Virus record (IMG/VR): IMGVR_UViG_3300037189_001089
Span: 1-62,175 of that record
Strand: one strand, 5' to 3'
Length of the DNA: 62,175 nucleotides
Source of the DNA: a virus
Shown here: positions 1 to 62,175 of the stretch, in pieces
Position numbering within the stretch: position 1 is the first letter of the stretch
Layout of the letters: every line of letters begins with the position of its first letter
The notes under the pieces: generated by a model
What the model was told of the DNA's origin: nothing
Databases searched by the model: none
The model's input: only the letters and a program-made list of their open reading frames with translations
Translations under genes and position numbers: made by a program

Positions 1-774
1 GTCTGGGTGGTGAGCGTTTAGGTAAACCGCACCTGCACCCTGACGAGCACCTAGCTGGTTGGCGTAGGAGAATGCATCCTCAAGCATTTTCATAACTGGA
101 ATAACCCCAGAGGACTGATTCTCAATCTTTTTAATTGGTGCACCGTGTTCACGAACGTTGGTAAGGTTTAGACCAACACCTCCACCACGCTTTGATAGCT
201 GAAGTGATGACGCAACTGCACGAGCAATTGACTCCATGTTATCTTCTACACGTAGCAAGAAACAAGAAACGAACTCTCCACGTTGCTTTTTACCAGCATT
301 AAGAAAGGTAGGAGTTGCTGGCTGGAAACGACCTGAGATGATTTCATCTACAGTGTCTTTTGCAATCTGCTCATTGCCACGTGCAAGCATCAGTGCGTTC
401 ATTACGACACGATCTTCAAACCTTTCTAGGTAGCGTTCTCCATCAAAAGTTTTCAGGGCATAGGATGTATAAAACTTATAGGCTCCAACAAAGGTAGGGA
501 ATCTAAACTTGTATGAGTAAGTGTGCTTAAACAACTCTTTAATAAACTCATCAGAATACTGCTTTAGAACATTTTCGTCATAATAGTCGTTTGATATAAG
601 ATAGTGAAGCTTTTCTTCAATTGAGTGAAAGAATACGGTGTTTAAATTAACATGGTCTAGGAAATAAGCCTTTGCGGCTTCCTTATCCTTTTCAAACTGA
701 ATCTTGCCATCTGCACCATACAGATTAAGCATTGCGTTTAGCTCATGATAGCTATAACCGTTATTCGTTGTCAT
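1..774 (-). CDS. nrdE: Class Ib ribonucleotide reductase alpha subunit, N-terminal part (runs off the left end)
   Basis: This frame is open from an ATG at 774 to base 1, giving the first 258 residues of a protein that continues outside the window. It matches the N-terminal part of NrdE, which reduces ribonucleoside diphosphates to deoxyribonucleotides for phage DNA synthesis. The early active-site cysteine is visible as Cys171 in [10 protein letters not shown]. It is followed by the family stretch [20 protein letters not shown] (about 193-212). The 10 C-terminal catalytic residues cannot be checked because they lie outside. The start overlaps the end of nrdI by 14 bases, so the two are probably translationally coupled. 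Recognition is by motif and by the nrdI neighbour; NrdE rather than class Ia NrdA is inferred from that neighbour. Confidence 0.93.
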
Positions 775-1168
775 ACAACATCCTCATTCTTTCTTGTACT
801 TTACTTACGTCTTCTGCTGTGCCAAATATTTCTACCCTGGCAATTACTGGTACCCCAGTTTTTCTAGAGATTATATCTGCAGCCTTGCAAAAATGCTCTC
901 CAAAGTTTGTGTTGCCAAAACCAACCACGCCTCTCAGCAAGTCTCTGTTTTGTTCAATATTTAAAAATCGTCTGACTTGTCTTGGTATTGCTGAGCTCTC
1001 TGAACCGCCACCATAAGTAGGGACAAAAAGAACATACTCCCTAGAAACCACAGGAGTGCTATTGCTCCCAGTATCAATAGGGATACGAATATAATTTCCA
1101 TTTAACTTCTCCACAAATCTTTTAGTGTTCCCTGAGTAGTTTGAAAAATAAACTATATCGATAGCCAA
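761..1168 (-). CDS. nrdI: Ribonucleotide reductase flavodoxin-like activator NrdI
   Basis: This 135-residue protein has the NrdI signature: the flavin phosphate loop [16 protein letters not shown] near residues 7-22, and the downstream [18 protein letters not shown] block around 83-100. NrdI is the flavodoxin that supplies oxidant for assembling the dimanganese cofactor of the class Ib beta subunit NrdF. The start is a TTG at 1168 preceded by GAGAGG; no better ATG is available. It lies directly upstream of nrdE and overlaps it. The beta subunit nrdF is not in the window and should lie beyond the left edge if the phage carries it. Length is normal for the family. Confidence 0.93.
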
Positions 1169-1198
1169 TTCAGACCTCTCTGCTTAGGGGATAGACAA

Positions 1199-1223
1199 GG
1201 GGAGAGACCAGAAGCCTCTCCCC
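1199..1223 (-). terminator. 8-bp GC-rich hairpin between the secreted-protein gene and nrdI
   Basis: Bases 1199-1206 (GGGGAGAG) pair perfectly with 1216-1223 (CTCTCCCC) around a 9-base loop. The hairpin could terminate the transcript of the secreted-protein gene ending at 1248. There is only a poor U-tract on the minus strand after it (TTGTCTATC). Because an extended -10 element sits at 1231-1239, the hairpin may instead be the first structure of the nrd leader RNA. Confidence 0.5.
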
Positions 1224-1230
1224 AAGATCT

Positions 1231-1239
1231 ATTTTACCA
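1231..1239 (-). promoter_or_regulatory. Extended -10 promoter candidate for nrdIE
   Basis: The minus strand reads TGGTAAAAT, matching the extended -10 form TGnTAnAAT found in many gaps of this genome. A start near 1224 would place the 1199-1223 hairpin at the very 5' end of the nrd mRNA. No good -35 box is visible. Confidence 0.4.
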
Positions 1240-1247
1240 CATTTTTA

Positions 1248-2132
1248 TTACTTAATTAGTGCAACTCTCTTAGACTTCTTTACTAGCTTATTGTACTTCT
1301 TAGCTAGCTTGTTAAAGTCCTTCTTTAGCTTTGCATTTTCTGCATTCAAAACGGCTACCTGAGTAGCTAGGTCTACAGCTGATAGAGAGAAAGATACTTC
1401 TTTCACTGCCTTTGCAAAACCAGTTACATCTGTAGCAGAAATGTTTGCAATACCTGCAACTGCACCTGCGGTAGCGGGAGCGGTAATTACACCCTTGTAT
1501 AGCTTGTCAGTTGAATTCCAAGCTAGAGCTGTCTTAACAGTTCCACGAAGAAGAGTTGTTGTAATTGTTGCATTCTCAACTACGTTACCAAATACGTCAG
1601 TAGCAGTTGCAGTAAAGTTTACATCTGAACCAAGACCAGCAATGGTTGGAACTGAAACTGATAGGTTATATGCAGGACCAGCAACACCCTTTAGGTAGTA
1701 TGTTGTAGAAGATCCACCAACAGATACAACAACAGAGCCAGTAGTGGTCTTAGTTGTAAATGCATAGAAGGTTGCAGTGGTGCCAGATCCAGTTAGAATC
1801 TCAACACTAGAAGTTCCTGCAGAAGCAGGGACTGGGGCATCAGCAGAATCCAAAGCAGTTACTAGCTTTGCATCTGTTGCTGTTGCACGAACAGTTGTTC
1901 CAGTAGAAACAGTTACAACAAACTTAACAGTGTCAGCAAGATCAACCTTGTTGTCTGATGGAACTGTTGGAGTTGCTGGAGTTGTTGCTACCTTAGATGT
2001 AGTTGCTACATCTGTCGCACCAACAGTAACAGCTGCAGAAATAGTTGCATTCGCTGGGACTGCCAAGATGGCGCTTGCTGCTAGAGCTACTGCAGAGGCA
2101 ATAGCAATTAGTGGCTTCTTTAGTGAAGTCAT
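1248..2132 (-). CDS. Secreted surface-type protein with signal peptide and basic C-terminal coiled coil
   Basis: This 294-residue protein begins with a clear Sec signal peptide: KK at residues 5-6, a long Ala/Val/Ile core, and a likely cleavage after PANA at residue 29. The mature part (about 30-250) is rich in Thr, Val, Ala and Ser and looks like one or two Ig-like beta domains. The C-terminus (about 254-294) is a lysine-rich heptad region ending in KKSKRVALIK. I do not recognise a specific family. The architecture resembles abundant envelope or S-layer-like proteins of actinobacteria (inference). The start has a strong ribosome site, AAGGAGATAAAAAAT before ATG. It sits 19 bases after the terminase gene, an unusual place for an exported protein in a phage. 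It could alter the infected cell's surface, or be a virion protein with a host-type leader. Confidence 0.8.
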   Translation of the reverse strand: MTSLKKPLIAIASAVALAASAILAVPANATISAAVTVGATDVATTSKVATTPATPTVPSDNKVDLADTVKFVVTVSTGTTVRATATDAKLVTALDSADAPVPASAGTSSVEILTGSGTTATFYAFTTKTTTGSVVVSVGGSSTTYYLKGVAGPAYNLSVSVPTIAGLGSDVNFTATATDVFGNVVENATITTTLLRGTVKTALAWNSTDKLYKGVITAPATAGAVAGIANISATDVTGFAKAVKEVSFSLSAVDLATQVAVLNAENAKLKKDFNKLAKKYNKLVKKSKRVALIK

Positions 2133-2151
2133 ATTTTTTATCTCCTTGTTT

Positions 2152-3945
2152 TTATATTAGATTAAATCCCGACAAAAAGTCACGCACATCGTCAGGCATT
2201 TCCTTATTGTTAAATTCTACCATATCAGATCTATTTTTGTCAATAGCTGATTTGGAAGAGCCACTCCAAGTATGAACTTCTACCTCAAGATTTAGGTTTC
2301 TTGGAGTATGACTAATTGCACCAAAGATTGCACCACAGACAGAGTCTGCAAGGTCTTTGGAAGATTTTCTAGGGTGGTCTACCCTATTGCCTTTCATAAT
2401 TTTAAGCTCTGTAAGCTCTTCAAACAATAGATCAATTGCTGGCATAACCAACCTATCTTCATAAACCAACATTGCCATATCCTCATAGTGCTTCTTTGCG
2501 ACAGAAACAGTTTCAGTCCTAATACCCACAGCCTTTAGCTCATTCTGAATATCAAAAGACTGCCAACGGTCAAAGCTAACCATGCCAAGATTAAATCCAA
2601 CTCTACGTAAGTTTTGTATCCACTGCTTTACTTCTGAAAGATTTACAGGGCCTTCTTTTTTAGGTTCCCACCAGGCTACAGCATCTACTACTACAATTGG
2701 TACTACCTGCTCATAGTCTTTCATTACTTGAACTGATACCCATTTTTCTACGTGAGCAATTGATACAGCACACTTGTCATGTTTTTGTGCAAGGTCTGCA
2801 TGCACATAATAAATCTTATCTGGGTCTGGCTTAAAAGTTTCATCAAATCTTCTAAACTGATCTAGTGGATTCCTAGATGTCATTGCAGATCTAACTTTAT
2901 CCTGTTGTTTAAAAAATGCATCAGATGCATAGGTTGGTACACATGCAAACCTTTGCATAGCATCGCCCTTGTCTGTATAAAATGCAAGCTTAAAGTCATC
3001 TATCTTACGTGTAGGATTTACAATCCAAGTTGGCCTTTTAATTGCAAACATTCCTGGAAACTTGTAAGACAATATTGTATCTTCGTCCCACTCAATCTCA
3101 AAAGAATTGCCCTCAGCATCTTCTGGCAAGTCTGGGTTCATAATAAACTTATGAGTTTTTGTTATGACTTCTTTTTCTGCAATAACTGCGTCATATCTTT
3201 GTGAGATAAAGTCTCCTGGAAAACGTGGAAAGGACAATAGGGCTACCTTGCCAAGGTCTGGGAATCGTGAATCTACTGATGCACGGAACGCTTTATATAT
3301 GTTATCTGCTGTTTTACCCTGGTCATTACCAGTACCAATCTCTTGTGCAAATCCTGAGATTTCATCAAGTACTGCCAGGATTAGGTTGAGTCCCTCATGA
3401 GACTCTCGTTCAGAGTGTCCAGAATAAACCGTGATTGATTTGTTAAACTCGATAGACTCAGCTTTAGAATAAAACTTTCCTGCAAACCAAGGGGAGTTTT
3501 CTATTTTATTTTTGAAACCTTTGAAGAAAACATTCTTAGCTTGCTGCGCATTAATCGCAACGTTAATGATATCAATCGCATCCCCACTTGGCTTTCCAAA
3601 GTACCTCGCTGGGTCTTTAAGACAAAGGAGCTTGTATACAATATAAGAACACGCAACAGTAGACGTAAAATCCTTACCAGATCCTTTACCAAGCTGAAGA
3701 ATAACTTCATTTTTTGTATATTTTTTGTAATAGCGTCTTCCCTCCTCTGGGCCCATTATGTCAATAAGATCTTCTTCTTTATATATTTGACTCATTGCTT
3801 CCACAATGTCATACTGAATATCGGATAGTGGTGGCTGACCTAGGTAGCTTTCACCCTCAACAAATGTTTTTGCGTCAACTGGTATCTCTTCAAAGTTATC
3901 ATTTTTTAAAGCTTCAAAGAATTCATTAAACATTGTTGTGGACAA
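2152..3945 (-). CDS. terL: Terminase large subunit (packaging ATPase and nuclease)
   Basis: The 597-residue protein is the motor that translocates DNA into the prohead and cuts the concatemer. The ATPase part has Walker A LGKGSGKDF (about 85-93, Lys91) and Walker B LILAVLDEIS with Asp194-Glu195. The RNase H-fold nuclease part has Asp384 in VHADLAQ, Asp459 in VSFDRW and the acidic pair in KDLADS (531-534). The best start is a TTG at 3945, because GAGG lies 9 bases before it; the ATG at 3933 would be too far from that ribosome site. It overlaps the end of the gene called the small subunit. Unlike most siphoviruses, the gene lies next to replication and nrd genes, about 34 kb from the portal gene. 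Confidence 0.95.
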   Translation of the reverse strand: MSTTMFNEFFEALKNDNFEEIPVDAKTFVEGESYLGQPPLSDIQYDIVEAMSQIYKEEDLIDIMGPEEGRRYYKKYTKNEVILQLGKGSGKDFTSTVACSYIVYKLLCLKDPARYFGKPSGDAIDIINVAINAQQAKNVFFKGFKNKIENSPWFAGKFYSKAESIEFNKSITVYSGHSERESHEGLNLILAVLDEISGFAQEIGTGNDQGKTADNIYKAFRASVDSRFPDLGKVALLSFPRFPGDFISQRYDAVIAEKEVITKTHKFIMNPDLPEDAEGNSFEIEWDEDTILSYKFPGMFAIKRPTWIVNPTRKIDDFKLAFYTDKGDAMQRFACVPTYASDAFFKQQDKVRSAMTSRNPLDQFRRFDETFKPDPDKIYYVHADLAQKHDKCAVSIAHVEKWVSVQVMKDYEQVVPIVVVDAVAWWEPKKEGPVNLSEVKQWIQNLRRVGFNLGMVSFDRWQSFDIQNELKAVGIRTETVSVAKKHYEDMAMLVYEDRLVMPAIDLLFEELTELKIMKGNRVDHPRKSSKDLADSVCGAIFGAISHTPRNLNLEVEVHTWSGSSKSAIDKNRSDMVEFNNKEMPDDVRDFLSGFNLI

Positions 3946-4465
3946 CTGTGATTACCTCACCCTTCTTTGCTACCTGGCCCAATCTTGACAAAATCTTGTC
4001 ACGAATTTCTGGATGTTCAGATGCGATGTCCCTAAGAATGTTTACTAGGATTTCTTGCTTTTGTTCAATCTCAATCATCTCTTCAGCAAGCTCTTGATTT
4101 TCTAGTAGACCAGCTTTTTGAAGCATATCAATTCTTGTTTTTTCAATATCAACTACAAGTTTAATTGCTGCATTCTTTGCTCCTAAGTTTGCTGTGGTAG
4201 TTGCGTCATCAATAACCTCGTACGCCTTTGCAATAAGCTTGTTATAGTGTGTGTCTGCCCCAACCAGCGCCTCTTTAGCACGTGCACGAATAGCTGCATT
4301 ATCTGCTGCCATCTGTCTCCACTCTTCAATGAGTGCGACAACCTTTGTGCGTGGCAATGCTAGCTCTTTAGAAATCTTGGTTGGATCGTTTCCCTTAAGG
4401 TATTCTTCTACTACCTTATTTACCTCATCTAAATGCTTAATTAGTTGCTCTTCAGTCGTTGACAC
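3926..4465 (-). CDS. terS: Putative terminase small subunit
   Basis: This protein of about 179 residues starts at a GTG at 4465, chosen because GAGG lies 6 bases upstream; a longer frame to 4555 would overlap the previous gene by 104 bases. The N-terminal third holds a helix-turn-helix-like stretch (ISKELALPRTKVVALIEEW). The rest is predicted to be long alpha-helices with many charged residues, ending near the TerL start. A DNA-binding N-terminus, helical oligomerisation core and position directly upstream of TerL fit a small terminase subunit, which recognises the packaging site. The call rests mainly on position and architecture, since small subunits are poorly conserved. Confidence 0.72.
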   Translation of the reverse strand: MSTTEEQLIKHLDEVNKVVEEYLKGNDPTKISKELALPRTKVVALIEEWRQMAADNAAIRARAKEALVGADTHYNKLIAKAYEVIDDATTTANLGAKNAAIKLVVDIEKTRIDMLQKAGLLENQELAEEMIEIEQKQEILVNILRDIASEHPEIRDKILSRLGQVAKKGEVITVVHNNV

Positions 4466-4739
4466 GTTTTCCTCGTTTTCCCTTTTGCGGTATACGTTTA
4501 ATTTTATCAGATTTAAAGCTTCTAAGTACCCCAGTTTGACCACGGGATACTTCAAAGCAATCTATCCACTCAGTGCCAGTTTCAAGGTTAATCGTAAGAC
4601 TATAGAACTTAAACTTAGATCCATATTCGCCCTTTACCTTGATTAGGTCCCATTGGGAAATAGTAAACCCATCAATCTTCATCTCTGTCGTTCTCAGAAA
4701 TTTCGTTGGCGTCGTTGCTGACTGAATCGTTTTCTTCAT
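4452..4739 (-). CDS. Conserved-looking phage protein of unknown function
   Basis: A 95-residue protein with a mixed beta-rich core (MKIDGFTISQWDLIKVKGEY onward) and a basic tail ending KGKRGKRVND. It overlaps the putative terS start by 14 bases and its own start overlaps the stop of the DUF3310 gene (TAATG), so it is translated within the same operon. An internal ATG at codon 20 is an alternative start. I cannot assign a function; the basic tail may bind nucleic acid. Confidence 0.7.
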   Translation of the reverse strand: MKKTIQSATTPTKFLRTTEMKIDGFTISQWDLIKVKGEYGSKFKFYSLTINLETGTEWIDCFEVSRGQTGVLRSFKSDKIKRIPQKGKRGKRVND

Positions 4740-4954
4740 TAGAATCTTCCTTCAAGTCGTTTAATCTCGTCATCAATGTAAAAGATTGCTTTTCTGAGAT
4801 CTTCAATATGCTTGGCTTCATCTTTAACTCCTGCCCTCCAAATATACTTCATTGCATTTCCTAGATTAAAGTTCATGTGTCTAGTAATCTGAATTGTTTC
4901 AACACCACTTGGATGGGTGGTGTAGTGCTTTGGATGATTAACCATATCTTTCAT
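4739..4954 (-). CDS. DUF3310 family phage protein
   Basis: About 71 residues, starting at the ATG at 4954, which has AAGGA about 10 bases upstream and overlaps the previous stop as ATGA. The sequence carries the DUF3310 pattern: VNHPKHYTTHPSGVETI, then NFNLGNAMKYIWRAG, then DLRKAIFYIDDEIKRL. The family is widespread in phages and sometimes labelled a nucleotide kinase, but its function is not established. It belongs to the nucleic-acid metabolism operon here. A longer frame to 5020 would run through the small HTH gene upstream and is less likely. Confidence 0.88.
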   Translation of the reverse strand: MKDMVNHPKHYTTHPSGVETIQITRHMNFNLGNAMKYIWRAGVKDEAKHIEDLRKAIFYIDDEIKRLEGRF

Positions 4955-5106
4955 CGTTTTGACTTCCTTAGTCCAAATTTTGCTAGGTAAACATAAATAG
5001 TTTCTACGCTTGCCCCACACTCTTTTGCAATCTGCTCAGGCGTTTTCTTGTCTAGAACATATCTTTTACGAAGCCAAACTTCTGATGTATATAATTTAGC
5101 AGCCAT
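4951..5106 (-). CDS. Small helix-turn-helix protein (51 aa)
   Basis: A 51-residue protein from an ATG at 5106 to a TGA that overlaps the DUF3310 start (ATGA). It begins MAAKLYTSEVWLRKRYV and contains a helix-turn-helix pattern, TPEQIAKECGASVETIYVYL, followed by the basic end LRKSKR. This resembles homeodomain-like small DNA-binding proteins common in phage replication operons. It may regulate transcription or bind DNA structurally. The gene is short but fills the gap between RuvC and DUF3310 exactly, which supports it being real. Confidence 0.75.
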   Translation of the reverse strand: MAAKLYTSEVWLRKRYVLDKKTPEQIAKECGASVETIYVYLAKFGLRKSKR

Positions 5107-5109
5107 TTT

Positions 5110-5688
5110 TTACTTTGTCAACTTTCCCCAGTTATGGATAGCCCAATGACCAATACCTATAGCATCTGCCAGGTCATTATCGCTAATATCTATATCATAA
5201 TTAATATTGACAAAATTAATAGTTTTACGCTTTCTGAAATCTCTTTCATAATTTTTATACCATGAATCAGATTTGCCAGGGTTTGCTGTTCTCAACAAAA
5301 GCTTTGCGTCTTTACTTAGCTTTCCATTTCCAATAAAGGTTTGCCAGCTAATGGGGTTAACTGAGCCAGCCACCCTTAGACCCGCAATTCCAGCAGCACC
5401 AAGCATTGCACCTTGAACTAGAGCTAGATCTGCTGCTGTCTTTGGGCTGTTTATAAATACAGTATGCTCAATCACAATTGCATCAATCTTAAAGTTTTTA
5501 AAAAATGCCAAAGTTTTTCTAGCAGCATCTCTAACCTTAGCATATGTATTTATTCCATCAAACTCTATCTTACCAAATGAGGTAAGAGAGTTTTTAGAAA
5601 AGATAGCAAACGCTAAGCTGTTTGTGCTGGCATCAATAGAGCAGACAGTGTTTGGCTTATCGCTATTCAGTATCGCTTTGATAGTCAT
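5110..5688 (-). CDS. ruvC: RuvC-like Holliday junction resolvase
   Basis: This 192-residue protein has the RuvC/RNase H-fold acidic set: Asp19 in VCSIDAST, Glu74 in VIEHTVF, and the C-terminal DNDLADAIGIGHWA with Asp172 and Asp175. Phage RuvC-like nucleases resolve branched DNA before packaging. The central stretch PISWQTFIG is also typical. It overlaps the end of the zinc-finger gene by 26 bases and has AAGGG upstream of the ATG. It lies in the recombination cluster with RecA-like, Cas4-like and PD-(D/E)XK genes. Confidence 0.88.
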   Translation of the reverse strand: MTIKAILNSDKPNTVCSIDASTNSLAFAIFSKNSLTSFGKIEFDGINTYAKVRDAARKTLAFFKNFKIDAIVIEHTVFINSPKTAADLALVQGAMLGAAGIAGLRVAGSVNPISWQTFIGNGKLSKDAKLLLRTANPGKSDSWYKNYERDFRKRKTINFVNINYDIDISDNDLADAIGIGHWAIHNWGKLTK

Positions 5689-5959
5689 GCATAAACACCC
5701 TTATCTCTCTAATCTTTTTATTTATTTCTTTTTGATTTATATTACAAGTATTACAATACTTTTCATCATTATAAACTGACAAAACCTTGCTACATTTTAA
5801 ACATTTTCTTGGCTTCTCAGATCTTTTTTGTCTCTTGACAGCTCTATGTCTTTCAACAATTTTTTCCCTTTTTGCTTCATCCCTGCAAATTGCTGAGCAA
5901 TATATTTGATAGGATACATTAGCAGTAAAGTAGTTTGAGCACCAATTACATTGTTTCAC
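5663..5959 (-). CDS. Small zinc-ribbon protein
   Basis: About 98 residues, starting at a GTG at 5959 chosen because GGAGG lies 6 bases upstream; an ATG at 5980 would sit deeper in the preceding gene. It has two cysteine clusters: CNWC with YCSAIC in the first 30 residues, and CLKC with YCNTC further on, so it probably binds one or two zinc ions. A basic helix (REKIVERHRAVKRQKRS) lies between the clusters, suggesting nucleic-acid binding. Precise function is unknown. It overlaps both neighbours, so it is probably translationally coupled to the Cas4-like gene and to ruvC. Confidence 0.75.
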   Translation of the reverse strand: MKQCNWCSNYFTANVSYQIYCSAICRDEAKREKIVERHRAVKRQKRSEKPRKCLKCSKVLSVYNDEKYCNTCNINQKEINKKIREIRVFMHDYQSDTE

Positions 5960-6737
5960 GCAGTGCCTCCAGGGATGCAATCTTTATAGATCCTACCCCT
6001 GCTTCAGCACATACCTTGGTTAGTGGACAAGTTTTACAGATTTTTGAATTGGATCTGTAGTTTTTTGTTGGTAAGGTTTTATCTACCCATGCCTTACGAA
6101 CATCTCGCATCCACTGGAATGCATTGTCTACCCATTGTCTATAATAGTCATTTACTTCTACAGGAAGAATTAGCAAGTCATGGTTGTTCTTGTTTTCATA
6201 AATAAGAACGGCCCTTGCCTTTTTAAGAATCTTCATATAGATTAGCAGCTGCACCAGATGACCAAGCTTTGGCTTTCCTGCTGCCTTGCGATATTCAAAT
6301 CCTTCGCTAGGCATTGTCTTAATTTCGCCAAGCAATTCTTCGCCATTCCAATTAAGAATAACATCGCCAAATCCAAAAATCGGAGGATCGTTATAGGTAA
6401 TCTTAAACTCTGAATCCACCAGGAAGTCTGGCACATTACCCATTGCTTCCTGGATACGCTCGTGAGACTTAGTTCCTGCAGTCATGTTTGCTCCACCATA
6501 AGCATCTGCATTGTCTTCAAATATACCGCCCTCAAAAGCAAGGTACCAGTATCTAGGACATTCTCCATGAGAATATGCAATTGTGCTTGGAGCAAATGTT
6601 TTCTTTTGTGTAAACTTATCTACACGATTAATAGTGTATCCAGAATTAATCTTTTCTATAAAAGCATCAGCATCAATAAATGATTTCTTATCTGATATCT
6701 TTTTGATCATTACTTCTTGTAAAAAATTTTTAGCCAT
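5946..6737 (-). CDS. Cas4-like PD-(D/E)XK exonuclease with iron-sulfur cysteines
   Basis: This 263-residue protein is a RecB/Cas4-type nuclease. The nuclease residues are His92 (SHERIQ), Asp125 (GFGDVIL), Glu138 and Lys140 (LGEIKT) and Gln163 (HLVQLLIYM). Four cysteines placed as in Cas4/AddB-type Fe-S nucleases are all present: Cys60 (GECPRYWY) and Cys234, Cys237, Cys243 (KICKTCPLTKVC). In phages such nucleases process DNA ends for recombination. No Cas1 or CRISPR array is nearby, so a spacer-acquisition role is not suggested. A strong promoter precedes the gene, so it begins a sub-operon. Confidence 0.88.
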   Translation of the reverse strand: MAKNFLQEVMIKKISDKKSFIDADAFIEKINSGYTINRVDKFTQKKTFAPSTIAYSHGECPRYWYLAFEGGIFEDNADAYGGANMTAGTKSHERIQEAMGNVPDFLVDSEFKITYNDPPIFGFGDVILNWNGEELLGEIKTMPSEGFEYRKAAGKPKLGHLVQLLIYMKILKKARAVLIYENKNNHDLLILPVEVNDYYRQWVDNAFQWMRDVRKAWVDKTLPTKNYRSNSKICKTCPLTKVCAEAGVGSIKIASLEALRETM

Positions 6738-6765
6738 TATTTGTTTTCTTTTCTCTTGTCGTTCT

Positions 6766-6794
6766 ATTATACACTAGCGTGTAATGTATTTCAA
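6766..6794 (-). promoter_or_regulatory. Sigma70-type promoter upstream of the Cas4-like gene
   Basis: The minus strand has TTGAAA (6794-6789), a 17-base spacer and TATAAT (6771-6766). It overlaps the 3' end of the upstream gene. The start should lie near 6759, giving a leader of about 22 bases. The same hexamers and spacing occur before the plus-strand hydrolase. Confidence 0.75.
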
Positions 6795-7079
6795 GGCAGA
6801 GACTAGGTTATTTATAGATTCTGCGGCTGTATAGTAAAGGTTTTTCTTGCCACGATCGGACTTGTCTACGTTAGCCATCCATGTAGCTTTAAAGGCCATC
6901 TTAGTTGCAATAGCCTGAAGCCTAACTATTTCAATTGTTGCTACGTTTAATGGAATGTCAGGCTTAAGAATAACCTTGGCAACAAAAGTTAGTGCCTGGG
7001 TTAGCTCTTCATCCTGCATGTATTCTGCTATTTCTGATAAACCATTAACCATTTCTAGTGTCGTTTTTTCTTGTTCCAT
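6774..7079 (-). CDS. Phage protein of unknown function
   Basis: A 101-residue, mostly alpha-helical acidic protein beginning MEQEKTTLEMVNGLSEIAEY. The ATG overlaps the stop of the gene upstream (TAATG) and has GAGG about 7 bases before it. No catalytic motif is visible. It lies between a putative resolvase and the Cas4-like nuclease, so a role in DNA metabolism is inferred from position only. Confidence 0.75.
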   Translation of the reverse strand: MEQEKTTLEMVNGLSEIAEYMQDEELTQALTFVAKVILKPDIPLNVATIEIVRLQAIATKMAFKATWMANVDKSDRGKKNLYYTAAESINNLVSALKYITR

Positions 7080-7363
7080 TATTGTTCCTCTATTAGTTGT
7101 TCTAGTATTCCTAATTCTATTATAGCAAGTCTTGTTTTTGGACTACCCTCGCCAAGCACAACAACGATTGCTGGGTCTTTGCCATTCTTAATAGCATCAG
7201 TAGTTGCCTTCGCCCACACATCTTTATTTAGGGTAAAAGATTTGCCAACTTCTTTAAAATCTATAACAAAGCTTTCCCAGGAAGCATCTCCCTTTTGAGT
7301 ATTACGACCAGAGTTCTTGTGTTGCTTGGCACCTAAACGCTTACTCTCAGACTTTTCTGTCAT
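7079..7363 (-). CDS. Putative PD-(D/E)XK resolvase-like nuclease
   Basis: About 94 residues, starting at ATG 7363 (MTEKSESKRLGAKQHK); a longer frame to 7447 would overlap the upstream zinc-finger gene by 100 bases. The segment NSGRNTQKGDASWESFVIDF then KEVGKSFTL resembles the core of small phage Holliday-junction resolvase-like proteins, with an acidic residue in KGD and an acid-x-K pair in DFKE. A tryptophan-helix (DVWAKATTDAIKNGKDPAIV) and a C-terminal strand follow, as in that group. Family membership is moderately sure; activity is unproven. An internal TGCTATAAT at 7119-7127 could promote the next gene. Confidence 0.6.
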   Translation of the reverse strand: MTEKSESKRLGAKQHKNSGRNTQKGDASWESFVIDFKEVGKSFTLNKDVWAKATTDAIKNGKDPAIVVVLGEGSPKTRLAIIELGILEQLIEEQ

Positions 7364-7547
7364 CAAACTTTCGCTTTCTCTTTTTGTCAATGTTGACTTT
7401 AGAAATATGCTTTCTAGAACATTGCCAAGTAAGGTCCAAGGTGTCATACCATAATCTTAGTTGTGTCACTTCTTCTTTGCATCTTTGACAAATGAATATG
7501 CCATTGTATATAGAAAAGGCTCTATTATTTTGATGACTCAATGCCAT
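7347..7547 (-). CDS. Small zinc-finger protein
   Basis: A 66-residue protein starting at an ATG inside the end of the RecA-like gene (AAGGTAA just before it) and ending inside the resolvase-like gene. It has CQRC at about residue 20 and WQCSRKHI about 21 residues later, a likely Cys/Cys/Cys/His zinc site, then a very basic tail (KKRKRKFDDRKV). It is probably a nucleic-acid binding accessory protein. No family is recognised. Confidence 0.62.
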   Translation of the reverse strand: MALSHQNNRAFSIYNGIFICQRCKEEVTQLRLWYDTLDLTWQCSRKHISKVNIDKKRKRKFDDRKV

Positions 7548-8547
7548 TTACCTTATCTCTAATAGATTGCTGTAGCTCAAGGTCTTCACGAACACGATTA
7601 ATAAATCCGTCTCTACCCTGCACTTTAGAGCCATCAGGTAGAATATACCAGGCTCCTGTGCGTTCTACAATGCCCATTAGCTCCGCTGTATCCACAAGAT
7701 CAGCAATAATATCAATACCAACCATAGGGCCTCTAAAATAGAAATCATATTCCCCACTTTGAAAAGCAGGACTCGTTTTACTAAATTGAACTTCCCAGCG
7801 TACTTTTCTACCAACCTTTTCCTCAATGAGTTTGTCTCCCACAGCAATCTTGCCCTTGATCGCTTGGTTATCAGACTCAGAGCTAAATAGTTTAATAACG
7901 GTTGAAGAGTAAAACTTAGTAGCTTGCCCACCTGACGGCTGTTGGCTTGTATACATTGCACTAATGTTATTACGTGACTGACTAATGAGGACAAGCATCG
8001 TAGGCTTGACCTTGTTATTTGCATAGTTGAGCATTTTCCACGCATTACTAAAGTCTCGTGACTCTGCTCCAATTTGCTTAGTATTTTCCAGTTCTTTGAG
8101 TTCATCCGTTCCCTTTTCAAAATAGATTGCTGGTAGCAATGATGTAATAGAGTCTATCACAATCATGTCTACCCCAGCATTCATAAGGCTTGTTCCAACC
8201 TCTACCATCTCGTTAATAGTCCTAGCCTGAGACACAATTAAGTTTTCTGTATCTACGCCAAGTCTTTTAGCCCACTCTTCAGAATAAGACATTTCAGCAT
8301 CAATCCATGCACATAGCTTGCCTTCTTTTTGTGCGAGCCCAATCATTTGCAAACATAGCGATGACTTAGCACTTGACTTGCTACCCCAAATCAAAACCTG
8401 TCTACCATAAGGCAACCCGCCATTAAGAGCACGGTTCAATCCTGGGCTTGGAGTTTCTTGGTACTCAGTTATAAAGCCAGCTCCAGTAGAAAGTCTTTTT
8501 CTTAGTTTTGGATCTAGCGTTGCAAAGGCTTCTTCGATTGTTGTCAT
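7525..8547 (-). CDS. RecA/UvsX-like recombinase with atypical Walker A
   Basis: The 340-residue protein is a RecA-fold ATPase for strand exchange in phage recombination and repair. Visible landmarks are a Walker A at 55-63, a Walker B VDMIVIDSITS near 125-135, the glutamine/serine segment VLISQSRNN, and the L2-like stretch PSGGQATKFYSS. The Walker A reads GSKSSAKSS: the Gly before the catalytic Lys, normally GKT or GKS, is Ala60. The family otherwise fits well over the ATPase core. The start ATG overlaps the dnaE stop (TAATG). It is shorter at the C-terminus than E. coli RecA and lacks an obvious acidic tail. Confidence 0.9.
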   Translation of the reverse strand: MTTIEEAFATLDPKLRKRLSTGAGFITEYQETPSPGLNRALNGGLPYGRQVLIWGSKSSAKSSLCLQMIGLAQKEGKLCAWIDAEMSYSEEWAKRLGVDTENLIVSQARTINEMVEVGTSLMNAGVDMIVIDSITSLLPAIYFEKGTDELKELENTKQIGAESRDFSNAWKMLNYANNKVKPTMLVLISQSRNNISAMYTSQQPSGGQATKFYSSTVIKLFSSESDNQAIKGKIAVGDKLIEEKVGRKVRWEVQFSKTSPAFQSGEYDFYFRGPMVGIDIIADLVDTAELMGIVERTGAWYILPDGSKVQGRDGFINRVREDLELQQSIRDKVNGIESSK

Positions 8548-11500
8548 TATTCTACGTCCTCCATTATTACGGTTCCATCTTTTGTTTTACCAAAGCTAAA
8601 GGTATAGGCCTTGCCCTCTTCAATCTTCATATACGCTTTTGCAAAAGAAGTTGGAAATACTGTTACAGAATGCAGGTCACGTGATGTGTCTGCCAAAACT
8701 AAAGATGCCATCTTTTTGCCAGCCTTAGTTGTTCTTGGCTTAAATGATACTACGAACATCTCATCATCCTTGTATGGAAGCTGACGATAGCTTAGCATTT
8801 TTAAAAGACCATTTGAATGATTGCCAATTTCATCAGCTGGAATGGCACTAACAATTCTATTATCACTGCACAAAACAAGATATGTTTTTCCAGCCTCAAT
8901 AGCTGTTTGCTCATCATCAAAAATCCCAACGCTTCCAGTTTTGTCTAGAATTTCTACTCTTGACCAGCCCTTACCACGCTTAATTGTTTTGACCATTCCC
9001 ATGAGAACAAAAGATCCCTTTTCTTCAAAGTCACAGACTTCATCCATAAAGGCATAGTAGTGCTGTGGCACAGAAGTGTTAAACTCTGGTAGGTTTAAAT
9101 ACTCGTAAAGATTTTGACGAATCTCTTCATCGTTTCTTGGATTGTCAGTAAACGTTGCTGCACCAATAGCTCTTAGAGCTGCTAATGCACGACTATTGAC
9201 TCCACTACCCTTTGTAAAAGTAAATTCTTCTAGGTGCTTATAATCTTTAAAAGGGCGAGCAGCAATATACTTGTTTGCAATGTTATCACTAATAAACTTG
9301 ATAGCACTTAATCCAAACCTAATACCCTTGCCCTCAATTTTAAAGTCAACGTCAGAATCATTAATGTGTGGTAGCTTTACTGGAATACCCATTCGCTTTG
9401 CTTCAATTAGATATTCAGTGCGAGCATCCTTGTCTCCCTCATTTTTTAATAGGGAATACATAAACTCAAGTGGGTGGTAATATTTTAGCCAGGCTGTCCA
9501 GTAAGATACTGTAGAATATGCTACAGCGTGAGACTTGTTAAATGAGTATCCTGCGTGAGCTTCAAAGTCATGCCATAGATCTAGGGCAACATTTGGAGAC
9601 AAGAATCTAGAAGCACCCTCAACAAACCTGTCCTGGAATTGCTTAAACTCTTTAGCATCTTTTTTCTTACCAATAATCTTACGAACCTTGTCAGCTTCAG
9701 CCATTGACATGCCACCAAGTTCTGTACAGGCCTGCATAACCTGTTCCTGATACAAAATGCATCCATAGGTTTCTTCTGTAAATGGCTTCATTACCTGATG
9801 CTTGTAGTCAATATTTTGTTTACCATGCTTACGCAAAATGTAGTCTTTACCAATAGTATTCATGGCACCAGGACGCACCAGAGCGTTAGAGGCTGCTAGC
9901 TCTGCAAAATTCTTAACTCCCATCTTAACCAGAAGATTTGTATATGGTGTAGCTTCACACTGGAACACACCCTTTGTATAGCCATCAGACAACATGCGAT
10001 ATACGTTTTGATCTTCCATGTCAATTTTATGCAAGTCTATTTTCGCATCGCTTCGCTCTTCAATAATCTTTAGAGTATCTTGAATAACGGATAGAGTCTT
10101 TAGACCAAGAGCATCAATCTTAATAAGACCAATTCTTTCTGCCTCTGCCATATCTACTGCCACTACTGGGATACGTTCTTTTGTTCCTGGAGCTGTGCGA
10201 GTTTCCATAGGAGCAACCTTAAAGATTGGTTGCTTAGAAGTTACAACACCTGCAGCGTGAATACCAGTACCACGAATTCGTCCACGAAGCTGTTCTCCAT
10301 AAAGCTCAATCTCTGGATATTTTTCACGGAACCATTCAGTTTGCTTTGAGGTACAGTAATCATCCCAAGTGTCTACAAGCTTCATAACCTTGTTAACGTC
10401 TGTCAGAGGAATCTGTAGCACACGAGCAATGTCACGCACAACACCCTTGTCTTTAAATTGTAGGAATGTTGCAATAGAGGCTACGTGACGATATTGGCGA
10501 ACCAAATAGTCCTTTACTTCATCACGACGATTATCCTGAATATCTGTATCAATATCTGGGAAGTCATTACGTTCTGGATTAATAAAACGGAAGAACAGTA
10601 GGCCATGCTCAATTGGATCAATGTCTGTAATTCCTAGAGCATAGCACAGCAAAGAACCTGCAGCAGAACCACGTCCTGGTCCTACCATAATTCCCTCTTT
10701 CTTTGCCCAAGAAATCATAGATCGAACAACGAGAAAGTATGGTCCAAACTTTTTATCTTTAATAACAGCTAACTCTTCATTAAGTCTGTCAAGATATTCC
10801 TGCTTTTCTGCCAAGCCTTTTTCTTTTAGTCCAGCTATGGCAAGTGAATATAGTTCTTCATCTGGCTTTTGATATTGAACTGGTAGTAGGTCAGCATGAT
10901 CCTGAATATCGTAGTCCTCAATCTTGTTGACAATCTCTAGCGTAGACTCAAACATGTCTGGTCGCTCAATGCCCTGAGCAGCCATGGCAGATTTCATTTC
11001 TTCATATGATAGAAGATGAATCTCAAACTTATTAAAAGACATCTGGCGGTCAGCACCATACAGATAGTCTAGCTTTTCCATTAAGCCATCAAGCTTTTTA
11101 GCTTTATCATATGTAGCATCTTTTTCTGGCTTGCTTGAATATGAGTTAAGAATAAGCTTTAACTCTTGAATTTCTTTTTGTGATGGGTCAGAGTGGTGGC
11201 AGTCTGGGGTGACAACTGGCTTAACTCCAAACTCGTCAGCAAGCTCCAGCAGTGCCTTGTTAATTTCTGGTGGATTGTGTGGCATTACCTCAATGTAATA
11301 GTCATCACCATAAATTTCTTTACACCTTTTGATGTGATCTTTTGCATAAGCAAATTCATCTGCCTCAATGGCTTTTGCTAAAACACCAGACAAACATCCT
11401 GATGTAATAATTAATCCTTCTTTGTATTGCTCTAAAACTTCCCAGTCAATACGTGGCTTCTTATAAAAACCTTCTGTCCAGCCAATCTCATTAAGTCTAT

Positions 11501-11819
11501 TAAGATTTTCTAGTCCTTTTGCATTCTTAGCAAGAATAATAAGGTGGTTATAGTTAAGGTCTAGTGGATCGTTCTTCTCTTTCTTATCTGTGTGATCAAA
11601 GCGGTCTTTGGTTATATACCCCTCAATTCCAAGAATTGGCTTGATTCCCTTTTCTTTTGCAGCACGATACATTTCACGGTGTCCAGACAAAGAGCCATGA
11701 TCTGTAATCGCAATAGCTGGCATACCTAGCTCTGCAGCACGATCCACATATTCTTGTGGTGTAGCAATTCCATCAAAAAGCGAATAGTGGGTGTGAACAT
11801 GTAGTCCAGCGTAATTCAT
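8547..11819 (-). CDS. dnaE: DNA polymerase III alpha subunit (DnaE type)
   Basis: A 1090-residue replicative polymerase of family C. The N-terminal PHP domain is intact in its metal motifs: LHVHTHYS (His7, His9) and ITDHGSLSG near residue 40, plus PDCHHSD later. The polymerase active site shows FPDIDTDIQDNRRDEV with its two aspartates, and LIKIDALGLKTLSVI with the third. The C-terminal part contains an OB-fold-like region (VLMGMVKTIKRGKGWSRVEI). Actinobacterial DnaE1 proofreads through its PHP domain, so the intact motifs suggest the phage enzyme may do the same (inference). It forms an operon with the RecA-like gene and follows the SSB. The start has AGAGGACTTT before ATG. Confidence 0.97.
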   Translation of the reverse strand: MNYAGLHVHTHYSLFDGIATPQEYVDRAAELGMPAIAITDHGSLSGHREMYRAAKEKGIKPILGIEGYITKDRFDHTDKKEKNDPLDLNYNHLIILAKNAKGLENLNRLNEIGWTEGFYKKPRIDWEVLEQYKEGLIITSGCLSGVLAKAIEADEFAYAKDHIKRCKEIYGDDYYIEVMPHNPPEINKALLELADEFGVKPVVTPDCHHSDPSQKEIQELKLILNSYSSKPEKDATYDKAKKLDGLMEKLDYLYGADRQMSFNKFEIHLLSYEEMKSAMAAQGIERPDMFESTLEIVNKIEDYDIQDHADLLPVQYQKPDEELYSLAIAGLKEKGLAEKQEYLDRLNEELAVIKDKKFGPYFLVVRSMISWAKKEGIMVGPGRGSAAGSLLCYALGITDIDPIEHGLLFFRFINPERNDFPDIDTDIQDNRRDEVKDYLVRQYRHVASIATFLQFKDKGVVRDIARVLQIPLTDVNKVMKLVDTWDDYCTSKQTEWFREKYPEIELYGEQLRGRIRGTGIHAAGVVTSKQPIFKVAPMETRTAPGTKERIPVVAVDMAEAERIGLIKIDALGLKTLSVIQDTLKIIEERSDAKIDLHKIDMEDQNVYRMLSDGYTKGVFQCEATPYTNLLVKMGVKNFAELAASNALVRPGAMNTIGKDYILRKHGKQNIDYKHQVMKPFTEETYGCILYQEQVMQACTELGGMSMAEADKVRKIIGKKKDAKEFKQFQDRFVEGASRFLSPNVALDLWHDFEAHAGYSFNKSHAVAYSTVSYWTAWLKYYHPLEFMYSLLKNEGDKDARTEYLIEAKRMGIPVKLPHINDSDVDFKIEGKGIRFGLSAIKFISDNIANKYIAARPFKDYKHLEEFTFTKGSGVNSRALAALRAIGAATFTDNPRNDEEIRQNLYEYLNLPEFNTSVPQHYYAFMDEVCDFEEKGSFVLMGMVKTIKRGKGWSRVEILDKTGSVGIFDDEQTAIEAGKTYLVLCSDNRIVSAIPADEIGNHSNGLLKMLSYRQLPYKDDEMFVVSFKPRTTKAGKKMASLVLADTSRDLHSVTVFPTSFAKAYMKIEEGKAYTFSFGKTKDGTVIMEDVE

Positions 11820-11883
11820 AAAAGTCCTCTGTTAATTAAAGTTATGGGATTGGGCAGTTTATTGAGATACCCAGCTCTAGGTT

Positions 11884-12546
11884 TTACCAGTCTGCGTTGC
11901 TAGTTGTGCCTGCTCCTGGGCCATCAAAGCCTAGGTAGAAGTTTTCCTGCTCAGCATATGGAATCTCACGAACAACCTTGTCTAGGTTAAATGGCTCAAC
12001 GCCATCCCAGTTGTGAGGCTCTGCATCTGGTGCAGTTGGAATTAGAGTATAGTTAGTCTCAATACCCTGACCGTTTCGCTTTAGCTTCCACTGTAGGTTT
12101 GAGATTGATCCAGTCTCTAGTGCATATTCACGAATGGTGTTAAATGCAGACTGCTTAGAAATACCCTGTGACCATACAGCAACATATGGACTCTCTAGTC
12201 CATCATCAATAACTACGTTAGTGTAGAAACGAAGACGTGCTCTCCATCCACCCTTTGGCTCATTTCTCGCCATCTCGCAACCAAAGCAGCGACCTAGGGT
12301 ATCCTGAGTACATGCAGCTTTACGCTTGTAGTCTTTTGGATTTGTGTGTTCTGAAATTACGACAGCAAGTCCACGATTTTCTGCATAGTGTGCTGAATCG
12401 GAATCTAGCTCTTCAATAAAACGAATCTTTGCAGATTGTCCATCAGCTAGCTTTACCCAACGAACCTTTGGTCCTGCTGATGGGTCTGATTTTGGCTTGT
12501 TATCTAGTAGTGCGTTAATGTTTTTTAGTCCTTTAATGACGCTCAT
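11884..12546 (-). CDS. gp32-like single-stranded DNA binding protein
   Basis: A 220-residue protein beginning MSVIKGLKNINALLDNK. It has a zinc site His67, Cys79, Cys87, Cys90 (ISEHTNP, then ACTQDTLGRCFGCE). The spacing closely follows the H-C-C-C zinc site of T4 gp32. The following RARLRFYTNVVIDDG block fits the OB-fold of phage SSBs. The C-terminus is acidic only in part and ends TTSNADW, so the usual acidic tail is weak. It coats single-stranded DNA at forks and probably interacts with the helicase and primase encoded just upstream. A TTGACA-type promoter lies before it. Confidence 0.82.
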   Translation of the reverse strand: MSVIKGLKNINALLDNKPKSDPSAGPKVRWVKLADGQSAKIRFIEELDSDSAHYAENRGLAVVISEHTNPKDYKRKAACTQDTLGRCFGCEMARNEPKGGWRARLRFYTNVVIDDGLESPYVAVWSQGISKQSAFNTIREYALETGSISNLQWKLKRNGQGIETNYTLIPTAPDAEPHNWDGVEPFNLDKVVREIPYAEQENFYLGFDGPGAGTTSNADW

Positions 12547-12571
12547 TTTTCTCCTTGTTTTTCTTTTATTT

Positions 12572-13498
12572 TTAGTTTAGCATGCTTGATATAGATTTGT
12601 CAAATGATTCATCAATGTTCTTTATTTGTTCATCTGTCATGTCACCGATATCTTTATACTGTTTATCTAATTGTATCACGCTAACACGAGATCCAAGACG
12701 TTCTAAAATCTTAGACTTCATGTTACCGCCTGCTTCATCATTGTCTGCAATAACTATTACATTATTGAAGTATTTTTGTAGTAGGTCTGTTTGTACATTA
12801 GAAACGTTGGCTCCTAATGTAGCTACCGCTGGAAATCCACATTGGTCAAGTCGAATAGCATCAAAAGATGACTCAACTATGTAAACCCTGCTTGATGTTT
12901 TTACCCTATGCAAATTAAACAAAATTTTGCTTTTGGGAAGTCCTGGAGTATTTTTAAAATCTTTTCCCTCAATCGATCTACCAACAAAGCCAACCTCAAT
13001 CCCATCTGGAGAGTGTACTGGAATTGTAACCATATCCTGTTTTTCAGAATATCCAAGAGCAAACTTTTTAACAGAGTCTTCTGTGATTAGTCTGCCAGCA
13101 TAGTATCGCATGGCACGTGGAGACTCTAAAGCTTGAGAGTTTAGCCTTTTAATTAAAACTTGATCGAATTGATTGTAGATTGGTTTTTCCTGAAGTTGCT
13201 TTTCAATATCATATGCAAGATCCGCATCTGTTTCTTTACTCTTAATGTATCTTGCAGCTTCAAAGTATGACCTACCACTCATTGTCATAACTAGCTGTGT
13301 AAGGTCTGTGACGTGCTGACATGCAAAGCAGTAGAATAGTCCTGAAGATTTGTCAACTTCTCCTGCTGGAGTTCTTGAGTTATTGTGATATGGGCAAAAA
13401 ATAATGTAGTCAGAATCAACCTCAGACATGATGTCAACACCTGCGCCCGTTAAGACACGCTTAACTTGCTCTGCTGTGTAGACTGACTTTGTTTTCAT
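12572..13498 (-). CDS. DnaG-type DNA primase
   Basis: This 308-residue protein has a CHC2-type zinc-binding domain: Cys35 and His38 in FCPYH, then Cys57 and Cys60 in FYCFAC. It also has a Toprim core with Glu209 in VYIVESSFDAIR and Asp252/Asp254 in VIVIADNDEAGG. It therefore makes RNA primers for DNA replication. At 308 residues it lacks the C-terminal helicase-interaction domain of bacterial DnaG. The helicase is encoded separately just upstream, unlike the fused primase-helicases of T7-like phages. Confidence 0.93.
   Translation of the reverse strand: MKTKSVYTAEQVKRVLTGAGVDIMSEVDSDYIIFCPYHNNSRTPAGEVDKSSGLFYCFACQHVTDLTQLVMTMSGRSYFEAARYIKSKETDADLAYDIEKQLQEKPIYNQFDQVLIKRLNSQALESPRAMRYYAGRLITEDSVKKFALGYSEKQDMVTIPVHSPDGIEVGFVGRSIEGKDFKNTPGLPKSKILFNLHRVKTSSRVYIVESSFDAIRLDQCGFPAVATLGANVSNVQTDLLQKYFNNVIVIADNDEAGGNMKSKILERLGSRVSVIQLDKQYKDIGDMTDEQIKNIDESFDKSISSMLN
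12574..12603 (-). promoter_or_regulatory. Promoter candidate for the SSB gene
   Basis: The minus strand shows a perfect TTGACA (12603-12598), an 18-base spacer and TAAACT (12579-12574) with an upstream TG (extended -10 TGCTAAACT). The start would be near 12567 and the leader carries AAGGAG before the SSB ATG. It overlaps the end of the primase gene. Confidence 0.6.
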
Positions 13499-13512
13499 CC
13501 TCTAATATCCTC

Positions 13513-14733
13513 TTACTTATCTTCCATGTCTTTATATCTGTAGTATCCTTTGTCAAAGTCTGCTTGCACAAAGAAGTCTCCCATAAAACCATTTCTGTTT
13601 TTACGAAAGGCACACTCTATGATATCACTATTTGTTGCACGACCAAGAGCTAAAACCCAGTCAGCATCATAAGCAATCTGACGTGACCATGCAGTTTGGC
13701 CTAGAGTGGGAACGCCACTTAGGTCGTTCACATCGTCTGGCGTAGCTGACGAGATAGCAATGATAGGAACTTCTTCACCAATAGCCATAAGCTTTAGCTC
13801 ACGAGACAGGTTTTTCATTCTAACAGTTTCATTGTCTGCTTTTTGATTTGGGCTCATAAGCTGCAAATAATCTACAATTACAAAGTCTGGCTTATACTGG
13901 TCGATCTTACCACGTAGCACTGATGGAGTAATTTCTCCACCTGAATCATTTGAAATAATGTGAAACTCTGGCTTGCCAGCAATTTCTTTTTCATGCCATT
14001 TACGTAGCATGTCAAGCTCTATATCACCATTGCTAATTTTGCGGTGTGACCAAATACCCTCGCCCATAATAGTAAATACACGATTACGAACTTCTGTTTC
14101 GCTCATCTCAAGAGAAATAATTAGTGGCGACTTGCCCTGCTTCCAAGCCTGCACTGCAAAGTATAGCGCCATCCAAGACTTGCCAATTCCTGGATATGCA
14201 AGAAATACTCCAAGCTGTCCTGGCATAATTCCTGCTGGAAGATAGTTGTCAAATCCTGGCAGGTTAGTTTTGATTCCAGTAATTCCTGCTGCCTGTTGAG
14301 CCTTTACGTTTTCAAAATATGCAATTGCAGACTCAAGATCTGTGACATCAATGTCACGAATAGCAGAGGTATTCTTTTTTAGTTCTGAGGTTTTGGTAAT
14401 TAGCTCTTCTAAGGCTTTTGTACCCTGGCCACTCTGAACTTCTGTTGCGGCATTCCTAATAATATCCTTAAGGCTATCATTTAGATATTCGCCCTGAAGC
14501 TCTTCAAGGTGGTGCTTTGTTGACCCAACCCCCTCTGCTGGAGTAAAGTCACGAAACTTTTCTACAACAAGATCTACTGGTGGAATTGACTGATTTGTCT
14601 CAAAGTACTTACGAATAAACGTCCAGATATCAGTATGAGTTCTAAGCAGCTTTTCAACATCTGCCTGCAGCAGCACATGCATTTGCTTATCCTGCAGAAG
14701 TGCTGATATTACCTTAGACTCTGTATTACTCAC
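13513..14733 (-). CDS. DnaB-type replicative DNA helicase
   Basis: A 406-residue RecA-fold hexameric helicase. The N-terminal 120 residues are helical, as in DnaB N-domains. The ATPase domain begins at TGIKTNLPGFDNYL with Walker A AYPGIGKSWMA (about 179-189) and Walker B DFVIVDYLQLMSP. The later motif around NLSRELKLMAI and ending in a basic strand (CAFRKNRNGFMG) is also DnaB-like. It would unwind the fork ahead of the phage DnaE polymerase. It overlaps the small gene upstream by 8 bases. Confidence 0.94.
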   Translation of the reverse strand: MSNTESKVISALLQDKQMHVLLQADVEKLLRTHTDIWTFIRKYFETNQSIPPVDLVVEKFRDFTPAEGVGSTKHHLEELQGEYLNDSLKDIIRNAATEVQSGQGTKALEELITKTSELKKNTSAIRDIDVTDLESAIAYFENVKAQQAAGITGIKTNLPGFDNYLPAGIMPGQLGVFLAYPGIGKSWMALYFAVQAWKQGKSPLIISLEMSETEVRNRVFTIMGEGIWSHRKISNGDIELDMLRKWHEKEIAGKPEFHIISNDSGGEITPSVLRGKIDQYKPDFVIVDYLQLMSPNQKADNETVRMKNLSRELKLMAIGEEVPIIAISSATPDDVNDLSGVPTLGQTAWSRQIAYDADWVLALGRATNSDIIECAFRKNRNGFMGDFFVQADFDKGYYRYKDMEDK

Positions 14734-15034
14734 TTAGCCACCTTTTTGCCATCTCTCTACGCTCTGCACGTTCTCTTTCATCTTTAGCTTTTTCATCCAT
14801 TGCCTGCAAAAGCTTTTCTGCATTATAGGCATAAAAAGTCCAGCTGTGGGTTTGCGCAACTTCAAAATAATAATACACTAGCTTCATTGCCAAGTCAAGT
14901 CCAAACGACTCGATTATGGCATCAGCTGCCCACTGTTCTGTATTTAAATTAAGCACTGGCTTTGCGCCGTACCTTTTTAAATGCTGACTAGAATAGGTAC
15001 CAAGTAAAGCCATGCGGTCTTTACGTTCGGCCAT
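14726..15034 (-). CDS. Unknown protein next to the helicase gene
   Basis: A 102-residue protein: a basic N-terminus, a helical core with aromatic residues (LVYYYFEVAQTHSWTFYAYN) and a charged C-terminal helix (KAKDERERAERREMAKRW). It overlaps the helicase start by 8 bases and its own ATG overlaps the upstream stop. Being coupled to a DnaB-type helicase it could be a loader or adaptor, but no homology is visible to support that. Confidence 0.7.
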   Translation of the reverse strand: MAERKDRMALLGTYSSQHLKRYGAKPVLNLNTEQWAADAIIESFGLDLAMKLVYYYFEVAQTHSWTFYAYNAEKLLQAMDEKAKDERERAERREMAKRWLSE

Positions 15035-15240
15035 TATTCTTCTATTTCAGACTTTGCTTCTGCTAGCTTTTCTGTAAGCTTGTTTTCTACAAAACTATAA
15101 ACACGCTCAAAAGCGTCATTAATTGTTTCGCCCTCACGACGTGAGTCAACAACGCCAAGGTCTAGCCTTAGTGACTGAAAGTTTCCTAGATTAAGTGTAT
15201 AACCTAGTGTAACGTTTACCTTAGTGTCTTCGTTATTCAT
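15034..15240 (-). CDS. Conserved-looking small phage protein of unknown function
   Basis: About 68 residues from the ATG at 15240 (MNNEDTKVNVTLGYTLNL), chosen because GAGGGG lies upstream and a longer frame to 15300 would overlap the previous gene. The protein has two beta-strands followed by a long helix (AFERVYSFVENKLTEKLAEA). No domain is recognised. Confidence 0.68.
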   Translation of the reverse strand: MNNEDTKVNVTLGYTLNLGNFQSLRLDLGVVDSRREGETINDAFERVYSFVENKLTEKLAEAKSEIEE

Positions 15241-15262
15241 TTGCCTACCCCTCTCAAAGGTA

Positions 15263-15805
15263 TTAAATTGATTCTGACCAAACAGGTATGAACCTGCCAT
15301 CTTCAGTTCTAGTATAAGTCAGTATACCATCCCCCATACGCCTTGTCAACTCCTGATTTGTAGGTGTCATATTATTAGTGACTAGGCCATCTTTTCTGGG
15401 CTGTCCAATATGTATAGAGGCCAAGATGCTGCGTATTTCTTTTACTTGTGACTCTGAGTAGTAGCTTCTTATCTGCCACCCAGTTTTTCCATCCTTAGAA
15501 GATCCCATTGGGAATGGAATAACGCCACGCTTCATCAGGCTAGGCATATACTTTTTGTGACGATTAACTAATTTAGCAGTTTCCCCCACAGTGTATGCTC
15601 TTTCACGATTGCGTTTAAAGTCAGAAATAAAACAAGTCTCCATACGATCTTTTGTAATGTTATAAAAAGTAATCATACCAGTAGAACGACTTTGGTGATG
15701 TGGACGAACAAGATCTCCGTTTAAGAACCAAACTTTTTTATTCCCAGGAATTACTGGCTCTTCGTTATAGGTCTCGCTTAAAAGTCTTTTTTGATCTGCA
15801 TTCAT
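15263..15805 (-). CDS. Helix-turn-helix DNA-binding protein
   Basis: A 180-residue protein. After a beta-rich N-terminal part (residues 1-65) it has a MerR/excisionase-like winged helix: YTVGETAKLVNRHKKYMPSL then a wing (GVIPFPMGSSKDGKTGWQIR) and YSESQVKEI. It is likely a DNA-binding regulator or replication initiator-like protein; it sits first in the replication module, immediately after the last tail gene, whose stop it overlaps. Which sites it binds cannot be told. Confidence 0.72.
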   Translation of the reverse strand: MNADQKRLLSETYNEEPVIPGNKKVWFLNGDLVRPHHQSRSTGMITFYNITKDRMETCFISDFKRNRERAYTVGETAKLVNRHKKYMPSLMKRGVIPFPMGSSKDGKTGWQIRSYYSESQVKEIRSILASIHIGQPRKDGLVTNNMTPTNQELTRRMGDGILTYTRTEDGRFIPVWSESI

Positions 15806-16251
15806 TAATTAGGAACTCCGATTATAATTAGATTAACTATGGTGGAAGCATTTCCAGCCTTATCAAATCTAACCAAACCAGTTAGTCCATTTGCATCAAC
15901 GCTTGTTAAAACAACTGTTGCCCCATCTCCAGCTGTTCCAACTCCACCAGTATTTACAATAGTTGCTGTGGCGATTGGCGGGTATTTAAAGTTGCCATTG
16001 TAAGAATAAGTAAACGACTTTGTGCTATCTGCAGTTTGTGGGCTATTTGATGTCACCACAATTGATCCACCAATAACTCTAGCCTCAGAGGTTTTAATGT
16101 TTTGTCTACCAGCAGATGGGGTGTCTAGGCTGGTATAGTTATATCCAGTTGTGGATAGCTGATCAGAAAGTTGATTTACAGCATTAGTGATTTGATAGAT
16201 ATAGCTAACGTCAATTGGTTGCCCTCGTTCTGGTAGCGGTACTTTTGCCAT
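15805..16251 (-). CDS. Probable minor tail or baseplate protein
   Basis: A 148-residue protein with a helical N-terminus (YIYQITNAVNQLSDQLS) followed by a Thr/Val-rich beta region ending IIIGVPN. The architecture, a short trimerising helix then a beta head, fits a virion appendage. It is the last gene of the tail block. No specific family is recognised. Confidence 0.6.
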   Translation of the reverse strand: MAKVPLPERGQPIDVSYIYQITNAVNQLSDQLSTTGYNYTSLDTPSAGRQNIKTSEARVIGGSIVVTSNSPQTADSTKSFTYSYNGNFKYPPIATATIVNTGGVGTAGDGATVVLTSVDANGLTGLVRFDKAGNASTIVNLIIIGVPN

Positions 16252-16264
16252 AATATTCTCCTAT

Positions 16265-16840
16265 TTATATTGTACCAGATAGTCCACGGAATAGGGTAAG
16301 CTTATTATTATAATAATCCCTAACTTTTATGGCTGTTGATACTTGAACTGCGATTTCTACTCTTTTGACGTTAGTGTCTTTTTTTAAAATAGAAAAGTTA
16401 TTGGATGATACAGTAGCCTGGAATTCCCATGGTTGCCAGCCTGCATCATTTAGGTTTGTTGTGTTGTTGTTATTCCATCTAAGCCAAACATCAAAAGTAG
16501 TTGTTTTGGCATAAATTCTTTCAAAGTCACTAGGGTCATCTGCCTCCCCTGGAAAAGACCAAACTGCATTTATTACTTCAGGATTTCCAGACTTTGATAT
16601 AGAAAACCTATTTGTTGCGGTATAGGGAAATGGTGTTGTAATGTCTGGCATAATATACCTAATGATTGGTGCCCAGTGTGAGTATCTATTTTTATCCTCT
16701 GATACTATGCGATATCTAAAATCGTAATACAGGTCTTCTACTTCGTCCCTAGACAAGGAATCGTTATACACAGTAGTGAACTGAACTGGCGGCAGCTCTT
16801 CATTTTTAATAACTACTCTTTTAATTCCAGCATCAGCCAT
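16265..16840 (-). CDS. Probable tail/baseplate protein with fibronectin-like strands
   Basis: A 191-residue protein, rich in aromatic and polar residues, with alternating strands typical of Ig or fibronectin type III folds (for example DLYYDFRYRIVSEDKNRYSH and TFDVWLRWNNNNTTNL). Its ATG overlaps the preceding stop. Position among tail genes makes it a baseplate or tail-tip component. It is not otherwise recognised. Confidence 0.62.
   Translation of the reverse strand: MADAGIKRVVIKNEELPPVQFTTVYNDSLSRDEVEDLYYDFRYRIVSEDKNRYSHWAPIIRYIMPDITTPFPYTATNRFSISKSGNPEVINAVWSFPGEADDPSDFERIYAKTTTFDVWLRWNNNNTTNLNDAGWQPWEFQATVSSNNFSILKKDTNVKRVEIAVQVSTAIKVRDYYNNKLTLFRGLSGTI
16269..16277 (-). promoter_or_regulatory. 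Extended -10 promoter candidate
   Basis: Minus strand TGGTACAAT, in the short gap before the gene starting at 16251. The implied leader is about 12 bases and contains AGGAG. No clear -35. Confidence 0.35.
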
Positions 16841-18639
16841 TACGTCACATCCAAGACAAATCTATATTCAATATAATTATTTGTATTTGGAGACTTTACG
16901 ATTGTAGTTTCTTCAAGATTTTGAACAATTGAATACCCAGTCAATCCGTAAAGAGGATTTATTGTGCTTATGTTGTCTACCCTCAAAGCGTCTAACGCAA
17001 CATAGAAGTTATCGTTGGGAACCTCTGCTTTTCCATTTGGAACTACAACCTGAGATGAAACATTGTCTGCGTCTTTAGCGTATGTAAAACTTGTTGAGGT
17101 TGGTGTGCTAACAACTTGGTACACGCCATCAAATGTTGAATCAACTCCACTAATCTTTACATAGTTTCCTGCCACTAGGCCATGTGCTGATGCAGTAGTA
17201 AGTGTAGCCACATCACTAACAAGCTGTTTTTCTGTAACTAGAATGTCGTTTGTAGTAGCCGCATAAACCTTAATAGTATTAACATTTCTCCAAGAAAATT
17301 GTCCAGTAGTATAAAATAGTTCGTCAAGTCTTTTAGAAACAAATACATATCTGTTATTTGTAAAACGGTAAACTGAGTCTTTGGCCTCTACCTGCATTCT
17401 TGCCAACTGAGAACCATCAGTATTTGAAAACTCAACAATGATAGTTGCTGTGTCTGGAATAGCAGAAGAGTTACCATCAATAGCTATTATTGAAAATGCT
17501 AGCTTCATAAGATCTGAAGATGAATTTTTGCTTAGGTCCACTCTCTGGTTGGTAAGCTGTAAAAATGATGGCACCCCAGATACAGACAGATTGCCTTCGC
17601 TATTTGAAAAAATATAAGATGTGTCTCCCTTTAGCATAAACACGTCGCTCAAATAACGAAGTCTTTCATATCTTTCTAGCCTTGTAGCATTGGAAAAGAT
17701 ACCATTACTTGTCGTAGTCTTTATAGCTGGAGTTGGATTAGCAATAAAGTTTAGTCCATTAATTATGGATACCGTGCTTTGATCAGAAAATACGGAACCA
17801 TTCGTTGTTGGGCTTGTCAAGGTGTTTCCACTACTTAGTTGCCAGCCCTCTTCTGCCGAAAATGCTGATATGGTTCTACTGTCATACTGACCAGCTGCAG
17901 TATTAGACCCAGCTGAATAAATGCCAACCTCCGATATTTCATATCTTTCTTCTGTTGGTAGTTGCGCAGTTAAGATAATCTTATTTATTCCGTTATCATT
18001 TACATAGCCACGTGAGGTTATTGGAACACGAAACATTTCAAAGTCTAGCGCATTTTTGTTGGGGTCAACCTCTAAGTTTAAAACCGCATCTACAAGATCT
18101 GCCTCTGGCCCTGGAGCAATAGTAAACCTGTTGTCAGACGAGATGGCAGTGATTATAGTATCTGCTGTTGCGCTAAACTCACCAGTACCGCTAGCCACAG
18201 TAACCTTTGCACCAATCCATAATCCAGAAGTGCTTGTTGTTGTAAGAACTTGAGAAGTTCCACCCGTTTTAAAAGTTATTGTTCCAGCTGTGTGCTGTGA
18301 TGTTGAAGATGTTACCGTTATTCTAGTTGGTCCATCAATACTAGTAATTGTAGTGTTTGTTCCAAACGCACCTGTTCCAGAAGTTTTAGTAACTGTCATT
18401 CCAACATTCAAACCAGCTGTTGAGGCAATGCCAGTAATTGGGGTTATATATTCTCCATCTACAGCTGGAGCACCAGTAGACAAAATTGTTCCAGAAGTGG
18501 TTGCTGTAGAAACTGAAGACTTGGATGTAATATTTGGTCTTGGCTTTGGGCCGCAGCCCAGGGCAATGTAAGACGCATACGCAGAGGCATCTCCAATGAG
18601 ATACTTAGCAATAATATTTTTACCAGTTTCAGTTATCAT
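16840..18639 (-). CDS. Large tail/baseplate protein with repeated small beta modules
   Basis: A 599-residue protein that begins MITETGKNIIAKYLIGDA. Three small beta modules are visible: about 60-115 (GLNVGMTVTKTSGTGAFG), about 128-175 (GLWIGAKVTVASGTGEFSA) and about 475-520 (HGLVAGNYVKISGVDSTFDG). The first two are clear copies of one another. The third resembles modules in the 990-residue fibre and the 1294-residue protein. The middle has a jelly-roll-like adhesin pattern. It is probably a baseplate or tip protein that holds receptor-binding parts; the exact role is unknown. Confidence 0.7.
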   Translation of the reverse strand: MITETGKNIIAKYLIGDASAYASYIALGCGPKPRPNITSKSSVSTATTSGTILSTGAPAVDGEYITPITGIASTAGLNVGMTVTKTSGTGAFGTNTTITSIDGPTRITVTSSTSQHTAGTITFKTGGTSQVLTTTSTSGLWIGAKVTVASGTGEFSATADTIITAISSDNRFTIAPGPEADLVDAVLNLEVDPNKNALDFEMFRVPITSRGYVNDNGINKIILTAQLPTEERYEISEVGIYSAGSNTAAGQYDSRTISAFSAEEGWQLSSGNTLTSPTTNGSVFSDQSTVSIINGLNFIANPTPAIKTTTSNGIFSNATRLERYERLRYLSDVFMLKGDTSYIFSNSEGNLSVSGVPSFLQLTNQRVDLSKNSSSDLMKLAFSIIAIDGNSSAIPDTATIIVEFSNTDGSQLARMQVEAKDSVYRFTNNRYVFVSKRLDELFYTTGQFSWRNVNTIKVYAATTNDILVTEKQLVSDVATLTTASAHGLVAGNYVKISGVDSTFDGVYQVVSTPTSTSFTYAKDADNVSSQVVVPNGKAEVPNDNFYVALDALRVDNISTINPLYGLTGYSIVQNLEETTIVKSPNTNNYIEYRFVLDVT

Positions 18640-18641
18640 AT

Positions 18642-19391
18642 TTAAATTCCTATGTCTTCTATTATACCAGCAGTACCTATCTGAATCTCTACTTGTTCGT
18701 CTGATTTTAGATTAACAAGCTCTATAACACCATCTCCAGTTGTCATATCTAGGTAATAGTTGGCCCCATTGGCTCCGTTTCCCACGGTTGGGATTTTTTC
18801 TTTTAAGTCAATAGTAAAGTTTGAGAATATCTTGTCTGAGGTTTCTGATAGCTTTACAAGGTTGGTAGGATTGTAGATTTCCTGCAATATTTTAAGATTT
18901 TTAAATGGCTGGTAAACCACATCTTGTCCATTAACGGTATCATTTCTACCTATTGTCAAAAGCTCTTGCCCACCAACATCTTCAAAAAGAAGATCTAGCA
19001 TTAGCTCAGCACTAAGCGTTTCATCAATAAACTCTACGGTATCTATTGGTGCTGTTTTTACTGGTGTGGCAACTGGAGTTAGCGAAGAGTCAACTCCTGA
19101 AATAGTTGGCATAATCTCTGGCTCTGCACTAGGCTTGCCAAAGTCAAATCTATTTGCTTCACTTTTATCAGTTAGGGTTGTCTGCTTTCCAGATAGCGTA
19201 GTAGTCTTTTTACCAACCTTTACTGTTGTGCCGCCAGCAATTGACTTTCCTTTTTCAAGCTCAGGGTTTTTAGTTAGGATTTTGTCTCTAAGTGCAATAA
19301 CCTGTTTTTCTGGAGCGTTTGGTGGCAACAGCTCTCTTGCCAAAGCCTTTGGCTTTATAGCTTTATCTGAAACTACTGTAACCTTTGCCAC
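18642..19391 (-). CDS. Tail protein with LysM-like N-terminus
   Basis: About 249 residues from a GTG at 19391, which has GAGG 8 bases upstream; an ATG four codons earlier would overlap the hub gene. The N-terminal part (KVTVVSDKAIKPKALARELL, then ILTKNPELEKGKSIAGGTTV) follows the LysM pattern of helix, Asn-Pro and a final Gly-x-x-hydrophobic strand. LysM-type domains in phage tails usually sit at the hub or bind peptidoglycan. The C-terminal half is acidic and beta-rich. It follows the large hub protein directly. Confidence 0.65.
   Translation of the reverse strand: MAKVTVVSDKAIKPKALARELLPPNAPEKQVIALRDKILTKNPELEKGKSIAGGTTVKVGKKTTTLSGKQTTLTDKSEANRFDFGKPSAEPEIMPTISGVDSSLTPVATPVKTAPIDTVEFIDETLSAELMLDLLFEDVGGQELLTIGRNDTVNGQDVVYQPFKNLKILQEIYNPTNLVKLSETSDKIFSNFTIDLKEKIPTVGNGANGANYYLDMTTGDGVIELVNLKSDEQVEIQIGTAGIIEDIGI
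18661..18669 (-). promoter_or_regulatory. Extended -10 promoter candidate
   Basis: Minus strand TGGTATAAT lies inside the last codons of the upstream gene and about 22 bases before the ATG at 18639. It fits the promoter family in this genome. Confidence 0.4.
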
Positions 19392-19392
19392 A

Positions 19393-22300
19393 TTACACCT
19401 CACTCAAATATACTGTCATAGCTGGTCCAGCTGGGGATCGTTTATAGTTAATATTATAAACTACATACTTTGTAGAATCAAAGTCTACCATATCTATGTC
19501 GTCTTTGTCTTTATAATAAATATTTACAATGTCGCCTAGCTGCAAGGTTGGCATTGAGAAAATGTTTAAGCCTACAGACTTTCTTGGTCTTATGTTCTTA
19601 TCAATTATCCATCCTAGCAATGACTCAGCAGTGTCCTGGTTTTGAATGTAAATTGAGTCTAGGCTAAAGTCATTCTTACCGTAAAGGATTCTGCTTTGCT
19701 TGACCTTTTCATATTGTTCTGTAAACTTAAACGGTGATTCAACTACTGTCGATCCTGCTAGTTCTGGATCAGAGAGGTTGCCCTTCTTTTTTAAGAAATC
19801 ATCTACAGTAATAGAGCTAGTGGTATCTTGAGTAAACGTGACTCCCAAAATTCTTAAATAGTTTCCAGTCTTTTCATCTAAATTAAGTATTGTATCTGTG
19901 TTATTAAATACCAAAAATTCTGCACCATAAGAATCTGCAGTAAATCCTGAAACAGTGTAGCCCTTTAGCCTATTGGCGGTTGGAGCTATCTTGGCATATA
20001 GCGCAGGATAGGCCCTGTCATACTTAACATTAAAGTATGCGGCCTCACGCATTATAGTTCCAAACTCTTCAAAGTATAGCTCGTATGCTGGCACTGATTG
20101 TGGGTTAATTTGTGTAAGATATGTATTCTGAATAACACCACTTAACGCATATTTACTTAGTGCTTCTGATGCGTTAATCTCATTATCTTGGTCCCCAAAA
20201 ATTTTAGCAATTGGAACGTTGGTGTCAAAAACAGTATTTGTTGCATAGTTTTTACCAAGTGCGTATACGTTTTCAAACATAGCCTTTGCATTACCACGAA
20301 CAAAAAGTCCAACAGATGAATTAATCAAATCTAGTGGATCATTGTCTGTTACTCTTGCAACAATTTTTTGATTAATGTATAGATAAAAGTCTCTTCTTGT
20401 TGGGCTAACATCTACATATTCTATTGCTAGGTCATATACTGTTGGATTTTCTTCTCCAGTTAGTCTGGATTGTCCCGCAAAATTTCCATCGTCAACAAGA
20501 ACGTTTCCGTTTCCTCCCCAAAGCAAAACTGGAACTGCCTTTCTTTCAGAAAGATTTGAATTCTTTTTTACCTTATAGAACAAAATATTATTAAGAGATA
20601 TAGCGGACTCTCCAGTTTCTGAGTCTTTGTTTAATAGCTCTTCAATATTAGATGCAGTCAGTGCAGCTAGCTCAAAGTAATAGCCATTATTGGTTTCTGG
20701 ATTAACAAGATTGATTCCTGCAGAACCTCCACCAACGCTAATTGCTTTGCTTGGATCATAGGTTGGAACATTGAAATATGTCATACCACCAATAACTGTC
20801 TGTGCCCTATCGCCAGTAGCTTCAATCTTTCCAATAATTCTAAGTCTTGTACCATAGTGTTTATACGCCTTGTCTAGTTTTTTATGGACGTAAGAAACAA
20901 AGTCTCTAGAGACTGCTCCTGGTGCAAAGTCTGGTCCTGTAATCACTAGTGCAGAAGACTGAATGGTTGCAGCCGTTGTTGTTTTTAGAGATCCAACCTG
21001 TGTTTCAGTTGAGTATTTTGATGACAAGAAATTTCTAATAATTCCATTTCTTTGAGCTTTTTCTGCTACTGTTTTGCTTAGGCCTGCTATGCCAGTAATT
21101 GTTTGTGGAAATGTCTTATCTATCTCAGTGTTATAAATTAGAGAGCTATCCATCTCACATCCCTGGACATTGTCGTTAGAGGACCAGTATGGATCTAATC
21201 CAGCTGGGTGAGAAACTATAGGTGTTCCAAATTGTCCTCTACCGTGAGCCAAAACTGGGCCAGCCTTTAGTCTAACAGCATCTTCAACTATTTGACTTCC
21301 CTGAGAAACAGAGATACCACTAAATGTTTCATAGAACGGTTCTGCATAAATTCTAATTAAGCCAGTGGGATATATTTTTCCATTAAAAGGAATTTCAGAA
21401 AAATATTTTTGATATTCTAGATTGCTTGAAATCCAAACGTTTCCAGTTCCAGTCACGTTGTATTCAACAGCATCGTATTTGATAATTTCACCATTTGCGT
21501 AGAAAAATCCCTGGAATCTTGTAAGCCAATAAGCATTCTCGCCTACATCAAATATGTTATTAATAATTTGATTATTGATGGACACCTCTGGTACTGCTGT
21601 GGTTAGCGTTGTATTTAGTGGCACCGCAGAAAGCGCAAACCTTTCTTGCTTTTCGTCATTTGCACTAGTTGTTCTTTCAGAGCCAGACACTTCCCACAAA
21701 AGAGATGGATTGTAAATATAGCTTTTATCAACAAACATGCTTTGTGCTATTGTCCCACCAGTTCGTTTTATATATCTTGATGTATAGTTTATGGTTCCAG
21801 CATTGTAAACTTTTCTGTCTTTTGATGCAACGTCCTGAATGTTTGGTAGCTTGTTGCCATCCAAAGATCCATAAAGTGTTATGTCTGGTAAACGATCAAC
21901 AGACTCATCCAATAGATATTCTTTTGTCATTACGACAAAGTTATTGTATTCATCAAAGAACATTGCTGACTGTGTTGCTCTTGCAAGCTCCCCAAGAATT
22001 TGTGCTACGCTTTGTTCTGGCGGAATAAAGAAATAGGGAATTACTGGATCTGCAATATCTTCTTTTCTTTTAAATACGTAATTTGAAAATCCAACTGAAT
22101 CTAGCAGTAAACATACAGCCTGACTTAACGATGTTTCTGTTAACAAAATTCTGGGAGCTTTTAATGACTCTAAATGAAAATAAAAATCTCTTAGTGCTAT
22201 AGACGTTTCACCAGTTTTTGGGTCTCTCTGTGGGAATGTTTCTGAGTAAAGCGTTTTTAATGGTACATAGTAGTTAGAATTGTTAACTTCTTTTATTACC

Positions 22301-23754
22301 TCAAAAAATATAAACTTAATATTCTTTTCCATGTACTTGGCAATGATGCTACCTGTTTCAGTTAAAAAGTCCCACTCGTTTAGTGAATTAAAAGACTGAT
22401 CGTTATCGAATAGATTTATAGAACCAATGCCCGCCATAATTTGACCAACTGGAAGTGCTGATCCAGAAAGGTCTGCAGCAGACTTTGTTATGTCAAACTC
22501 AATTAAGCTGTTTGAAAGATTGGCTACAAGCCTTGGAGAAAGCTCAATTAGTTCTAGTGGAATATTTGGCAATGTCATAGTTTTTACAGAAAGCCTAATT
22601 CCTTTTAGCCACACAAATTCTCTGTATGTGCTTGAAGCCTCTCCAGCTTCTCTATAGCGTGATGGGTTTGTAAAGTCTGTAACAAAGTGAGTATTTTCAT
22701 AAACTCCATTAGTTCCTATTTGCCACTTATATTCTGGGATAAATTCTTCATACTCTTCTCCATTAAAAATGTGAAGTGTTCCTCTATCTTCTTCAGATGC
22801 AGCCACAAGGTATGCCTGACCCAAAACGCTATCTGCTGGCAATACAGACACAGTCTTTCTGGTTCCCATTAGCCTAAAATTGTTTTGATACTGTACTGGA
22901 ATTTCAAGTCCGTACTCAATACTTAAATGACCATCTGGTCCAAAAACTGGATCAATCTGGTTAGCCCTTAGTGCTGTTTCGTCAAACTGATAGGCAGTTA
23001 CCCACTGATTATTCTCCGTCAAATACTCTATTGCAAAACTTCTTGGAGCAGTTTTATTTTCATCTCCAAAAAATGGATCCTCCAATAACGTACCGCCAGA
23101 AGTCTTAAAGGGCCCAAGATTTGTGTTGCCAATATTTGTTTGAATTTTTACAACAATTCTGTTTGCTGGAACTTGCTCCTTATAGGCAACAAATGGGTTT
23201 GTATCATCAATTGGATACCTTCCAGTTGCAGTGTTTTTTGAAATGCCTCTTTCAACATTAATTCCATTCTGAATATTACTTTCAGTTCTATAAGATCTCC
23301 AATATTTAAATTCGTCATCTTTTGTTGACATGTAGTATCTTGGTCTTAGATACATGTCTTTATTTTCAAATGGCAAATATTTATTGTTAAAATAAGAAAG
23401 TTTGTTGATTCCAGACCTTGGTCTAAAAGGCTTGATGCAATCTTCTAATGAATACAAAATCTTTTCTTTATCTTTTGGATACAGATAAACTTGTGGGGTA
23501 AGGTCATCATCTTCAAATCCTAGCTCTACCGCAACATCTGCATCTGTTGCTCCAGTATAGAATCCACCAGCATCATTGGGGTCAAAGGAATTGGGAAGTA
23601 TGCTAAACTGTGTGCTATCTTCTCTATACCTGTAGTTACCAAGTTTTTGGATGTTACCAGGAATATTCATGTTCCATTCTGCGATGACTGCAGACTCTGA
23701 TTTAATTGATAGAGAAGTTTCTAGGTGATTTTTTAGTTCATCATTTTGAAACAT
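19393..23754 (-). CDS. Large tail-tip/hub protein
   Basis: A 1453-residue protein following the distal tail-like gene, in the position normally held by the tail hub or tail-associated protein. It is beta-rich throughout. Around residues 530-620 it has a segment (SVAQILGELARATQSAMFFD, then NNFVVMTKEYLL) that resembles the hub domains of siphovirus tip proteins. Around 1020-1130 a concanavalin/LamG-like stretch is suggested by DLAIEYVDVSPTRRDFYLYI. The C-terminus (LQLGDIVNIYYKDKD) again looks like a hub barrel. It has no visible peptidase motif. Length is large but within the range of actinophage tip proteins. Confidence 0.75.
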   Translation of the reverse strand: MFQNDELKNHLETSLSIKSESAVIAEWNMNIPGNIQKLGNYRYREDSTQFSILPNSFDPNDAGGFYTGATDADVAVELGFEDDDLTPQVYLYPKDKEKILYSLEDCIKPFRPRSGINKLSYFNNKYLPFENKDMYLRPRYYMSTKDDEFKYWRSYRTESNIQNGINVERGISKNTATGRYPIDDTNPFVAYKEQVPANRIVVKIQTNIGNTNLGPFKTSGGTLLEDPFFGDENKTAPRSFAIEYLTENNQWVTAYQFDETALRANQIDPVFGPDGHLSIEYGLEIPVQYQNNFRLMGTRKTVSVLPADSVLGQAYLVAASEEDRGTLHIFNGEEYEEFIPEYKWQIGTNGVYENTHFVTDFTNPSRYREAGEASSTYREFVWLKGIRLSVKTMTLPNIPLELIELSPRLVANLSNSLIEFDITKSAADLSGSALPVGQIMAGIGSINLFDNDQSFNSLNEWDFLTETGSIIAKYMEKNIKFIFFEVIKEVNNSNYYVPLKTLYSETFPQRDPKTGETSIALRDFYFHLESLKAPRILLTETSLSQAVCLLLDSVGFSNYVFKRKEDIADPVIPYFFIPPEQSVAQILGELARATQSAMFFDEYNNFVVMTKEYLLDESVDRLPDITLYGSLDGNKLPNIQDVASKDRKVYNAGTINYTSRYIKRTGGTIAQSMFVDKSYIYNPSLLWEVSGSERTTSANDEKQERFALSAVPLNTTLTTAVPEVSINNQIINNIFDVGENAYWLTRFQGFFYANGEIIKYDAVEYNVTGTGNVWISSNLEYQKYFSEIPFNGKIYPTGLIRIYAEPFYETFSGISVSQGSQIVEDAVRLKAGPVLAHGRGQFGTPIVSHPAGLDPYWSSNDNVQGCEMDSSLIYNTEIDKTFPQTITGIAGLSKTVAEKAQRNGIIRNFLSSKYSTETQVGSLKTTTAATIQSSALVITGPDFAPGAVSRDFVSYVHKKLDKAYKHYGTRLRIIGKIEATGDRAQTVIGGMTYFNVPTYDPSKAISVGGGSAGINLVNPETNNGYYFELAALTASNIEELLNKDSETGESAISLNNILFYKVKKNSNLSERKAVPVLLWGGNGNVLVDDGNFAGQSRLTGEENPTVYDLAIEYVDVSPTRRDFYLYINQKIVARVTDNDPLDLINSSVGLFVRGNAKAMFENVYALGKNYATNTVFDTNVPIAKIFGDQDNEINASEALSKYALSGVIQNTYLTQINPQSVPAYELYFEEFGTIMREAAYFNVKYDRAYPALYAKIAPTANRLKGYTVSGFTADSYGAEFLVFNNTDTILNLDEKTGNYLRILGVTFTQDTTSSITVDDFLKKKGNLSDPELAGSTVVESPFKFTEQYEKVKQSRILYGKNDFSLDSIYIQNQDTAESLLGWIIDKNIRPRKSVGLNIFSMPTLQLGDIVNIYYKDKDDIDMVDFDSTKYVVYNINYKRSPAGPAMTVYLSEV

Positions 23755-23755
23755 G

Positions 23756-24439
23756 CTAAACCTCTTCCAAGGTTACAGAAACATCCCACATATCAAAGTT
23801 ATTTCCACCACGCTTTACAATTGAATAATTAAAATCAGAAATATACATTTGTAAAGCCTGTGAATATTCGCCTAGATGCTGCCTTGCTTCATTGTCATCT
23901 CCAAACTCTGAATACTTGTCGTACGATAGCAATACCCAAAATGGTCCAGTATGACCTTCATACCAGTCTAGCATTTCGCTACCACCAGCACCACCATCTG
24001 CAGTATATTGTTGTGACAGATGAGCATAGTATGGAGGATCTTCATCAGTGTCTTCTGGGGTAAGTATATCTGGCTTTGCTGTTGTTTGATTAAAATTTGG
24101 AATAATTTGAAAGCCTCTAGATGGAAGCATGTTCCAAGAAATGCTTATGCTTAGCTTGTCAGCAACATGGTAAGAACGCATAGTACCATTTGCCATTCTT
24201 TGTCTTTGCTCAATTCTTTCTGTAGATATGCTAATAGGATCCCTATTGTGATCAGACAAAATAATGAATTTATTGTTTAAGTTTGCATTTGTTATACCGC
24301 TCACATTTGAGCCAATTTCATAGCCAACTGGAATTAGCTTGCCATCTTGAGTTACGGTTGGCTCAACGTCAGCCCAGATTATGGCTTGTGGTCTTGACCA
24401 CGGCTTTCTTTCAGAAATATATCCAGCAGTGACTGACAT
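23756..24439 (-). CDS. Distal tail-like minor tail protein
   Basis: A 227-residue protein whose ATG overlaps the tape measure stop (TAATG). In siphoviruses the gene directly after the tape measure gene encodes the distal tail protein that starts the baseplate. Sequence is beta-rich with a long loop (PEDTDEDPPYYAHLSQQY) and ends MWDVSVTLEEV. The assignment is by position and size; there is no diagnostic motif. Confidence 0.68.
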   Translation of the reverse strand: MSVTAGYISERKPWSRPQAIIWADVEPTVTQDGKLIPVGYEIGSNVSGITNANLNNKFIILSDHNRDPISISTERIEQRQRMANGTMRSYHVADKLSISISWNMLPSRGFQIIPNFNQTTAKPDILTPEDTDEDPPYYAHLSQQYTADGGAGGSEMLDWYEGHTGPFWVLLSYDKYSEFGDDNEARQHLGEYSQALQMYISDFNYSIVKRGGNNFDMWDVSVTLEEV

Positions 24440-27400
24440 TATCTAACTACCTGTCCTCTTACCCTCTGAGATCCAACAGTCTGTAGCTTTCTCATAACTA
24501 CATTTGCTATTTGATCTGGGGTAGCATTAGTACCCTCAACATTTACGTTCAAGCTATAATTATACACTGAATTATCTATTGCTGTCGAGGATTCTGTTGG
24601 ACCAGAGGTTGCATAAGATATTCCTGATGTGCCAAGATTAGAATAGTTTTTCCCTGGCATATTGTAAACTGGCTTATTAAATCCTAAACCAGACAAATCA
24701 GACATTGACCCATTATTGATAGATTCTAGAAGTGGCTTAAATCTATTGGTTGCTCTTCTATTTATGACAAACTCTCCAGGAGTAAGCATAGCTGGAACTG
24801 TGTCACTTCCCATAGCCATGCCGCCAAAGGCAAAACGCTTAATCATTCCGCCACTAGCCCTCCTAGTGACGTTTATATTTCTAATAGTTCTAGCCAACAA
24901 TTCCTGTTTTGCTTTTCCTGCAGCAGCATTTCTAGCAGCAGCGGCATTAAATGTATTTTTATTTTGTGTGTTAGCAGGAGAACCAAAATTTCCTCCAGAG
25001 CTAACCACTTCTTGCTCAATTCTATTTTTAGTTACGATAGTTGTATTTAGCTTGCCCCATTCTGCGACAATGCCTTGAACATTCTTTAAGGCCTTCTTAA
25101 CCTCTCCATCATAGATTTCCGCTCTCGCCTTAGCTTGATCGATAGCAAGTTTTTGCTTTTCCCATTCTGCTCTAGTAAGGCCAGCAACTTTCTTAGACTC
25201 AATATTTTTATCTAGCTCGTCTTGAGCAATCTTGACCCTATCCCTTGCTTGCTGCAAAGCTCCAGTTTCAATAATAGCAATTTCTTTCTTTACTTGCTTA
25301 ATCTTTTCTTCAACTTGTGCTCTGGTTAATCCATCTGGAGTTTTAAGCGAAGCAATCTGTGCTTCTCTTGCCAGCTGCAGCTGGTCTCCTTGAGCTTGCA
25401 ATGCAGATGCAGCATTCTGAGCCCTTAGATCTTGAATCGCACTAGCAGCTCCTGCTACATCTCCTTGAGATAGGGCGTCAGCAATTGATAGTTGAGACTT
25501 TTGCTGTCTAAGAATATCATCATTAAGCCTCTTAGTCTGCTCCAAAGCCTTTACTTTATTATCGTATGCCTTATTTATCTCATCTTCTTTTTCGCTAATA
25601 CCGTCAAGGTCTGCTGAATATTCTTGAAGCTGTCTGTTAAAAGATTCGATTTTGTCTTCTAAAGACTTTATTAGCTGGTTGTCTGCTCTAGTGGTTGCCT
25701 CAAAAGCTGCCCTAAGCACTTGCTCTTCTACAGAGAACAAATCAGCAACCTTATTGTATACATCCATAAAGGCTTCAGTTTTTCCTTGAACGGTTGTATT
25801 TTGCCACTTTCTTGTAGCTCTTTCGGCAGCCTCAATTCTTCTAACTAGCTCAGCCCACTGCCTACTTCCAGCTTTTACGCCAGCGTTCATAGCTGACAAA
25901 AGATCTGGGTTCTGTGCAAACTTAAATGCTTCAGCAGCTGATAGGCCCATCTTTCTAAGTTCTGCATATGCCCTAGATGTATTTAATACTTCTTGCCTTT
26001 GCTTTTTTAGATTTTCAATAGCATCTTGTATTGGACTTGAGCCTCCAGCAGTTCTTGTTGGATCCATGCCCTCGAACTTTGCAGTTAGCTTATCAAGCTC
26101 TTGTACCCCAGCAATCCACTCATTTAAACTTCCAGCAGCAAGAGCAGTTTTATATCCTTCTGTTAGTGCTGCGTCTCCAGCAATCTTGTACGCAAGTGCT
26201 GCATCTACTCCAGCGGCCTTGAGATCTTTATAGACACCAATCTTGTCTCTTATGGCGTTAGCTTCAGCAGCCTGCTCAGTAATAACGGCTCCAGCTTTAG
26301 TTTCAACATTAAGGTTTTGCTGAGCATTTGTTTGTAGTTTAATTGCATTGGTAAATGCGCCTGTGCTAACTTTTCCATCTGTTGCCATATCAATAAATTT
26401 TTGCATTTCTGCATTTGCGGGACCAACACCAGCTAATTGCAAAAGCAGCATCTTTTTATTAAGATCGTCAACACCCTTTATTCCATCTGCCAAATCTTTA
26501 TTTTCTGGGAATATTTTATCAATTGCTGAATTAATTGCTGCATCCTGTGCACTTTCATCAACTTCTAACAAGGATAGCTTTAGCTCGTCAAATGACTTAC
26601 GATATTCATCAATGGTAATCTTTTGTCCAGCAAGCTGTGTTGCAATTCCCTGCATTGATCCTGCGGCAACCGAACCAAGATCTTCAATTTCTTGCTGAGT
26701 TTGCTGAGTTACCTGTTTTGTCCCTGGAACATTAATTGTTGCAGACTGGAAGCCACCAGTAGTTGGAGCATTTGCTTGAGCCTTATTAATATTTTGAACT
26801 CTAGTTTTAATATCTCCAAGTAGCCTGTTAAAGTTTGATTCTGAAATGCCAACTGAGTTAAAGTCAAACTCTAGATCTGTTCTCTTGGATGCACGAATAA
26901 TTCCAGCAATTGTTGCTGATACAACGTCTTCAGGTAATCCAGAAGATGATAGCCTAAATGCAAGAACACGCAATGCTTCATTTACAGAGCTTACTGCCCC
27001 AGACTTTGCTGCATCAATTTGAGTTTTAAATTGTTCTAGGAACTGTTCATTCTTTTCATTTTCTGCAGCGGCCTCAGTGCCCAGTTCTGCAGATCCACCA
27101 AATGCGGCAGTGTCAAATCCAGAGGTTGTTGTTACTGCAGTTTGAGATTGCTCTCCCAAGAACTTGATCTGATCAGCAGTGACTCCAATGATGTTGCCAA
27201 AAGCTTCCATCTTTCTTTTTTGTTCTTCATAAAGACTAATTACAAAAGGCATAGCAACAGCCAAAGCTGACAAACCAATTCCAACTGGGCCAAGGAATCT
27301 TAGTACAAACTTAAAACCATTAGCAATTCTAGTTAAGAATCCTCCACTTCCAAGAAGTGTTGAAACAGTACCGCCCATTCCCTGTGCAACAGTGGCTGCT

Positions 27401-30400
27401 CTAGAAGCTGCCATCTCACCAATCTTTGTCTTAGATAGTAAAGATGTAATTTCAATCAGAGCGAACATGGCTGAGGACAATCCAAAAATTGCTCCAGAAA
27501 CAGCAGATATTTCTCCACCAAATACTGTCAAAATACCAGAAACTGCTGAGATTCCCAGTGAGGCCTTTGATAGCCTATCTGTAAATAGTTCTAGACCCTG
27601 TTTTGTTTTTCCAATAGGTCCATCTGATTGCATTAGTGGACCAATAAATCCCTGCTCTCCTGGACTTCTTAATGCCCTGCCATCTGAGCGAGCTCTCCTT
27701 GGACCTCTTGCTGTTTGTGTTCCAGCTGGCATGCTTGCTTGTGCAAGAGCTGCGGCAATTATTGGATCAGTCGTTGCTCTTCTAGGTCCTCTTGCAGTTC
27801 CTGTTGCGCCTGTAACAACAGCAGTTCCGATTTGTTGTCCTGCAGCCTTTGCGTCATCAGTAGACTGTCTAATTCCATCAATAGCTCCGATACCAATATT
27901 TTTACCAGCATTTTTTGCTTCTTTTGATGGAGATGCTTGCCTTGTTGATTCTTTAATTCCTTGGGAAGCATTTTGTGTTACTTTAATTCCAATAAATTCA
28001 CCAGCTTTTTTAGCTGCATTCGTTGCTCTTGGATCATTAACAATTTCTTGCATTGATGACATTACGGGATCAAGAACATGGCCCATCTGCATGTCTTTGG
28101 CAGACCCTCCAGTTCTTCTTTCAAAGAATGCCCTGGAGCCACCTCGCATTCCAGCGGTATTGTAGGATCTTATGCCAGTTTGTCTAAAATCAAAAGCTCC
28201 CTTTCTTGCACGTTCTAGGTTAGTTCCACCTTCTCGTCTTGGCATTGTTGGGATTGTTCCAAAAAAGTCTTCATCAAGACCAAAAGTTTTTCTTACCACT
28301 CCACGATCAACATCAGACTTAATTTGATTTACTTGCTCTTCAACTGATCTTCCTGCTGACTGCCATGATTTTCTATATCTTTCATTAGAGTCTTTTATAT
28401 CTGCAAAAGTTGTTTCAAACTCTGCATTAAGTTTTTCTGTAAATTGTGCTGTTAGTGATTCAAAGTCTTTGCCTATAGCGTCAAAAGAGCCAGCCTTAAC
28501 CTGAGCCTGGCTAGGAGTAATTCCTCTAGCTTCGCCAATTCTCATTGCTAAAGGTGCTAGAATCTGCTCAAAGCTTTCGGTCATTCCAGCTTTTTTGGCC
28601 ATATTTTCAGATCCAGGCTGTAGTCTTAGCCCAAACTCTGCAAACATTCTTACTAGTTTGTCGTTACCACCAACAAGTCCACCATTTTGGAATCCAGGGA
28701 TCTTTCCGCTGTTAATTGCCTCTAATAGTGGCAAGAAAACCTTTGCCTGATCTTTTTTAATTACAAACTCACCTGGTGTTAGCATTGCTGGAACGGTGTC
28801 TCTATTACCAGAACCACCTACAAATCCTCCAGATGCAAACTTTTGAGTTCCAGGCCCAAACTTTCCAGATAGCATCATGCCTGGGTTGAGGGACGCAAAC
28901 CTTGCTCCAGCAGCCACAGCTTGGCTGTATGCGTCACGAAGCTTGTCTACTGCAATCTTCTCAGCTGTAAAACGCTGTATAAGGTTTGAGTGAGCCTGGT
29001 CTAGTGATGCTGCTGCTGCAGCTGCTTCCATTTGCTCAGTAGTCATGTACTGAGTTTCATCCCCAATGCCCTGAGCTTGACCAGTAATTTTTAGGTATCC
29101 AAGACGAACGGTAGCAAAGAATTTAATCATGTTAGCAATACCATTATTAATCAAACCAAATGTCATCAGGGCAACTGGACCCAGACCACCAATAACTGTT
29201 ATTGCAGTACCTATACCTTTTTGTACTGCATCTGGAAGATTATTAAATGCCTTTAGAAGGTTTGTTCCAAACTCAACAAATGGTGTTGCAATTTGAACAA
29301 ACAGTTCTCCAATAGGAGCAAGTGCAACCTTAAGGCCTTCTACTGCCTTTCTAAATTTATTCATTGAGGAAGCAGCCTGAACACCCAACTCACTCTCAGA
29401 AAGATCAGCTAGGTCTTGAGCGCTTGTTCCCGCTAGCTCTAAAACCCTTTGTGCCTGAGTTCCTTCTCTTGTTATGTTATCAAACAGTGCAGATATACGT
29501 GCAAACTGGAACTTTCCAAATAGCTGTTCAATAGCTTGAGCTCTTCTTAGTGGATCTAGCTTGTCAAGTGCTTGTGCAAATGAGAATACAATTCCTGCTA
29601 TATCCCCCTGATTTGCAGAAATAATTCCTTTAATATTAATTCCAACACCAGCAAGCATTTGAGCTGCTTTTTCAGTTGGGTTAATCAATGATGCGAGACC
29701 TGACTTTAGAGCGTTAGCACCTTGAGCTGCGTTAATGCCGCCCTCTTTCATGGCTGCTAGGAAAAAAGCAAGATCTCTTACGTCTCCGCCAAGCTGCTGA
29801 ATTACTGGAGCAACCCTTGGAACTGCCTCTGTAATATCTGAAAGAGCAACGACTGTTTGGTTTTCAACAGCGTTCAAAAAGTCAATTTCGCCAGCTAGGC
29901 TTGCAGATGATAACTGGAATGCGTTCTGCAATGAAATTGTCGTTTCAAGAGCTTTCTGCATATCCAATTGACCCAATACAGATAGCTTTAGTGCTGCTGC
30001 TGTTTGGTTCTGAAGATCTAGCCCAGCAAAACCTGCAGCAGCTGCATCTGCAGCGATGTCTAACGACTCTGCAACAGAAATACCATAAGCAGTAAACGCC
30101 TCTCCAAGCTGAACAATATCTTTAAGGGCTTGCTCTCTTTCAGCTGCTGGAGTAAACAAATCTCCATATACTTTTCTAAACTTTAGAGCAGCTTGCTCCA
30201 TGTCAAAGAATACACGACCTGCAGTCATACCAAGGGTAGCCAAGGGGAGAGTAAAACCAACCATAAGCTGGCGACCAGCCCACTGGGTATTCTTACCAAA
30301 GTTTAGAAGATTGGTCGATCCTTGCTTTATAAGCTGATTAAAGATAACCTGTTTTTGGGCAGCAATTGCAGTCTGAGTTCCCAGGTCTTTCATATCAAGA

Positions 30401-30843
30401 ACTGTTGGTCTAACAGCAATTGCCTGCATAGCACCAGAGGCATCACGCCCCATCTTGATGTATTGGGTTTGAAGAGTTTTTACTCTTTCAATTGCAGTCT
30501 TTTCAATAGTGCTAAATTCAGCTGCAAAGTTTTTACCAAATGTTTTTGTTGCACCTGCGGCAAATCTAAAATACTCCCTGATTGAAAACTTGTTTTTCTC
30601 AAGTGAGTTTGTAAAAGATTCGGCTGTTGTGCGTACAGTTTTTAGTTCTGCAGAAAACCCCTGAATAGCGTTTATACTATTCAGGAAGTTTCTCTGTAGA
30701 TCCCGCTGTGCTGTTGCAGCAGTAGCGCTAGACTTTGCTACTGACTGGTGAAACTGTGAAATCTGTTTCTGAAGGGATTTAAGCTGGTTTAATGCCTGTG
30801 TAGTTTCAATTCCTACATTAATATTGGCATTAAGATCAGCCAT
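24439..30843 (-). CDS. Tape measure protein
   Basis: A 2134-residue protein that sets tail length and is carried in the tail lumen. The N-terminal 150 residues are helical and coiled-coil-like (ALNQLKSLQKQISQFHQSVA). Hydrophobic segments near 560-590 and 1110-1220 could span a membrane during DNA entry. A long coiled coil runs about 1700-1920. The motif DTVPAMLTPGEFVI occurs twice, near residues 683 and 2014, each followed by related sequence; ARGPRRA also appears twice near 1020-1050. The known scaling of about 0.15 nm per residue suggests a tail near 320 nm (inference). It sits between the chaperones and the distal tail gene, as expected. The ribosome site is AAAGGTGA. Confidence 0.95.
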   Translation of the reverse strand: MADLNANINVGIETTQALNQLKSLQKQISQFHQSVAKSSATAATAQRDLQRNFLNSINAIQGFSAELKTVRTTAESFTNSLEKNKFSIREYFRFAAGATKTFGKNFAAEFSTIEKTAIERVKTLQTQYIKMGRDASGAMQAIAVRPTVLDMKDLGTQTAIAAQKQVIFNQLIKQGSTNLLNFGKNTQWAGRQLMVGFTLPLATLGMTAGRVFFDMEQAALKFRKVYGDLFTPAAEREQALKDIVQLGEAFTAYGISVAESLDIAADAAAAGFAGLDLQNQTAAALKLSVLGQLDMQKALETTISLQNAFQLSSASLAGEIDFLNAVENQTVVALSDITEAVPRVAPVIQQLGGDVRDLAFFLAAMKEGGINAAQGANALKSGLASLINPTEKAAQMLAGVGINIKGIISANQGDIAGIVFSFAQALDKLDPLRRAQAIEQLFGKFQFARISALFDNITREGTQAQRVLELAGTSAQDLADLSESELGVQAASSMNKFRKAVEGLKVALAPIGELFVQIATPFVEFGTNLLKAFNNLPDAVQKGIGTAITVIGGLGPVALMTFGLINNGIANMIKFFATVRLGYLKITGQAQGIGDETQYMTTEQMEAAAAAASLDQAHSNLIQRFTAEKIAVDKLRDAYSQAVAAGARFASLNPGMMLSGKFGPGTQKFASGGFVGGSGNRDTVPAMLTPGEFVIKKDQAKVFLPLLEAINSGKIPGFQNGGLVGGNDKLVRMFAEFGLRLQPGSENMAKKAGMTESFEQILAPLAMRIGEARGITPSQAQVKAGSFDAIGKDFESLTAQFTEKLNAEFETTFADIKDSNERYRKSWQSAGRSVEEQVNQIKSDVDRGVVRKTFGLDEDFFGTIPTMPRREGGTNLERARKGAFDFRQTGIRSYNTAGMRGGSRAFFERRTGGSAKDMQMGHVLDPVMSSMQEIVNDPRATNAAKKAGEFIGIKVTQNASQGIKESTRQASPSKEAKNAGKNIGIGAIDGIRQSTDDAKAAGQQIGTAVVTGATGTARGPRRATTDPIIAAALAQASMPAGTQTARGPRRARSDGRALRSPGEQGFIGPLMQSDGPIGKTKQGLELFTDRLSKASLGISAVSGILTVFGGEISAVSGAIFGLSSAMFALIEITSLLSKTKIGEMAASRAATVAQGMGGTVSTLLGSGGFLTRIANGFKFVLRFLGPVGIGLSALAVAMPFVISLYEEQKRKMEAFGNIIGVTADQIKFLGEQSQTAVTTTSGFDTAAFGGSAELGTEAAAENEKNEQFLEQFKTQIDAAKSGAVSSVNEALRVLAFRLSSSGLPEDVVSATIAGIIRASKRTDLEFDFNSVGISESNFNRLLGDIKTRVQNINKAQANAPTTGGFQSATINVPGTKQVTQQTQQEIEDLGSVAAGSMQGIATQLAGQKITIDEYRKSFDELKLSLLEVDESAQDAAINSAIDKIFPENKDLADGIKGVDDLNKKMLLLQLAGVGPANAEMQKFIDMATDGKVSTGAFTNAIKLQTNAQQNLNVETKAGAVITEQAAEANAIRDKIGVYKDLKAAGVDAALAYKIAGDAALTEGYKTALAAGSLNEWIAGVQELDKLTAKFEGMDPTRTAGGSSPIQDAIENLKKQRQEVLNTSRAYAELRKMGLSAAEAFKFAQNPDLLSAMNAGVKAGSRQWAELVRRIEAAERATRKWQNTTVQGKTEAFMDVYNKVADLFSVEEQVLRAAFEATTRADNQLIKSLEDKIESFNRQLQEYSADLDGISEKEDEINKAYDNKVKALEQTKRLNDDILRQQKSQLSIADALSQGDVAGAASAIQDLRAQNAASALQAQGDQLQLAREAQIASLKTPDGLTRAQVEEKIKQVKKEIAIIETGALQQARDRVKIAQDELDKNIESKKVAGLTRAEWEKQKLAIDQAKARAEIYDGEVKKALKNVQGIVAEWGKLNTTIVTKNRIEQEVVSSGGNFGSPANTQNKNTFNAAAARNAAAGKAKQELLARTIRNINVTRRASGGMIKRFAFGGMAMGSDTVPAMLTPGEFVINRRATNRFKPLLESINNGSMSDLSGLGFNKPVYNMPGKNYSNLGTSGISYATSGPTESSTAIDNSVYNYSLNVNVEGTNATPDQIANVVMRKLQTVGSQRVRGQVVR

Positions 30844-30866
30844 CTAGTTCACCTTTTTCTCAGATA

Positions 30867-31172
30867 TTATTCAGATGACCCGCCAAGAACGGTACCAGAC
30901 GCTGCTTCAACAATTTTGTAAACTGTTGGCAAATCCAAAAGATCTTCTAGTCTTGCTGGGTCTGCCGCTAGTTCAGGCTTGTACTGCTTCATAGCGATTG
31001 CTACACATTCTAGCAAAAGGTTCATTGACTTTTCGTTGTCCTCTGCTACTGAAGCTACCCCTTCAAATTTTTTCATAAATGGCTTAAGAAGTGAAATTTT
31101 TAGTGGACGTACCTCAATTGTTGTTCCGTCAATTAGTGTTAGTGTTTCAGGTGTGTATGTTGTTGTTGCCAT
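30867..31172 (-). CDS. Tail assembly chaperone, short form
   Basis: A 101-residue protein directly upstream of the tape measure gene, where tail assembly chaperones lie. It is a paralog of the N-terminal half of the next gene: both have an IDG/VDGxxIEV strand, PLK, and the shared stretch ECxAIAMKQY near residue 55-65. It corresponds to a G-type chaperone without the T extension. AAGGAG precedes the ATG, and an extended -10 promoter lies in the gap. No slippery site leading into another frame was found at its end. Confidence 0.75.
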   Translation of the reverse strand: MATTTYTPETLTLIDGTTIEVRPLKISLLKPFMKKFEGVASVAEDNEKSMNLLLECVAIAMKQYKPELAADPARLEDLLDLPTVYKIVEAASGTVLGGSSE

Positions 31173-31210
31173 TATTTCTCCTTGTTCTACCCGTAATTAG
31201 GTTATAAATA

Positions 31211-31219
31211 ATTATATCA
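31211..31219 (-). promoter_or_regulatory. Extended -10 promoter (TGATATAAT) for the short chaperone
   Basis: An exact copy of TGATATAAT on the minus strand in a 51-base gap. The implied leader is about 32 bases and contains AAGGAG. Confidence 0.6.
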
Positions 31220-31224
31220 CAAAG

Positions 31225-31959
31225 CTAGTTATTTTTGAGTACTGTTGGATCTCTAAGGTCTTCATACGAAAGCCCCATTCCAATTCCAAATCCAGCCTGT
31301 TTTGCTGCAATTCCCTGCAAAGCAAGAATATCTTTTGCATCAGTGGCCCTACCACCTGAGGCCACCCTAGCCTTAAGGTTTTCCCATTCTTGCTGACCCT
31401 TAACCTTGCCATCATCTTTGCCAACCTGCTCATCTAGGTTAATGCCCTGTATAGCTGCTAGAAACTTTTTTTCTTCATAGTCAAGCTCTCTTGTAATTGA
31501 TAAGATTTGCATTAACTCTTCTATAGATATAGAGGACTCTAACTCGTCAAAATTCTTCCAGATTCCCAGCAAAAATACCTCAGTTTCAAGCTTAGCCAGA
31601 TCTAGGTTTTCCCAGGTTGTAGGCTTGTCATTTTCCTTAGTGTCGTCTTCAGCAATTTCTTCTTTTTGTTTTTTAAGATTTAGCCCTGATGAATAGTTCA
31701 ATAAATCATATAGGGTTTCTAGGTCAAAGCTATCTTCAATGTCTAATGGGGAGGCAAAGTGTTTTGGCATATATTGCTTCATGGCTATAAACGCACATTC
31801 AGCCAAAACGGCAAAGGTTTCTTCCTCTGTTCTGGACTCTTCAATTTTTGAAAAGGCATTCATTAATTCTTTTAAGTATTTTATTTTTAGTGGAATAACT
31901 TCAATTTCTAGGCCATCCACTGTGACAATTTTGTTTGTTTTGTATATCTCTGTAGGCAT
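31225..31959 (-). CDS. Tail assembly chaperone, long form
   Basis: A 244-residue protein. Residues 1-95 are paralogous to the short chaperone (LEIEVIPLKIKYLKELMNAF and ECAFIAMKQYMP). Residues about 110-244 form an extra domain ending in GIGMGLSYEDLRDPTVLKNN, which fits the T part of G-T chaperones. In most siphoviruses the long form is made by a programmed frameshift; here it is a single open frame. The ATG lies only 6 bases from a TAAAAT element, so the mRNA is probably leaderless. It helps load the tape measure protein and recruit tube subunits. Confidence 0.75.
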   Translation of the reverse strand: MPTEIYKTNKIVTVDGLEIEVIPLKIKYLKELMNAFSKIEESRTEEETFAVLAECAFIAMKQYMPKHFASPLDIEDSFDLETLYDLLNYSSGLNLKKQKEEIAEDDTKENDKPTTWENLDLAKLETEVFLLGIWKNFDELESSISIEELMQILSITRELDYEEKKFLAAIQGINLDEQVGKDDGKVKGQQEWENLKARVASGGRATDAKDILALQGIAAKQAGFGIGMGLSYEDLRDPTVLKNN

Positions 31960-31965
31960 TGTTTA

Positions 31966-31974
31966 ATTTTACCA
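31966..31974 (-). promoter_or_regulatory. Extended -10 promoter (TGGTAAAAT), probably giving a leaderless mRNA
   Basis: On the minus strand TGGTAAAAT is followed by six bases and then the ATG at 31959. Transcription starting about 7 bases after the -10 would begin at the start codon itself. It lies just after a strong terminator. Confidence 0.6.
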
Positions 31975-31980
31975 CAAAAC

Positions 31981-32009
31981 GACAAAACCCACCACAATTA
32001 AGTGATGGG
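31981..32009 (-). terminator. Intrinsic terminator after the major tail gene
   Basis: Stem 31988-31995 with 32002-32009 (8 pairs, one G-U), 6-base loop, followed on the minus strand by TTTTGTCGTTTT. It lies between the major tail gene and the chaperones, where phages commonly limit readthrough. Confidence 0.78.
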
Positions 32010-32030
32010 CTTGTCTTTTAGCTTTACAGA

Positions 32031-32696
32031 CTATGATGCAGGAGTAATCGTACGGTCGACGATTCTTCCATATGTTCCCTGACTGTCGTCTGGAAGCAAA
32101 CGGAATGAAACCTCAAACATAGAAGCCTCATCACGCTTTGCAGATACAGTAACGTTTTCAATTGAAAGTGCACGGTATGCTACGTAGACACGCTCTATTA
32201 GAGAGCCTTCTGCACAGTCTCCTGTTCCTGGTCCAACAGCTACCAAGCCACGCTCAACTGGACATTCTCCAAGCTCTCCAGCAGAAAGGTTTAGAGACCT
32301 TCCATCTGATGTGCCCTTGTCTCCAGTAAGCTGGTTGTCACCGTAAGCCAAAGCAACAAGAAGGTTCTCAAGTGTTGCTTCAGCAAAAGCTGTAACAAGA
32401 TTAACCTGCATTCCCTGCTTAAATAGCTTTGCTACGTCAAGTAGCTGGTCAACCTGAACTTCTCCGAAATCTGGCTGGAACTGTAGTTCTAGACCGTTCA
32501 TTGTGTAACCAATGTTACGGAATCCATCTGCGCTGGTGTAGTTGTTTGCCTCGTTAGCTCCGTCCTGCAGGGTCTCACGATAAGACTCTGAAGCAACAAA
32601 GTCCAACTCCGTGTCAGGAGAAAGAACTGTGTCAGCTACGAAAAACGATGCTGCACCCACGATGATGTTATTAGAATTTCCACGTGTATATGCCAT
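32031..32696 (-). CDS. Major tail (tube) protein
   Basis: A 221-residue protein beginning MAYTRGNSNNIIVGAASFFV. Size, beta-rich composition and the region NYTSADGFRNIGYTMNGLEL fit siphovirus tube subunits. It sits after the tail terminator and before the chaperones, with its own promoter and terminator, as expected of a very abundant protein. Its ribosome site AAAGAGGTG is strong. Confidence 0.85.
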   Translation of the reverse strand: MAYTRGNSNNIIVGAASFFVADTVLSPDTELDFVASESYRETLQDGANEANNYTSADGFRNIGYTMNGLELQFQPDFGEVQVDQLLDVAKLFKQGMQVNLVTAFAEATLENLLVALAYGDNQLTGDKGTSDGRSLNLSAGELGECPVERGLVAVGPGTGDCAEGSLIERVYVAYRALSIENVTVSAKRDEASMFEVSFRLLPDDSQGTYGRIVDRTITPAS

Positions 32697-32757
32697 ATTT
32701 TCACCTCTTTCCTAAATGGTATATTAAGTTATAATGGCGATTGTTTCCTCACGAATA

Positions 32758-32766
32758 AGTATACCA
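32758..32766 (-). promoter_or_regulatory. Extended -10 promoter candidate for the major tail gene
   Basis: Minus strand TGGTATACT in the 80-base gap, with a weak TTTAAA about 16 bases upstream. Leader about 55 bases. The same TGGTATACT occurs at 40348-40356. Confidence 0.5.
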
Positions 32767-32776
32767 GTGTTTTTAT

Positions 32777-33346
32777 TTATTTAAATGTTGAGCCATTTAG
32801 GGCGTGATAGTCGTATTCTATAATGACTTTGGATGCCCATTCGCTCATATTTACTGAATTAAGCTCTAGAATATCCCTTGTTTCGTCTATCTGATATACC
32901 TTAATATTGTGGAAAAAGACGTTAGACGTAACTACCTGGCCATTTAGAGAAATTGGGTTATCTCTAGACCAATCGTTAATCTCTTGAGCTGCTGCGTCTT
33001 CCCTGTCAAGTAGTTGTGAAATAATTATATTAATATTTTGTACTGACTGTACGCTTCCATATATTGTGTAAATTAGCTGTTCTCTTTTTACTGCATAAAA
33101 TGGGCTAGTCCTAAATCTTATTAGTCTGTCATAGGTAATCATTGTTGGCTGTGCTAGCCCAGTATTAGATACTAGCTGCTGATAAATTTCTTCACGCCCA
33201 GTCGTAGTTGGAGCAAAAAACGGTACAATTGTTTGATCTGGGCCTATTCCAACCTTTGTTGGTCCATATTCCGTTCCAAGCTTATCAAATAGGTATGCGT
33301 TAATCCAGTGAGGTGGAAATGGAATTTGCTCTATGTTAATTGTCAT
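32777..33346 (-). CDS. Probable tail terminator/completion protein
   Basis: A 189-residue protein just before the major tail gene in transcription order, the usual site of the tail terminator. It contains REQLIYTIYGSVQSVQNINI and ends in strands (WASKVIIEYDYHAL), in keeping with the alpha/beta fold of those proteins. The ATG overlaps the upstream stop (ATGA). The assignment is positional. Confidence 0.62.
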   Translation of the reverse strand: MTINIEQIPFPPHWINAYLFDKLGTEYGPTKVGIGPDQTIVPFFAPTTTGREEIYQQLVSNTGLAQPTMITYDRLIRFRTSPFYAVKREQLIYTIYGSVQSVQNINIIISQLLDREDAAAQEINDWSRDNPISLNGQVVTSNVFFHNIKVYQIDETRDILELNSVNMSEWASKVIIEYDYHALNGSTFK

Positions 33347-34020
33347 TCAAGACCTACCTTTGCGTTTGCAATCCAAGTAAAGCCAGTTTTAACTCCAAGA
33401 GATCTTCCAGCCTTAGCTCCTGCTGCAAAATTCTTTTTGTAAATAACAGGATTTGAAATATAATTATTTAGTCCAGAAGATCTTAAAAATGCTTGAGTAA
33501 AATAGTTTTGGAAAAACATATCAAATGTTCTTTGGTACGCACCCTGAACTTCTGTTCCTCCAGGATTGTTTATATTAATCTGCTTCTTTGTAAAAACAGT
33601 TTGTCCACCATCTTCAAACACAAGAGCAGAGGCTTTTTTCGGTTTGATGGTAACTGGAACTCCAGCCTCCATAATTCTTGCTTTGTCATAAAACGGTCTG
33701 TTGCTATCTTTTGATATAGATGTTGACTGTCTAAATGTTGACTTTACTGATAGCCCCAAGTTGCTAACGGTATATGTTAAATCAAAAAGTCTTGCTGCTG
33801 GTGAGCCAGTCTGATACCACTCATAAACGTGGTGCAAAGCATAAGAGTCTGATCTCGCCATTGCGTCTATGTATTTGTTTAAAACTTCAATAACACTTTC
33901 ACCTAAGTTATCTAAAAATATTTTCTTGCCAGATTTTGCACCATCAAGGAATCCAGTAGAATACTTAACAATGTTAGTAAGCTGCTTTTCTAGTGCTGTA
34001 GCGTTCATGGTTACTCTCAT
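33343..34020 (-). CDS. Neck protein, HK97 gp10-like
   Basis: A 225-residue protein in the neck block. A helical N-terminus (ALEKQLTNIVKYSTGFLDGA) is followed by a basic, beta-rich region, and the order head closure, this gene, tail terminator matches gp10-type proteins. No specific motif fixes the family, so this is a positional call with moderate support. Confidence 0.6.
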   Translation of the reverse strand: MRVTMNATALEKQLTNIVKYSTGFLDGAKSGKKIFLDNLGESVIEVLNKYIDAMARSDSYALHHVYEWYQTGSPAARLFDLTYTVSNLGLSVKSTFRQSTSISKDSNRPFYDKARIMEAGVPVTIKPKKASALVFEDGGQTVFTKKQININNPGGTEVQGAYQRTFDMFFQNYFTQAFLRSSGLNNYISNPVIYKKNFAAGAKAGRSLGVKTGFTWIANAKVGLE

Positions 34021-34472
34021 TAATTATCTACCGCCTGGTTTTCGGTTTTTCTCCAAACCATCTTGTAGTATTCTACGTTTCCAAATGGGCCAATAAATGG
34101 CTCTATTGTGGCAACCTCGTAGACTGTACCCCTTCCTGACCTAGGTCCAGAAGTTTCCTTATAAAGTAATTCTCCAAATGGAGAGCGAATATTAGTAATT
34201 AGGATGTTTGTGCTAGATTGCTTTGACTCTCTTGAGCTAATTCTTAAGTCTGTCCTAGTTCTTGCTACCAGCTTATTTTCATATTGAACAAAAACTTCTG
34301 GCTTTATATCTTCCTGACCAGCTCCGCCAACACCGTTAGCATTGCAGGCTATGGTACGATCGAACACCCATTCTTTTTTTATTTCTCCATAAGTTCCCTG
34401 ATTAATTATTGGGTAATAAATATCAGCAAGCATTGGATACATGAAGTCTGAAGTGTCTTCGCAGCATTGCAT
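34020..34472 (-). CDS. Probable head closure (stopper) protein
   Basis: A 150-residue beta-rich protein (SSTNILITNIRSPFGELLY, then YEVATIEPFIGPFGNV) lying between the connector-like gene and the gp10-like gene, the standard place for the head stopper. It overlaps both neighbours by one or a few bases. Positional assignment. Confidence 0.6.
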   Translation of the reverse strand: MQCCEDTSDFMYPMLADIYYPIINQGTYGEIKKEWVFDRTIACNANGVGGAGQEDIKPEVFVQYENKLVARTRTDLRISSRESKQSSTNILITNIRSPFGELLYKETSGPRSGRGTVYEVATIEPFIGPFGNVEYYKMVWRKTENQAVDN

Positions 34473-35443
34473 TATAGTATTCCTGGCCTCTTTACGTCTG
34501 TAACATATTTGTCCAAAATTTTGTCAACAAGAATATTCCCTGTACCCTGCAAGGCTGTAGGGTCAATTTTAATCTTAAACTGATCTGTTGAATAATCTGT
34601 TATATATCTCTTAAAGTATTCTAGCTTGCCACAAGCAATATCATTTATTAACATTTTGGTGGCATCCTGAATGTCATAAGGCACAACATTATATCCAACC
34701 TCTAGGTGGAAGATGTAGTCTGCCCCCCTATTAAAAAGAACTCCAGACTTTAGTGCAAGTGTATTTCCACTATCTGAAGTGTCAAACATACTTATTGAAT
34801 CAGATGCTGCCATATCAACACCTACAGGAGCTGATTCAGCACGATTAAAGTCTAGGATTGCATATGTAGGATCTTTGGTTATTGCGGTCTTGTCTTTAGT
34901 AATTACGTAATTCCATTCACCAAGTGCTGGGACCTCTAAAGATGAATCATATGCTAGTTCTGAGTTTTCGTATGCCTTCAAAATTTTATAGGTTTTGTCC
35001 CATAGAGATATGTAATCTGTTCCCTGACCAGTAGTTTCTAACCACTTGGTTTTGAAGTAAAAACCTCCAGTGATTGAATCAATAATAGCTCTAGCAAGCC
35101 TTTCGTTGTATGTTGCTGTAGCTATTTCAGAGGCTGTAGTTCCTAGAGTATTTGGGTCTACGTATGGCCTCTCTACTGTAATGTTGTCTTGAACAACTAT
35201 GTCTCCATCAGTTGTAACCTCAAGCTCATAGGTTTCGTCATACCTTCTAAAGTCGTACTCTACTGAGTCTTCTCCGTAAGTACCTATCCAAGCAACAGAA
35301 AGTATTCCGCTGTTATTTGAGGTTACGGTTTCTTCATATACGACATCAAAGTCGCCATCTCTAATAACTACTTCATATTCAGTAGATGGCTCTAGGGTAT
35401 AGCTAACAAAGCTATTGTATGGGGGTTGCCTAAGTACGATCAC
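34472..35443 (-). CDS. Head-tail connector with an N-terminal beta domain
   Basis: A 323-residue protein starting at a GTG at 35443, with AGGAG about 6 bases upstream. Residues 1-100 look like an Ig-like beta domain (YEVVIRDGDFDVVYEET). The remaining part is of the size and pattern of a head-tail connector or major neck protein, with a helical segment DATKMLINDIACGKLEYFKR near the end. The N-terminal beta domain is an unusual addition and may decorate the neck or attach fibres (inference). Confidence 0.6.
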   Translation of the reverse strand: MIVLRQPPYNSFVSYTLEPSTEYEVVIRDGDFDVVYEETVTSNNSGILSVAWIGTYGEDSVEYDFRRYDETYELEVTTDGDIVVQDNITVERPYVDPNTLGTTASEIATATYNERLARAIIDSITGGFYFKTKWLETTGQGTDYISLWDKTYKILKAYENSELAYDSSLEVPALGEWNYVITKDKTAITKDPTYAILDFNRAESAPVGVDMAASDSISMFDTSDSGNTLALKSGVLFNRGADYIFHLEVGYNVVPYDIQDATKMLINDIACGKLEYFKRYITDYSTDQFKIKIDPTALQGTGNILVDKILDKYVTDVKRPGIL

Positions 35444-35649
35444 TATTTGCTCCTAAGATAAACGCTGGCTACTTCTTCTGGCGTTGCTATGCGAACTGCT
35501 TGATGAGTAGTCCAAAAATCTGATGCCTCTTTGGTTACAATGTTGTAACCTATTTTTAATTCACCAATTCCATATTTAAATAAGTTCTTAGATGAATATA
35601 CGGCAACTTTTTCTTGGTCTTTATCTCTTTTTTCAATAGTCCTAGCCAT
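35443..35649 (-). CDS. Small head-region protein
   Basis: About 68 residues from the ATG at 35649 (MARTIEKRDKDQEKVAVY). The start is fixed by TTGGAG upstream and by a TGATATAAT element at 35666-35674, whose transcript would begin after any earlier start. The protein is short and basic at the N-terminus with a mixed core (YGIGELKIGYNIVTKEA). It may be a capsid-associated protein; function unknown. Confidence 0.68.
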   Translation of the reverse strand: MARTIEKRDKDQEKVAVYSSKNLFKYGIGELKIGYNIVTKEASDFWTTHQAVRIATPEEVASVYLRSK

Positions 35650-35665
35650 AATTTTCTCCAAACTA

Positions 35666-35674
35666 ATTATATCA
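35666..35674 (-). promoter_or_regulatory. Extended -10 promoter (TGATATAAT) after the capsid terminator
   Basis: Exact TGATATAAT on the minus strand, a few bases downstream of the capsid terminator. It would restart transcription for the neck genes. Leader about 10 bases with GGAG. Confidence 0.65.
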
Positions 35675-35681
35675 GAATATA

Positions 35682-35709
35682 ACAAAAGAGGGCAGACTTT
35701 CGTCTGCCC
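35682..35709 (-). terminator. Strong intrinsic terminator after the major capsid gene
   Basis: Stem 35690-35697 with 35702-35709, eight perfect GC-rich pairs closed by a GAAA tetraloop on the minus strand, followed by TCTTTTGTT. It lies 20 bases after the capsid stop. Confidence 0.88.
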
Positions 35710-35728
35710 CCTGATGTGTTAATCAGTT

Positions 35729-36868
35729 TTAGGAATCTGACGCAGCATCTGCATAAGCAACTGCATCAAGCTCTTCCCACTGAAGGCCAAAGCGTACAAA
35801 TACTGTGTACTCAATTGTGTCCTTCTTTGGAACGTACTGACGGTTTACGGTGATATCTCTCTGGAATCCCCATACACGGTTCTGAGGGAATGTAAGGTCT
35901 ACATAACCTGCAGGGTAGTAAGGAACTTCCTGAACTTCGATACCTAGAACACGAGTTGTACGTGCTCCACCGAATGTCTGTGCAGCACCGTCAAGGTATG
36001 CCTGACGGTTACGCTCAGTGCCTGGACCACGGTCTACGAAAGCCTCAGCAATTGCATCAGCTAGTGTACCGTTGTTCTTGACGATTCCCTGGAATGCGTC
36101 TGTACCAGCATAGAACTTTAGGTTGTTCTTGATAGCACGGTACTTACGTGGCATTGCAAGAATAATGTCCTGCAGTACGTTTGTAGTCCATGCGTTGTCT
36201 GATACTGTCACGAGAGCCTCGTGTGCATCTCCATCTGTAGTTGCCTTGTGAACAAAGCCCTCCATAATGGAAAGGAATGCGCCAGTAGTACCGTCACCGT
36301 TAATAGCTAGATCCTCAATGTCATTCGCAAAAGCGTTTGTCATTAGACGAACTAGGTGATCCTCAAGAGCACCACCTTCAATATTGTCTTCTAGTGCCTC
36401 AGTTGATACTTCCCAGTCCAGACGAATCTTCTTGGTAGTAAGCTCAACCTTTGTAAATGTGGCACCTGCGTTTGTGAAGGTTGGGTCAGCCTGTGCAGCA
36501 GCACGGATAACACGCTCTCCAACGTTAACCTTCTCAAGCTCAATGGTGTTAGCTCTCATTGTAACTCTGCGTCCATCCTTTGCAAGGACTGTAGCGTCCC
36601 AAACATAGTCAATGAATCGACGAGCCTGCTCTGGAGCTAGGATACCACCAGGAGTACCTGTTGGATTAACGGCATTTGGACCAGTAGTCACACCCCAAGT
36701 AGGAGTAGCCAAGTTTCCTAGGCTAGCTGCTGGAGATAGGTTACCAAGTGGGCCTCTTGCGGTTGCGTCACCAACAGCACCAGATACGAATGATCCGTCA
36801 CCGTTGATTTCTGCATTACCCTCAGCGCTTGCACCTGGGTAATTTTTAATTAGTTCTTGTTCCGACAT
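35729..36868 (-). CDS. Major capsid protein (HK97 fold)
   Basis: About 379 residues from the ATG at 36868, which has AGGAGGTG 6 bases upstream; the GTG three codons earlier lies inside that ribosome site. The first 75 residues are Gly/Ala/Pro-rich and flexible, followed by a spine-helix region (PEQARRFIDYVWDATVLAKD), an E-loop-like segment, and a P-domain around LEDHLVRLMTNAFANDIEDL. C-terminal strands (VLGIEVQEVPYYPAGYV) fit HK97 coat proteins. It follows the protease-scaffold gene and is followed by a strong terminator, consistent with very high expression. Confidence 0.93.
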   Translation of the reverse strand: MSEQELIKNYPGASAEGNAEINGDGSFVSGAVGDATARGPLGNLSPAASLGNLATPTWGVTTGPNAVNPTGTPGGILAPEQARRFIDYVWDATVLAKDGRRVTMRANTIELEKVNVGERVIRAAAQADPTFTNAGATFTKVELTTKKIRLDWEVSTEALEDNIEGGALEDHLVRLMTNAFANDIEDLAINGDGTTGAFLSIMEGFVHKATTDGDAHEALVTVSDNAWTTNVLQDIILAMPRKYRAIKNNLKFYAGTDAFQGIVKNNGTLADAIAEAFVDRGPGTERNRQAYLDGAAQTFGGARTTRVLGIEVQEVPYYPAGYVDLTFPQNRVWGFQRDITVNRQYVPKKDTIEYTVFVRFGLQWEELDAVAYADAASDS

Positions 36869-36889
36869 ATATTTCACCTCCTAGTGATA

Positions 36890-37507
36890 TTATTTAAATA
36901 AGTCGTTATTAGTGAGGAAACGACCTCCCCATAGGGATTTTTGAACCTTAACTTCAGGTTCCTGTACGATCTCGCCTAGATCGCCAGATTTACGGAAAGC
37001 AGTGTCAGCCACTACAGCGTCTACTCTCTTTCCAAACTCATCAAATACAGCCTGACTAGCAGTTACGTCGTTCTTAACTGCTTCGATAGACTTACTTAGT
37101 TCTGAAATTTGTGCAGCTTGTGCCTTTACAATTTCAGATAGATCGCTAAAGGCTTTTGTAACGGTAGCTGTTAGATCTGCAACTGCAGACTCGACAACAT
37201 CGTTTGACTTAGCTACCTCAGTGTCATCAACCTTCTTGTCCTCTGAGTCCATTGACTTTGACTTGTTCATCTCATCTTCGTCATCTTCTTCATCGTCCAT
37301 AGAGTCCATAGACTTAGACTTATTCATTTCGTCCTCGTCCTTCTTCTCTTTGTCTTTCATATCTTCGTCATAAGACTTTTCTACTTCGACATCTGTTGCT
37401 TCTACTGCGGCGTCAGCCTCTGGAGCGACCTGTGTTTCTTCAACAGCAGCCTCTGCTGCTACAGCTTCTGCTGCAACCTCAACTGCTTCATTTGTTGCTT
37501 CATCCAT
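36890..37507 (-). CDS. Nested scaffold protein from an internal in-frame start
   Basis: An ATG at 37507 (codon 255 of the protease gene) is preceded by AAGGAGGT at 37515-37522, 7 bases away. This is as strong as any ribosome site in the window. Translation from here would yield 205 residues, exactly the acidic and coiled-coil part without the protease. This matches the lambda C/Nu3 arrangement, in which the scaffold is made from within the protease gene (established for lambda; inference here). Confidence 0.75.
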   Translation of the reverse strand: MDEATNEAVEVAAEAVAAEAAVEETQVAPEADAAVEATDVEVEKSYDEDMKDKEKKDEDEMNKSKSMDSMDDEEDDEDEMNKSKSMDSEDKKVDDTEVAKSNDVVESAVADLTATVTKAFSDLSEIVKAQAAQISELSKSIEAVKNDVTASQAVFDEFGKRVDAVVADTAFRKSGDLGEIVQEPEVKVQKSLWGGRFLTNNDLFK

Positions 37508-38269
37508 AGGACTTACCTCCTTGTTAATCTCAATTGTATTAATGCCTTTAGCACTATCAACTAAGAACTTTATTACATCAGAATTGTCTGCATCTGTTTT
37601 TTCAACAAATCCAATATTCTGCATTGTCTTACCAGATGTTGGGCTCACTGCTGAGTCTGAATCTGATAACAAAACTATGTCGTTCTCTGAATCCCAGAAA
37701 ACATTTTCGATCTCTGTCTTTGCAAGGTATCCATCAAGAACGTTGTCTCCGTTTGCATTCTTCTCAATAGAAAAAATGTTTGCAAACTGGTTTGCTGGAT
37801 TATCTACTAGAGAAAGTTCGTGAAGCTCATACTCTTTGATAATACGGACTGCTTTGTCCATACCCTCGTCATACTGGTCGTCAAACTTCTTAATGTTGCC
37901 ACCAATAGAAAATCCTGAGTAAGTTCCATCTAGAACTTTTTCCCAGGCATCCTGTGCTCCCTTAGAAACATACGCAGAGACATAAACACCAGAATAGAAC
38001 TTCTTTGTGTTAGGATCAAAGTATCTATCCTCTTTGAATGATACTACTTTTCCAACAGCAGATGGCTGGTGCATTTCACGTAGGTTGCCACGGAAACTCT
38101 TAAAGGCATTTAGGCTAGCAGATGTGTCAACGACATCCCCCTGCTTGTCTACGTTGTCTAGGGTAGCAAAACCAGAAACGATTCTTCGTTCCTTATCAAC
38201 TTTTCCAATTGGCATTGACAGGCGAACGTTGTCGCCCTCAGTCACCCAATGTGCCTTGTTAATATTCAT
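36890..38269 (-). CDS. Prohead protease fused to scaffold
   Basis: A 459-residue protein. The N-terminal 190 residues are a herpesvirus-type prohead protease: His67 in LREMHQPSAVG and Ser121 in YSGFSIGG match the His and Ser of the catalytic set, and ELHELSLVDNPANQ is the typical end of that domain. Residues about 190-254 link to a long acidic, coiled-coil C-terminus (ISELSKSIEAVKNDV) that fits a scaffold. Two copies of DEDEMNKSKSMDS lie near residues 314-345. A strong internal ribosome site makes a separate scaffold likely (see nested gene). It processes the capsid during maturation. The promoter with an inverted repeat lies directly upstream. Confidence 0.9.
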   Translation of the reverse strand: MNINKAHWVTEGDNVRLSMPIGKVDKERRIVSGFATLDNVDKQGDVVDTSASLNAFKSFRGNLREMHQPSAVGKVVSFKEDRYFDPNTKKFYSGVYVSAYVSKGAQDAWEKVLDGTYSGFSIGGNIKKFDDQYDEGMDKAVRIIKEYELHELSLVDNPANQFANIFSIEKNANGDNVLDGYLAKTEIENVFWDSENDIVLLSDSDSAVSPTSGKTMQNIGFVEKTDADNSDVIKFLVDSAKGINTIEINKEVSPMDEATNEAVEVAAEAVAAEAAVEETQVAPEADAAVEATDVEVEKSYDEDMKDKEKKDEDEMNKSKSMDSMDDEEDDEDEMNKSKSMDSEDKKVDDTEVAKSNDVVESAVADLTATVTKAFSDLSEIVKAQAAQISELSKSIEAVKNDVTASQAVFDEFGKRVDAVVADTAFRKSGDLGEIVQEPEVKVQKSLWGGRFLTNNDLFK

Positions 38270-38290
38270 GTCCCTCTAATTATAGCAAAC

Positions 38291-38319
38291 ATTTTATCAT
38301 TTTGATAACATTTTGTCAA
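38291..38319 (-). promoter_or_regulatory. Strong promoter for the protease/scaffold/capsid operon
   Basis: The minus strand has consensus TTGACA (38319-38314), a 17-base spacer and TAAAAT (38296-38291) with an upstream TG (TGATAAAAT). Transcription would start near 38284, about 15 bases before the ATG. A second TATAAT lies at 38284-38279 but lacks a -35. Confidence 0.8.
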
Positions 38320-38329
38320 TTATCAAAAT
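38299..38329. promoter_or_regulatory. 10-bp inverted repeat overlapping the -35 box: operator candidate
   Basis: ATTTTGATAA (38299-38308) and TTATCAAAAT (38320-38329) are perfect inverted copies, 11 bases apart, centred on the TTGACA box. Such symmetry suits a dimeric repressor or activator. A hairpin at the portal mRNA end is the alternative, but there is no U-tract. Confidence 0.55.
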
Positions 38330-39957
38330 TATTCGCTAGATCGTCCTTCTCCTTGCGGATTTCTTCCAGCAACAGTAGCTGGGCTGTCGGACGAGTTATT
38401 TGTCCTCTCAGCATCCCTGCTTCTGTTCTGTCTAGTATTTGCTGCTGCGTCAGCTGCCTGACGAGAGTTGAGCTCCATAGGAACATCCCCATCCTTACGC
38501 TGTGGCAGGTCAAGAAGTTCACGTGCTTCGTTAGGCACCATAATCTTATTACGAACGTATCGCTCAAGAATCTGTGATTGTGCAATTTCATCCGTCAGAG
38601 TCAGCTCATTGAACTTAAGCTCTAGAATGTCAGTCTTTTCCTTGATGATCTTGTTAACAATCTTTTCAAGGTGGTTCTGTGCTGGTCTTGAAACCTGCTC
38701 TTTAAATGTGCGGTCCTGAGACATAGCTGCAGCAATTCCAGAATCAGTTCCTCCAAGCTTAGAGATTGGAACCTGGTGTGCAATAAGAATGTCATCCCTA
38801 TTTTGCTTGCGGTACTCTTTAAAGGATCCCTCTTGAATACCGTTTTCAATTGGCTCCATATTAAACTCAACCTTGTTGCCATCTGAATCTCCAGGCAACG
38901 GAATGTATAGGGTTCTGTGCGACTGAGACTTTAGACCAGTTTGTAGGAATCTAAACATCTTGTCTTCTGCATCAGCTGACAGCTTTGCACCCTTAAGAGT
39001 AATGATGTAGCGTGGCACGGCCTTGTTCTGGAAATAGTCAATGTTGTACTGTGCAGCTAGTGAGTCTCCAATAAGAGAACTTACTGCAGAAAGAATGTCA
39101 GGAATTCCATAGAAAGTATTTAGTGGAGAATAAGACTTGTAGTGAATAAGCTCGTTTGGTCTTGGGTCTCCAGTTACTGGGTTTGGATTTTTTGCACCAA
39201 AGTTTCTAAAGTATACAACCTTGTTTCCAATAATCTGAAGGTAGCCATCACGAAGCCTGCGAACACGAACGGTGGTTGCTGGAACATGTCCAACATAACC
39301 AATCTGTCCTAGAGCAGTTCTTCCAATTTCAAGATAGCCATTACCAGTTGACTCAAAGTCAACAAGCATTTTCTTAATTGTGGTTGTAAATGAGTCATCG
39401 TCATTTAGTGACTCTAGCCAATCACGTAGCTCAAGCTTCATTCTTTCAATGCGCTTTCTTGCTTTGTCAACTGCTGAACTGTCTTCCCTGCTTTCTAGGG
39501 AAAGTGTGGTCTTGTCAGTTACGTGGAAAGCATATCCCAATCCAGCAATATTTGCTACCTTTGCATCAATAGCTGCGTGGTTTGCAAATGATGTGTCATA
39601 GTAGTTTGCCAATTCATAAAGATTGTATGGAGGTGTGATTACATCGAAAAGTCCGTATCCATTTCTATAAACAGAACCAGGATTAATCTGCTTGCTCTCA
39701 GCACCGTCAACACCTGTGCTTCTTGCTGAAGCTGATGAAAGATAGGACTCAGAGCTTGGGATAACATTGTTTGGAACTGAGTAGTCGTACTGAGCCTTAA
39801 TTAGTCTGTCAGTTCTACGCTTAAAGTTCTTTTCTATACCAGCATAATTTTTTAGCTGATCCCAGCTTTTATTAAAAGGATCCTGCTCTTTAAACTGGTT
39901 TCTTTCCTCATCCTGAGTATTCAGGGATGCGTTAATGTAATACTGGTTTTCGTCCAT
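38329..39957 (-). CDS. Portal protein
   Basis: A 542-residue protein with portal features of the PBSX/SPP1-like group: a helical N-terminus, YELANYYDTSFANHAAIDAK, a wing region, and DILSAVSSLIGDSLAAQYNI with QNKAVPRYIITLKG in the clip and stem area. The C-terminus is helical and polar (ADAAANTRQNRSRDAERT). It forms the dodecameric ring through which DNA enters and to which the neck attaches. The gene lies upstream of the protease, as usual. The terminase is not adjacent. Confidence 0.93.
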   Translation of the reverse strand: MDENQYYINASLNTQDEERNQFKEQDPFNKSWDQLKNYAGIEKNFKRRTDRLIKAQYDYSVPNNVIPSSESYLSSASARSTGVDGAESKQINPGSVYRNGYGLFDVITPPYNLYELANYYDTSFANHAAIDAKVANIAGLGYAFHVTDKTTLSLESREDSSAVDKARKRIERMKLELRDWLESLNDDDSFTTTIKKMLVDFESTGNGYLEIGRTALGQIGYVGHVPATTVRVRRLRDGYLQIIGNKVVYFRNFGAKNPNPVTGDPRPNELIHYKSYSPLNTFYGIPDILSAVSSLIGDSLAAQYNIDYFQNKAVPRYIITLKGAKLSADAEDKMFRFLQTGLKSQSHRTLYIPLPGDSDGNKVEFNMEPIENGIQEGSFKEYRKQNRDDILIAHQVPISKLGGTDSGIAAAMSQDRTFKEQVSRPAQNHLEKIVNKIIKEKTDILELKFNELTLTDEIAQSQILERYVRNKIMVPNEARELLDLPQRKDGDVPMELNSRQAADAAANTRQNRSRDAERTNNSSDSPATVAGRNPQGEGRSSE

Positions 39958-40340
39958 TAGTCAACTTCCAATGCTTCTTGTCCATAAGTATCTACAGTCT
40001 TCTGTGCGTCTGCCCAAGCGCCATAGTCAGTCATTGATGGGATGTATCCCTGCTTCATTCTGTCTACTTGCTCTGAATGTGTTTCATCAGATACCCTTGT
40101 GAGTCCTGGAACAAACTTGGCCTCTCCATCACCAGAATCGCCATAATACTTTGCAGCTGAAAAAAGCTCTGCTATTTTTGAAAGGTCACCCTTCATCGAG
40201 GGGATATTAAGAACGCTGCCTTCGCCATCTGTGAAGTACTTTCCGTCTGCTTTTTTGTAAACATATAGGCCCCATTCAACGTCTGTCTCTATTACTTGCC
40301 TGCGGACGTTGCCAACTTTTGATAAAATATCATAATCCAT
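39957..40340 (-). CDS. Unknown protein upstream of the portal
   Basis: About 127 residues from an ATG at 40340 (MDYDILSKVGNVRRQ). That start is preferred to the ATG at 40346 because the -10 TATACT ends 7 bases before it, implying a leaderless mRNA. The protein is mixed alpha/beta with acidic segments and no known motif. Being co-transcribed with the portal, it may be an internal head or packaging accessory protein (position only). Confidence 0.65.
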   Translation of the reverse strand: MDYDILSKVGNVRRQVIETDVEWGLYVYKKADGKYFTDGEGSVLNIPSMKGDLSKIAELFSAAKYYGDSGDGEAKFVPGLTRVSDETHSEQVDRMKQGYIPSMTDYGAWADAQKTVDTYGQEALEVD

Positions 40341-40347
40341 AACCATT

Positions 40348-40356
40348 AGTATACCA
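40348..40356 (-). promoter_or_regulatory. Extended -10 promoter (TGGTATACT) inside a palindrome
   Basis: Minus strand TGGTATACT, embedded in the palindrome TAGTAT-GGT-ATACTA. It is followed by 7 bases and the ATG at 40340, consistent with leaderless initiation. Confidence 0.55.
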
Positions 40357-40358
40357 TA

Positions 40359-43300
40359 CTAGGCTGGTACTTTAATAGTGTTTGACCAAGAAATATCTTT
40401 ATATACGGTAAACTTTTCTGGATTAACCAAAATTCCAGAGGATTCATCATCAATAACAATCCTATTGGATCCTGTGTACTTTTCATAAATAGTCTTAGGA
40501 TCAATATTAAATGTTCTGCTTTGACTAATAATCTTAACATTTTGCCAAGTGTATGGCGGAACTGTGTCTTCATCAACAACAAGGTCAGTTTGTAGGTCTA
40601 TCCACTTACCTGACTTAGCCACTCCACCAGACACATAAGATCCAGTTGCGGTACTATTAATTGTAAAGGTATCATCAGTTGCTGAAACCACAACAGCATT
40701 AGCAATATTGTATTGCGATGGAACTACGTCAGTAATTGTTATAACTTCCCCTGGCTCAAACGTATTGGTAGTCGTGTATGTGACCTGAGTTCCTGTAGAT
40801 GTAACGTTTGTCACACCACCAACATGTAGAGATAGCATGTCTACCCAACTTCTTGTTTCAAGAGTCTCATCCTTTTCAATATTGGTAGCAAGGTTGTAAG
40901 ATATGTTATTGTATGTTAATGGACCATTAAGGCTTAATCTACCAGTTCTGTTACTAAAGTCTAGCAAATCAGGGAATTCAATTCCAATAACTGACCATTC
41001 TTCGTTGTATATAAATATCTTATTTACAGATTGTCCGTTTACGTAGTATTCAAGGTTGTACAGAATTTCTGATGACTCTCTGTCTACCCCAAAAATAAAG
41101 CCACGCTGTGTTGAGGAATCTGACTGAATGTAGAAATCAAAAATTCCGTCATTGTGGTCTATTGAAAAAATCATAATTGGGTCTGCTGGAAATTCTGCCT
41201 CTGAGAATCTAACCCAAAGCTGTAAAGAGCTAACCTCTGTATCGTTTGCCTCTGGCAAGTTAATTGGAATTGCTAGTCCACGATCTGTAACATTGCTAAA
41301 TTCTCCACGAATCTTCCATCCAGATTGTCTATTTAGATGTAGGTATGGTGTGCTCTTTTTGTATGTAGCAATTGGGTTCTTTGCCTTTAGGTCATAGTAC
41401 AGTCCAGATCTTGAATAGTAGTAAACTGGAATTCCAAATCTAGACCCAACAGGAGTAAAGTCAGTTCTTTCCAAAACGTGTGATGCCAGCTGAAGCTCTC
41501 TTAGGTTAATTGGGTGATGAAGAATTCCGTCTGACTTAAAGTCAAGGTGATAAACAATTGCATAGTCCTCAAAGTTAATTGGCCTATTGTTTTGAGTTTT
41601 GGTTGGTGGATAGATTATCGTTCCAGTTGTTACCTCAAATGCTGTGTCTTCCCAATTTAAATCTATGGCTGCAGGATCGACTAAACCAGAGGTTAGCGGT
41701 CTGTAATAGTTTTCAAAGTCTAGAAGGCTATTGTTTGCCCCATTAGCAATAGACTGGAAAGAAACGTAGCTCCTCAAAACGCTAGAGTCTGTCTGGAAGA
41801 AGTTTGTCCTGACAACATTGTCTGACATATCTTCATAGTCTTGCCATCCAGTATAAAATTCATTGTTAAGATCTTCATAAGTTAGAATTGTTGGTACTGA
41901 ATATTCAATTTGCAAATCACTGTATAGCCACGGAGTTACTTCCTCTACCGCCAAGCTTGCGGGAGGTTCAGGGAATTGCTGATTAAACTGAATAGAGTCT
42001 AGTTCAAAATTAGTGTTTCCATCGTAATCAATGATTGCCTTTCCAAAATAGGAAAGCGGCATGTAGTCTTCCCAGTATCCAGCAACAGCAATATCAGCAA
42101 AGAATATGCCATACTTGTCAATCGCAGTTAGGGTATAGTTTGCTGTGTGATTATAAACAATGTTTGTGTCAGCTATATCAATAGTTCCATTTGAGTCAAA
42201 TGCTGAAAAAATCTTTCTACTATTAAATGCTGCGTCAAAACCAACCTTATAGATTCTTCCATTAAATTTTGTTGTGCCATCTCCTGCTACATAAACATCT
42301 AGCATTGATGAGTCACTAAAGAACCTATTTATTTGAGTACTTCTGTTTGCTATAAAAGTTGGAATATTTATTCCTACCGCAAATTTTTCGTTTTCCTCAA
42401 TTGTTTTGTTTACAATGCTAGCTGTATTGCCAGAAATGTTTATGCTGTAGTTTACAGTGGTTTCGTCTAGGGATATTAAGAAAAAGTCTTTTGTTATTTT
42501 ATTTGTTATCTTAATTAGTGGCTTGTTTTCTTCTGTACCGTCAGTTTTAAAAACGCCATAAAACGACTGGACTGGATCATTCAGCATTCCAAGTTTGTCA
42601 AAGTAGATAAAGTCTGTATCTGAATCCCAATCCTCATTTGGACTTAAAGTTAAGTATTTTCTTAGTGCAACATCATCTGGATCAAGAGTGTCTGGCTCTA
42701 TTGCCTGTATGTCATCATATAGCTCTTTAGTTGTTCTAGAGCCTATCTCAAAACTTGGTAGCTGATAGTCTGGCAGTCTTAAGGTTTTTGACTCTGCCTC
42801 TACGTTGCTAAAGAATGCCTGTTTCCAGTTAGCAAAGTCAGGGTAGTTATAGTTAGAGGCATAGTTAGCAAATGCATAGTCATTAAATGCAGTAATAGAG
42901 TTAATTGATGAGTTTGTTTGTTCTGGAGAAGCAACAGCTTGTCCCCAAACCCAACGCCTCTTTGTTACCTCTGTTGGAATACCATAAGAGTAAATAGAGA
43001 AAGTATCAATATCAACTGGGTCAACATCTTCGTATGCATAGAATCCAACCCAGTCTTGATTTTTACCATTTATAACTTCTGCTGGTAGCTCTAGAGTTTC
43101 TTGATCAATTTCAAAGTTAATAACTTCTTCACCATTAAGAATCACAGTCATAGAACTTTTTAGTTCTCTAATGTGTACAAGCATTGGCCTAAACCATTCT
43201 CCAACAAAGTGTGAGCCTATAAAGTCTCCAACCTTAAAAGTTAAATATGCCCCATCTGCGTATAGACCATCAGAGCTGCCAATTGGTCCAAATATTTTTC

Positions 43301-44243
43301 TTGGCACTGAAGATGATGAATTTATTCTTATCCACATCTCAATTGTATAGTCGTTATATCTTCCACGTTCATTTAAGAATCCATATCCTGGAAAAATCAG
43401 AGATGGGTAATTGTTGCTGTTATAAACATTTGGTGTAATCTTAGTAACATAAGATGATCCAAATACAAGCGGCACTCCAAAGTTTTTGGCAAATAGTTCA
43501 TATCCCTGTCCAAGATAATAAGCTACATCGCCAGATGCCCCATATGGAAAAGCTGGGATTGCCTTCATAATGCTTGGCAGGTTTATATTTCCTGGTAGTG
43601 GATCTGTTGTAATTCCATAAGAAACTTTGTTAAAGTCTTCTGACCACTGTCCAAGAGATAGACCATTTATAAATACTGTATAGTCTCCAGCAATACCGCC
43701 CTGACGCACATTAATCTTAATAATTAGTCTTACGTCATCTGCCTCAGCTGGTGGTAGGTCAAAGGTTCCTGAGAAAAATCTCCAAGTGTCTCTATCAACT
43801 TGATTAACTAAAAATGTTTCTGTTACTTCAACATCCTCTGTTGTTTCTGTGTCAGTATACTTGTAGCCAAGAGTTACAGAATTTGCAAGGGCAGTGTCAA
43901 AGTAAACATAAAACCCAATATTAAAGTTATAGAGACTTTCAACCAAGTTTTCAGATAGATTATAAACGCTTGTAGCAATAATGTCTTGTGTTTCTGTGGG
44001 TGGTACTGCACCAATAATTCTTGATACCGCTGAATCTGGGAAGGGGGCATTAAAGGAACCTTCTGGCTCTAGAGTAGCTTCTGCGTTAGTTAGCTCCCAG
44101 GTATCAAATAAATGAAACTGTCGTTCTTCTTCTGTGATTTGAGATATGTAGTCAACTTTTTCGTTCAATGTCCACAAAGCTAGAGGGTGTTCAGAAATAG
44201 CTTTTTCAACATATAAATTAGACAGGGTAGTGTTGGTTGACAT
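40359..44243 (-). CDS. Giant LamG-containing virion protein
   Basis: A 1294-residue beta-rich protein with at least two concanavalin/LamG-like regions: around 290-410 (YNDYTIEMWIRINSSSS, then HIRELKSSMTVILNGEE) and around 990-1090 (LQLWVRFSEAEFPADPIMIF). Near 1160-1225 it carries the small module with EVITITDVVPSQYNIANAVV, shared with the other large virion proteins. LamG domains bind carbohydrates. It lies between the fibre region and the portal, so it could be a capsid fibre or tail fibre; I cannot tell which. It starts after a strong terminator with its own promoter and GGTAGGAG site. Confidence 0.75.
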   Translation of the reverse strand: MSTNTTLSNLYVEKAISEHPLALWTLNEKVDYISQITEEERQFHLFDTWELTNAEATLEPEGSFNAPFPDSAVSRIIGAVPPTETQDIIATSVYNLSENLVESLYNFNIGFYVYFDTALANSVTLGYKYTDTETTEDVEVTETFLVNQVDRDTWRFFSGTFDLPPAEADDVRLIIKINVRQGGIAGDYTVFINGLSLGQWSEDFNKVSYGITTDPLPGNINLPSIMKAIPAFPYGASGDVAYYLGQGYELFAKNFGVPLVFGSSYVTKITPNVYNSNNYPSLIFPGYGFLNERGRYNDYTIEMWIRINSSSSVPRKIFGPIGSSDGLYADGAYLTFKVGDFIGSHFVGEWFRPMLVHIRELKSSMTVILNGEEVINFEIDQETLELPAEVINGKNQDWVGFYAYEDVDPVDIDTFSIYSYGIPTEVTKRRWVWGQAVASPEQTNSSINSITAFNDYAFANYASNYNYPDFANWKQAFFSNVEAESKTLRLPDYQLPSFEIGSRTTKELYDDIQAIEPDTLDPDDVALRKYLTLSPNEDWDSDTDFIYFDKLGMLNDPVQSFYGVFKTDGTEENKPLIKITNKITKDFFLISLDETTVNYSINISGNTASIVNKTIEENEKFAVGINIPTFIANRSTQINRFFSDSSMLDVYVAGDGTTKFNGRIYKVGFDAAFNSRKIFSAFDSNGTIDIADTNIVYNHTANYTLTAIDKYGIFFADIAVAGYWEDYMPLSYFGKAIIDYDGNTNFELDSIQFNQQFPEPPASLAVEEVTPWLYSDLQIEYSVPTILTYEDLNNEFYTGWQDYEDMSDNVVRTNFFQTDSSVLRSYVSFQSIANGANNSLLDFENYYRPLTSGLVDPAAIDLNWEDTAFEVTTGTIIYPPTKTQNNRPINFEDYAIVYHLDFKSDGILHHPINLRELQLASHVLERTDFTPVGSRFGIPVYYYSRSGLYYDLKAKNPIATYKKSTPYLHLNRQSGWKIRGEFSNVTDRGLAIPINLPEANDTEVSSLQLWVRFSEAEFPADPIMIFSIDHNDGIFDFYIQSDSSTQRGFIFGVDRESSEILYNLEYYVNGQSVNKIFIYNEEWSVIGIEFPDLLDFSNRTGRLSLNGPLTYNNISYNLATNIEKDETLETRSWVDMLSLHVGGVTNVTSTGTQVTYTTTNTFEPGEVITITDVVPSQYNIANAVVVSATDDTFTINSTATGSYVSGGVAKSGKWIDLQTDLVVDEDTVPPYTWQNVKIISQSRTFNIDPKTIYEKYTGSNRIVIDDESSGILVNPEKFTVYKDISWSNTIKVPA

Positions 44244-44257
44244 TATTCTCCTACCTT

Positions 44258-44266
44258 ATTTTATCA
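44258..44266 (-). promoter_or_regulatory. Extended -10 promoter (TGATAAAAT)
   Basis: Minus strand TGATAAAAT between a strong terminator and the LamG gene. The leader is about 8 bases plus the ribosome site GGAG. Confidence 0.55.
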
Positions 44267-44274
44267 TACTAATA

Positions 44275-44303
44275 AGAAAAACCCTGCCAAATTAATGACA
44301 GGG
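44275..44303 (-). terminator. Intrinsic terminator closing the fibre region
   Basis: Stem 44282-44289 with 44296-44303 (8 pairs including one G-U), 6-base loop, followed on the minus strand by TTTTTCTTATT. Confidence 0.87.
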
Positions 44304-44319
44304 CATTCTTAGAGTTTGT

Positions 44320-44541
44320 CTATGCTGGTGGAAGCTTAGACAGCTCATCTTGATGAACCTTAATGGCTGACTCAAGAATTTCTATTGACTTTTTAATGCC
44401 TTCTACTTGCTCCTCTGTACCCACAGATTCTGCGGTCTTTAGATTAAGACTATACTGATAAGCCTCTGAAGCAAACTGCTGAATGCGACCTTCTAGCAAT
44501 CCCTTTTTTTGCTCTGTTGTTAATAGTGATGCGTAATCCAT
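44320..44541 (-). CDS. Small helical protein, unknown
   Basis: A 73-residue protein (MDYASLLTTEQKKGLLEGRI), almost wholly alpha-helical and coiled-coil-like with a final KLPPA. It lies between the sulfotransferase-like gene and a terminator and has its own promoter-like element. It might be a small chaperone or a structural linker; nothing firm can be said. Confidence 0.7.
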   Translation of the reverse strand: MDYASLLTTEQKKGLLEGRIQQFASEAYQYSLNLKTAESVGTEEQVEGIKKSIEILESAIKVHQDELSKLPPA

Positions 44542-44566
44542 GACTCCTCTTTTCTCTTGTTTTTAA

Positions 44567-44595
44567 ATTATAGAAAACTTTGTCATTGTTTCCAA
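44567..44595 (-). promoter_or_regulatory. Promoter candidate for the 73-residue gene
   Basis: TTGGAA (44595-44590), a 17-base spacer and TATAAT (44572-44567) on the minus strand. The -35 box lies in the 3' end of the upstream gene. Confidence 0.5.
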
Positions 44596-45221
44596 ACATC
44601 AACATTTGGAAGCTTTACAAAGTCTGTTTTCCTTATTTTATCAAAAATTTTGTTTAAGTCTATAGACAGCTCATTTTCTAATGAAAGCCTTATTGGATCT
44701 ATTTCATATTGTTTAAAAATCCTGTTAAGATTTTCATGATACTTATTGTAAATACTTATTAATTCATTTTTTGACACATATCCTTTTGCATAGTCTATGT
44801 CAAGATATTGATCAAAAAGTAAAGCTGCCCAATAGTTGGGCCAAAGATTTACCATTTTTTTTTCAATTTCCATACTTGTAATAACAGATTCAGCCCAAGA
44901 TTCTGGACTTCTTTTTATCAGCACGTATGTAGCGCCTCTATTATTTTTAATAATTTCGTCTAAAAATAAACATACTGGCGTATCGCTAATAGATTCAAAG
45001 TCTTTGATAATTTCCAAATATTTATTTGCCGCTGTTTGGCGGTCAAGATTTTGCAATTCTTTGTTTTCATCTGGAGATAGAAAATGTTTACTAGAAAATG
45101 CTTTAGCTAGCGCAAAAGAATGAAACGACTGAGTTGCAGTCCTTGGCAAGCTGACGTTAATAATTTTAGGATTCAGGCTTACTTGTTCTGTTGTTCGCAA
45201 TGCTGAAAAATCTACTGACAC
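44583..45221 (-). CDS. Sulfotransferase-like protein
   Basis: A 212-residue protein starting at a GTG at 45221 with GGAGATAAG before it. Near residues 20-33 it has KIINVSLPRTATQSF, which resembles the 5'-phosphosulfate binding loop of PAPS-dependent sulfotransferases. Near 97-112 YVLIKRSPESWAES resembles the 3'-phosphate binding motif (R..P..W..S). It is short for the family and the rest is divergent, so activity is uncertain. It sits right after the adhesin cassettes; it might modify host or virion glycans (inference). A promoter precedes it. Its base composition looks more AT-rich than the fibre genes. Confidence 0.6.
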   Translation of the reverse strand: MSVDFSALRTTEQVSLNPKIINVSLPRTATQSFHSFALAKAFSSKHFLSPDENKELQNLDRQTAANKYLEIIKDFESISDTPVCLFLDEIIKNNRGATYVLIKRSPESWAESVITSMEIEKKMVNLWPNYWAALLFDQYLDIDYAKGYVSKNELISIYNKYHENLNRIFKQYEIDPIRLSLENELSIDLNKIFDKIRKTDFVKLPNVDVWKQ

Positions 45222-45239
45222 CTTATCTCCTCTGCTTTT

Positions 45240-45268
45240 AGTGTATCATAAAAATTGAATATTGTAAA
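45240..45268 (-). promoter_or_regulatory. Promoter candidate for the sulfotransferase-like gene
   Basis: Minus strand TTTACA (45268-45263), 17-base spacer, TACACT (45245-45240) with upstream TG (TGATACACT). Confidence 0.5.
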
Positions 45269-45274
45269 GATGGA

Positions 45275-46234
45275 CTATGTCCAACTAATATTACCAGTTC
45301 CTGCTGTTATTGAAGTAACTCTGCTAGAACCTACATCTACTGTATTTCCTGTCAAACCTGCCCCAATGGTAATGGTATAGCCTTGTGGATATTTAAGAAT
45401 CACAATTCCTGAGCCGCCTTGGCCACCCTGACCTTCTCCTGCACTAAAGGCTGCATTTCCTCCTCCACCACCACCTCCAGTGTTCGTAGAGCCTGGAGAA
45501 CCAGCAGATGGCCCAGCGCTTGTAACTGCACCAGCTCCACCACCGCCTTGACCACCTGCACCGTTAACGCTGCTTGGTGATCTATCGGCACCTCCTCCAC
45601 CACCACCAGCACGAAATGTTGCTACCCCAGTAATCAAAGAGCTAATTCCAGGACCACCAGCACCACAAGTAAAGGGTGCAACTGCCGCCACTCCGAGACC
45701 ACCAGCACCACCTCCACCACCAGTAGGTCTTTGTCCAGCACTAGAAGATGCTGATGGATTACCAAGTCCTCCAGCAAAGCCCTGACCAGCTGTTCCTGCG
45801 CTTGCTGGCATTACAGACCCATTGCTTGCTGGGCCACCTCCACCAGAACCTCCCACTATAGTAACTCCATCACCAAACTCTCTTCCCCCTCCACCACCCA
45901 AAGAAGTAATAGTTGTAAAGGATGAGTTAACCCCATTTGAACCTTTTCCTGGATTTCCTCCTGCGCCACCAGCGCCTACAGTTACTGGATAATTTTGATT
46001 TATAGAAAGGGTTGCTACCTGTTCAGCAGAAGAGTTTCCTCCAGAAAGCTCTCCAATTACAGAAGATCTGTAACCTCCTGCTCCTCCACCACTACCAGAG
46101 GCATACCCGCCACCACCGCCTCCTGCAATAACCAAATATTCAACTGTTAATGGAGGAAGGGGAGCTTGAGCCCTCATGTTACGAAAAACATAAAAATTAT
46201 TTATTCCAGAACCTGTTAAGCTTTTTGCTGACAT
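45275..46234 (-). CDS. Glycine-rich adhesin, cassette C
   Basis: A 319-residue protein. After a short N-terminus it has YLVIAGGGGGGYASGSGGG and many further Gly-rich turns to about residue 275, then the conserved tail IVILKYPQGYTITIGAGLTG and a closing ITAGTGNISWT. Gly-rich regions of this kind can fold as polyglycine type II helices, as in the S16 gp38 adhesin (known). It is the third adhesin of a repeated cassette and probably binds a receptor. No signal or catalytic motif is visible. Confidence 0.8.
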   Translation of the reverse strand: MSAKSLTGSGINNFYVFRNMRAQAPLPPLTVEYLVIAGGGGGGYASGSGGGAGGYRSSVIGELSGGNSSAEQVATLSINQNYPVTVGAGGAGGNPGKGSNGVNSSFTTITSLGGGGGREFGDGVTIVGGSGGGGPASNGSVMPASAGTAGQGFAGGLGNPSASSSAGQRPTGGGGGAGGLGVAAVAPFTCGAGGPGISSLITGVATFRAGGGGGGADRSPSSVNGAGGQGGGGAGAVTSAGPSAGSPGSTNTGGGGGGGNAAFSAGEGQGGQGGSGIVILKYPQGYTITIGAGLTGNTVDVGSSRVTSITAGTGNISWT

Positions 46235-46242
46235 TTGTTGTC

Positions 46243-46575
46243 CTAAGCTGTTATCTCGGAGCCGAATACACTAAAAGTTAAAAGATCGCTTGATGCCCTA
46301 ACAGTAATAACATCTGCCGCATCGAGAGTAATTCCAAGAGTAAGGGTTGTTGAATCAGAAGCTGCTACTGACACGTCATAGGCAATATAATGTTGATTTG
46401 CTAGCGTAGCGCCATTTGGTCTAATCGCAATCCTGTATGTTGCATCCTGGGTGTGTCTGTTTGCAATTACAAGTGTTGATATTACCGCCTGAGTATTTGC
46501 TGGAACTGTGTATAGATCAATTGCAGTGTCTGCATCCTGTGCACTTTGCCCTAGAACTTTGTATGTCGTTGCCAT
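46243..46575 (-). CDS. Small beta-sandwich virion protein, cassette C
   Basis: A 110-residue protein with LYTVPANTQAVISTLVIANR and DSTTLTLGITLDAADVITVR. It is related to the 101-, 120- and 151-residue proteins and the N-terminus of the 412-residue protein in this region; all share a strand around residue 30-40 (xxxLVIANxxxxDATYRI). It probably forms a small fibre head or linker. Confidence 0.72.
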   Translation of the reverse strand: MATTYKVLGQSAQDADTAIDLYTVPANTQAVISTLVIANRHTQDATYRIAIRPNGATLANQHYIAYDVSVAASDSTTLTLGITLDAADVITVRASSDLLTFSVFGSEITA

Positions 46576-46866
46576 TTAGGCTCCCATCATTAAAAATACT
46601 TGTGGTGTTGGATCAGTAGTGACATTATCCCATGTCAATCCAGTAGCAGAACCACTGTCTGCTTTTAAGTATTGTCCATTTGTACCTACCGCCAGAATTC
46701 CAACGGTATCATTGGCAGTTCCTACAAGAATATTACCCTTAGCATCAATTATTGCTTTATCAACATACTGATCATGAGAGTGTGGGCCAACACCAATTGG
46801 AATCCAGGTATCAGTTGCTGAATCATAAACATATGCTGGTCTTGTTGTGGTTCCTATAGTTGCCAT
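46576..46866 (-). CDS. Short fibre linker protein, cassette C
   Basis: A 96-residue protein with DAKGNILVGTANDTVGILAV then GTNGQYLKADSGSATGLTWD. This pattern is common in phage fibre shafts. It is homologous to the 74-residue protein of cassette B and the C-terminus of the 412-residue protein of cassette A. The ATG is 9 bases from a TGATATAAT element, so its leader is at most about 3 bases. Confidence 0.75.
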   Translation of the reverse strand: MATIGTTTRPAYVYDSATDTWIPIGVGPHSHDQYVDKAIIDAKGNILVGTANDTVGILAVGTNGQYLKADSGSATGLTWDNVTTDPTPQVFLMMGA

Positions 46867-46875
46867 AGTGATTTA

Positions 46876-46884
46876 ATTATATCA
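46876..46884 (-). promoter_or_regulatory. Extended -10 promoter (TGATATAAT), near-leaderless
   Basis: Exact TGATATAAT on the minus strand, with nine bases (TAAATCACT) to the ATG at 46866. The expected start is the A three bases before the ATG. Confidence 0.65.
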
Positions 46885-46914
46885 TACGTTGATTAGATAC
46901 CATGAAAGTGTTAG

Positions 46915-48576
46915 CTAATTCAGGCTAATGGTTCCAGTTCCAGAGGTAAAGGTTGTAACTTTATTTGATCCAACTGTAGAGGTAGTACTAACCAATCCAC
47001 TACCAACAGTTAAATTAAGCGCAGCATCATATCTAAGAATTACCACACCAGAAGCACCATTTCCAGCATTAGTATTCCAAGTTCCATTACCTCCACCACC
47101 TGAGCCAGTATTTGTTGTAGCATTTTGAGGTGATGCACCAGTTATATCTGAACCATATGCCCAGCCTCCTGCTCCACCACCACCAGTTCCACCTAATCCG
47201 CCTGAGCTGCCCGCAGCTGGAGAAGATCCAACGTATACACCTCCACCACCACCACCTGCACGTTTAATTGGTGTTCCAGTGATTGATGACGTTGCACCAG
47301 ATCCTCCATCTCCAGCAACTATTTGACTTGGTCCAATCATTCCAGCAGATTCAGCACCTCCACCACCACCAGCAGAGTATACGGGACCACCGCTTGCTCC
47401 AGCAAATCCCTGATTGGTAGTTCCTGCAGCTCCAGAGATTCCACCACTGGCTGCCTGTGAGTTTCCTCCTCCTCCAGAGCCACCTCCCAAAGGACCAAGG
47501 GTAGACCATGTTCCGCCAGTTCCGCCACCGACTGATGTTATGTTATTAAATACTGAGTTTGATCCTGACGAACCTCTAGAGCCACCACCATTAAATGCTG
47601 CTGCCAAAGCTCCAGCGCCACCCGCTCCAACAGTTACTGTGTAGTTTGTGTTTAAATTTATAATTGAAACTGATTCTGCAGAAGCTCCTCCGCCAGAGGA
47701 CTCTCCAGCAATAGATGAGCGATATCCTCCAGCACCTCCACCTCCACCATGTTGCAATCCACCGCCGCCGCCCCCTGCGATAACAAGATATTCTATTGAA
47801 GCTGGTGGTGGCAACAATGCAAGACCAGCGGCATGTATCTGTTGAGCCTCAGCAGTAGTTAGATTACGATTAAAGATTCTTACGTCAAAGACTTCCATAG
47901 CAGTAACTGGCCTGGTTTCATTTGCAGAAATATCTCCTAAAGAAAATCCACTTACAAGGTTTGGTGTTACACTTGAGCCGCCACCTTCTGCAGTTACGCT
48001 GTACTCTACTCCATTAATAACACACCTTAGGCCAGTTTGATCCATGGCTCCTGATTTTATCCAAGTAACGTGAATCCATTCATTTAGCGGATATATTTGA
48101 TTTGTACTAAATCTTTGAGCTGCCCACAAATCCCATCCAATATCATTTACTGGAGAAAATGCCAAACCATATGCGTTAATTCCTTGACCAACACCAGCAC
48201 CACCACCAATTCCCCAGAGTCCATCTTTTACATCAGCTTTTCTTTTAATCCACATTGAAATACTAAAATTTGGATTACCAGACCATGGCATTGAAGTATT
48301 ATGAACAACTGATGCTGGAGATTCTGTAATAGACAAAGACTTTACTCCTGCAGTAAAACCATTTGAAACGTAAGATGTGTTAGTGGTAGATAAATTATAT
48401 GCAGTATTATCGCCAAAACCACCACCAGTGGCAAGATCGTTAGCAGAATCTTGAAAGGTATACCAAGCTACCATAGAGTCTTTTGCAACTATAAAATTTT
48501 GTGGTGATCGAAATATTGGTCTTGTGCCAGTCCAGTTACTAATTTGACTAGAAACAAATGCTCTGTTTCTTTGCAT
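46915..48576 (-). CDS. LamG plus glycine-rich adhesin, cassette B
   Basis: A 553-residue protein. Residues 1-260 form a LamG/concanavalin-like domain (AWYTFQDSANDLATGGGFGD, then NFSISMWIKRKADVKDGLWG and a polar return strand). From about 263 it has YLVIAGGGGGG and a Gly-rich region with HGGGGGAGGYRSS, then the conserved C-terminal strand pair VVILRYDAALNLTVGSGL. The fused carbohydrate-binding LamG makes it the most elaborate of the three adhesins. It probably contacts a host surface glycan (inference). Confidence 0.82.
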   Translation of the reverse strand: MQRNRAFVSSQISNWTGTRPIFRSPQNFIVAKDSMVAWYTFQDSANDLATGGGFGDNTAYNLSTTNTSYVSNGFTAGVKSLSITESPASVVHNTSMPWSGNPNFSISMWIKRKADVKDGLWGIGGGAGVGQGINAYGLAFSPVNDIGWDLWAAQRFSTNQIYPLNEWIHVTWIKSGAMDQTGLRCVINGVEYSVTAEGGGSSVTPNLVSGFSLGDISANETRPVTAMEVFDVRIFNRNLTTAEAQQIHAAGLALLPPPASIEYLVIAGGGGGGLQHGGGGGAGGYRSSIAGESSGGGASAESVSIINLNTNYTVTVGAGGAGALAAAFNGGGSRGSSGSNSVFNNITSVGGGTGGTWSTLGPLGGGSGGGGNSQAASGGISGAAGTTNQGFAGASGGPVYSAGGGGGAESAGMIGPSQIVAGDGGSGATSSITGTPIKRAGGGGGGVYVGSSPAAGSSGGLGGTGGGGAGGWAYGSDITGASPQNATTNTGSGGGGNGTWNTNAGNGASGVVILRYDAALNLTVGSGLVSTTSTVGSNKVTTFTSGTGTISLN

Positions 48577-48938
48577 TATGAAATCCTATTTACATAACCT
48601 GAAATGTTTATTACGTTAGCTGCTGATGCAAAAGCTCTTACGTTTCTTGCTGCTGATCCTGTACCGCTCAAAGTTAGGCCAGGGATAACTAGAACAAGTC
48701 CAGCTTCTGCAGGAATGGTAATTTCAATAAGGTCATCAGGACTTGTTACACCGCCATACTCGATAGTTAATTTTCTGTCAGTGCCATCAGTATTGTTTGC
48801 ATAAAGCCAAACTTCATCAATAACTGAGTCAGAGTTTCCTGTAGCATGAATTAGAGTTCCAGCAGTTGCTGTTTGAGCTACCTTAATTGGCTCTCCGCCA
48901 GTGGATGCACTTAGGTGAAGCTTTGTAAAAGTAGACAT
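48576..48938 (-). CDS. Small beta-sandwich virion protein, cassette B
   Basis: A 120-residue protein with DEVWLYANNTDGTDRKLTIE and TIPAEAGLVLVIPGLTL. It is the cassette B member of the small beta-sandwich family. It overlaps the adhesin start by one base, suggesting the two are made in equal amounts. Confidence 0.72.
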   Translation of the reverse strand: MSTFTKLHLSASTGGEPIKVAQTATAGTLIHATGNSDSVIDEVWLYANNTDGTDRKLTIEYGGVTSPDDLIEITIPAEAGLVLVIPGLTLSGTGSAARNVRAFASAANVINISGYVNRIS

Positions 48939-48947
48939 AATTTATTC

Positions 48948-49172
48948 CTATCCAAAAATCTGTGATGCTAGAACTGCTTGATCTGAAGTGTAGTCTGGCT
49001 CTGCAATAGTGCCCCACTCAAGACCTGTAGTTGCGCTAGAGTTTGCTCTTAGATAAGTTCCATTAGCACCAGCTGTTAGATTATCTAGAACATTATCAGC
49101 TGTTCCTACTAGCAAATCGCCTTTGGCATTTACCGTTGGAATTATGTCAGCAGTATCTCTTGACCTAGTCAT
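48948..49172 (-). CDS. Short fibre linker protein, cassette B
   Basis: A 74-residue protein with NAKGDLLVGTADNVLDNLTA and YLRANSSATTGLEWG, homologous to the 96-residue protein of cassette C. Its mRNA probably has a leader of about 3 bases. Confidence 0.75.
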   Translation of the reverse strand: MTRSRDTADIIPTVNAKGDLLVGTADNVLDNLTAGANGTYLRANSSATTGLEWGTIAEPDYTSDQAVLASQIFG

Positions 49173-49181
49173 AATAAACTA

Positions 49182-49190
49182 ATTATATCA
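49182..49190 (-). promoter_or_regulatory. Extended -10 promoter (TGATATAAT), near-leaderless
   Basis: Exact TGATATAAT on the minus strand, nine bases (TAGTTTATT) before the ATG at 49172, the same spacing as at 46876 and 56782. Confidence 0.65.
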
Positions 49191-49195
49191 TAGAG

Positions 49196-49549
49196 TTACT
49201 CTGGAATTACGACGGCATCCCAAGAGCCATCTTCTTCATTCCAAGAATACATTGCACCATCAGTTGGATAAGCTACTGGAGCTTCCCATAGTGCAGTATC
49301 TTCATTAAGAACCCATGATGCGTATGGTTTTGGCGGTACAAAAGCATCAAGTGCCTCATCATACTTGTAACCAATACCTGCATAGTTCTTACGGTAGTTA
49401 CCGTTGTATGAAGTTCTTTTACAGGTCTGCCCCCGAAATTCTCCATACCATACTTCAGGGTGCTTACCCTCAATTAGTTCTGTTTCATCAATTCCGACGA
49501 TAACCTCTGTTACGATGTTATTGTCGTCTAGAAATGCATAGTGTGCCAT
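49196..49549 (-). CDS. Conserved fibre-associated phage protein
   Basis: A 117-residue protein beginning MAHYAFLDDNNIVTEVIVG, with the block TSYNGNYRKNYAGIGYKYDE and DAFVPPKPYASWVLNEDT. This pattern is widespread in aquatic phages near tail-fibre genes, but its role is not known. It has several short Trp-containing strands suggesting a repeated beta structure. It sits at the end of cassette A; AAGGAG precedes the ATG. Confidence 0.8.
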   Translation of the reverse strand: MAHYAFLDDNNIVTEVIVGIDETELIEGKHPEVWYGEFRGQTCKRTSYNGNYRKNYAGIGYKYDEALDAFVPPKPYASWVLNEDTALWEAPVAYPTDGAMYSWNEEDGSWDAVVIPE

Positions 49550-49560
49550 TTTTTATCTCC

Positions 49561-51321
49561 TTATGTCCAACTGACGTTGCCAGTTCCTGCTGTTATTGTT
49601 GTAACTTTATCAGATCCTACTTCTGTTGTAGTTCCTGTCAAACCTGCGCCTATTGTAATGGTTCTGGTGCTTGGGTAGCGAATAATTACAACTCCCGAAC
49701 CACCATTGCTCTGACCAATTGTTGATGTACTTGTAACTGCACCATTTCCACCACCGCCTTGGCCTCCAAGTCCTTGGGTGCCACCTGAAGCACCACCACC
49801 ACCTCCACCTGCATAAAAAACAGATGACCCAGTAATAGATGAAGCTGCTCCAATACCACCATTTCCTGCTGAGTTTGATGTTGCATTAGCACCCACAGCT
49901 CCTGCACCACCGCCACCACCACCTGGGTATGGAGGCTGATATCCTATCCATCCATTACCACCAGCAAATCCTTGACCAGATGTTCCTGCTGCACCCAAGT
50001 TTGCACTTGTTGGAGCTGAGTCTCCACCACCACCAGAACCACCAACTCCTGCTAGTCCTACTGTGTAAGAACCTCCTCTACCTCCACCTATTGCTGTAAT
50101 AGAGCTAAGAACTGAATTTCCTCCAATAACACCAGATGAGTTAACTCCTCCTGCGCCACCAGAGCCTATTGTAACTTGATAAGCAATTCCCCTAGCAACA
50201 GACATTGTTCCAGTCAAAAGGCCTCCAGCGCCACCGCCACCGCCTCCACCACCGCCAGAGTGGGCACCACCACCGCCTCCACCACCGCCAAGGTTTTCAG
50301 AACCATTTGCACCTCCATATTGAGATGTTGGCCTACCTCCGCCGCCACCTCCACCTGCAAGTAGAAGATACTGAACTTCAAAAACTGGCTCTAGAATTAC
50401 ATTTCCAGTTCCAGCAGTAATTGTGGTTATTCTATTTTCCCCAACTACTGTAGAAGATCCTGTAAGCCCTGCCCCCAAAGCAATCTCATGTGTTGATGGA
50501 TAACGAAGAATTACAATTCCAGAACCACCTGGCCGACCATTGCTTACAAATGCTCCAGTTCCTCCGCCTCCGCCACCAGAGCCAGTATTAGCAGTTCCTG
50601 CAACAGCCGCTCCACCACTAAAAGGTGCACCACCTGAACCACGGCCACCGCCTCCTGAGCCTCCTAGTCCAAAACCATTATTGGCGTTATATCCCGAACC
50701 ACCACCACCACCTGCACGTGTAACAGAAGAACCAGTTATCGAAGAGGCTAGCCCATTTCCACCAGAGCCACCGCCATTATTGGCATTATCGGCTAATGAG
50801 TTTGCACCTGCCGCACCTGCGCCACCACCGCCACCACCGCCGTTATTTCCACTGCTAGAACTACCTCCACTAAATCCCTGACCAGTGGTACCTGAACCAC
50901 CAGTACCGACAGTAGCCTGATCTCTACCAGCCCCACCACCAGAGCCACCATTAGATCCAGACAGATAAGAATCAGCTCCCTTTCCTCCTCCGAGGGATAC
51001 TATTGTTGAAAGATTAGATGGATTCCCACTTGTAGACATTGCTCCACCAGCACCTACAGAAACAGAATATTGTGCTCTAGGGGTTAAAGGAATTTGACTC
51101 TCTGCTGTAGAATTTCCTCCAGATGTTCCAGCAGATGTTCTGTATCCGCCTGCGCCACCGCCGCCTCCACCGTTGTCGTTTCCACCGCCACCGCCTCCTG
51201 CGATAACTAAATAGTCAACCAATACTGGCTCAATATAGGTCAAATTTCCAGAAAGCATAGACTTGTACCCTACTCTAGGTAGCGTAAAAGTTCCTGCTCC
51301 TGAAAATTTATAAACGCCCAT
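49561..51321 (-). CDS. Double glycine-rich adhesin, cassette A
   Basis: A 586-residue protein containing two complete glycine-rich domains: residues about 35-310 (YLVIAGGGGGGNDNGGGGGG) and about 318-586 (YLLLAGGGGGGGRPTSQYGG). Each ends with a VILRYPS / VIIRYPS strand, an IGAGLTG turn and ITAGTGNV. It therefore looks like an internal tandem duplication of one adhesin. Its ATG overlaps the stop of the small beta protein (TAATG). Probable receptor-binding protein. Confidence 0.82.
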   Translation of the reverse strand: MGVYKFSGAGTFTLPRVGYKSMLSGNLTYIEPVLVDYLVIAGGGGGGNDNGGGGGGAGGYRTSAGTSGGNSTAESQIPLTPRAQYSVSVGAGGAMSTSGNPSNLSTIVSLGGGKGADSYLSGSNGGSGGGAGRDQATVGTGGSGTTGQGFSGGSSSSGNNGGGGGGGAGAAGANSLADNANNGGGSGGNGLASSITGSSVTRAGGGGGSGYNANNGFGLGGSGGGGRGSGGAPFSGGAAVAGTANTGSGGGGGGTGAFVSNGRPGGSGIVILRYPSTHEIALGAGLTGSSTVVGENRITTITAGTGNVILEPVFEVQYLLLAGGGGGGGRPTSQYGGANGSENLGGGGGGGGAHSGGGGGGGGGAGGLLTGTMSVARGIAYQVTIGSGGAGGVNSSGVIGGNSVLSSITAIGGGRGGSYTVGLAGVGGSGGGGDSAPTSANLGAAGTSGQGFAGGNGWIGYQPPYPGGGGGGAGAVGANATSNSAGNGGIGAASSITGSSVFYAGGGGGGASGGTQGLGGQGGGGNGAVTSTSTIGQSNGGSGVVIIRYPSTRTITIGAGLTGTTTEVGSDKVTTITAGTGNVSWT

Positions 51322-51626
51322 TAGGAAATTTCTACTCCGCCAATATGGAACGTTACGCTAGTTGCTGAGGCTCCACCCTGAATAGTCTCTGTTGCATTAA
51401 GAACTTGTTTAATATCTAGAACGGCTGAGTCACGTGCGCCAACCGTAACTGTTTCTGCAAGCTTAACACCCGCTATAGAAAAAGTAAAAGTCTGGTCTGA
51501 ACTTGATGTATTTGCTACAACAATATTTGTCACCACCGTTGTTGTTGCTGATGGTGTTGTATATAGGGTTGTTGTCGTGGTTGTTGTAGCTGCCCCACGA
51601 AATAAAGTTTTTGATACTGTAGCCAT
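51321..51626 (-). CDS. Small beta-sandwich virion protein, cassette A
   Basis: A 101-residue protein with a threonine run (AATTTTTTTLYTTP) and TNIVVANTSSSDQTFTFSIA. It is the cassette A member of the small beta family. GGAGG precedes the ATG. Confidence 0.72.
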   Translation of the reverse strand: MATVSKTLFRGAATTTTTTTLYTTPSATTTVVTNIVVANTSSSDQTFTFSIAGVKLAETVTVGARDSAVLDIKQVLNATETIQGGASATSVTFHIGGVEIS

Positions 51627-51649
51627 TAGTTACTACCTCCAAATTAAAT

Positions 51650-51658
51650 TATAGCATA
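51650..51658 (-). promoter_or_regulatory. Extended -10 promoter (TGCTATAAT)
   Basis: Minus strand TGCTATAAT in the 39-base gap before the 101-residue gene. Leader of about 17 bases with GGAGG. Confidence 0.5.
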
Positions 51659-51665
51659 TAAGAGG

Positions 51666-52904
51666 TTAAACGGCACCCATAAGGCTTAGAATGTAGTTAT
51701 CTTCAATTGCAGCTACGTCTACCGCTGCCCAGGTCAGGCCAGATGGGGTTGAATCGTCTGCCTTCAAGAATGTGCCATTAGAACCTACTGCTAAGTTTAC
51801 TGCAGTACCTGCAGAGGTGGCGACTATAATATCGCCCTTATCCTCTAGCAGGGTCTTTTGAATTGAGTCTGCTATGGATACTGATGGAATAGAGATTACC
51901 TGCAGAATATCGTTTACAGAAGCTGCGGTATCTAGAGTAACAGTCGTTCCATCATCAGCAGTATAGTCAGATGTGCGTATTAGTTGTACACCATTTAGAA
52001 ATACCTGCTCATTTCCAGTAACGTAGCTTAGTGTTGGTCCATCATCTGATGCCCCTGTAAATTCTGTCTGACCAGCAGAAGCAGTCTTGCTCCACCTAAT
52101 AAGTTCTATAATTCCTGGCTCTGGCTCTACCTCTCCATCAGTATCTAGCCAAATAGCACCATCTACTAGTCCAGTTGTGGGGGCTTCGGCTGCTGCACTA
52201 CCGCCAGACAAAAACTCCCAAGATGCATCTGTGCCATCAGTAGTTAGGTATTTTCCTGCATTGTCAGTTTGATCTGGAAGGGCATCAACATCAGCCCAAG
52301 ATACATCTGTTCCATCAGTAGTTAGGAATTTACCAGCATTATCTGTTTGATCTGGAAATGAATCTCCTGCTGGGCCTTGTGGACCTTCTGGTCCTTCTGG
52401 TCCTGGAGGGCCTTCTGGGCCTTCTGGTCCAGTTGGGCCTTCTGGTCCTTGCGGACCTACCCCAGCACTTGCCCACTCTGTCCCATCCCAAAAAACAATT
52501 GGTGGAGGATCAATTGAGTCATCAATCCAAATATCTCCAATTTGTGGAGATTCTGGCTCTTGTTCACCAACTGTAATGTTAGCTCTGCCAGTCACATCAT
52601 AAATACCATTAATAAAGAATGTTACTTCTCCAGAAGCGCTTCTTACATAAATCTTATCTCCGACATTTACAGCAATTCTAAAAGTTTCAAAGCTATTTCT
52701 ATTTGTTAGACCAACATTGTCAACATAATGAATCCAAGCACTCTCATTGGCATCTTCACCTGCAGGAACAATCCATGCAGAGATATTAGTAAAACCACTT
52801 GTGTTAACTGCAATCAGGGATGTTAGTGCTGTTCTTTCAATGGTAAATAGAAGCGTGTCAGTGTTAGCTGCTGGCTTATTTGATGCAAATCTTGCTACTG
52901 CCAT
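51666..52904 (-). CDS. Collagen-like tail fibre protein
   Basis: A 412-residue protein in three parts. Residues 1-110 are a beta domain related to the 151-residue protein (NSFETFRIAVNVGDKIYV). Residues about 150-185 are Gly-x-y collagen-like triplets (GPQGPEGPTGPEGPEGPPGP), forming a triple-helix shaft. The C-terminus has two copies of KFLTTDGTDVSWA-type and GDIIVATSAGTAVNLAVGSN sequence related to the short linkers of cassettes B and C. It is a typical trimeric fibre and the first gene of cassette A. Confidence 0.82.
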   Translation of the reverse strand: MAVARFASNKPAANTDTLLFTIERTALTSLIAVNTSGFTNISAWIVPAGEDANESAWIHYVDNVGLTNRNSFETFRIAVNVGDKIYVRSASGEVTFFINGIYDVTGRANITVGEQEPESPQIGDIWIDDSIDPPPIVFWDGTEWASAGVGPQGPEGPTGPEGPEGPPGPEGPEGPQGPAGDSFPDQTDNAGKFLTTDGTDVSWADVDALPDQTDNAGKYLTTDGTDASWEFLSGGSAAAEAPTTGLVDGAIWLDTDGEVEPEPGIIELIRWSKTASAGQTEFTGASDDGPTLSYVTGNEQVFLNGVQLIRTSDYTADDGTTVTLDTAASVNDILQVISIPSVSIADSIQKTLLEDKGDIIVATSAGTAVNLAVGSNGTFLKADDSTPSGLTWAAVDVAAIEDNYILSLMGAV

Positions 52905-52913
52905 TTTCTACTC

Positions 52914-53369
52914 CTATACCGTCTCGATTGTGACCCAGCCAGTTGGCTTATAAAGCTGCAATACATTTAGTGTTGTGTCATAGTACTGATCGCCTGGATT
53001 TGGATTAGCAGGCTTATCTGCAGTTGCTCCTACAGTATATCTAACATTAATTACTGACTGTGGAATTCCTGATGCAACAAATGAAACGCTATCAATGCTA
53101 GACTCAACCCAAATTTCATCTAGTGGATTCATTGCAAATCTTAGAGTCTCAAAAGAGTTCTGTCTTTCAAGCGGGAATAAGTAAGTCACATAGGCATAAT
53201 TGTCTGGATCAGTTTCTCCATCTGGCTTAACATAAATAGTAATATTTGCAGTTTCAGTTGGATTTACATTTGTCACAATTACTGAGGCTAAGTAGTAGGT
53301 GTTTACATCACCAAGCAGAGATGGGGTATCCTCTGCTGGCATTAAGACACCAATTCTTTTTAGACTCAT
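52914..53369 (-). CDS. Small fibre beta protein
   Basis: A 151-residue protein, related to the N-terminus of the 412-residue fibre by NSFETLRFAMNPLDEIWVES. It ends with a short stretch (NPNPGDQYYDTTLNVLQLYK) seen in many fibre linkers. Probably a virion component between the 990-residue fibre and cassette A. Confidence 0.7.
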   Translation of the reverse strand: MSLKRIGVLMPAEDTPSLLGDVNTYYLASVIVTNVNPTETANITIYVKPDGETDPDNYAYVTYLFPLERQNSFETLRFAMNPLDEIWVESSIDSVSFVASGIPQSVINVRYTVGATADKPANPNPGDQYYDTTLNVLQLYKPTGWVTIETV

Positions 53370-53370
53370 G

Positions 53371-56343
53371 TTAGGCCTGAGCTTCCTTCCAACTCAACCT
53401 ACCCACTACCTCAACTGCAGAGTCAGAAAGATTTGTAACTACAATAGAAAGAACGTCTGGACCATCTGGGTAAACATTTGCATTAGCAAACAGTGTACCT
53501 CCACCCAAAACTGAGTTTCCAAGATCACGAACATCTTCTAGGTCAATAGATGAGGTTCCCTGTGAATAGAAACCACCAGTAATCTCACCACCAAGAATAA
53601 TTGTATTTTCTGCATCTGAGTAGTCTGCAATCTGAGACAGAGAAGAGTTTGTTAGTACGTTAGATCCTCTAACAACGTTTTCCCACAAAGTTGCAGACGT
53701 TGGAACACCATTAAGAATTGCAGTTACCAAAAGCTTTGAGTCTGCTGAAGAAGTAATTACACCAACTGACTTAAGTGTTAGCTGCATACGGTTAATAAGC
53801 TCACGCTGACCAAAGTTAGCTGAAATACCATTATCTACTGATGGAGCTACACGAATTGAAAACAGGGCTTTTTGGTTACCCCCAGAAAAACTAACAGGAG
53901 TAGCATTAAGATCTCCAATTAGTGGCAAAGATAGGGAAATGATCAATCCAGAAATATTTGTTACAACTGTGTTTGACTGAATGCCATCACCAGTAACCAA
54001 CATTCCAACAGTTATTCCAGCTGCACTTTGAACAGATATTTCTCTTCCCGAATAAGTATTTGCTGATGTCTCTATTGGAGATGTTAGGGCTGCTGGGACA
54101 GTTGTTGTCTTAGTCTGACCATAAGTAAATAGCAAAGACTTATCGTCATCAAATCCACCATCCATAATTACTGATGTACCCCAGTGAGAAATAGAAGCTG
54201 AGAATGTTGGATACGCAAGCTCAAGAGACACAGGGGCAGAAGTTGTTGGAGCAAAAGCCTGTGGGGTTCCTGTTGCCATTGGTGAAAATACTACGTTTGT
54301 TGGATTAGCAATAATGGCTGCAGTGTTAAACTTAATTGTTGCTCCATCAATTTGAGAAACATAAGTGTTATCTGGGAAGTTTGGATGAATTACTCTCTGT
54401 CCAACTTGTATGCCAGTTGTTGATACAACTGTTCCAATGTTGCTACCAGCAGCAATAGTCACGTTAATGGTTGCACCAGACTTTTCACGTGTTATTCCAG
54501 TAAACGATGTAGCAGTCTTGCCAGAATAGTTTACATACTCATAAACAGTGCCACCACGAATTAGCAGGGTGCCACTTGATGGAAAGCCTTCAGTACTGTC
54601 TACGTTAATGGTAGTGTCTGTAATTAAAATTGATGCAGCTGTTCCTGCTTTAGTAGTTTTTGCAAAAGTATTTGACTCATATCTAGCTGGAATGTTTCCA
54701 GAGCGCATGTATGCCTCAGCATTAACGTTGTTGTTTGCCATCTTGTGAACTGGAGTAATGTTTCCATCTACCCCACGAAGTCCCCAGCGAATATATCCTG
54801 CACCATACCAAGAGTAATCAATGTAGAACATCTGCATCTTTGTTAGATCAAGATTATACCCAGATGGGCCATTTCCATCCATTGTGTCTAGGTTCCACTC
54901 AGACTGAGGAATCTTTGTGTCTACAGTTTTTGCAACAAGGGCATACTGTGCCGTAGCTCCACGGTATGATGGAGAAATAGTCATGCTGGTGTCACTAGTA
55001 ATACCCTCAACACGATATGACTGTCCACGAATAACAATAAAGTCTCCAGGAGTTAGCTGCTTAGAAAAGTTTGTTGGGAAAGCAGCGTTTGTTTGAGAAA
55101 CTGTGTTGCTTCCATTTGTTACTGTGACCTTTCCAGAAATCTGGTAAGTAGAGCTTCGTCTTACCGCATAAAGCTTCTGACCATCAAACTCAAAGAATAC
55201 ACCGTTCTGGCTGTCAAACATTCCAATCAGGTTTGAACATCCATACCAGGTGTCAATTGTCACATAGTAATTTCCAGATGCCTTTGTCTGCAGTGGGGCT
55301 GCATCTGCCTGTACCTGGAAAATGTTATATCCCAAAATTTCAATAATGGTAAACTCGCCATTGTAGTCTGGCTCGTTTGCACCAAAGATTTTTACTGTGC
55401 TTCCAGGCTGTAGGTTGTGCTGCTCTTTTGTCTGAACAGTAATAATGTTTCCAGAAGATGTTAGTGATTCAATCGATAGGTTTGGCTTAAGAACAGTACC
55501 AGAAGAAATCTGCATACCCTTACCAGACTGATAGCGGAAGTACCTACGAGTCTGACGAATAGCCTGCTGGTTATTTGATGATGCATTAGCACTAAACAAA
55601 ACACCACCATCAAATGGTCTGTGTAGGAACTGTGACTGTGGTCTAACGTATAGCCTTACAGTTCCTGCAAGGGTTCCAGTTGGTATGTTTTTTGCATAGT
55701 AGACAAAGTTGGTAGCATTTGTAACTCTAGCTACATAGAAAGATCCGTTAGGGGCATTTGTGCTTGCTGTAATACCAGAAATAGCAATTTCGCTACCAAG
55801 CGATAGTCCATGTGGGACTGTGGTTGTCACGGTAATTGCTCTACCAGAATATGAAAGTGTTGGGGTACCACCAATTGCAGAGTTTGTGTAAGCGGTTCCA
55901 ACATACAGAGCAGTCTTATTTACATCAAAGATGTCATTAATTGTTGAGCTTATGTTAATTGATCTTGCTGTATAAGTAAATGTTGTTGCTGTAGGCACTG
56001 TCTCAATAATAAAGTTACCGTTCGCAATTGACAAGAATGTATCCTGAACGTTTACTGGAGTTCCAACAGTAAGTCCATGAGGGCTAGTTCCAGTCGTTAC
56101 AGTTACTGTTGTACTGTTTTGTGGAATATTAATTGCTGATATGTTTGGAACGGTATTTGAAGATGGATATGCAAAAGGACGATTATTTACAAGACCTAGA
56201 TTCTCCCACTTAGAAATCTGCATACCATACTCAAAGTCGGTATCTACAAGTGCCTGTGGGCTTGAATTACGAAGTTTGTTTACTGAATCAAAATACTGCT
56301 CATCTAAAAATGCTCCAGTATCTGGTCTTAAATATCCTGGCAT
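53371..56343 (-). CDS. Large tail fibre protein (990 aa) with repeated modules
   Basis: The N-terminus contains LVDTDFEYGMQISKWENLG, a signature of large structural proteins in aquatic T4-like and other phages. Three copies of a small beta module lie at about 65-130 (HGLTVGTPVNVQDTFLSIAN), 160-215 (HGLSLGSEIAISGITASTNA) and 285-340 (HNLQPGSTVKIFGANEPDYN). The centre has further strands including a KTATSFTGITRE segment. The same module occurs in the 599- and 1294-residue proteins. Probably a long fibre or baseplate-wedge-like protein. Confidence 0.8.
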   Translation of the reverse strand: MPGYLRPDTGAFLDEQYFDSVNKLRNSSPQALVDTDFEYGMQISKWENLGLVNNRPFAYPSSNTVPNISAINIPQNSTTVTVTTGTSPHGLTVGTPVNVQDTFLSIANGNFIIETVPTATTFTYTARSINISSTINDIFDVNKTALYVGTAYTNSAIGGTPTLSYSGRAITVTTTVPHGLSLGSEIAISGITASTNAPNGSFYVARVTNATNFVYYAKNIPTGTLAGTVRLYVRPQSQFLHRPFDGGVLFSANASSNNQQAIRQTRRYFRYQSGKGMQISSGTVLKPNLSIESLTSSGNIITVQTKEQHNLQPGSTVKIFGANEPDYNGEFTIIEILGYNIFQVQADAAPLQTKASGNYYVTIDTWYGCSNLIGMFDSQNGVFFEFDGQKLYAVRRSSTYQISGKVTVTNGSNTVSQTNAAFPTNFSKQLTPGDFIVIRGQSYRVEGITSDTSMTISPSYRGATAQYALVAKTVDTKIPQSEWNLDTMDGNGPSGYNLDLTKMQMFYIDYSWYGAGYIRWGLRGVDGNITPVHKMANNNVNAEAYMRSGNIPARYESNTFAKTTKAGTAASILITDTTINVDSTEGFPSSGTLLIRGGTVYEYVNYSGKTATSFTGITREKSGATINVTIAAGSNIGTVVSTTGIQVGQRVIHPNFPDNTYVSQIDGATIKFNTAAIIANPTNVVFSPMATGTPQAFAPTTSAPVSLELAYPTFSASISHWGTSVIMDGGFDDDKSLLFTYGQTKTTTVPAALTSPIETSANTYSGREISVQSAAGITVGMLVTGDGIQSNTVVTNISGLIISLSLPLIGDLNATPVSFSGGNQKALFSIRVAPSVDNGISANFGQRELINRMQLTLKSVGVITSSADSKLLVTAILNGVPTSATLWENVVRGSNVLTNSSLSQIADYSDAENTIILGGEITGGFYSQGTSSIDLEDVRDLGNSVLGGGTLFANANVYPDGPDVLSIVVTNLSDSAVEVVGRLSWKEAQA

Positions 56344-56362
56344 GTGTTCCTCTCAAAATTTA

Positions 56363-56371
56363 ATTATATCA
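56363..56371 (-). promoter_or_regulatory. Extended -10 promoter (TGATATAAT)
   Basis: Exact TGATATAAT in the 30-base gap. The leader is about 12 bases and contains GAGAGG. Confidence 0.6.
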
Positions 56372-56373
56372 CA

Positions 56374-56772
56374 CTAGATGCCAAGCCACCACATGTCAGA
56401 TAGCGAAGCATTGCTAGTACCACCAGATCCTCCGCCACCTCCGACAACTTCAAAGGTTACTTTGTTGGTGTTTGTATCATATACAGCAGTTAGTCCAATG
56501 TGATCATCGTGTGCCACCATTGGGGCAACAAGATCTTTTGTATAGTTTTCATTAAGAATAAAGTTTAATTTTCCAGTTGAATCATTGTATGTTACATCAA
56601 CACCGTTTTCTGTGTTTGATGAAACCATAAGACCAACAACATCTTGAATAATTTCATTAATTGAGGTATCAAGTTTTAAAGCTAATAGTTCAATATCTCC
56701 AGAAACATCAACGACGTCTCCAGATAATGGAAAGGGAAACTCATAAATTGGACTTCTTCCAGAGGCTGCCAT
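56374..56772 (-). CDS. Small fibre protein
   Basis: A 132-residue protein with a beta-rich body (YNDSTGKLNFILNENYTKDL), a glycine linker near residue 112-118 and a C-terminal SNASLSDMWWLGI. It is first in the minus-strand fibre operon after the hydrolase gene. Its ATG lies 9 bases from a TGATATAAT element. Confidence 0.7.
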   Translation of the reverse strand: MAASGRSPIYEFPFPLSGDVVDVSGDIELLALKLDTSINEIIQDVVGLMVSSNTENGVDVTYNDSTGKLNFILNENYTKDLVAPMVAHDDHIGLTAVYDTNTNKVTFEVVGGGGGSGGTSNASLSDMWWLGI

Positions 56773-56781
56773 AGTAGTTTA

Positions 56782-56790
56782 ATTATATCA
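56782..56790 (-). promoter_or_regulatory. Extended -10 promoter (TGATATAAT), near-leaderless and divergent
   Basis: Exact TGATATAAT on the minus strand, nine bases (TAAACTACT) before the ATG at 56772. It is back to back with the plus-strand promoter at 56802-56830. Confidence 0.65.
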
Positions 56791-56801
56791 CAACAAAAAA
56801 C

Positions 56802-56830
56802 TTGAAAATAAGAAAAATTAATGCTATAAT
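56802..56830 (+). promoter_or_regulatory. Strong sigma70-type promoter for the cell-wall hydrolase
   Basis: TTGAAA (56802-56807), 17-base spacer, TATAAT (56825-56830). The likely start is near 56837. Confidence 0.85.
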
Positions 56831-56836
56831 TGATAG

Positions 56837-56861
56837 AACACTCCGTCAAAAGAGTGTTTTT
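56837..56861 (+). terminator. Hairpin plus U-run at the very 5' end of the hydrolase transcript (attenuator candidate)
   Basis: AACACTC (56837-56843) pairs with GAGTGTT (56852-56858) around an 8-base loop, followed by three more T. It has intrinsic-terminator form but starts at about +1, so it may stabilise the 5' end or act as an early attenuator. Confidence 0.5.
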
Positions 56862-57015
56862 CCGTTAAGGACGGTAATGATCAGACAGAGTAACAACAAA
56901 GTGGAAATCGTAACAATCCAAGACAAATTATTTTTGCTACAACTGTAAAAATAATGTCTGGCAAGGCAATCGTGACAGGATGCCCCAACAACATGAAGAA
57001 TAAGGAGGTGGCGAA
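56862..57015 (+). ncRNA. Structured 5' leader of the hydrolase mRNA
   Basis: A short hairpin CCGT-TAAGG-ACGG lies at 56862-56874. A long stem forms from AGAC plus ATTATTTTT (56921-56935) with AAAAATAAT plus GTCT (56947-56959) and an 11-base loop. GGCA (56960-56963) can pair with TGCC (56981-56984). The long stem spans the stop of one tiny ORF and the start of the next, as in translation-controlled leaders. I found no match to the conserved core of the c-di-AMP (ydaO) riboswitch, which controls such hydrolases in actinobacteria. Confidence 0.45.
56877..56948 (+). CDS. Tiny leader ORF 1 (23 aa)
   Basis: Encodes MIRQSNNKVEIVTIQDKLFL then LQL. AAGGA lies 5 bases before the ATG, partly in the loop of a small hairpin. 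It ends inside the long hairpin. It may be a leader peptide; it could be chance. Confidence 0.35.
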   Translation: MIRQSNNKVEIVTIQDKLFLLQL

Positions 57016-57019
57016 ATGA
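56954..57019 (+). CDS. Tiny leader ORF 2 (21 aa), overlapping the hydrolase start
   Basis: Encodes MSGKAIVTGCPNNMKNKEVA then K. It starts 5 bases after ORF 1 within the descending arm of the long hairpin, and its TGA overlaps the hydrolase ATG (ATGA), a typical coupling layout. No good ribosome site of its own is visible. Confidence 0.3.
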   Translation: MSGKAIVTGCPNNMKNKEVAK

Positions 57020-57603
57020 ACAACAAATTTGCCACGATAGCAACATTAGCACTACTTTTAACAAGCTGTGTAACTTCAGCTTCCGCTCAGGCAGAAACCC
57101 CACAAATCACTAGCCAGAGCACTTTTATGTCACATGACGGAGCTAGGCTAAGTCCGTTTATGAATAAAGTGATTACAGATAAGCAACTCAATGCTAGAAC
57201 AATGACCCTATCAAAAAATACAAAAGAACTACACTCTGCAGTTTATCTTACATCTCAGAGTGTAAATAAGACTTGGTATGTTTTTTCTGGATCTACCCCG
57301 CAAGGATGGGACTGTTCTGGGCTTGTAAAATGGACATATGCTCACCTAGGCTTTGACCTTTATCACAGTGCTACAGCACAAATGAATTCTGGATATTCTG
57401 TTAGACAGCCAAAATATGGAGACATTGTTGGCTTTAGGTATCATGGTGCATCATCCTATTATCACGTAGGAATTTATATTTCAGAAGATCGTATGCTGCA
57501 CTCTGGTGGTAAAAAAGGAGACAAGACTGAGTTTAGGTCAATCTCTGATTTTGCAGGCAGCTATTCAGCCATTAGCTATACTAGAATGGTTGAAACTAAC
57601 TAA
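57016..57603 (+). CDS. Secreted NlpC/P60 cell-wall endopeptidase
   Basis: A 195-residue protein, the only convincing larger gene on the plus strand. The N-terminus is a signal peptide; LTSC at residues 15-18 fits a lipobox, and SAQA at 23-26 is an alternative signal peptidase I site. The catalytic domain shows Cys100 in WDCSGLVKWTY, His150 in YYHVGIYI and His162 in LHSGG, the NlpC/P60 triad. Such enzymes cut peptide bonds in peptidoglycan stems. AAGGAGGTG precedes the ATG. Export makes it unlike a holin-dependent lysin; it may be a lysis protein that acts from outside, or a moron that alters the host wall (inference). Confidence 0.9.
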   Translation: MNNKFATIATLALLLTSCVTSASAQAETPQITSQSTFMSHDGARLSPFMNKVITDKQLNARTMTLSKNTKELHSAVYLTSQSVNKTWYVFSGSTPQGWDCSGLVKWTYAHLGFDLYHSATAQMNSGYSVRQPKYGDIVGFRYHGASSYYHVGIYISEDRMLHSGGKKGDKTEFRSISDFAGSYSAISYTRMVETN

Positions 57604-57612
57604 TTTTAGTTA
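57597..57612. terminator. Weak inverted repeat between convergent genes
   Basis: TAACTA and TAGTTA form a short AT-rich hairpin with a 4-base loop, covering both stop codons, followed on the plus strand by ATTATATTTT. It could be a weak bidirectional terminator. Confidence 0.3.
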
Positions 57613-58328
57613 ATTATATTTTCCCAAGAAGTTCCATTAAAGCGCTTCATGGTAGTTAAGTCTACCCAGGACGTTCCATTGTAGCGCTTTCCAACAATAA
57701 GATTTGAGCTAAAGTCTGAAGCATTTCTTCTGTTTCCTGCTGGGAATACCTGAATTGTCAAATTCCCACTACCAGTAGTTCCACCACCACCAGATGCATT
57801 AATTGCAAAAGTAAAAGATCCTTGCTGTGTTGGCGTACCAGTTATAGCCCCATTACTTGTATTTAATGATAATCCTGATGGTAGCGAGCCAGAAGCAATT
57901 GAGTAACTTGTAGTTGTATTCGCAGCTACTCCATCTGAATATAATTTGCCTAATATTCCTGATGCAACAGTAGTGTCAGTAAAAGACGGAGCTGGTGTTG
58001 GAGGTGGATCTGGATAGCCAGTATAAAAAGATATATCTGCTTGCCCAAGAAGGCCACCATTTGGACCATACTTGGCTATATAAACATATCCATAAGCATT
58101 ATTTCCTAGAAAACCAGAAGAGATTGAAACGGTTCTTGAACTATTTCGTGGAATACTTCCGCTAGCAATATTTCCTGCCCAGCTTGTGTTAACAATATAT
58201 GTGTGAGTATTTGTTGAAGAGTTATTTATAAAAACTGCCGTCATTGAGGCAGATGATTCACCAATAAAAACTCCAGAAAAGTATGCTGTTGAGCTTGAGG
58301 TTTGACTTTCAATATAGCCATTTGCCAT
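57606..58328 (-). CDS. Fibre protein with a putative Ig domain
   Basis: A 240-residue protein. The N-terminal 105 residues are a beta domain. Around 130-185 there is a bacterial Ig-like (He_PIG type) motif, SGSLPSGLSLNTSNGAITGT. The C-terminus has two copies of a small repeat (KRYNGTSWVDLTTM and KRFNGTSWENI) typical of fibre ends. Probably a receptor-contacting appendage. Confidence 0.77.
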   Translation of the reverse strand: MANGYIESQTSSSTAYFSGVFIGESSASMTAVFINNSSTNTHTYIVNTSWAGNIASGSIPRNSSRTVSISSGFLGNNAYGYVYIAKYGPNGGLLGQADISFYTGYPDPPPTPAPSFTDTTVASGILGKLYSDGVAANTTTSYSIASGSLPSGLSLNTSNGAITGTPTQQGSFTFAINASGGGGTTGSGNLTIQVFPAGNRRNASDFSSNLIVGKRYNGTSWVDLTTMKRFNGTSWENIIN

Positions 58329-58333
58329 TTATA

Positions 58334-59149
58334 TCACCAGAACCAAAGGTCGCCTTCAGCGGCTCCATCTATGCTTGCACCATTTGAACCAACAATGCCT
58401 GGGTCAGCTACATAAATCTTTCCAGAATATGTTGTTCTATCATTTCCACCAGTTACTGCTAGCTGAGCGTTAAAAATTTCTAGATTGTTTCTAGCATTTG
58501 CTGCTGTGGTTGCTCCAGTACCACCAGAAGCTAGCGGAAGAGTTCCAGTTAGCTGTCCTACAGCAATAGACTTGTTTGTCAAAGTTTGTACGGTATCAGT
58601 GCCAACAAGCGTTGTATTTGCATCTGGTAATAGGATTGTTCTATTTGCTGTTGGCTCTACAATGCCTAGCGCAACAGTAAAGGCATTACCTGTTGGTCCT
58701 CTAAATCTAATGCCTGGGTCTGCAACAAAGCTGCTTAAAAGTGTTTTATTTGATAGCGTAACAGTGTTGGTTAGAGTAATTTCTGGGAATTTCCATTCAA
58801 GTCCAGTTGCTGTTGCAGAGTTTGAGTAAAGCACTTGACCATTTTGAGTTGGTGTAATGGCTAATGGAACTCCTGGCTGTGACGCAGAAATAAGCGTACC
58901 CTTTGCCACATATGCACTTGGCAAAACTCCAGATTCAAAAGCTGTAATCTGTTCTTGTAAATTATATAGATGATAAGCAACTGAAGGAATAACTAGGTTT
59001 GTAGGGTCTGTATTGGTTGGTGGATACTGTCCTTCTCCAGAGCCAGACGGTGCACCATAGTGATAAATTCTAAGTGCTTCTTGAATGTCTGCGGTATCAG
59101 AAAGTGCTGGTACTGCTGTTTCATACACATTACCAATTGATTCTGCCAT
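58334..59149 (-). CDS. Tail fibre protein with GGTGATT-type motif
   Basis: A 271-residue protein. It contains NRTILLPDANTTLVG, VQTLTNKSI and LPLASGGTGATTAANARNNL, classic elements of phage tail fibres. A short N-terminal helical part precedes the shaft. It ends in a strand with a polar GDLWFW tail. It likely trimerises in the distal fibre. Confidence 0.85.
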   Translation of the reverse strand: MAESIGNVYETAVPALSDTADIQEALRIYHYGAPSGSGEGQYPPTNTDPTNLVIPSVAYHLYNLQEQITAFESGVLPSAYVAKGTLISASQPGVPLAITPTQNGQVLYSNSATATGLEWKFPEITLTNTVTLSNKTLLSSFVADPGIRFRGPTGNAFTVALGIVEPTANRTILLPDANTTLVGTDTVQTLTNKSIAVGQLTGTLPLASGGTGATTAANARNNLEIFNAQLAVTGGNDRTTYSGKIYVADPGIVGSNGASIDGAAEGDLWFW

Positions 59150-59157
59150 TTAAGATC

Positions 59158-59727
59158 CTAACTCAAATAAGAAATAAAGGTGTGAACTTTATGACTTCCC
59201 GCTAAAGCTGTCCAGCTAGTACCGTCCCACGCAGCACCATTGATAACAATTCTCAAATACTTTACACCAAGAATAGTTTCAATACTGTAAGTAAAAGAAC
59301 TTGCAACTGGATTTCCAGCATTATTTTCTAAATTAAATCTAATTATAAATTTGTCAGCAGTAACAGTGGTGTCTTCTGTAATTGTTGATAGTGGAATGTC
59401 TAACGTACCCTCGCCAGCATCAAAACTGACTAGCGATATCTTAGAATTTTGCTGGGGGTTTAGCTTAAGAACTCTTCTCCAAGTTGGATTACCAACTTCT
59501 GGAACATACTGATATAGCCAGCTATAATACTGATCTACTGTGTTTGTATTAATATAAAGATCATAAAGAGCAATATCTTGAGTAGTTAGTGTTAATTCTG
59601 GTGCCCCAGTTCCAACCCAAGTTCTCGTTCCTCTTTGTCCAGGTCTTCCAAAATCTGTAGAAACTTCAACGGAAGTTGGTCCACCAAAAACATCTAAGTC
59701 TACGGTTTCTAATACATAATCTACCAT
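59158..59727 (-). CDS. Virion protein of the fibre region, unknown
   Basis: A 189-residue beta-rich protein (DFGRPGQRGTRTWVGTGAPE, DKFIIRFNLENNAGNPVASS). It overlaps the upstream gene by a base and is part of the fibre operon. No family is recognised. Confidence 0.65.
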   Translation of the reverse strand: MVDYVLETVDLDVFGGPTSVEVSTDFGRPGQRGTRTWVGTGAPELTLTTQDIALYDLYINTNTVDQYYSWLYQYVPEVGNPTWRRVLKLNPQQNSKISLVSFDAGEGTLDIPLSTITEDTTVTADKFIIRFNLENNAGNPVASSFTYSIETILGVKYLRIVINGAAWDGTSWTALAGSHKVHTFISYLS

Positions 59728-60071
59728 TAAGCTGCTCCAGTAATGTCATCAGTTACTGTGATGTTTCCATTAAGAAGTGTAAAAATTGATGAGCCATCTG
59801 TTATTTCAACGTCATATACCCAGGTTTGTCCAGCGGTAAGATTTCTTCCAGTAGTTGGATCAATAGTGCAAGTAACAATATTGTCTACTGTGTTTACAAC
59901 CGCCTGCGCAGTATAGCTAGTTGCACCAGTCCCACGCTTATTTGCTACAGTAAATTCTGCTTCGTAGTTGTCTAAATCAAACACATTTCCACTAGCATCT
60001 TTTGGACGGATGATAAAAGAAAATGTATCACCACGATAGTAGTTAAAATTATATGTACCTGGAAATGCCAT
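59727..60071 (-). CDS. Fibre/baseplate protein with BppU-like N-terminus
   Basis: A 114-residue protein beginning MAFPGTYNFNYYRGDTFSFI, with DLDNYEAEFTVANKRGTG. The pattern resembles the first domain of BppU-like baseplate upper proteins and related cyanophage proteins, which attach fibres to a baseplate. AAGGAG lies before the ATG. Confidence 0.68.
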   Translation of the reverse strand: MAFPGTYNFNYYRGDTFSFIIRPKDASGNVFDLDNYEAEFTVANKRGTGATSYTAQAVVNTVDNIVTCTIDPTTGRNLTAGQTWVYDVEITDGSSIFTLLNGNITVTDDITGAA

Positions 60072-60088
60072 TGTTACTCCTTGATTTA

Positions 60089-60096
60089 ATTATACA
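60089..60096 (-). promoter_or_regulatory. -10 element for the BppU-like gene
   Basis: Minus strand TGTATAAT lies in the 25-base gap. The leader carries AAGGAG. No clear -35. Confidence 0.4.
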
Positions 60097-62175
60097 CTAT
60101 CCAACTTGATTTACCGTCGCAATAATTGACGGAATAGCTGGGTGAATATTGCCACTAACAGTAGTTTCAGCTTCATACTCAATAACAGTGCTATTGCTAG
60201 ATGAAGACCATATAATTTCGTATACATCATTAGCCGCTGCATCAACAAACAAGTTCCAGGCTGCAACAGCAAATGGGTTGTTAGAAGCTACTGCAACCTT
60301 TGTGTTTGTATTTGCCATAGGAGTACCATTTTTATTTAGCCAAATGTTAACAACGCCAGAACCATTGGTTTGGTGCAGCTGAGCTGAAAATGCAATATTA
60401 TACTTACCAGCATTTGTAACTCTTATTTGAGATGGAGTTACAAGGGTAACATCAGTTGCCCAATCAGTGTTGTTAAAGGTAAATGCCTGAACGGAATTTA
60501 CAGCATGTGGGCCTTGATCTACGGTACTGTAGAAAGATGCTGATGCACCAAACTTATCTGCACCTGGAATATACGCAGTTGTCTGAACGGTTTGGTCAGG
60601 AAACTTAAGACCGTTACCCTCGCCCTCAGCAAAGCTAAGCTCAATGCCATTATATGCACCAAGACTAATGCTTCCTGGAGCTGCCATATTTGCAATCATT
60701 ACGTCTCCTGGTGGGAGAAGTAGTGCTGGATTATCGTCAACAGAAGCAAATGTCCACGCATAATTTCCGTTATCTCTAATAAATGTATAGTCAGCTCCGT
60801 ACTCAAAGGTAAAGCTTGGAGTAGTCTCGTAGTACGTATTACCTAGATCTCTGGTTACGCTACTAATGACATACTTAACGCCATCAACAATCATGAAATC
60901 GCCAAGGTCTGGTTCAGCTGATTCAGTATCTACTACAAAAACAACTCCGCCAGCTGGATCAATGTTTTGATATGTCCAACTATTGTCTGCTTGCTTTGAC
61001 TGAACAACGGTAACTCCCTCTGAATCAGAAACTCTAACTCCTGCACGTTCTCCACCAAGAATTAGGTCAGAACGAGAGTAGTCCTGAGCACCACCAGCAC
61101 GAATGTGAATGTGATTTGGGGTTCCAAGAGTTGGGTCAACAATTAGATACTGATCGGTATCTTCTCTATCATCATCTGGAACAATCTTGATTGTGTCGTT
61201 ATTGCTACCGTCACCAGAAGAGTTAGCTGGGTTTGAGATATATCCATCACCAGGAAGGCGGAACCTTCCTTCTGAATCCATTGACCAGGCTAGTTCTGTG
61301 TCATCTGTATTTGTATAAAGCCTAATCTCGTCTCTAGCTTTTAGCTCAAGGTCATCGCTGGAGTTAATGATGATATCTTTGTTTTCTGTTGTACGAATCT
61401 GGACTGCCAAATCGTTACCTTCAATCAAGATTTCTTCATTGTCTTCGTTAATTTCAATAACTGACCTAATCTGATATCTAAACTCAAGTGAGGTTACAGT
61501 TGTAGACTGAGGGGGAGCACCACCTATCGTGTATAGAGTTACATTTTCGGAGTTACCTCCAAATCCGTCAAACTCATAGTAATCTGATCCATTTATGCTT
61601 AATGACCTGACAGGTGCTTGGTTAAATGTTTCATTAAGGAACGTGATTAGTCCATTAGCACCATTTAGAACTACCTGGCTGTTACCTTCTCCTGATGATG
61701 ACCAAGTTGCATCGCCAGTCCAGTCACTCGTTGAGTAGGAGTTAGTGGTGCCACCTGTGTATCCATAAAGAGCAACGTGACCGTCATATGGGTCAAACTC
61801 AATTGCAGATCCTTGACGTAAGCTGTCACGCCTAGCCTCAATCCTTGTGCTGGTATCTTCAGTAAACATTACGCTATTGTTGAACTCAAAGTCACCAGTT
61901 GTTAGAGACTGAATGTCACCAATGGTTGCTACACGGTTAGTTGCGTCTGGGGTAATTGTTGCATCTCCCCAGCCAATGTAGACGTTTCCAGGTCCGTCAT
62001 CTCCAGCAATTAGAGTGATGTCTCTTGCAGAGCGAAGTGATAGGTCATCCTGTGGAGTGCCAATACGAGCAGTGCCTGTAGAGGTTCTTGTAAAGGTGAT
62101 GAAGTCATCGCCATCGCCATCCTTGATGGCTGTTGGAACAACAAGGTTTGCTGATCCTCCTCCAATTATTGTAGA
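60097..62175 (-). CDS. Large tail fibre protein, N-terminus beyond the right end
   Basis: The frame is open from 62175 to the stop at 60097 (692 residues visible), so the true start is outside the window. An internal ATG at 61869 is not the natural start, because upstream codons (SLTTGDFEFNNSV) continue the same beta-solenoid-like pattern. The body has repeated strand-turn elements (FITFTRTSTGTARIGTPQDD). The C-terminal 150 residues (FGASASFYSTVDQGPHAVNS to the end) fit a C1q/TNF-like jelly roll, common at fibre tips. Probably a trimeric receptor-binding fibre. Confidence 0.82.
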   Translation of the reverse strand, partial: STIIGGGSANLVVPTAIKDGDGDDFITFTRTSTGTARIGTPQDDLSLRSARDITLIAGDDGPGNVYIGWGDATITPDATNRVATIGDIQSLTTGDFEFNNSVMFTEDTSTRIEARRDSLRQGSAIEFDPYDGHVALYGYTGGTTNSYSTSDWTGDATWSSSGEGNSQVVLNGANGLITFLNETFNQAPVRSLSINGSDYYEFDGFGGNSENVTLYTIGGAPPQSTTVTSLEFRYQIRSVIEINEDNEEILIEGNDLAVQIRTTENKDIIINSSDDLELKARDEIRLYTNTDDTELAWSMDSEGRFRLPGDGYISNPANSSGDGSNNDTIKIVPDDDREDTDQYLIVDPTLGTPNHIHIRAGGAQDYSRSDLILGGERAGVRVSDSEGVTVVQSKQADNSWTYQNIDPAGGVVFVVDTESAEPDLGDFMIVDGVKYVISSVTRDLGNTYYETTPSFTFEYGADYTFIRDNGNYAWTFASVDDNPALLLPPGDVMIANMAAPGSISLGAYNGIELSFAEGEGNGLKFPDQTVQTTAYIPGADKFGASASFYSTVDQGPHAVNSVQAFTFNNTDWATDVTLVTPSQIRVTNAGKYNIAFSAQLHQTNGSGVVNIWLNKNGTPMANTNTKVAVASNNPFAVAAWNLFVDAAANDVYEIIWSSSSNSTVIEYEAETTVSGNIHPAIPSIIATVNQVG

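Follow-up and report, generated by a model that had tools for sequence, protein, structure and literature searches.

Extended -10 promoters at fixed gene junctions, some with predicted leaderless starts, in a Stanwilliamsviridae-like virus and its relatives

Why should the same nine-base string, TGATATAAT, stand six times before genes of one virus, and what would read it? An initial annotation, made from the letters alone, had proposed a phage-wide late promoter of the extended -10 type, without a clear -35 element and with leaderless starts behind it. Here, that proposal is examined in the window (the whole stretch of DNA analysed, which spans an entire IMG/VR virus record, is 62,175 bases long, and is classed as linear and as a probable fragment) and in the relatives of the virus that it represents.

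The virus and its relatives

Nearly all genes in the window lie on the minus strand. PHROG matches identify a terminase, a Cas4-like exonuclease, UvsX, a DnaE-like polymerase, a primase, a helicase, SSB, a tape measure protein, a protease, a portal and tail-fibre proteins, and Pfam places a phage capsid protein at 35729-36868. The DnaE is 56% identical to those of Streptomyces phages, BillNye and Wakanda among them, and the protease is 54-57% identical to proteins of Streptomyces phages; a DNA-level search against named phages gave no matches. The gene order portal-protease-MCP-tail-TMP-DnaB-primase-SSB-DnaE is common to the window and to Wakanda, which is classed in the Stanwilliamsviridae. 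By synteny and protein similarity, then, the virus is Stanwilliamsviridae-like, and its named relatives infect Streptomyces.

A WhiB-like gene is encoded by 18 of 19 large relatives (for example, among L332-L339), although none was identified in the window. The WhiB-like family has been described as exclusive to Actinobacteria (PMC10245118). Taken together, the protein similarity, the gene order and the WhiB-like genes of the relatives give good support to a probable actinobacterial host, which is the setting that the initial annotation had presupposed. The only two binned contigs recovered by a DnaE search of genome contigs would have named a member of the Flavobacteriia and a cyanobacterium as hosts; these were taken as binning errors.

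The comparison set holds 320 relative loci found with four protein queries. For each orthologue the 80 bases upstream were collected, and near-identical sequences were dropped. Most relatives are, like the window, fragments. They are, of course, non-independent samples, which counting by protein group corrects in part, and a few of their start codons may be misassigned.

Placement of the motif

The six exact copies of TGATATAAT are all on the minus strand, which is the coding strand, and all in gaps before genes, at the positions where they had been reported (31211, 35666, 46876, 49182, 56363 and 56782). The window as a whole would be expected to hold 0.88 copies; its gaps alone, by 1000 dinucleotide shuffles, 0.06. 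The pattern TGNTANAAT has 12 coding-strand copies in the 2,349 non-coding bases against 0.59 expected, a number that no shuffle of 1000 reached, and just one copy on the opposite strand of the gaps. The initial annotation had named equal frequency inside genes as the outcome that would count against it. On the coding strand, gaps hold 5.1 copies per kb and genes 0.18, so the proposal survives that check.

It might be argued that TATAAT-like strings are simply what one finds in AT-rich gaps. The gaps are indeed AT-rich, and a first-pass count over the whole window (27 copies against 16.7 expected) looks modest. Whole-window shuffles understate the enrichment, however, because copies inside genes dilute the count, and gap-specific counts and conservation are required instead. 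Base composition does not account for the 12 gap copies with their strand bias, for conservation at the same junction in as many as 57 of 57 relatives, or for a distance peak (below) that scrambled motifs do not give. Gap shuffles and conservation agree that the exact copies exceed chance, as had been claimed; conservation already refutes the chance reading, to which we attach a negligible probability.

The variants listed earlier are also real sites (Table 1), with corrections. Those at 32758 and 40348 are TGGTATACT, which fits TGNTANAMT but not TGNTANAAT, and one placed at 51650 begins at 51648. Some copies inside genes are promoter sites set in the upstream gene's 3' end, where relatives keep the motif. 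One of these, at 18661, was on the earlier list but does not lie in a gap; three others (16269, 15321 and 12574) were absent from the earlier list, as was a conserved site at 38279 that is not within an upstream gene's 3' end.

Table 1. Promoter-like sites and terminator-like hairpins in the window (starts and leaders are predictions; SD, Shine-Dalgarno)
Feature	Position	Strand	Remarks
Extended -10 TGATATAAT	56782..56790	-	9 nt to ATG 56772, no SD; predicted +1 A 56775 (3-nt leader); 9 nt kept in relatives L170 and L171
Extended -10 TGATATAAT before virion protein 53371-56343	56363..56371	-	SD-led, 19 nt
Extended -10 TGCTATAAT before 51321-51626	51648..51656	-	SD-led, 21 nt
Extended -10 TGATATAAT	49182..49190	-	9 nt to ATG 49172, no SD; predicted +1 A 49175
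Extended -10 TGATATAAT	46876..46884	-	9 nt to ATG 46866, no SD; predicted +1 A 46869
Extended -10 TGATACACT with -35 TTTACA (5/6, spacer 17)	45240..45248	-	before GTG start 45221, SD-led
Terminator-like hairpin GCCCTGTCATTAATTTGGCAGGGT and T tract	44281..44304	-	upstream of 44258 promoter
Extended -10 TGATAAAAT before 40359-44243	44258..44266	-	directly 3' of terminator-like hairpin; SD-led, 14 nt
Extended -10 TGGTATACT	40348..40356	-	overlaps upstream stop codon; 7 nt to ATG 40340; predicted leaderless
Double extended -10: TGATAAAAT (38291, TTGACA at spacer 17) and TGCTATAAT (38279)	38279..38299	-	before head maturation protease; motif in 18/24 relatives
Terminator-like hairpin after major capsid protein gene	35687..35712	-	
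Extended -10 TGATATAAT	35666..35674	-	directly 3' of post-capsid terminator; SD-led start ATG 35649
Extended -10 TGGTATACT before Ig-domain major-tail-protein-like gene	32758..32766	-	61-nt leader with SD
Terminator-like hairpin AAGCCCATCACTTAATTGTGGTGGGTTT after major tail protein gene	31985..32012	-	fills -35 slot of 31966 promoter
Extended -10 TGGTAAAAT	31966..31974	-	6 nt to ATG 31959; predicted +1 is A of ATG; predicted leaderless gene in tail-assembly-chaperone position
Extended -10 TGATATAAT before 30867-31172	31211..31219	-	SD-led, 38 nt
Extended -10 TGGTATAAT before tail gene 16840-18639	18661..18669	-	in upstream gene's 3' end
Extended -10 TGGTACAAT before 15805-16251	16269..16277	-	in upstream gene's 3' end; SD-led in window, predicted leaderless in many relatives
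Full promoter TTGACA-17-TATACT, TGG before hexamer	15321..15349	-	before 15034-15300, ahead of helicase/primase genes
Full promoter TTGACA-18-TAAACT, TGC before hexamer	12574..12603	-	before SSB gene 11884-12546, embedded in primase gene 3' end

As in extended -10 promoters generally, TGn lies directly upstream of a TANNNT hexamer, and this arrangement is conserved at fixed junctions while the flanking DNA diverges. TGNTANAMT stands upstream of 31225-31959 in 49 of 49 relatives (with a spacing of 5-9 nt in 48 of them), of 30867-31172 in 57/57, of 40359-44243 in 12/12, of 16840-18639 in 35/36 and of 15805-16251 in 41/43. Before the gene that precedes portal (39957-40340) it is found in 19 of 20 non-redundant relatives, overlapping the stop codon of the upstream gene and exactly 7 nt from the start in all 19; relatives do not conserve another ATG, at 40346, which places the start of this gene at 40340.

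The same 80 bases upstream of other genes are nearly devoid of the motif: tape measure (2/50), portal (0/20), capsid (0/31), DnaE (1/53), UvsX (0/49), terminase (0/41), primase (0/31) and helicase (1/52). Matched windows inside genes almost never contain it. The contrast is one of 95-100% at motif junctions against 0-4% at others. The motif also precedes SSB in 53 of 60 relatives, the major-tail-protein-like gene in 36 of 46, and 15034-15300 in 7 of 10. TGn precedes 42 of 79 and 127 of 253 sense TATAAT boxes upstream of starts, compared with 2 of 32 antisense; about half of the TATAAT boxes that precede starts are without it.

Distance to the start codon

In bacteria, a TA-like signal some 10-12 bp upstream marks leaderless genes, which make up more than 20% of genes in Actinobacteria (PMC3160421). 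In these viruses, the distance from the -10 hexamer to the ATG has two peaks, one at 5-10 nt, mostly without a Shine-Dalgarno (SD) sequence, and one at 13 nt or more, with it. An SD-like string accompanies 11 of 130 short-spaced starts (10 nt or less) as against 213 of 237 long ones. A spacing of exactly 6 nt recurs in 40 separate protein groups, while no other distance between 3 and 14 nt is used by more than 11; two scrambled-motif controls lack the peak. The 7-nt class comes mostly from one gene. Among the 34 sequences of the 9-nt class, 32 have a purine as the seventh base past the -10 (97% when averaged over 8 groups), and because of this purine a 3-nt leader is likely for the mRNAs of that class.

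A -10 held about 6-9 nt from the ATG and a missing SD, two sequence marks of actinobacterial leaderless genes, occur together here. The individual spacings reported earlier hold: 6 nt at 31966, 7 nt at 40348 (to the conserved ATG 40340), and 9 nt with an A at the seventh base at 46876, 49182 and 56782. What needs revision is their generality. The comparison supports starts that are leaderless or have a 3-nt leader as one part of the family; they are not its rule, since ordinary SD leaders serve more than half of the sites. The box at 38279 is 9 nt from the protease ATG at 38269, yet GAGGG lies close to that ATG, so that this start may belong to either class.

The orthologues of 15805-16251 keep their promoter while the leader flips between 5-9 nt without an SD and 14-17 nt with one. 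Judged by these leaders, the series is a natural swap between two modes of translation initiation.

Even between highly diverged viruses, the start geometry of the gene before portal and of the gene in the tail-assembly-chaperone position varies by no more than one or a few bases. The identical geometry occurs in cultured Streptomyces phages, which makes the rule directly testable. Two start codons in the window (40340 and 35649) are also corrected by this analysis.

Several other arrangements deserve record. The adjacent genes 30867-31172 and 31225-31959 (the tail-assembly-chaperone position) share a phrog_10504 domain, and each has its own promoter, one SD-led and one predicted to be leaderless. 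Farther along the minus strand, three proteins with a phrog_2295 domain (45275-46234, 46915-48576 and 49561-51321) are interleaved with small phrog_33513/3030 proteins, so that tail-fibre-like modules are repeated through 45275-51321; near-leaderless promoters are predicted for two of those small genes. At 1231, before a flavodoxin-like gene, TGGTAAAAT is followed 7 nt on by a GC-rich hairpin, GGGGAGAGGCTTCTGGTCTCTCCCC (1199-1239, minus strand). Given that distance, the transcript would start in or beside the stem, and the hairpin might serve as a 5' stabiliser or an attenuator.

The -35 region, terminators and the choice of sigma factor

At 297 distinct sites in structural loci, the place of the -35 has no clear base preference, and a match to TTGACA of at least 5/6 at spacer 16-18 is, for most structural junctions, no commoner than at control spacers. 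A perfect TTGACA (6/6) is present at 49 of 49 scored SSB junctions and at 7 of 7 scored 15034-15300 junctions. Among structural loci the exceptions are the 44320-44541 junction, with an intermediate signal, and 38291, with TTGACA. Most structural junctions therefore have no -35 element; SSB, 15321 and 38291 possess one. The comparison in this respect upholds the earlier description of phage-wide extended -10 promoters that mostly lack a -35 at structural genes. One might imagine that TGn and the -35 compensate for one another across relatives; in TATAAT boxes of structural loci such compensation is not significant (6/160 versus 14/184, P 0.17).

The -35 box of the SSB promoter doubles as the codons for Phe-Asp-Lys (FDK), close to where the primase gene ends. 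In each of the 42 sequences with FDK at this place the Asp codon is GAC, even though GAT is the commoner Asp codon overall (11,646 versus 7,868). Because GAC is always chosen despite this, the DNA sequence of the SSB -35 is itself probably under constraint. On the plus strand, at 56802-56865, TTGAAA-17-TATAAT with TGC before it runs into a hairpin with five T (AACACTCCGTCAAAAGAGTGTTTTT); the predicted RNA, of about 25 nt, would be antisense to the main genes.

At some structural junctions, the place of the -35 is taken by something else. Upstream of 31959, a hairpin with a T tract sits where a -35 would be, its stem ending about 10 nt before the TG. In 49 relatives it folds far better than shuffled sequence (median z -6.0), while its stem sequences vary widely. 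Similar hairpins lie in the window upstream of the promoters at 35666 and 44258. In two cultured Streptomyces phages, Wakanda and Annadreamy, the capsid gene is likewise followed by a hairpin and next by a promoter; Wakanda repeats the layout after its major tail gene. Such junctions, we infer, end the transcripts of strongly expressed genes and set transcription going again at a different level.

These observations are best explained, and we hold this with considerable confidence, if the motif is the core of phage-wide extended -10 promoters that belong to the host's primary sigma factor, some of them giving leaderless mRNAs. The factor would be of the sigma-A/HrdB type. TGn is known to bypass the -35 contact (PMC7403470); here, it would contact sigma domain 3 and so substitute for the contact between the -35 and sigma domain 4. 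The first transcribed base would be roughly the seventh past the -10; a 6-nt gap would then give an mRNA beginning at AUG and a 9-nt gap one with three extra nucleotides. Messages with these 0-3-nt leaders would be translated by leaderless initiation. At some junctions, notably those after the capsid and the major tail genes, a terminator would end the upstream transcript and a promoter would start the next about 10 nt on; with this order, each block would be expressed from its own dose-setting promoter.

Must the sigma factor be the host's? A phage-specific sigma factor, or a phage RNA polymerase, that recognises TGnTATAAT would suit a motif so unusually uniform and so often without a -35 at structural genes. 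The consensus, however, is that of the housekeeping sigma. Further, a set of 19 large relatives, including three named phages whose whole genomes were searched, gave no match to Sigma70 region 2 and none above the cut-off to sigma region 4, most relatives being fragments. With no phage sigma matched, the host's is favoured, and we regard a dedicated phage factor as very improbable.

A more substantial alternative keeps the host polymerase but makes these promoters a true late class, in which a phage factor alters the polymerase (for example, by moving sigma domain 4) and extended -10 promoters replace those that depend on a -35. This would fit the perfect TTGACA of the SSB and helicase-operon promoters and its absence from most structural ones. 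It would also fit Wakanda, where TTGACn-16-18-TAnnnT occurs outside the structural block 51 times in sense and once in antisense orientation. A candidate regulator exists as well: in cells, proteins of the Wbl family bind sigma domain 4 (PMC7363131; PMC10245118), and it is a WhiB-like gene that 18 of the 19 large relatives carry.

Yet in three large aquatic relatives, extended -10 promoters without a -35, predicted leaderless ones included, lie outside the structural block too, on either strand, and the accessory regions show no clear excess of -35 (TTGAC) promoters. Conversely, Wakanda has TTGAC at some structural promoters. We therefore consider a true late class unlikely. The label "late" in the initial annotation was likewise dropped after a region-by-region scan of the three large relatives and Wakanda: the motif is not restricted to structural or late genes, but stands also before non-structural genes and, in the large relatives, on both strands of regions where no structural genes are detectable.

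A bolder version would join these elements into a two-tier code. Replication genes would use TTGACA with an extended -10, and virion genes an extended -10 alone, with a terminator in the -35 slot; a phage WhiB-like protein that binds sigma domain 4 of the host would shift the polymerase off the first tier and onto the second, and an altered state of translation during infection would favour leaderless messages. This is a speculation to which we assign a low probability, lower than that of a true late class by itself. Host primary sigma acting on extended -10 promoters is the reading carried forward here.

Relation to known promoters

The type of promoter is itself known. What is new is how widely, and with how constant a geometry, it occurs across a virus family, together with the terminator-coupled layout. 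The literature searched contained no promoter study and no mapped transcript 5' end for this virus family. To our knowledge, virus genes that use leaderless initiation are hardly known, although this mode is abundant in actinobacteria. The analysis thus offers a promoter map, with predicted start points, for a widespread group of uncultivated viruses.

The late promoters of T4, which are read with the phage sigma gp55, also do without a -35. Their consensus differs from the TGn extended -10 here, and no phage sigma was found in the relatives, most of them fragments. T4 also has AsiA, which, like gp39 of the Thermus phage P23-45, moves sigma domain 4. The middle and late promoters of P23-45, which work with gp39, resemble those described here in that extended -10 promoters exist beside -10/-35 promoters (PMC7403470); here, however, the extended -10 promoters are not confined to late genes.

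In Mycobacterium tuberculosis, promoters have no -35 consensus, and TGn raises their strength and marks the strongest of them (PMC3898074). The predicted leaderless starts share with actinobacterial leaderless genes a -10 a few nucleotides from the ATG, no SD, a purine start, no -35 consensus and the strengthening TGn (PMC3160421; PMC3898074). They differ from the general run of such genes in a near-consensus TATAAT or TATACT, and in forming a set fixed at orthologous virus genes. TGn occurs at 7% of TANNNT promoters in M. tuberculosis (PMC3898074); here, it precedes about half of the sense TATAAT boxes.

Another parallel is with Cluster O mycobacteriophages such as Corndog, for which promoters of the host sigma (SigA) are predicted to have their +1 on the start codon's first base (PMC4351075). 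In Corndog, 8-9 promoters are predicted; two of them, PL1 and PR2, would give leaderless mRNAs, and PL2 has a similar layout (PMC4351075). Unlike in Corndog, the leaderless and the SD-led classes here recur over many protein groups, family-wide, and with terminator-coupled junctions.

Follow-up and report, generated by a model that had tools for sequence, protein, structure and literature searches.

A conserved structured leader RNA upstream of a phage NlpC/P60 endopeptidase gene, and a proposed loop–Shine-Dalgarno switch

The DNA analysed here (the window) is an entire IMG/VR virus record of 62,175 bases, with its genes nearly all on the minus strand. Because its portal protein (46% identity) and DNA polymerase III (54–57%) resemble Streptomyces phage counterparts, and because one named phage, Comrade (Stanwilliamsviridae), has a distant match to the NlpC protein described below, the virus most likely infects Actinobacteria; to suppose an aquatic host would be conjecture. 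The tail module looks mosaic, in that a 990-residue virion protein (53371–56343) is ~45–47% identical to marine Synechococcus phage proteins while portal and polymerase are Streptomyces-phage-like. A sulfotransferase-like protein (PF17784, 44583–45221) is encoded inside the tail-gene region.

Opposite these minus-strand tail genes runs a plus-strand gene for an NlpC/P60 endopeptidase (hereafter NlpC), preceded by its own promoter and a long leader (Table 1). An earlier note, made from the letters alone, had described a hydrolase opposing the fibre operon, and this reading holds: the product matches PF00877 at 4e-18 (65.7 bits against a cut-off of 23), with the catalytic residues D99-C100-S101-G102 and H150 invariant and H162 nearly so. 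The domain and catalytic motif are those of RipA, MepS/Spr and LytE, from which the phage protein differs in its small size, its lipoprotein-type signal (secreted, with a lipobox-like sequence) and its location in a tail-gene region. In three relatives (L018, L019 and L023), a lysozyme-like SLT_3 gene lies directly downstream on the same (plus) strand, forming a two-enzyme cassette. The window itself has no such lysozyme-like neighbour, and Pfam scans of most of its larger open reading frames found no other peptidoglycan hydrolase. NlpC is probably a lysis enzyme, since it shares what looks like a late promoter class and has a lysozyme neighbour in some relatives, since no other hydrolase emerged from the scans, and since it opposes the tail operon. 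That arrangement is kept in nearly every locus examined among phages with this kind of leader (type A); L183 differs.

The NlpC promoter matches 11 of 12 consensus positions and has a TG preceding its −10 element; both it and the hairpin that the earlier note had placed at about +1 are present in the sequence. The extended −10 motif TGNTATAAT occurs 11 times in the window (7119–56830) against 3.5 expected, and none of 100 shuffles reaches 11. Ten of these sites are minus-strand, mostly 3–33 nt before an open reading frame as counted from its inferred start, leaving several genes practically leaderless; the single plus-strand copy is the NlpC promoter. Together these look like a late promoter class to which the NlpC promoter would belong, and among the genes of this class in the window the 179-nt leader is unique to NlpC. 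A general +1 hairpin at late promoters was considered and rejected, the hairpin being convincing only at the NlpC promoter, with one other weak match at 19409. The idea that GTAACAAC is a genome-wide repeated site was likewise dropped, as it shows no enrichment.

The leader spans 179 nt from the promoter to the NlpC start codon, with an inferred +1 at 56837. It is differentiated into a 5′ hairpin (H1), a short upstream open reading frame (uORF) with its own ribosome site, a tentative stem around a conserved core (H2), an AT-rich hairpin holding the uORF stop (H3), a small GC hairpin (H4) and the NlpC ribosome site. The AT hairpin and the strong ribosome site had both been seen in the earlier note. 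So had two tiny reading frames, and both exist, the second (ORF2) overlapping the NlpC ATG as described; a role for ORF2 is not supported, as relatives have in its position either frames of 5–10 codons or a frame fused to the NlpC gene.

Table 1 Features of the NlpC promoter, leader and gene in the window
Feature	Position	Strand	Remarks
NlpC promoter, TTGAAA-17-TATAAT	56802–56830	+	TTGAAA at 56802; TATAAT 56825–56830; extended −10 TGCTATAAT 56822–56830
H1 hairpin, AACACTC/GAGTGTT	56837–56858	+	Starts at inferred +1; T tract follows to 56861
uORF ribosome site, AAGGA	56867–56871	+	AAGGAGGA in most relatives
uORF, 23 codons, MIRQSNNKVEIVTIQDKLFLLQL	56877–56948	+	TAA stop within H3
H2 (tentative), stem ATGAT/ATCGT round conserved core ACAGAGTAACAACAAAGT	56877–56911	+	
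H3, uORF-stop AT hairpin, GACA-TTATTTTT / AAAAATAA-TGTC	56922–56958	+	Apical loop 56936–56946
GCTAC in H3 loop, proposed anti-Shine-Dalgarno	56936–56940	+	Complementary to GTGGC 57008–57012
H4, small GC hairpin, GGCA(A)TC-GTGACAG-GATGCC	56965–56984	+	
NlpC ribosome site and conserved extension	57002–57012	+	AAGGAGG 57002–57008; AAGGAGGTGGC in window, AAGGAGGTAGC/T in relatives
Second tiny reading frame (ORF2)	56954–57019	+	Overlaps NlpC ATG; unconserved, outside the element
NlpC/P60 endopeptidase gene	57016–57603	+	PF00877

Matches to a DNA pattern of the uORF core (41 contigs) and to one of the block from H4 to the Shine-Dalgarno (SD) sequence (53 contigs), together with L167 and L188, place the leader in full or short form in at least 66 viral contigs other than the window, counting some near-duplicates. 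These searches used leader DNA only, and an NlpC/P60 gene lies downstream at every locus with a complete downstream frame. From the protein side, 30 viral relatives of NlpC were found by protein search and 80 by profile search, and about a quarter to a third of the protein relatives have the same kind of leader. Over 30 loci the mean identity is 76% for the leader, 62% for the coding sequence and 50% for the protein, and in 434 of the 435 pairs compared leader identity is above coding-sequence identity; these loci were found by their leaders, which biases the comparison, and the leaders found through the protein look alike. The core ACAGAGURACAACAANGU and the downstream GUAACNAC are near-invariant over 32 leaders, a conservation inflated by the fact that these were fetched by a pattern of that core. 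We rejected a host origin for the leader, as the uORF-core pattern has no match among 85,000 prokaryotic genomes and the leader model none in 297 genomes of one actinobacterial order (a search run without a positive control). The named phage records searched gave no match either. In the relative L018 (leader before 2857), H1 stands alone. There the 5′ arm, GCACC, could pair either with the 3′ arm of the hairpin or with GGTGC in the NlpC ribosome site, a choice that might act as a minimal switch.

Taken singly, the window leader folds unexceptionally (z −1.32). RNAalifold found no structure on a MAFFT alignment of all leaders, because H3 was misregistered; a covariance model built on eight close leaders, followed by realignment, solved this. 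The model finds 48 leaders, including L157, L167 and L220 and the short forms L183 and L215. On its alignment 94.1% of cells are paired, and the covariation score is 0.462 against 0.155 for shuffles and 0.053–0.066 for slid-partner controls, on an alignment (A4) fitted to the model structure, which favours structure. H1, H3 and H4 also appear when leaders are folded one by one. H1 changes on both sides at 7/7 pairs among relatives. In type A relatives whose H1 sequences are unrelated, the hairpin still starts at +1 to about +4 after the −10. H4 has double changes at 5/5 model pairs (97.6% of cells paired), and H3 has several, fewer than H1 and H4 (89–91% of cells paired). The tentative H2 is ATGAT/ATCGT in most leaders, with compensated or shifted stems in L157, L167/L220 and L019/L034, and does not form in L008 or L035. 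The earlier note had proposed a search for covariation in related phages: the leader recurs there and its stems carry compensatory changes, and neither refuting outcome named in that note was seen. The comparative data give good support to a class of structured cis-regulatory leader, with helices that covary and a fixed place ahead of a single gene family.

The uORF is likely translated. Every long leader checked has a uORF start codon and ribosome site, the usual length is 23–25 codons, and in most members the indels among relatives are of 3 or 6 nt. The encoded peptide is under weak amino-acid constraint (dN/dS 0.65–0.85), L167 and L220 read the conserved core in a different frame, the uORF ends before H3 in L220 and L245, and about 15 short leaders (including L183, L215 and L234) have no uORF. 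By these comparisons the peptide itself is not the conserved feature. The earlier note had suggested attenuation or translational control; the latter is the best reading of the data, whereas attenuation through a leader peptide is not supported by them.

CUAU or CUAC recurs in the H3 loop from leader to leader, and the NlpC ribosome site has a complementary GUAG directly after GGAG. GGAGG runs on into TAG in 51 of 59 NlpC genes, compared with 3 of 59 among other genes. The window is an exception with a TGG extension, and its loop GCUAC still pairs with GUGGC. Among the 8-mers between H1 and H4, it is the loop motif that makes the best anti-SD in 41 of 50 leaders, where position alone would give 2.6, a count made with a motif list chosen after the complementarity had been noticed. 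The motif is kept without the uORF (CUACUUC in short leaders, forming seven pairs with GAGGUAG) and where the uORF ends elsewhere (CUACCU/AGGUAG in L245/L256; GCUAUC after the stop in L157). Within single leaders, the complementarity is only modestly unlikely against composition-kept shuffles (p about 0.01–0.6).

We infer from these pairings a switch in which a ribosome finishing the uORF masks the anti-SD in the H3 loop. The NlpC ribosome site (GGUAG[C/U]; GGUGGC in the window) would pair with CUAU/CUAC of the loop as a loop–SD pseudoknot, which H4 would help to close and which would lower NlpC translation. A ribosome terminating at the uORF stop, ~6 nt 3′ of the anti-SD, would cover the loop and free the ribosome site, and NlpC output would then track the passage of ribosomes along the leader. 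H1 probably shields this long RNA at its 5′ end. Against this switch speak nested folding, which did not reproduce it, the modest shuffle results, the short leaders without a uORF, and L220 and L245, whose uORF stops ahead of H3. The leader probably sets the strength or timing of lysis enzyme production. That it does so as a phage-specific cis-acting RNA, controlling translation of a late lysis endopeptidase through this loop–SD and uORF mechanism, we put at slightly short of an even chance. The boldest reading, that the leader represents a new class of phage RNA whose loop–SD pseudoknot, opened by uORF-ending ribosomes, throttles or times the lysis endopeptidase, is tentative and on balance doubtful; if true, lysis output would read the translation state of the infected cell.

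The leader might instead do no switching and merely stabilise the mRNA and boost translation, H1 blocking attack on the 5′ end while a CAA-rich stretch and the strong ribosome site raise output. Such a role, unlikely in our estimation, would suit the fixed position of H1 despite its unrelated sequences and the CAA-rich core. It would also suit nested (pseudoknot-free) folding, in which predicted SD accessibility shows no clear change with a ribosome on the uORF or not (means of 0.413 and 0.411). It gives no reason why H3 and H4 covary, why the H3 loop is conserved or why the TAG extension is all but confined to NlpC genes. A sensor is improbable: here a ligand or a protein, of phage or host, would bind the conserved core and the downstream GUAACNAC and so set NlpC translation, as a riboswitch or by autogenous control. 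The core is near-invariant and is kept even where the reading frame changes (L167 and L220), which speaks for such binding, but it is missing from short leaders that retain H1, the anti-SD and H4, the leader matches nothing in Rfam, and the apparent conservation of the core owes something to how the 32 leaders were fetched. We think it highly improbable that H1 and its T tract form a promoter-proximal terminator overridden by a late antitermination factor. The T tract is indeed kept across leaders with different H1 stems, but several of its Ts extend the stem, a terminator scan finds none in the leader (H1 plus T tract being a weak candidate), and H1 occurs at no other late promoter of the window. 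Hardly credible is classical attenuation by a leader peptide, with the ribosome stalled by the nascent product of the uORF: the ribosome site, the stop inside a hairpin and the multiples-of-three indels would accommodate it, but the weak peptide constraint, shifted frames and uORF-less short leaders do not.

The proposed loop–SD switch invites comparison with erm/cat-type translational attenuators, in which a short leader ORF has its own ribosome site, the downstream site can pair with the leader, and ribosome position decides the outcome. The phage leader likewise has a leader ORF with ribosome site and start codon (except in its short forms), but it has no conserved stalling peptide and no drug link, and its proposed pairing spans a second hairpin. 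In RNA phages, translation of the lysis gene is coupled to the upstream coat frame through a stop/start overlap, UAAUG (PMC9955659). Ribosomes finishing an upstream frame would be needed in the phage leader too; here mostly 55–63 nt separate the uORF stop from the ribosome site downstream, and the uORF encodes no structural protein. The earlier note was right that leader RNAs often precede actinobacterial wall hydrolases, as in S. venezuelae, where six such genes are under ydaO/c-di-AMP leaders (PMC11481543). The ydaO/yuaA c-di-AMP riboswitch (RF00379; for example, rpfA) is thus a leader RNA before the same sort of gene, but the phage leader has a different architecture, contains a uORF and is phage-borne. 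RF00379 gives no match at its gathering score and is also absent from the list at E ≤ 10 for the window leader; more generally, no Rfam 15 family is found at the gathering score in the window leader or ten relatives, in keeping with the earlier note's remark that the RNA core was not a recognisable one. We class this RNA as a new structured cis-regulatory leader, neither ydaO nor RNA-phage-type coupling. Our literature search on phage NlpC or lysis leader RNAs found nothing on such a leader, and to our knowledge RNA leaders dedicated to lysis enzymes of large DNA phages are little described. Lysis control is central to phage biology, and this leader combines conservation, restriction to a single gene family and absence from Rfam with helices that can be tested.

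A pattern search turned up a different, unrelated leader (type B) ahead of NlpC/P60 genes in 42 contigs (L154, L162, L185 and L257–L297). It is laid out as AACTKAATA, a small hairpin and then CGACC..GTACTAAC..GGAAAGGTAGGTCG, whose stem contains the ribosome site, and its closing pairs vary together (CAGCC/GGCTG, TGACC/GGTCA). Like type A, it is found at NlpC/P60 genes only and has no Rfam match, but it is shorter, has no uORF and differs in sequence. That two unrelated leaders stand before one family of genes suggests that pressure to control this enzyme at the RNA level is a repeated one. One of the type B contigs, L154, also carries a manA RNA (RF01745, 61.5 bits) at 2146–2332, between phage tRNA genes.
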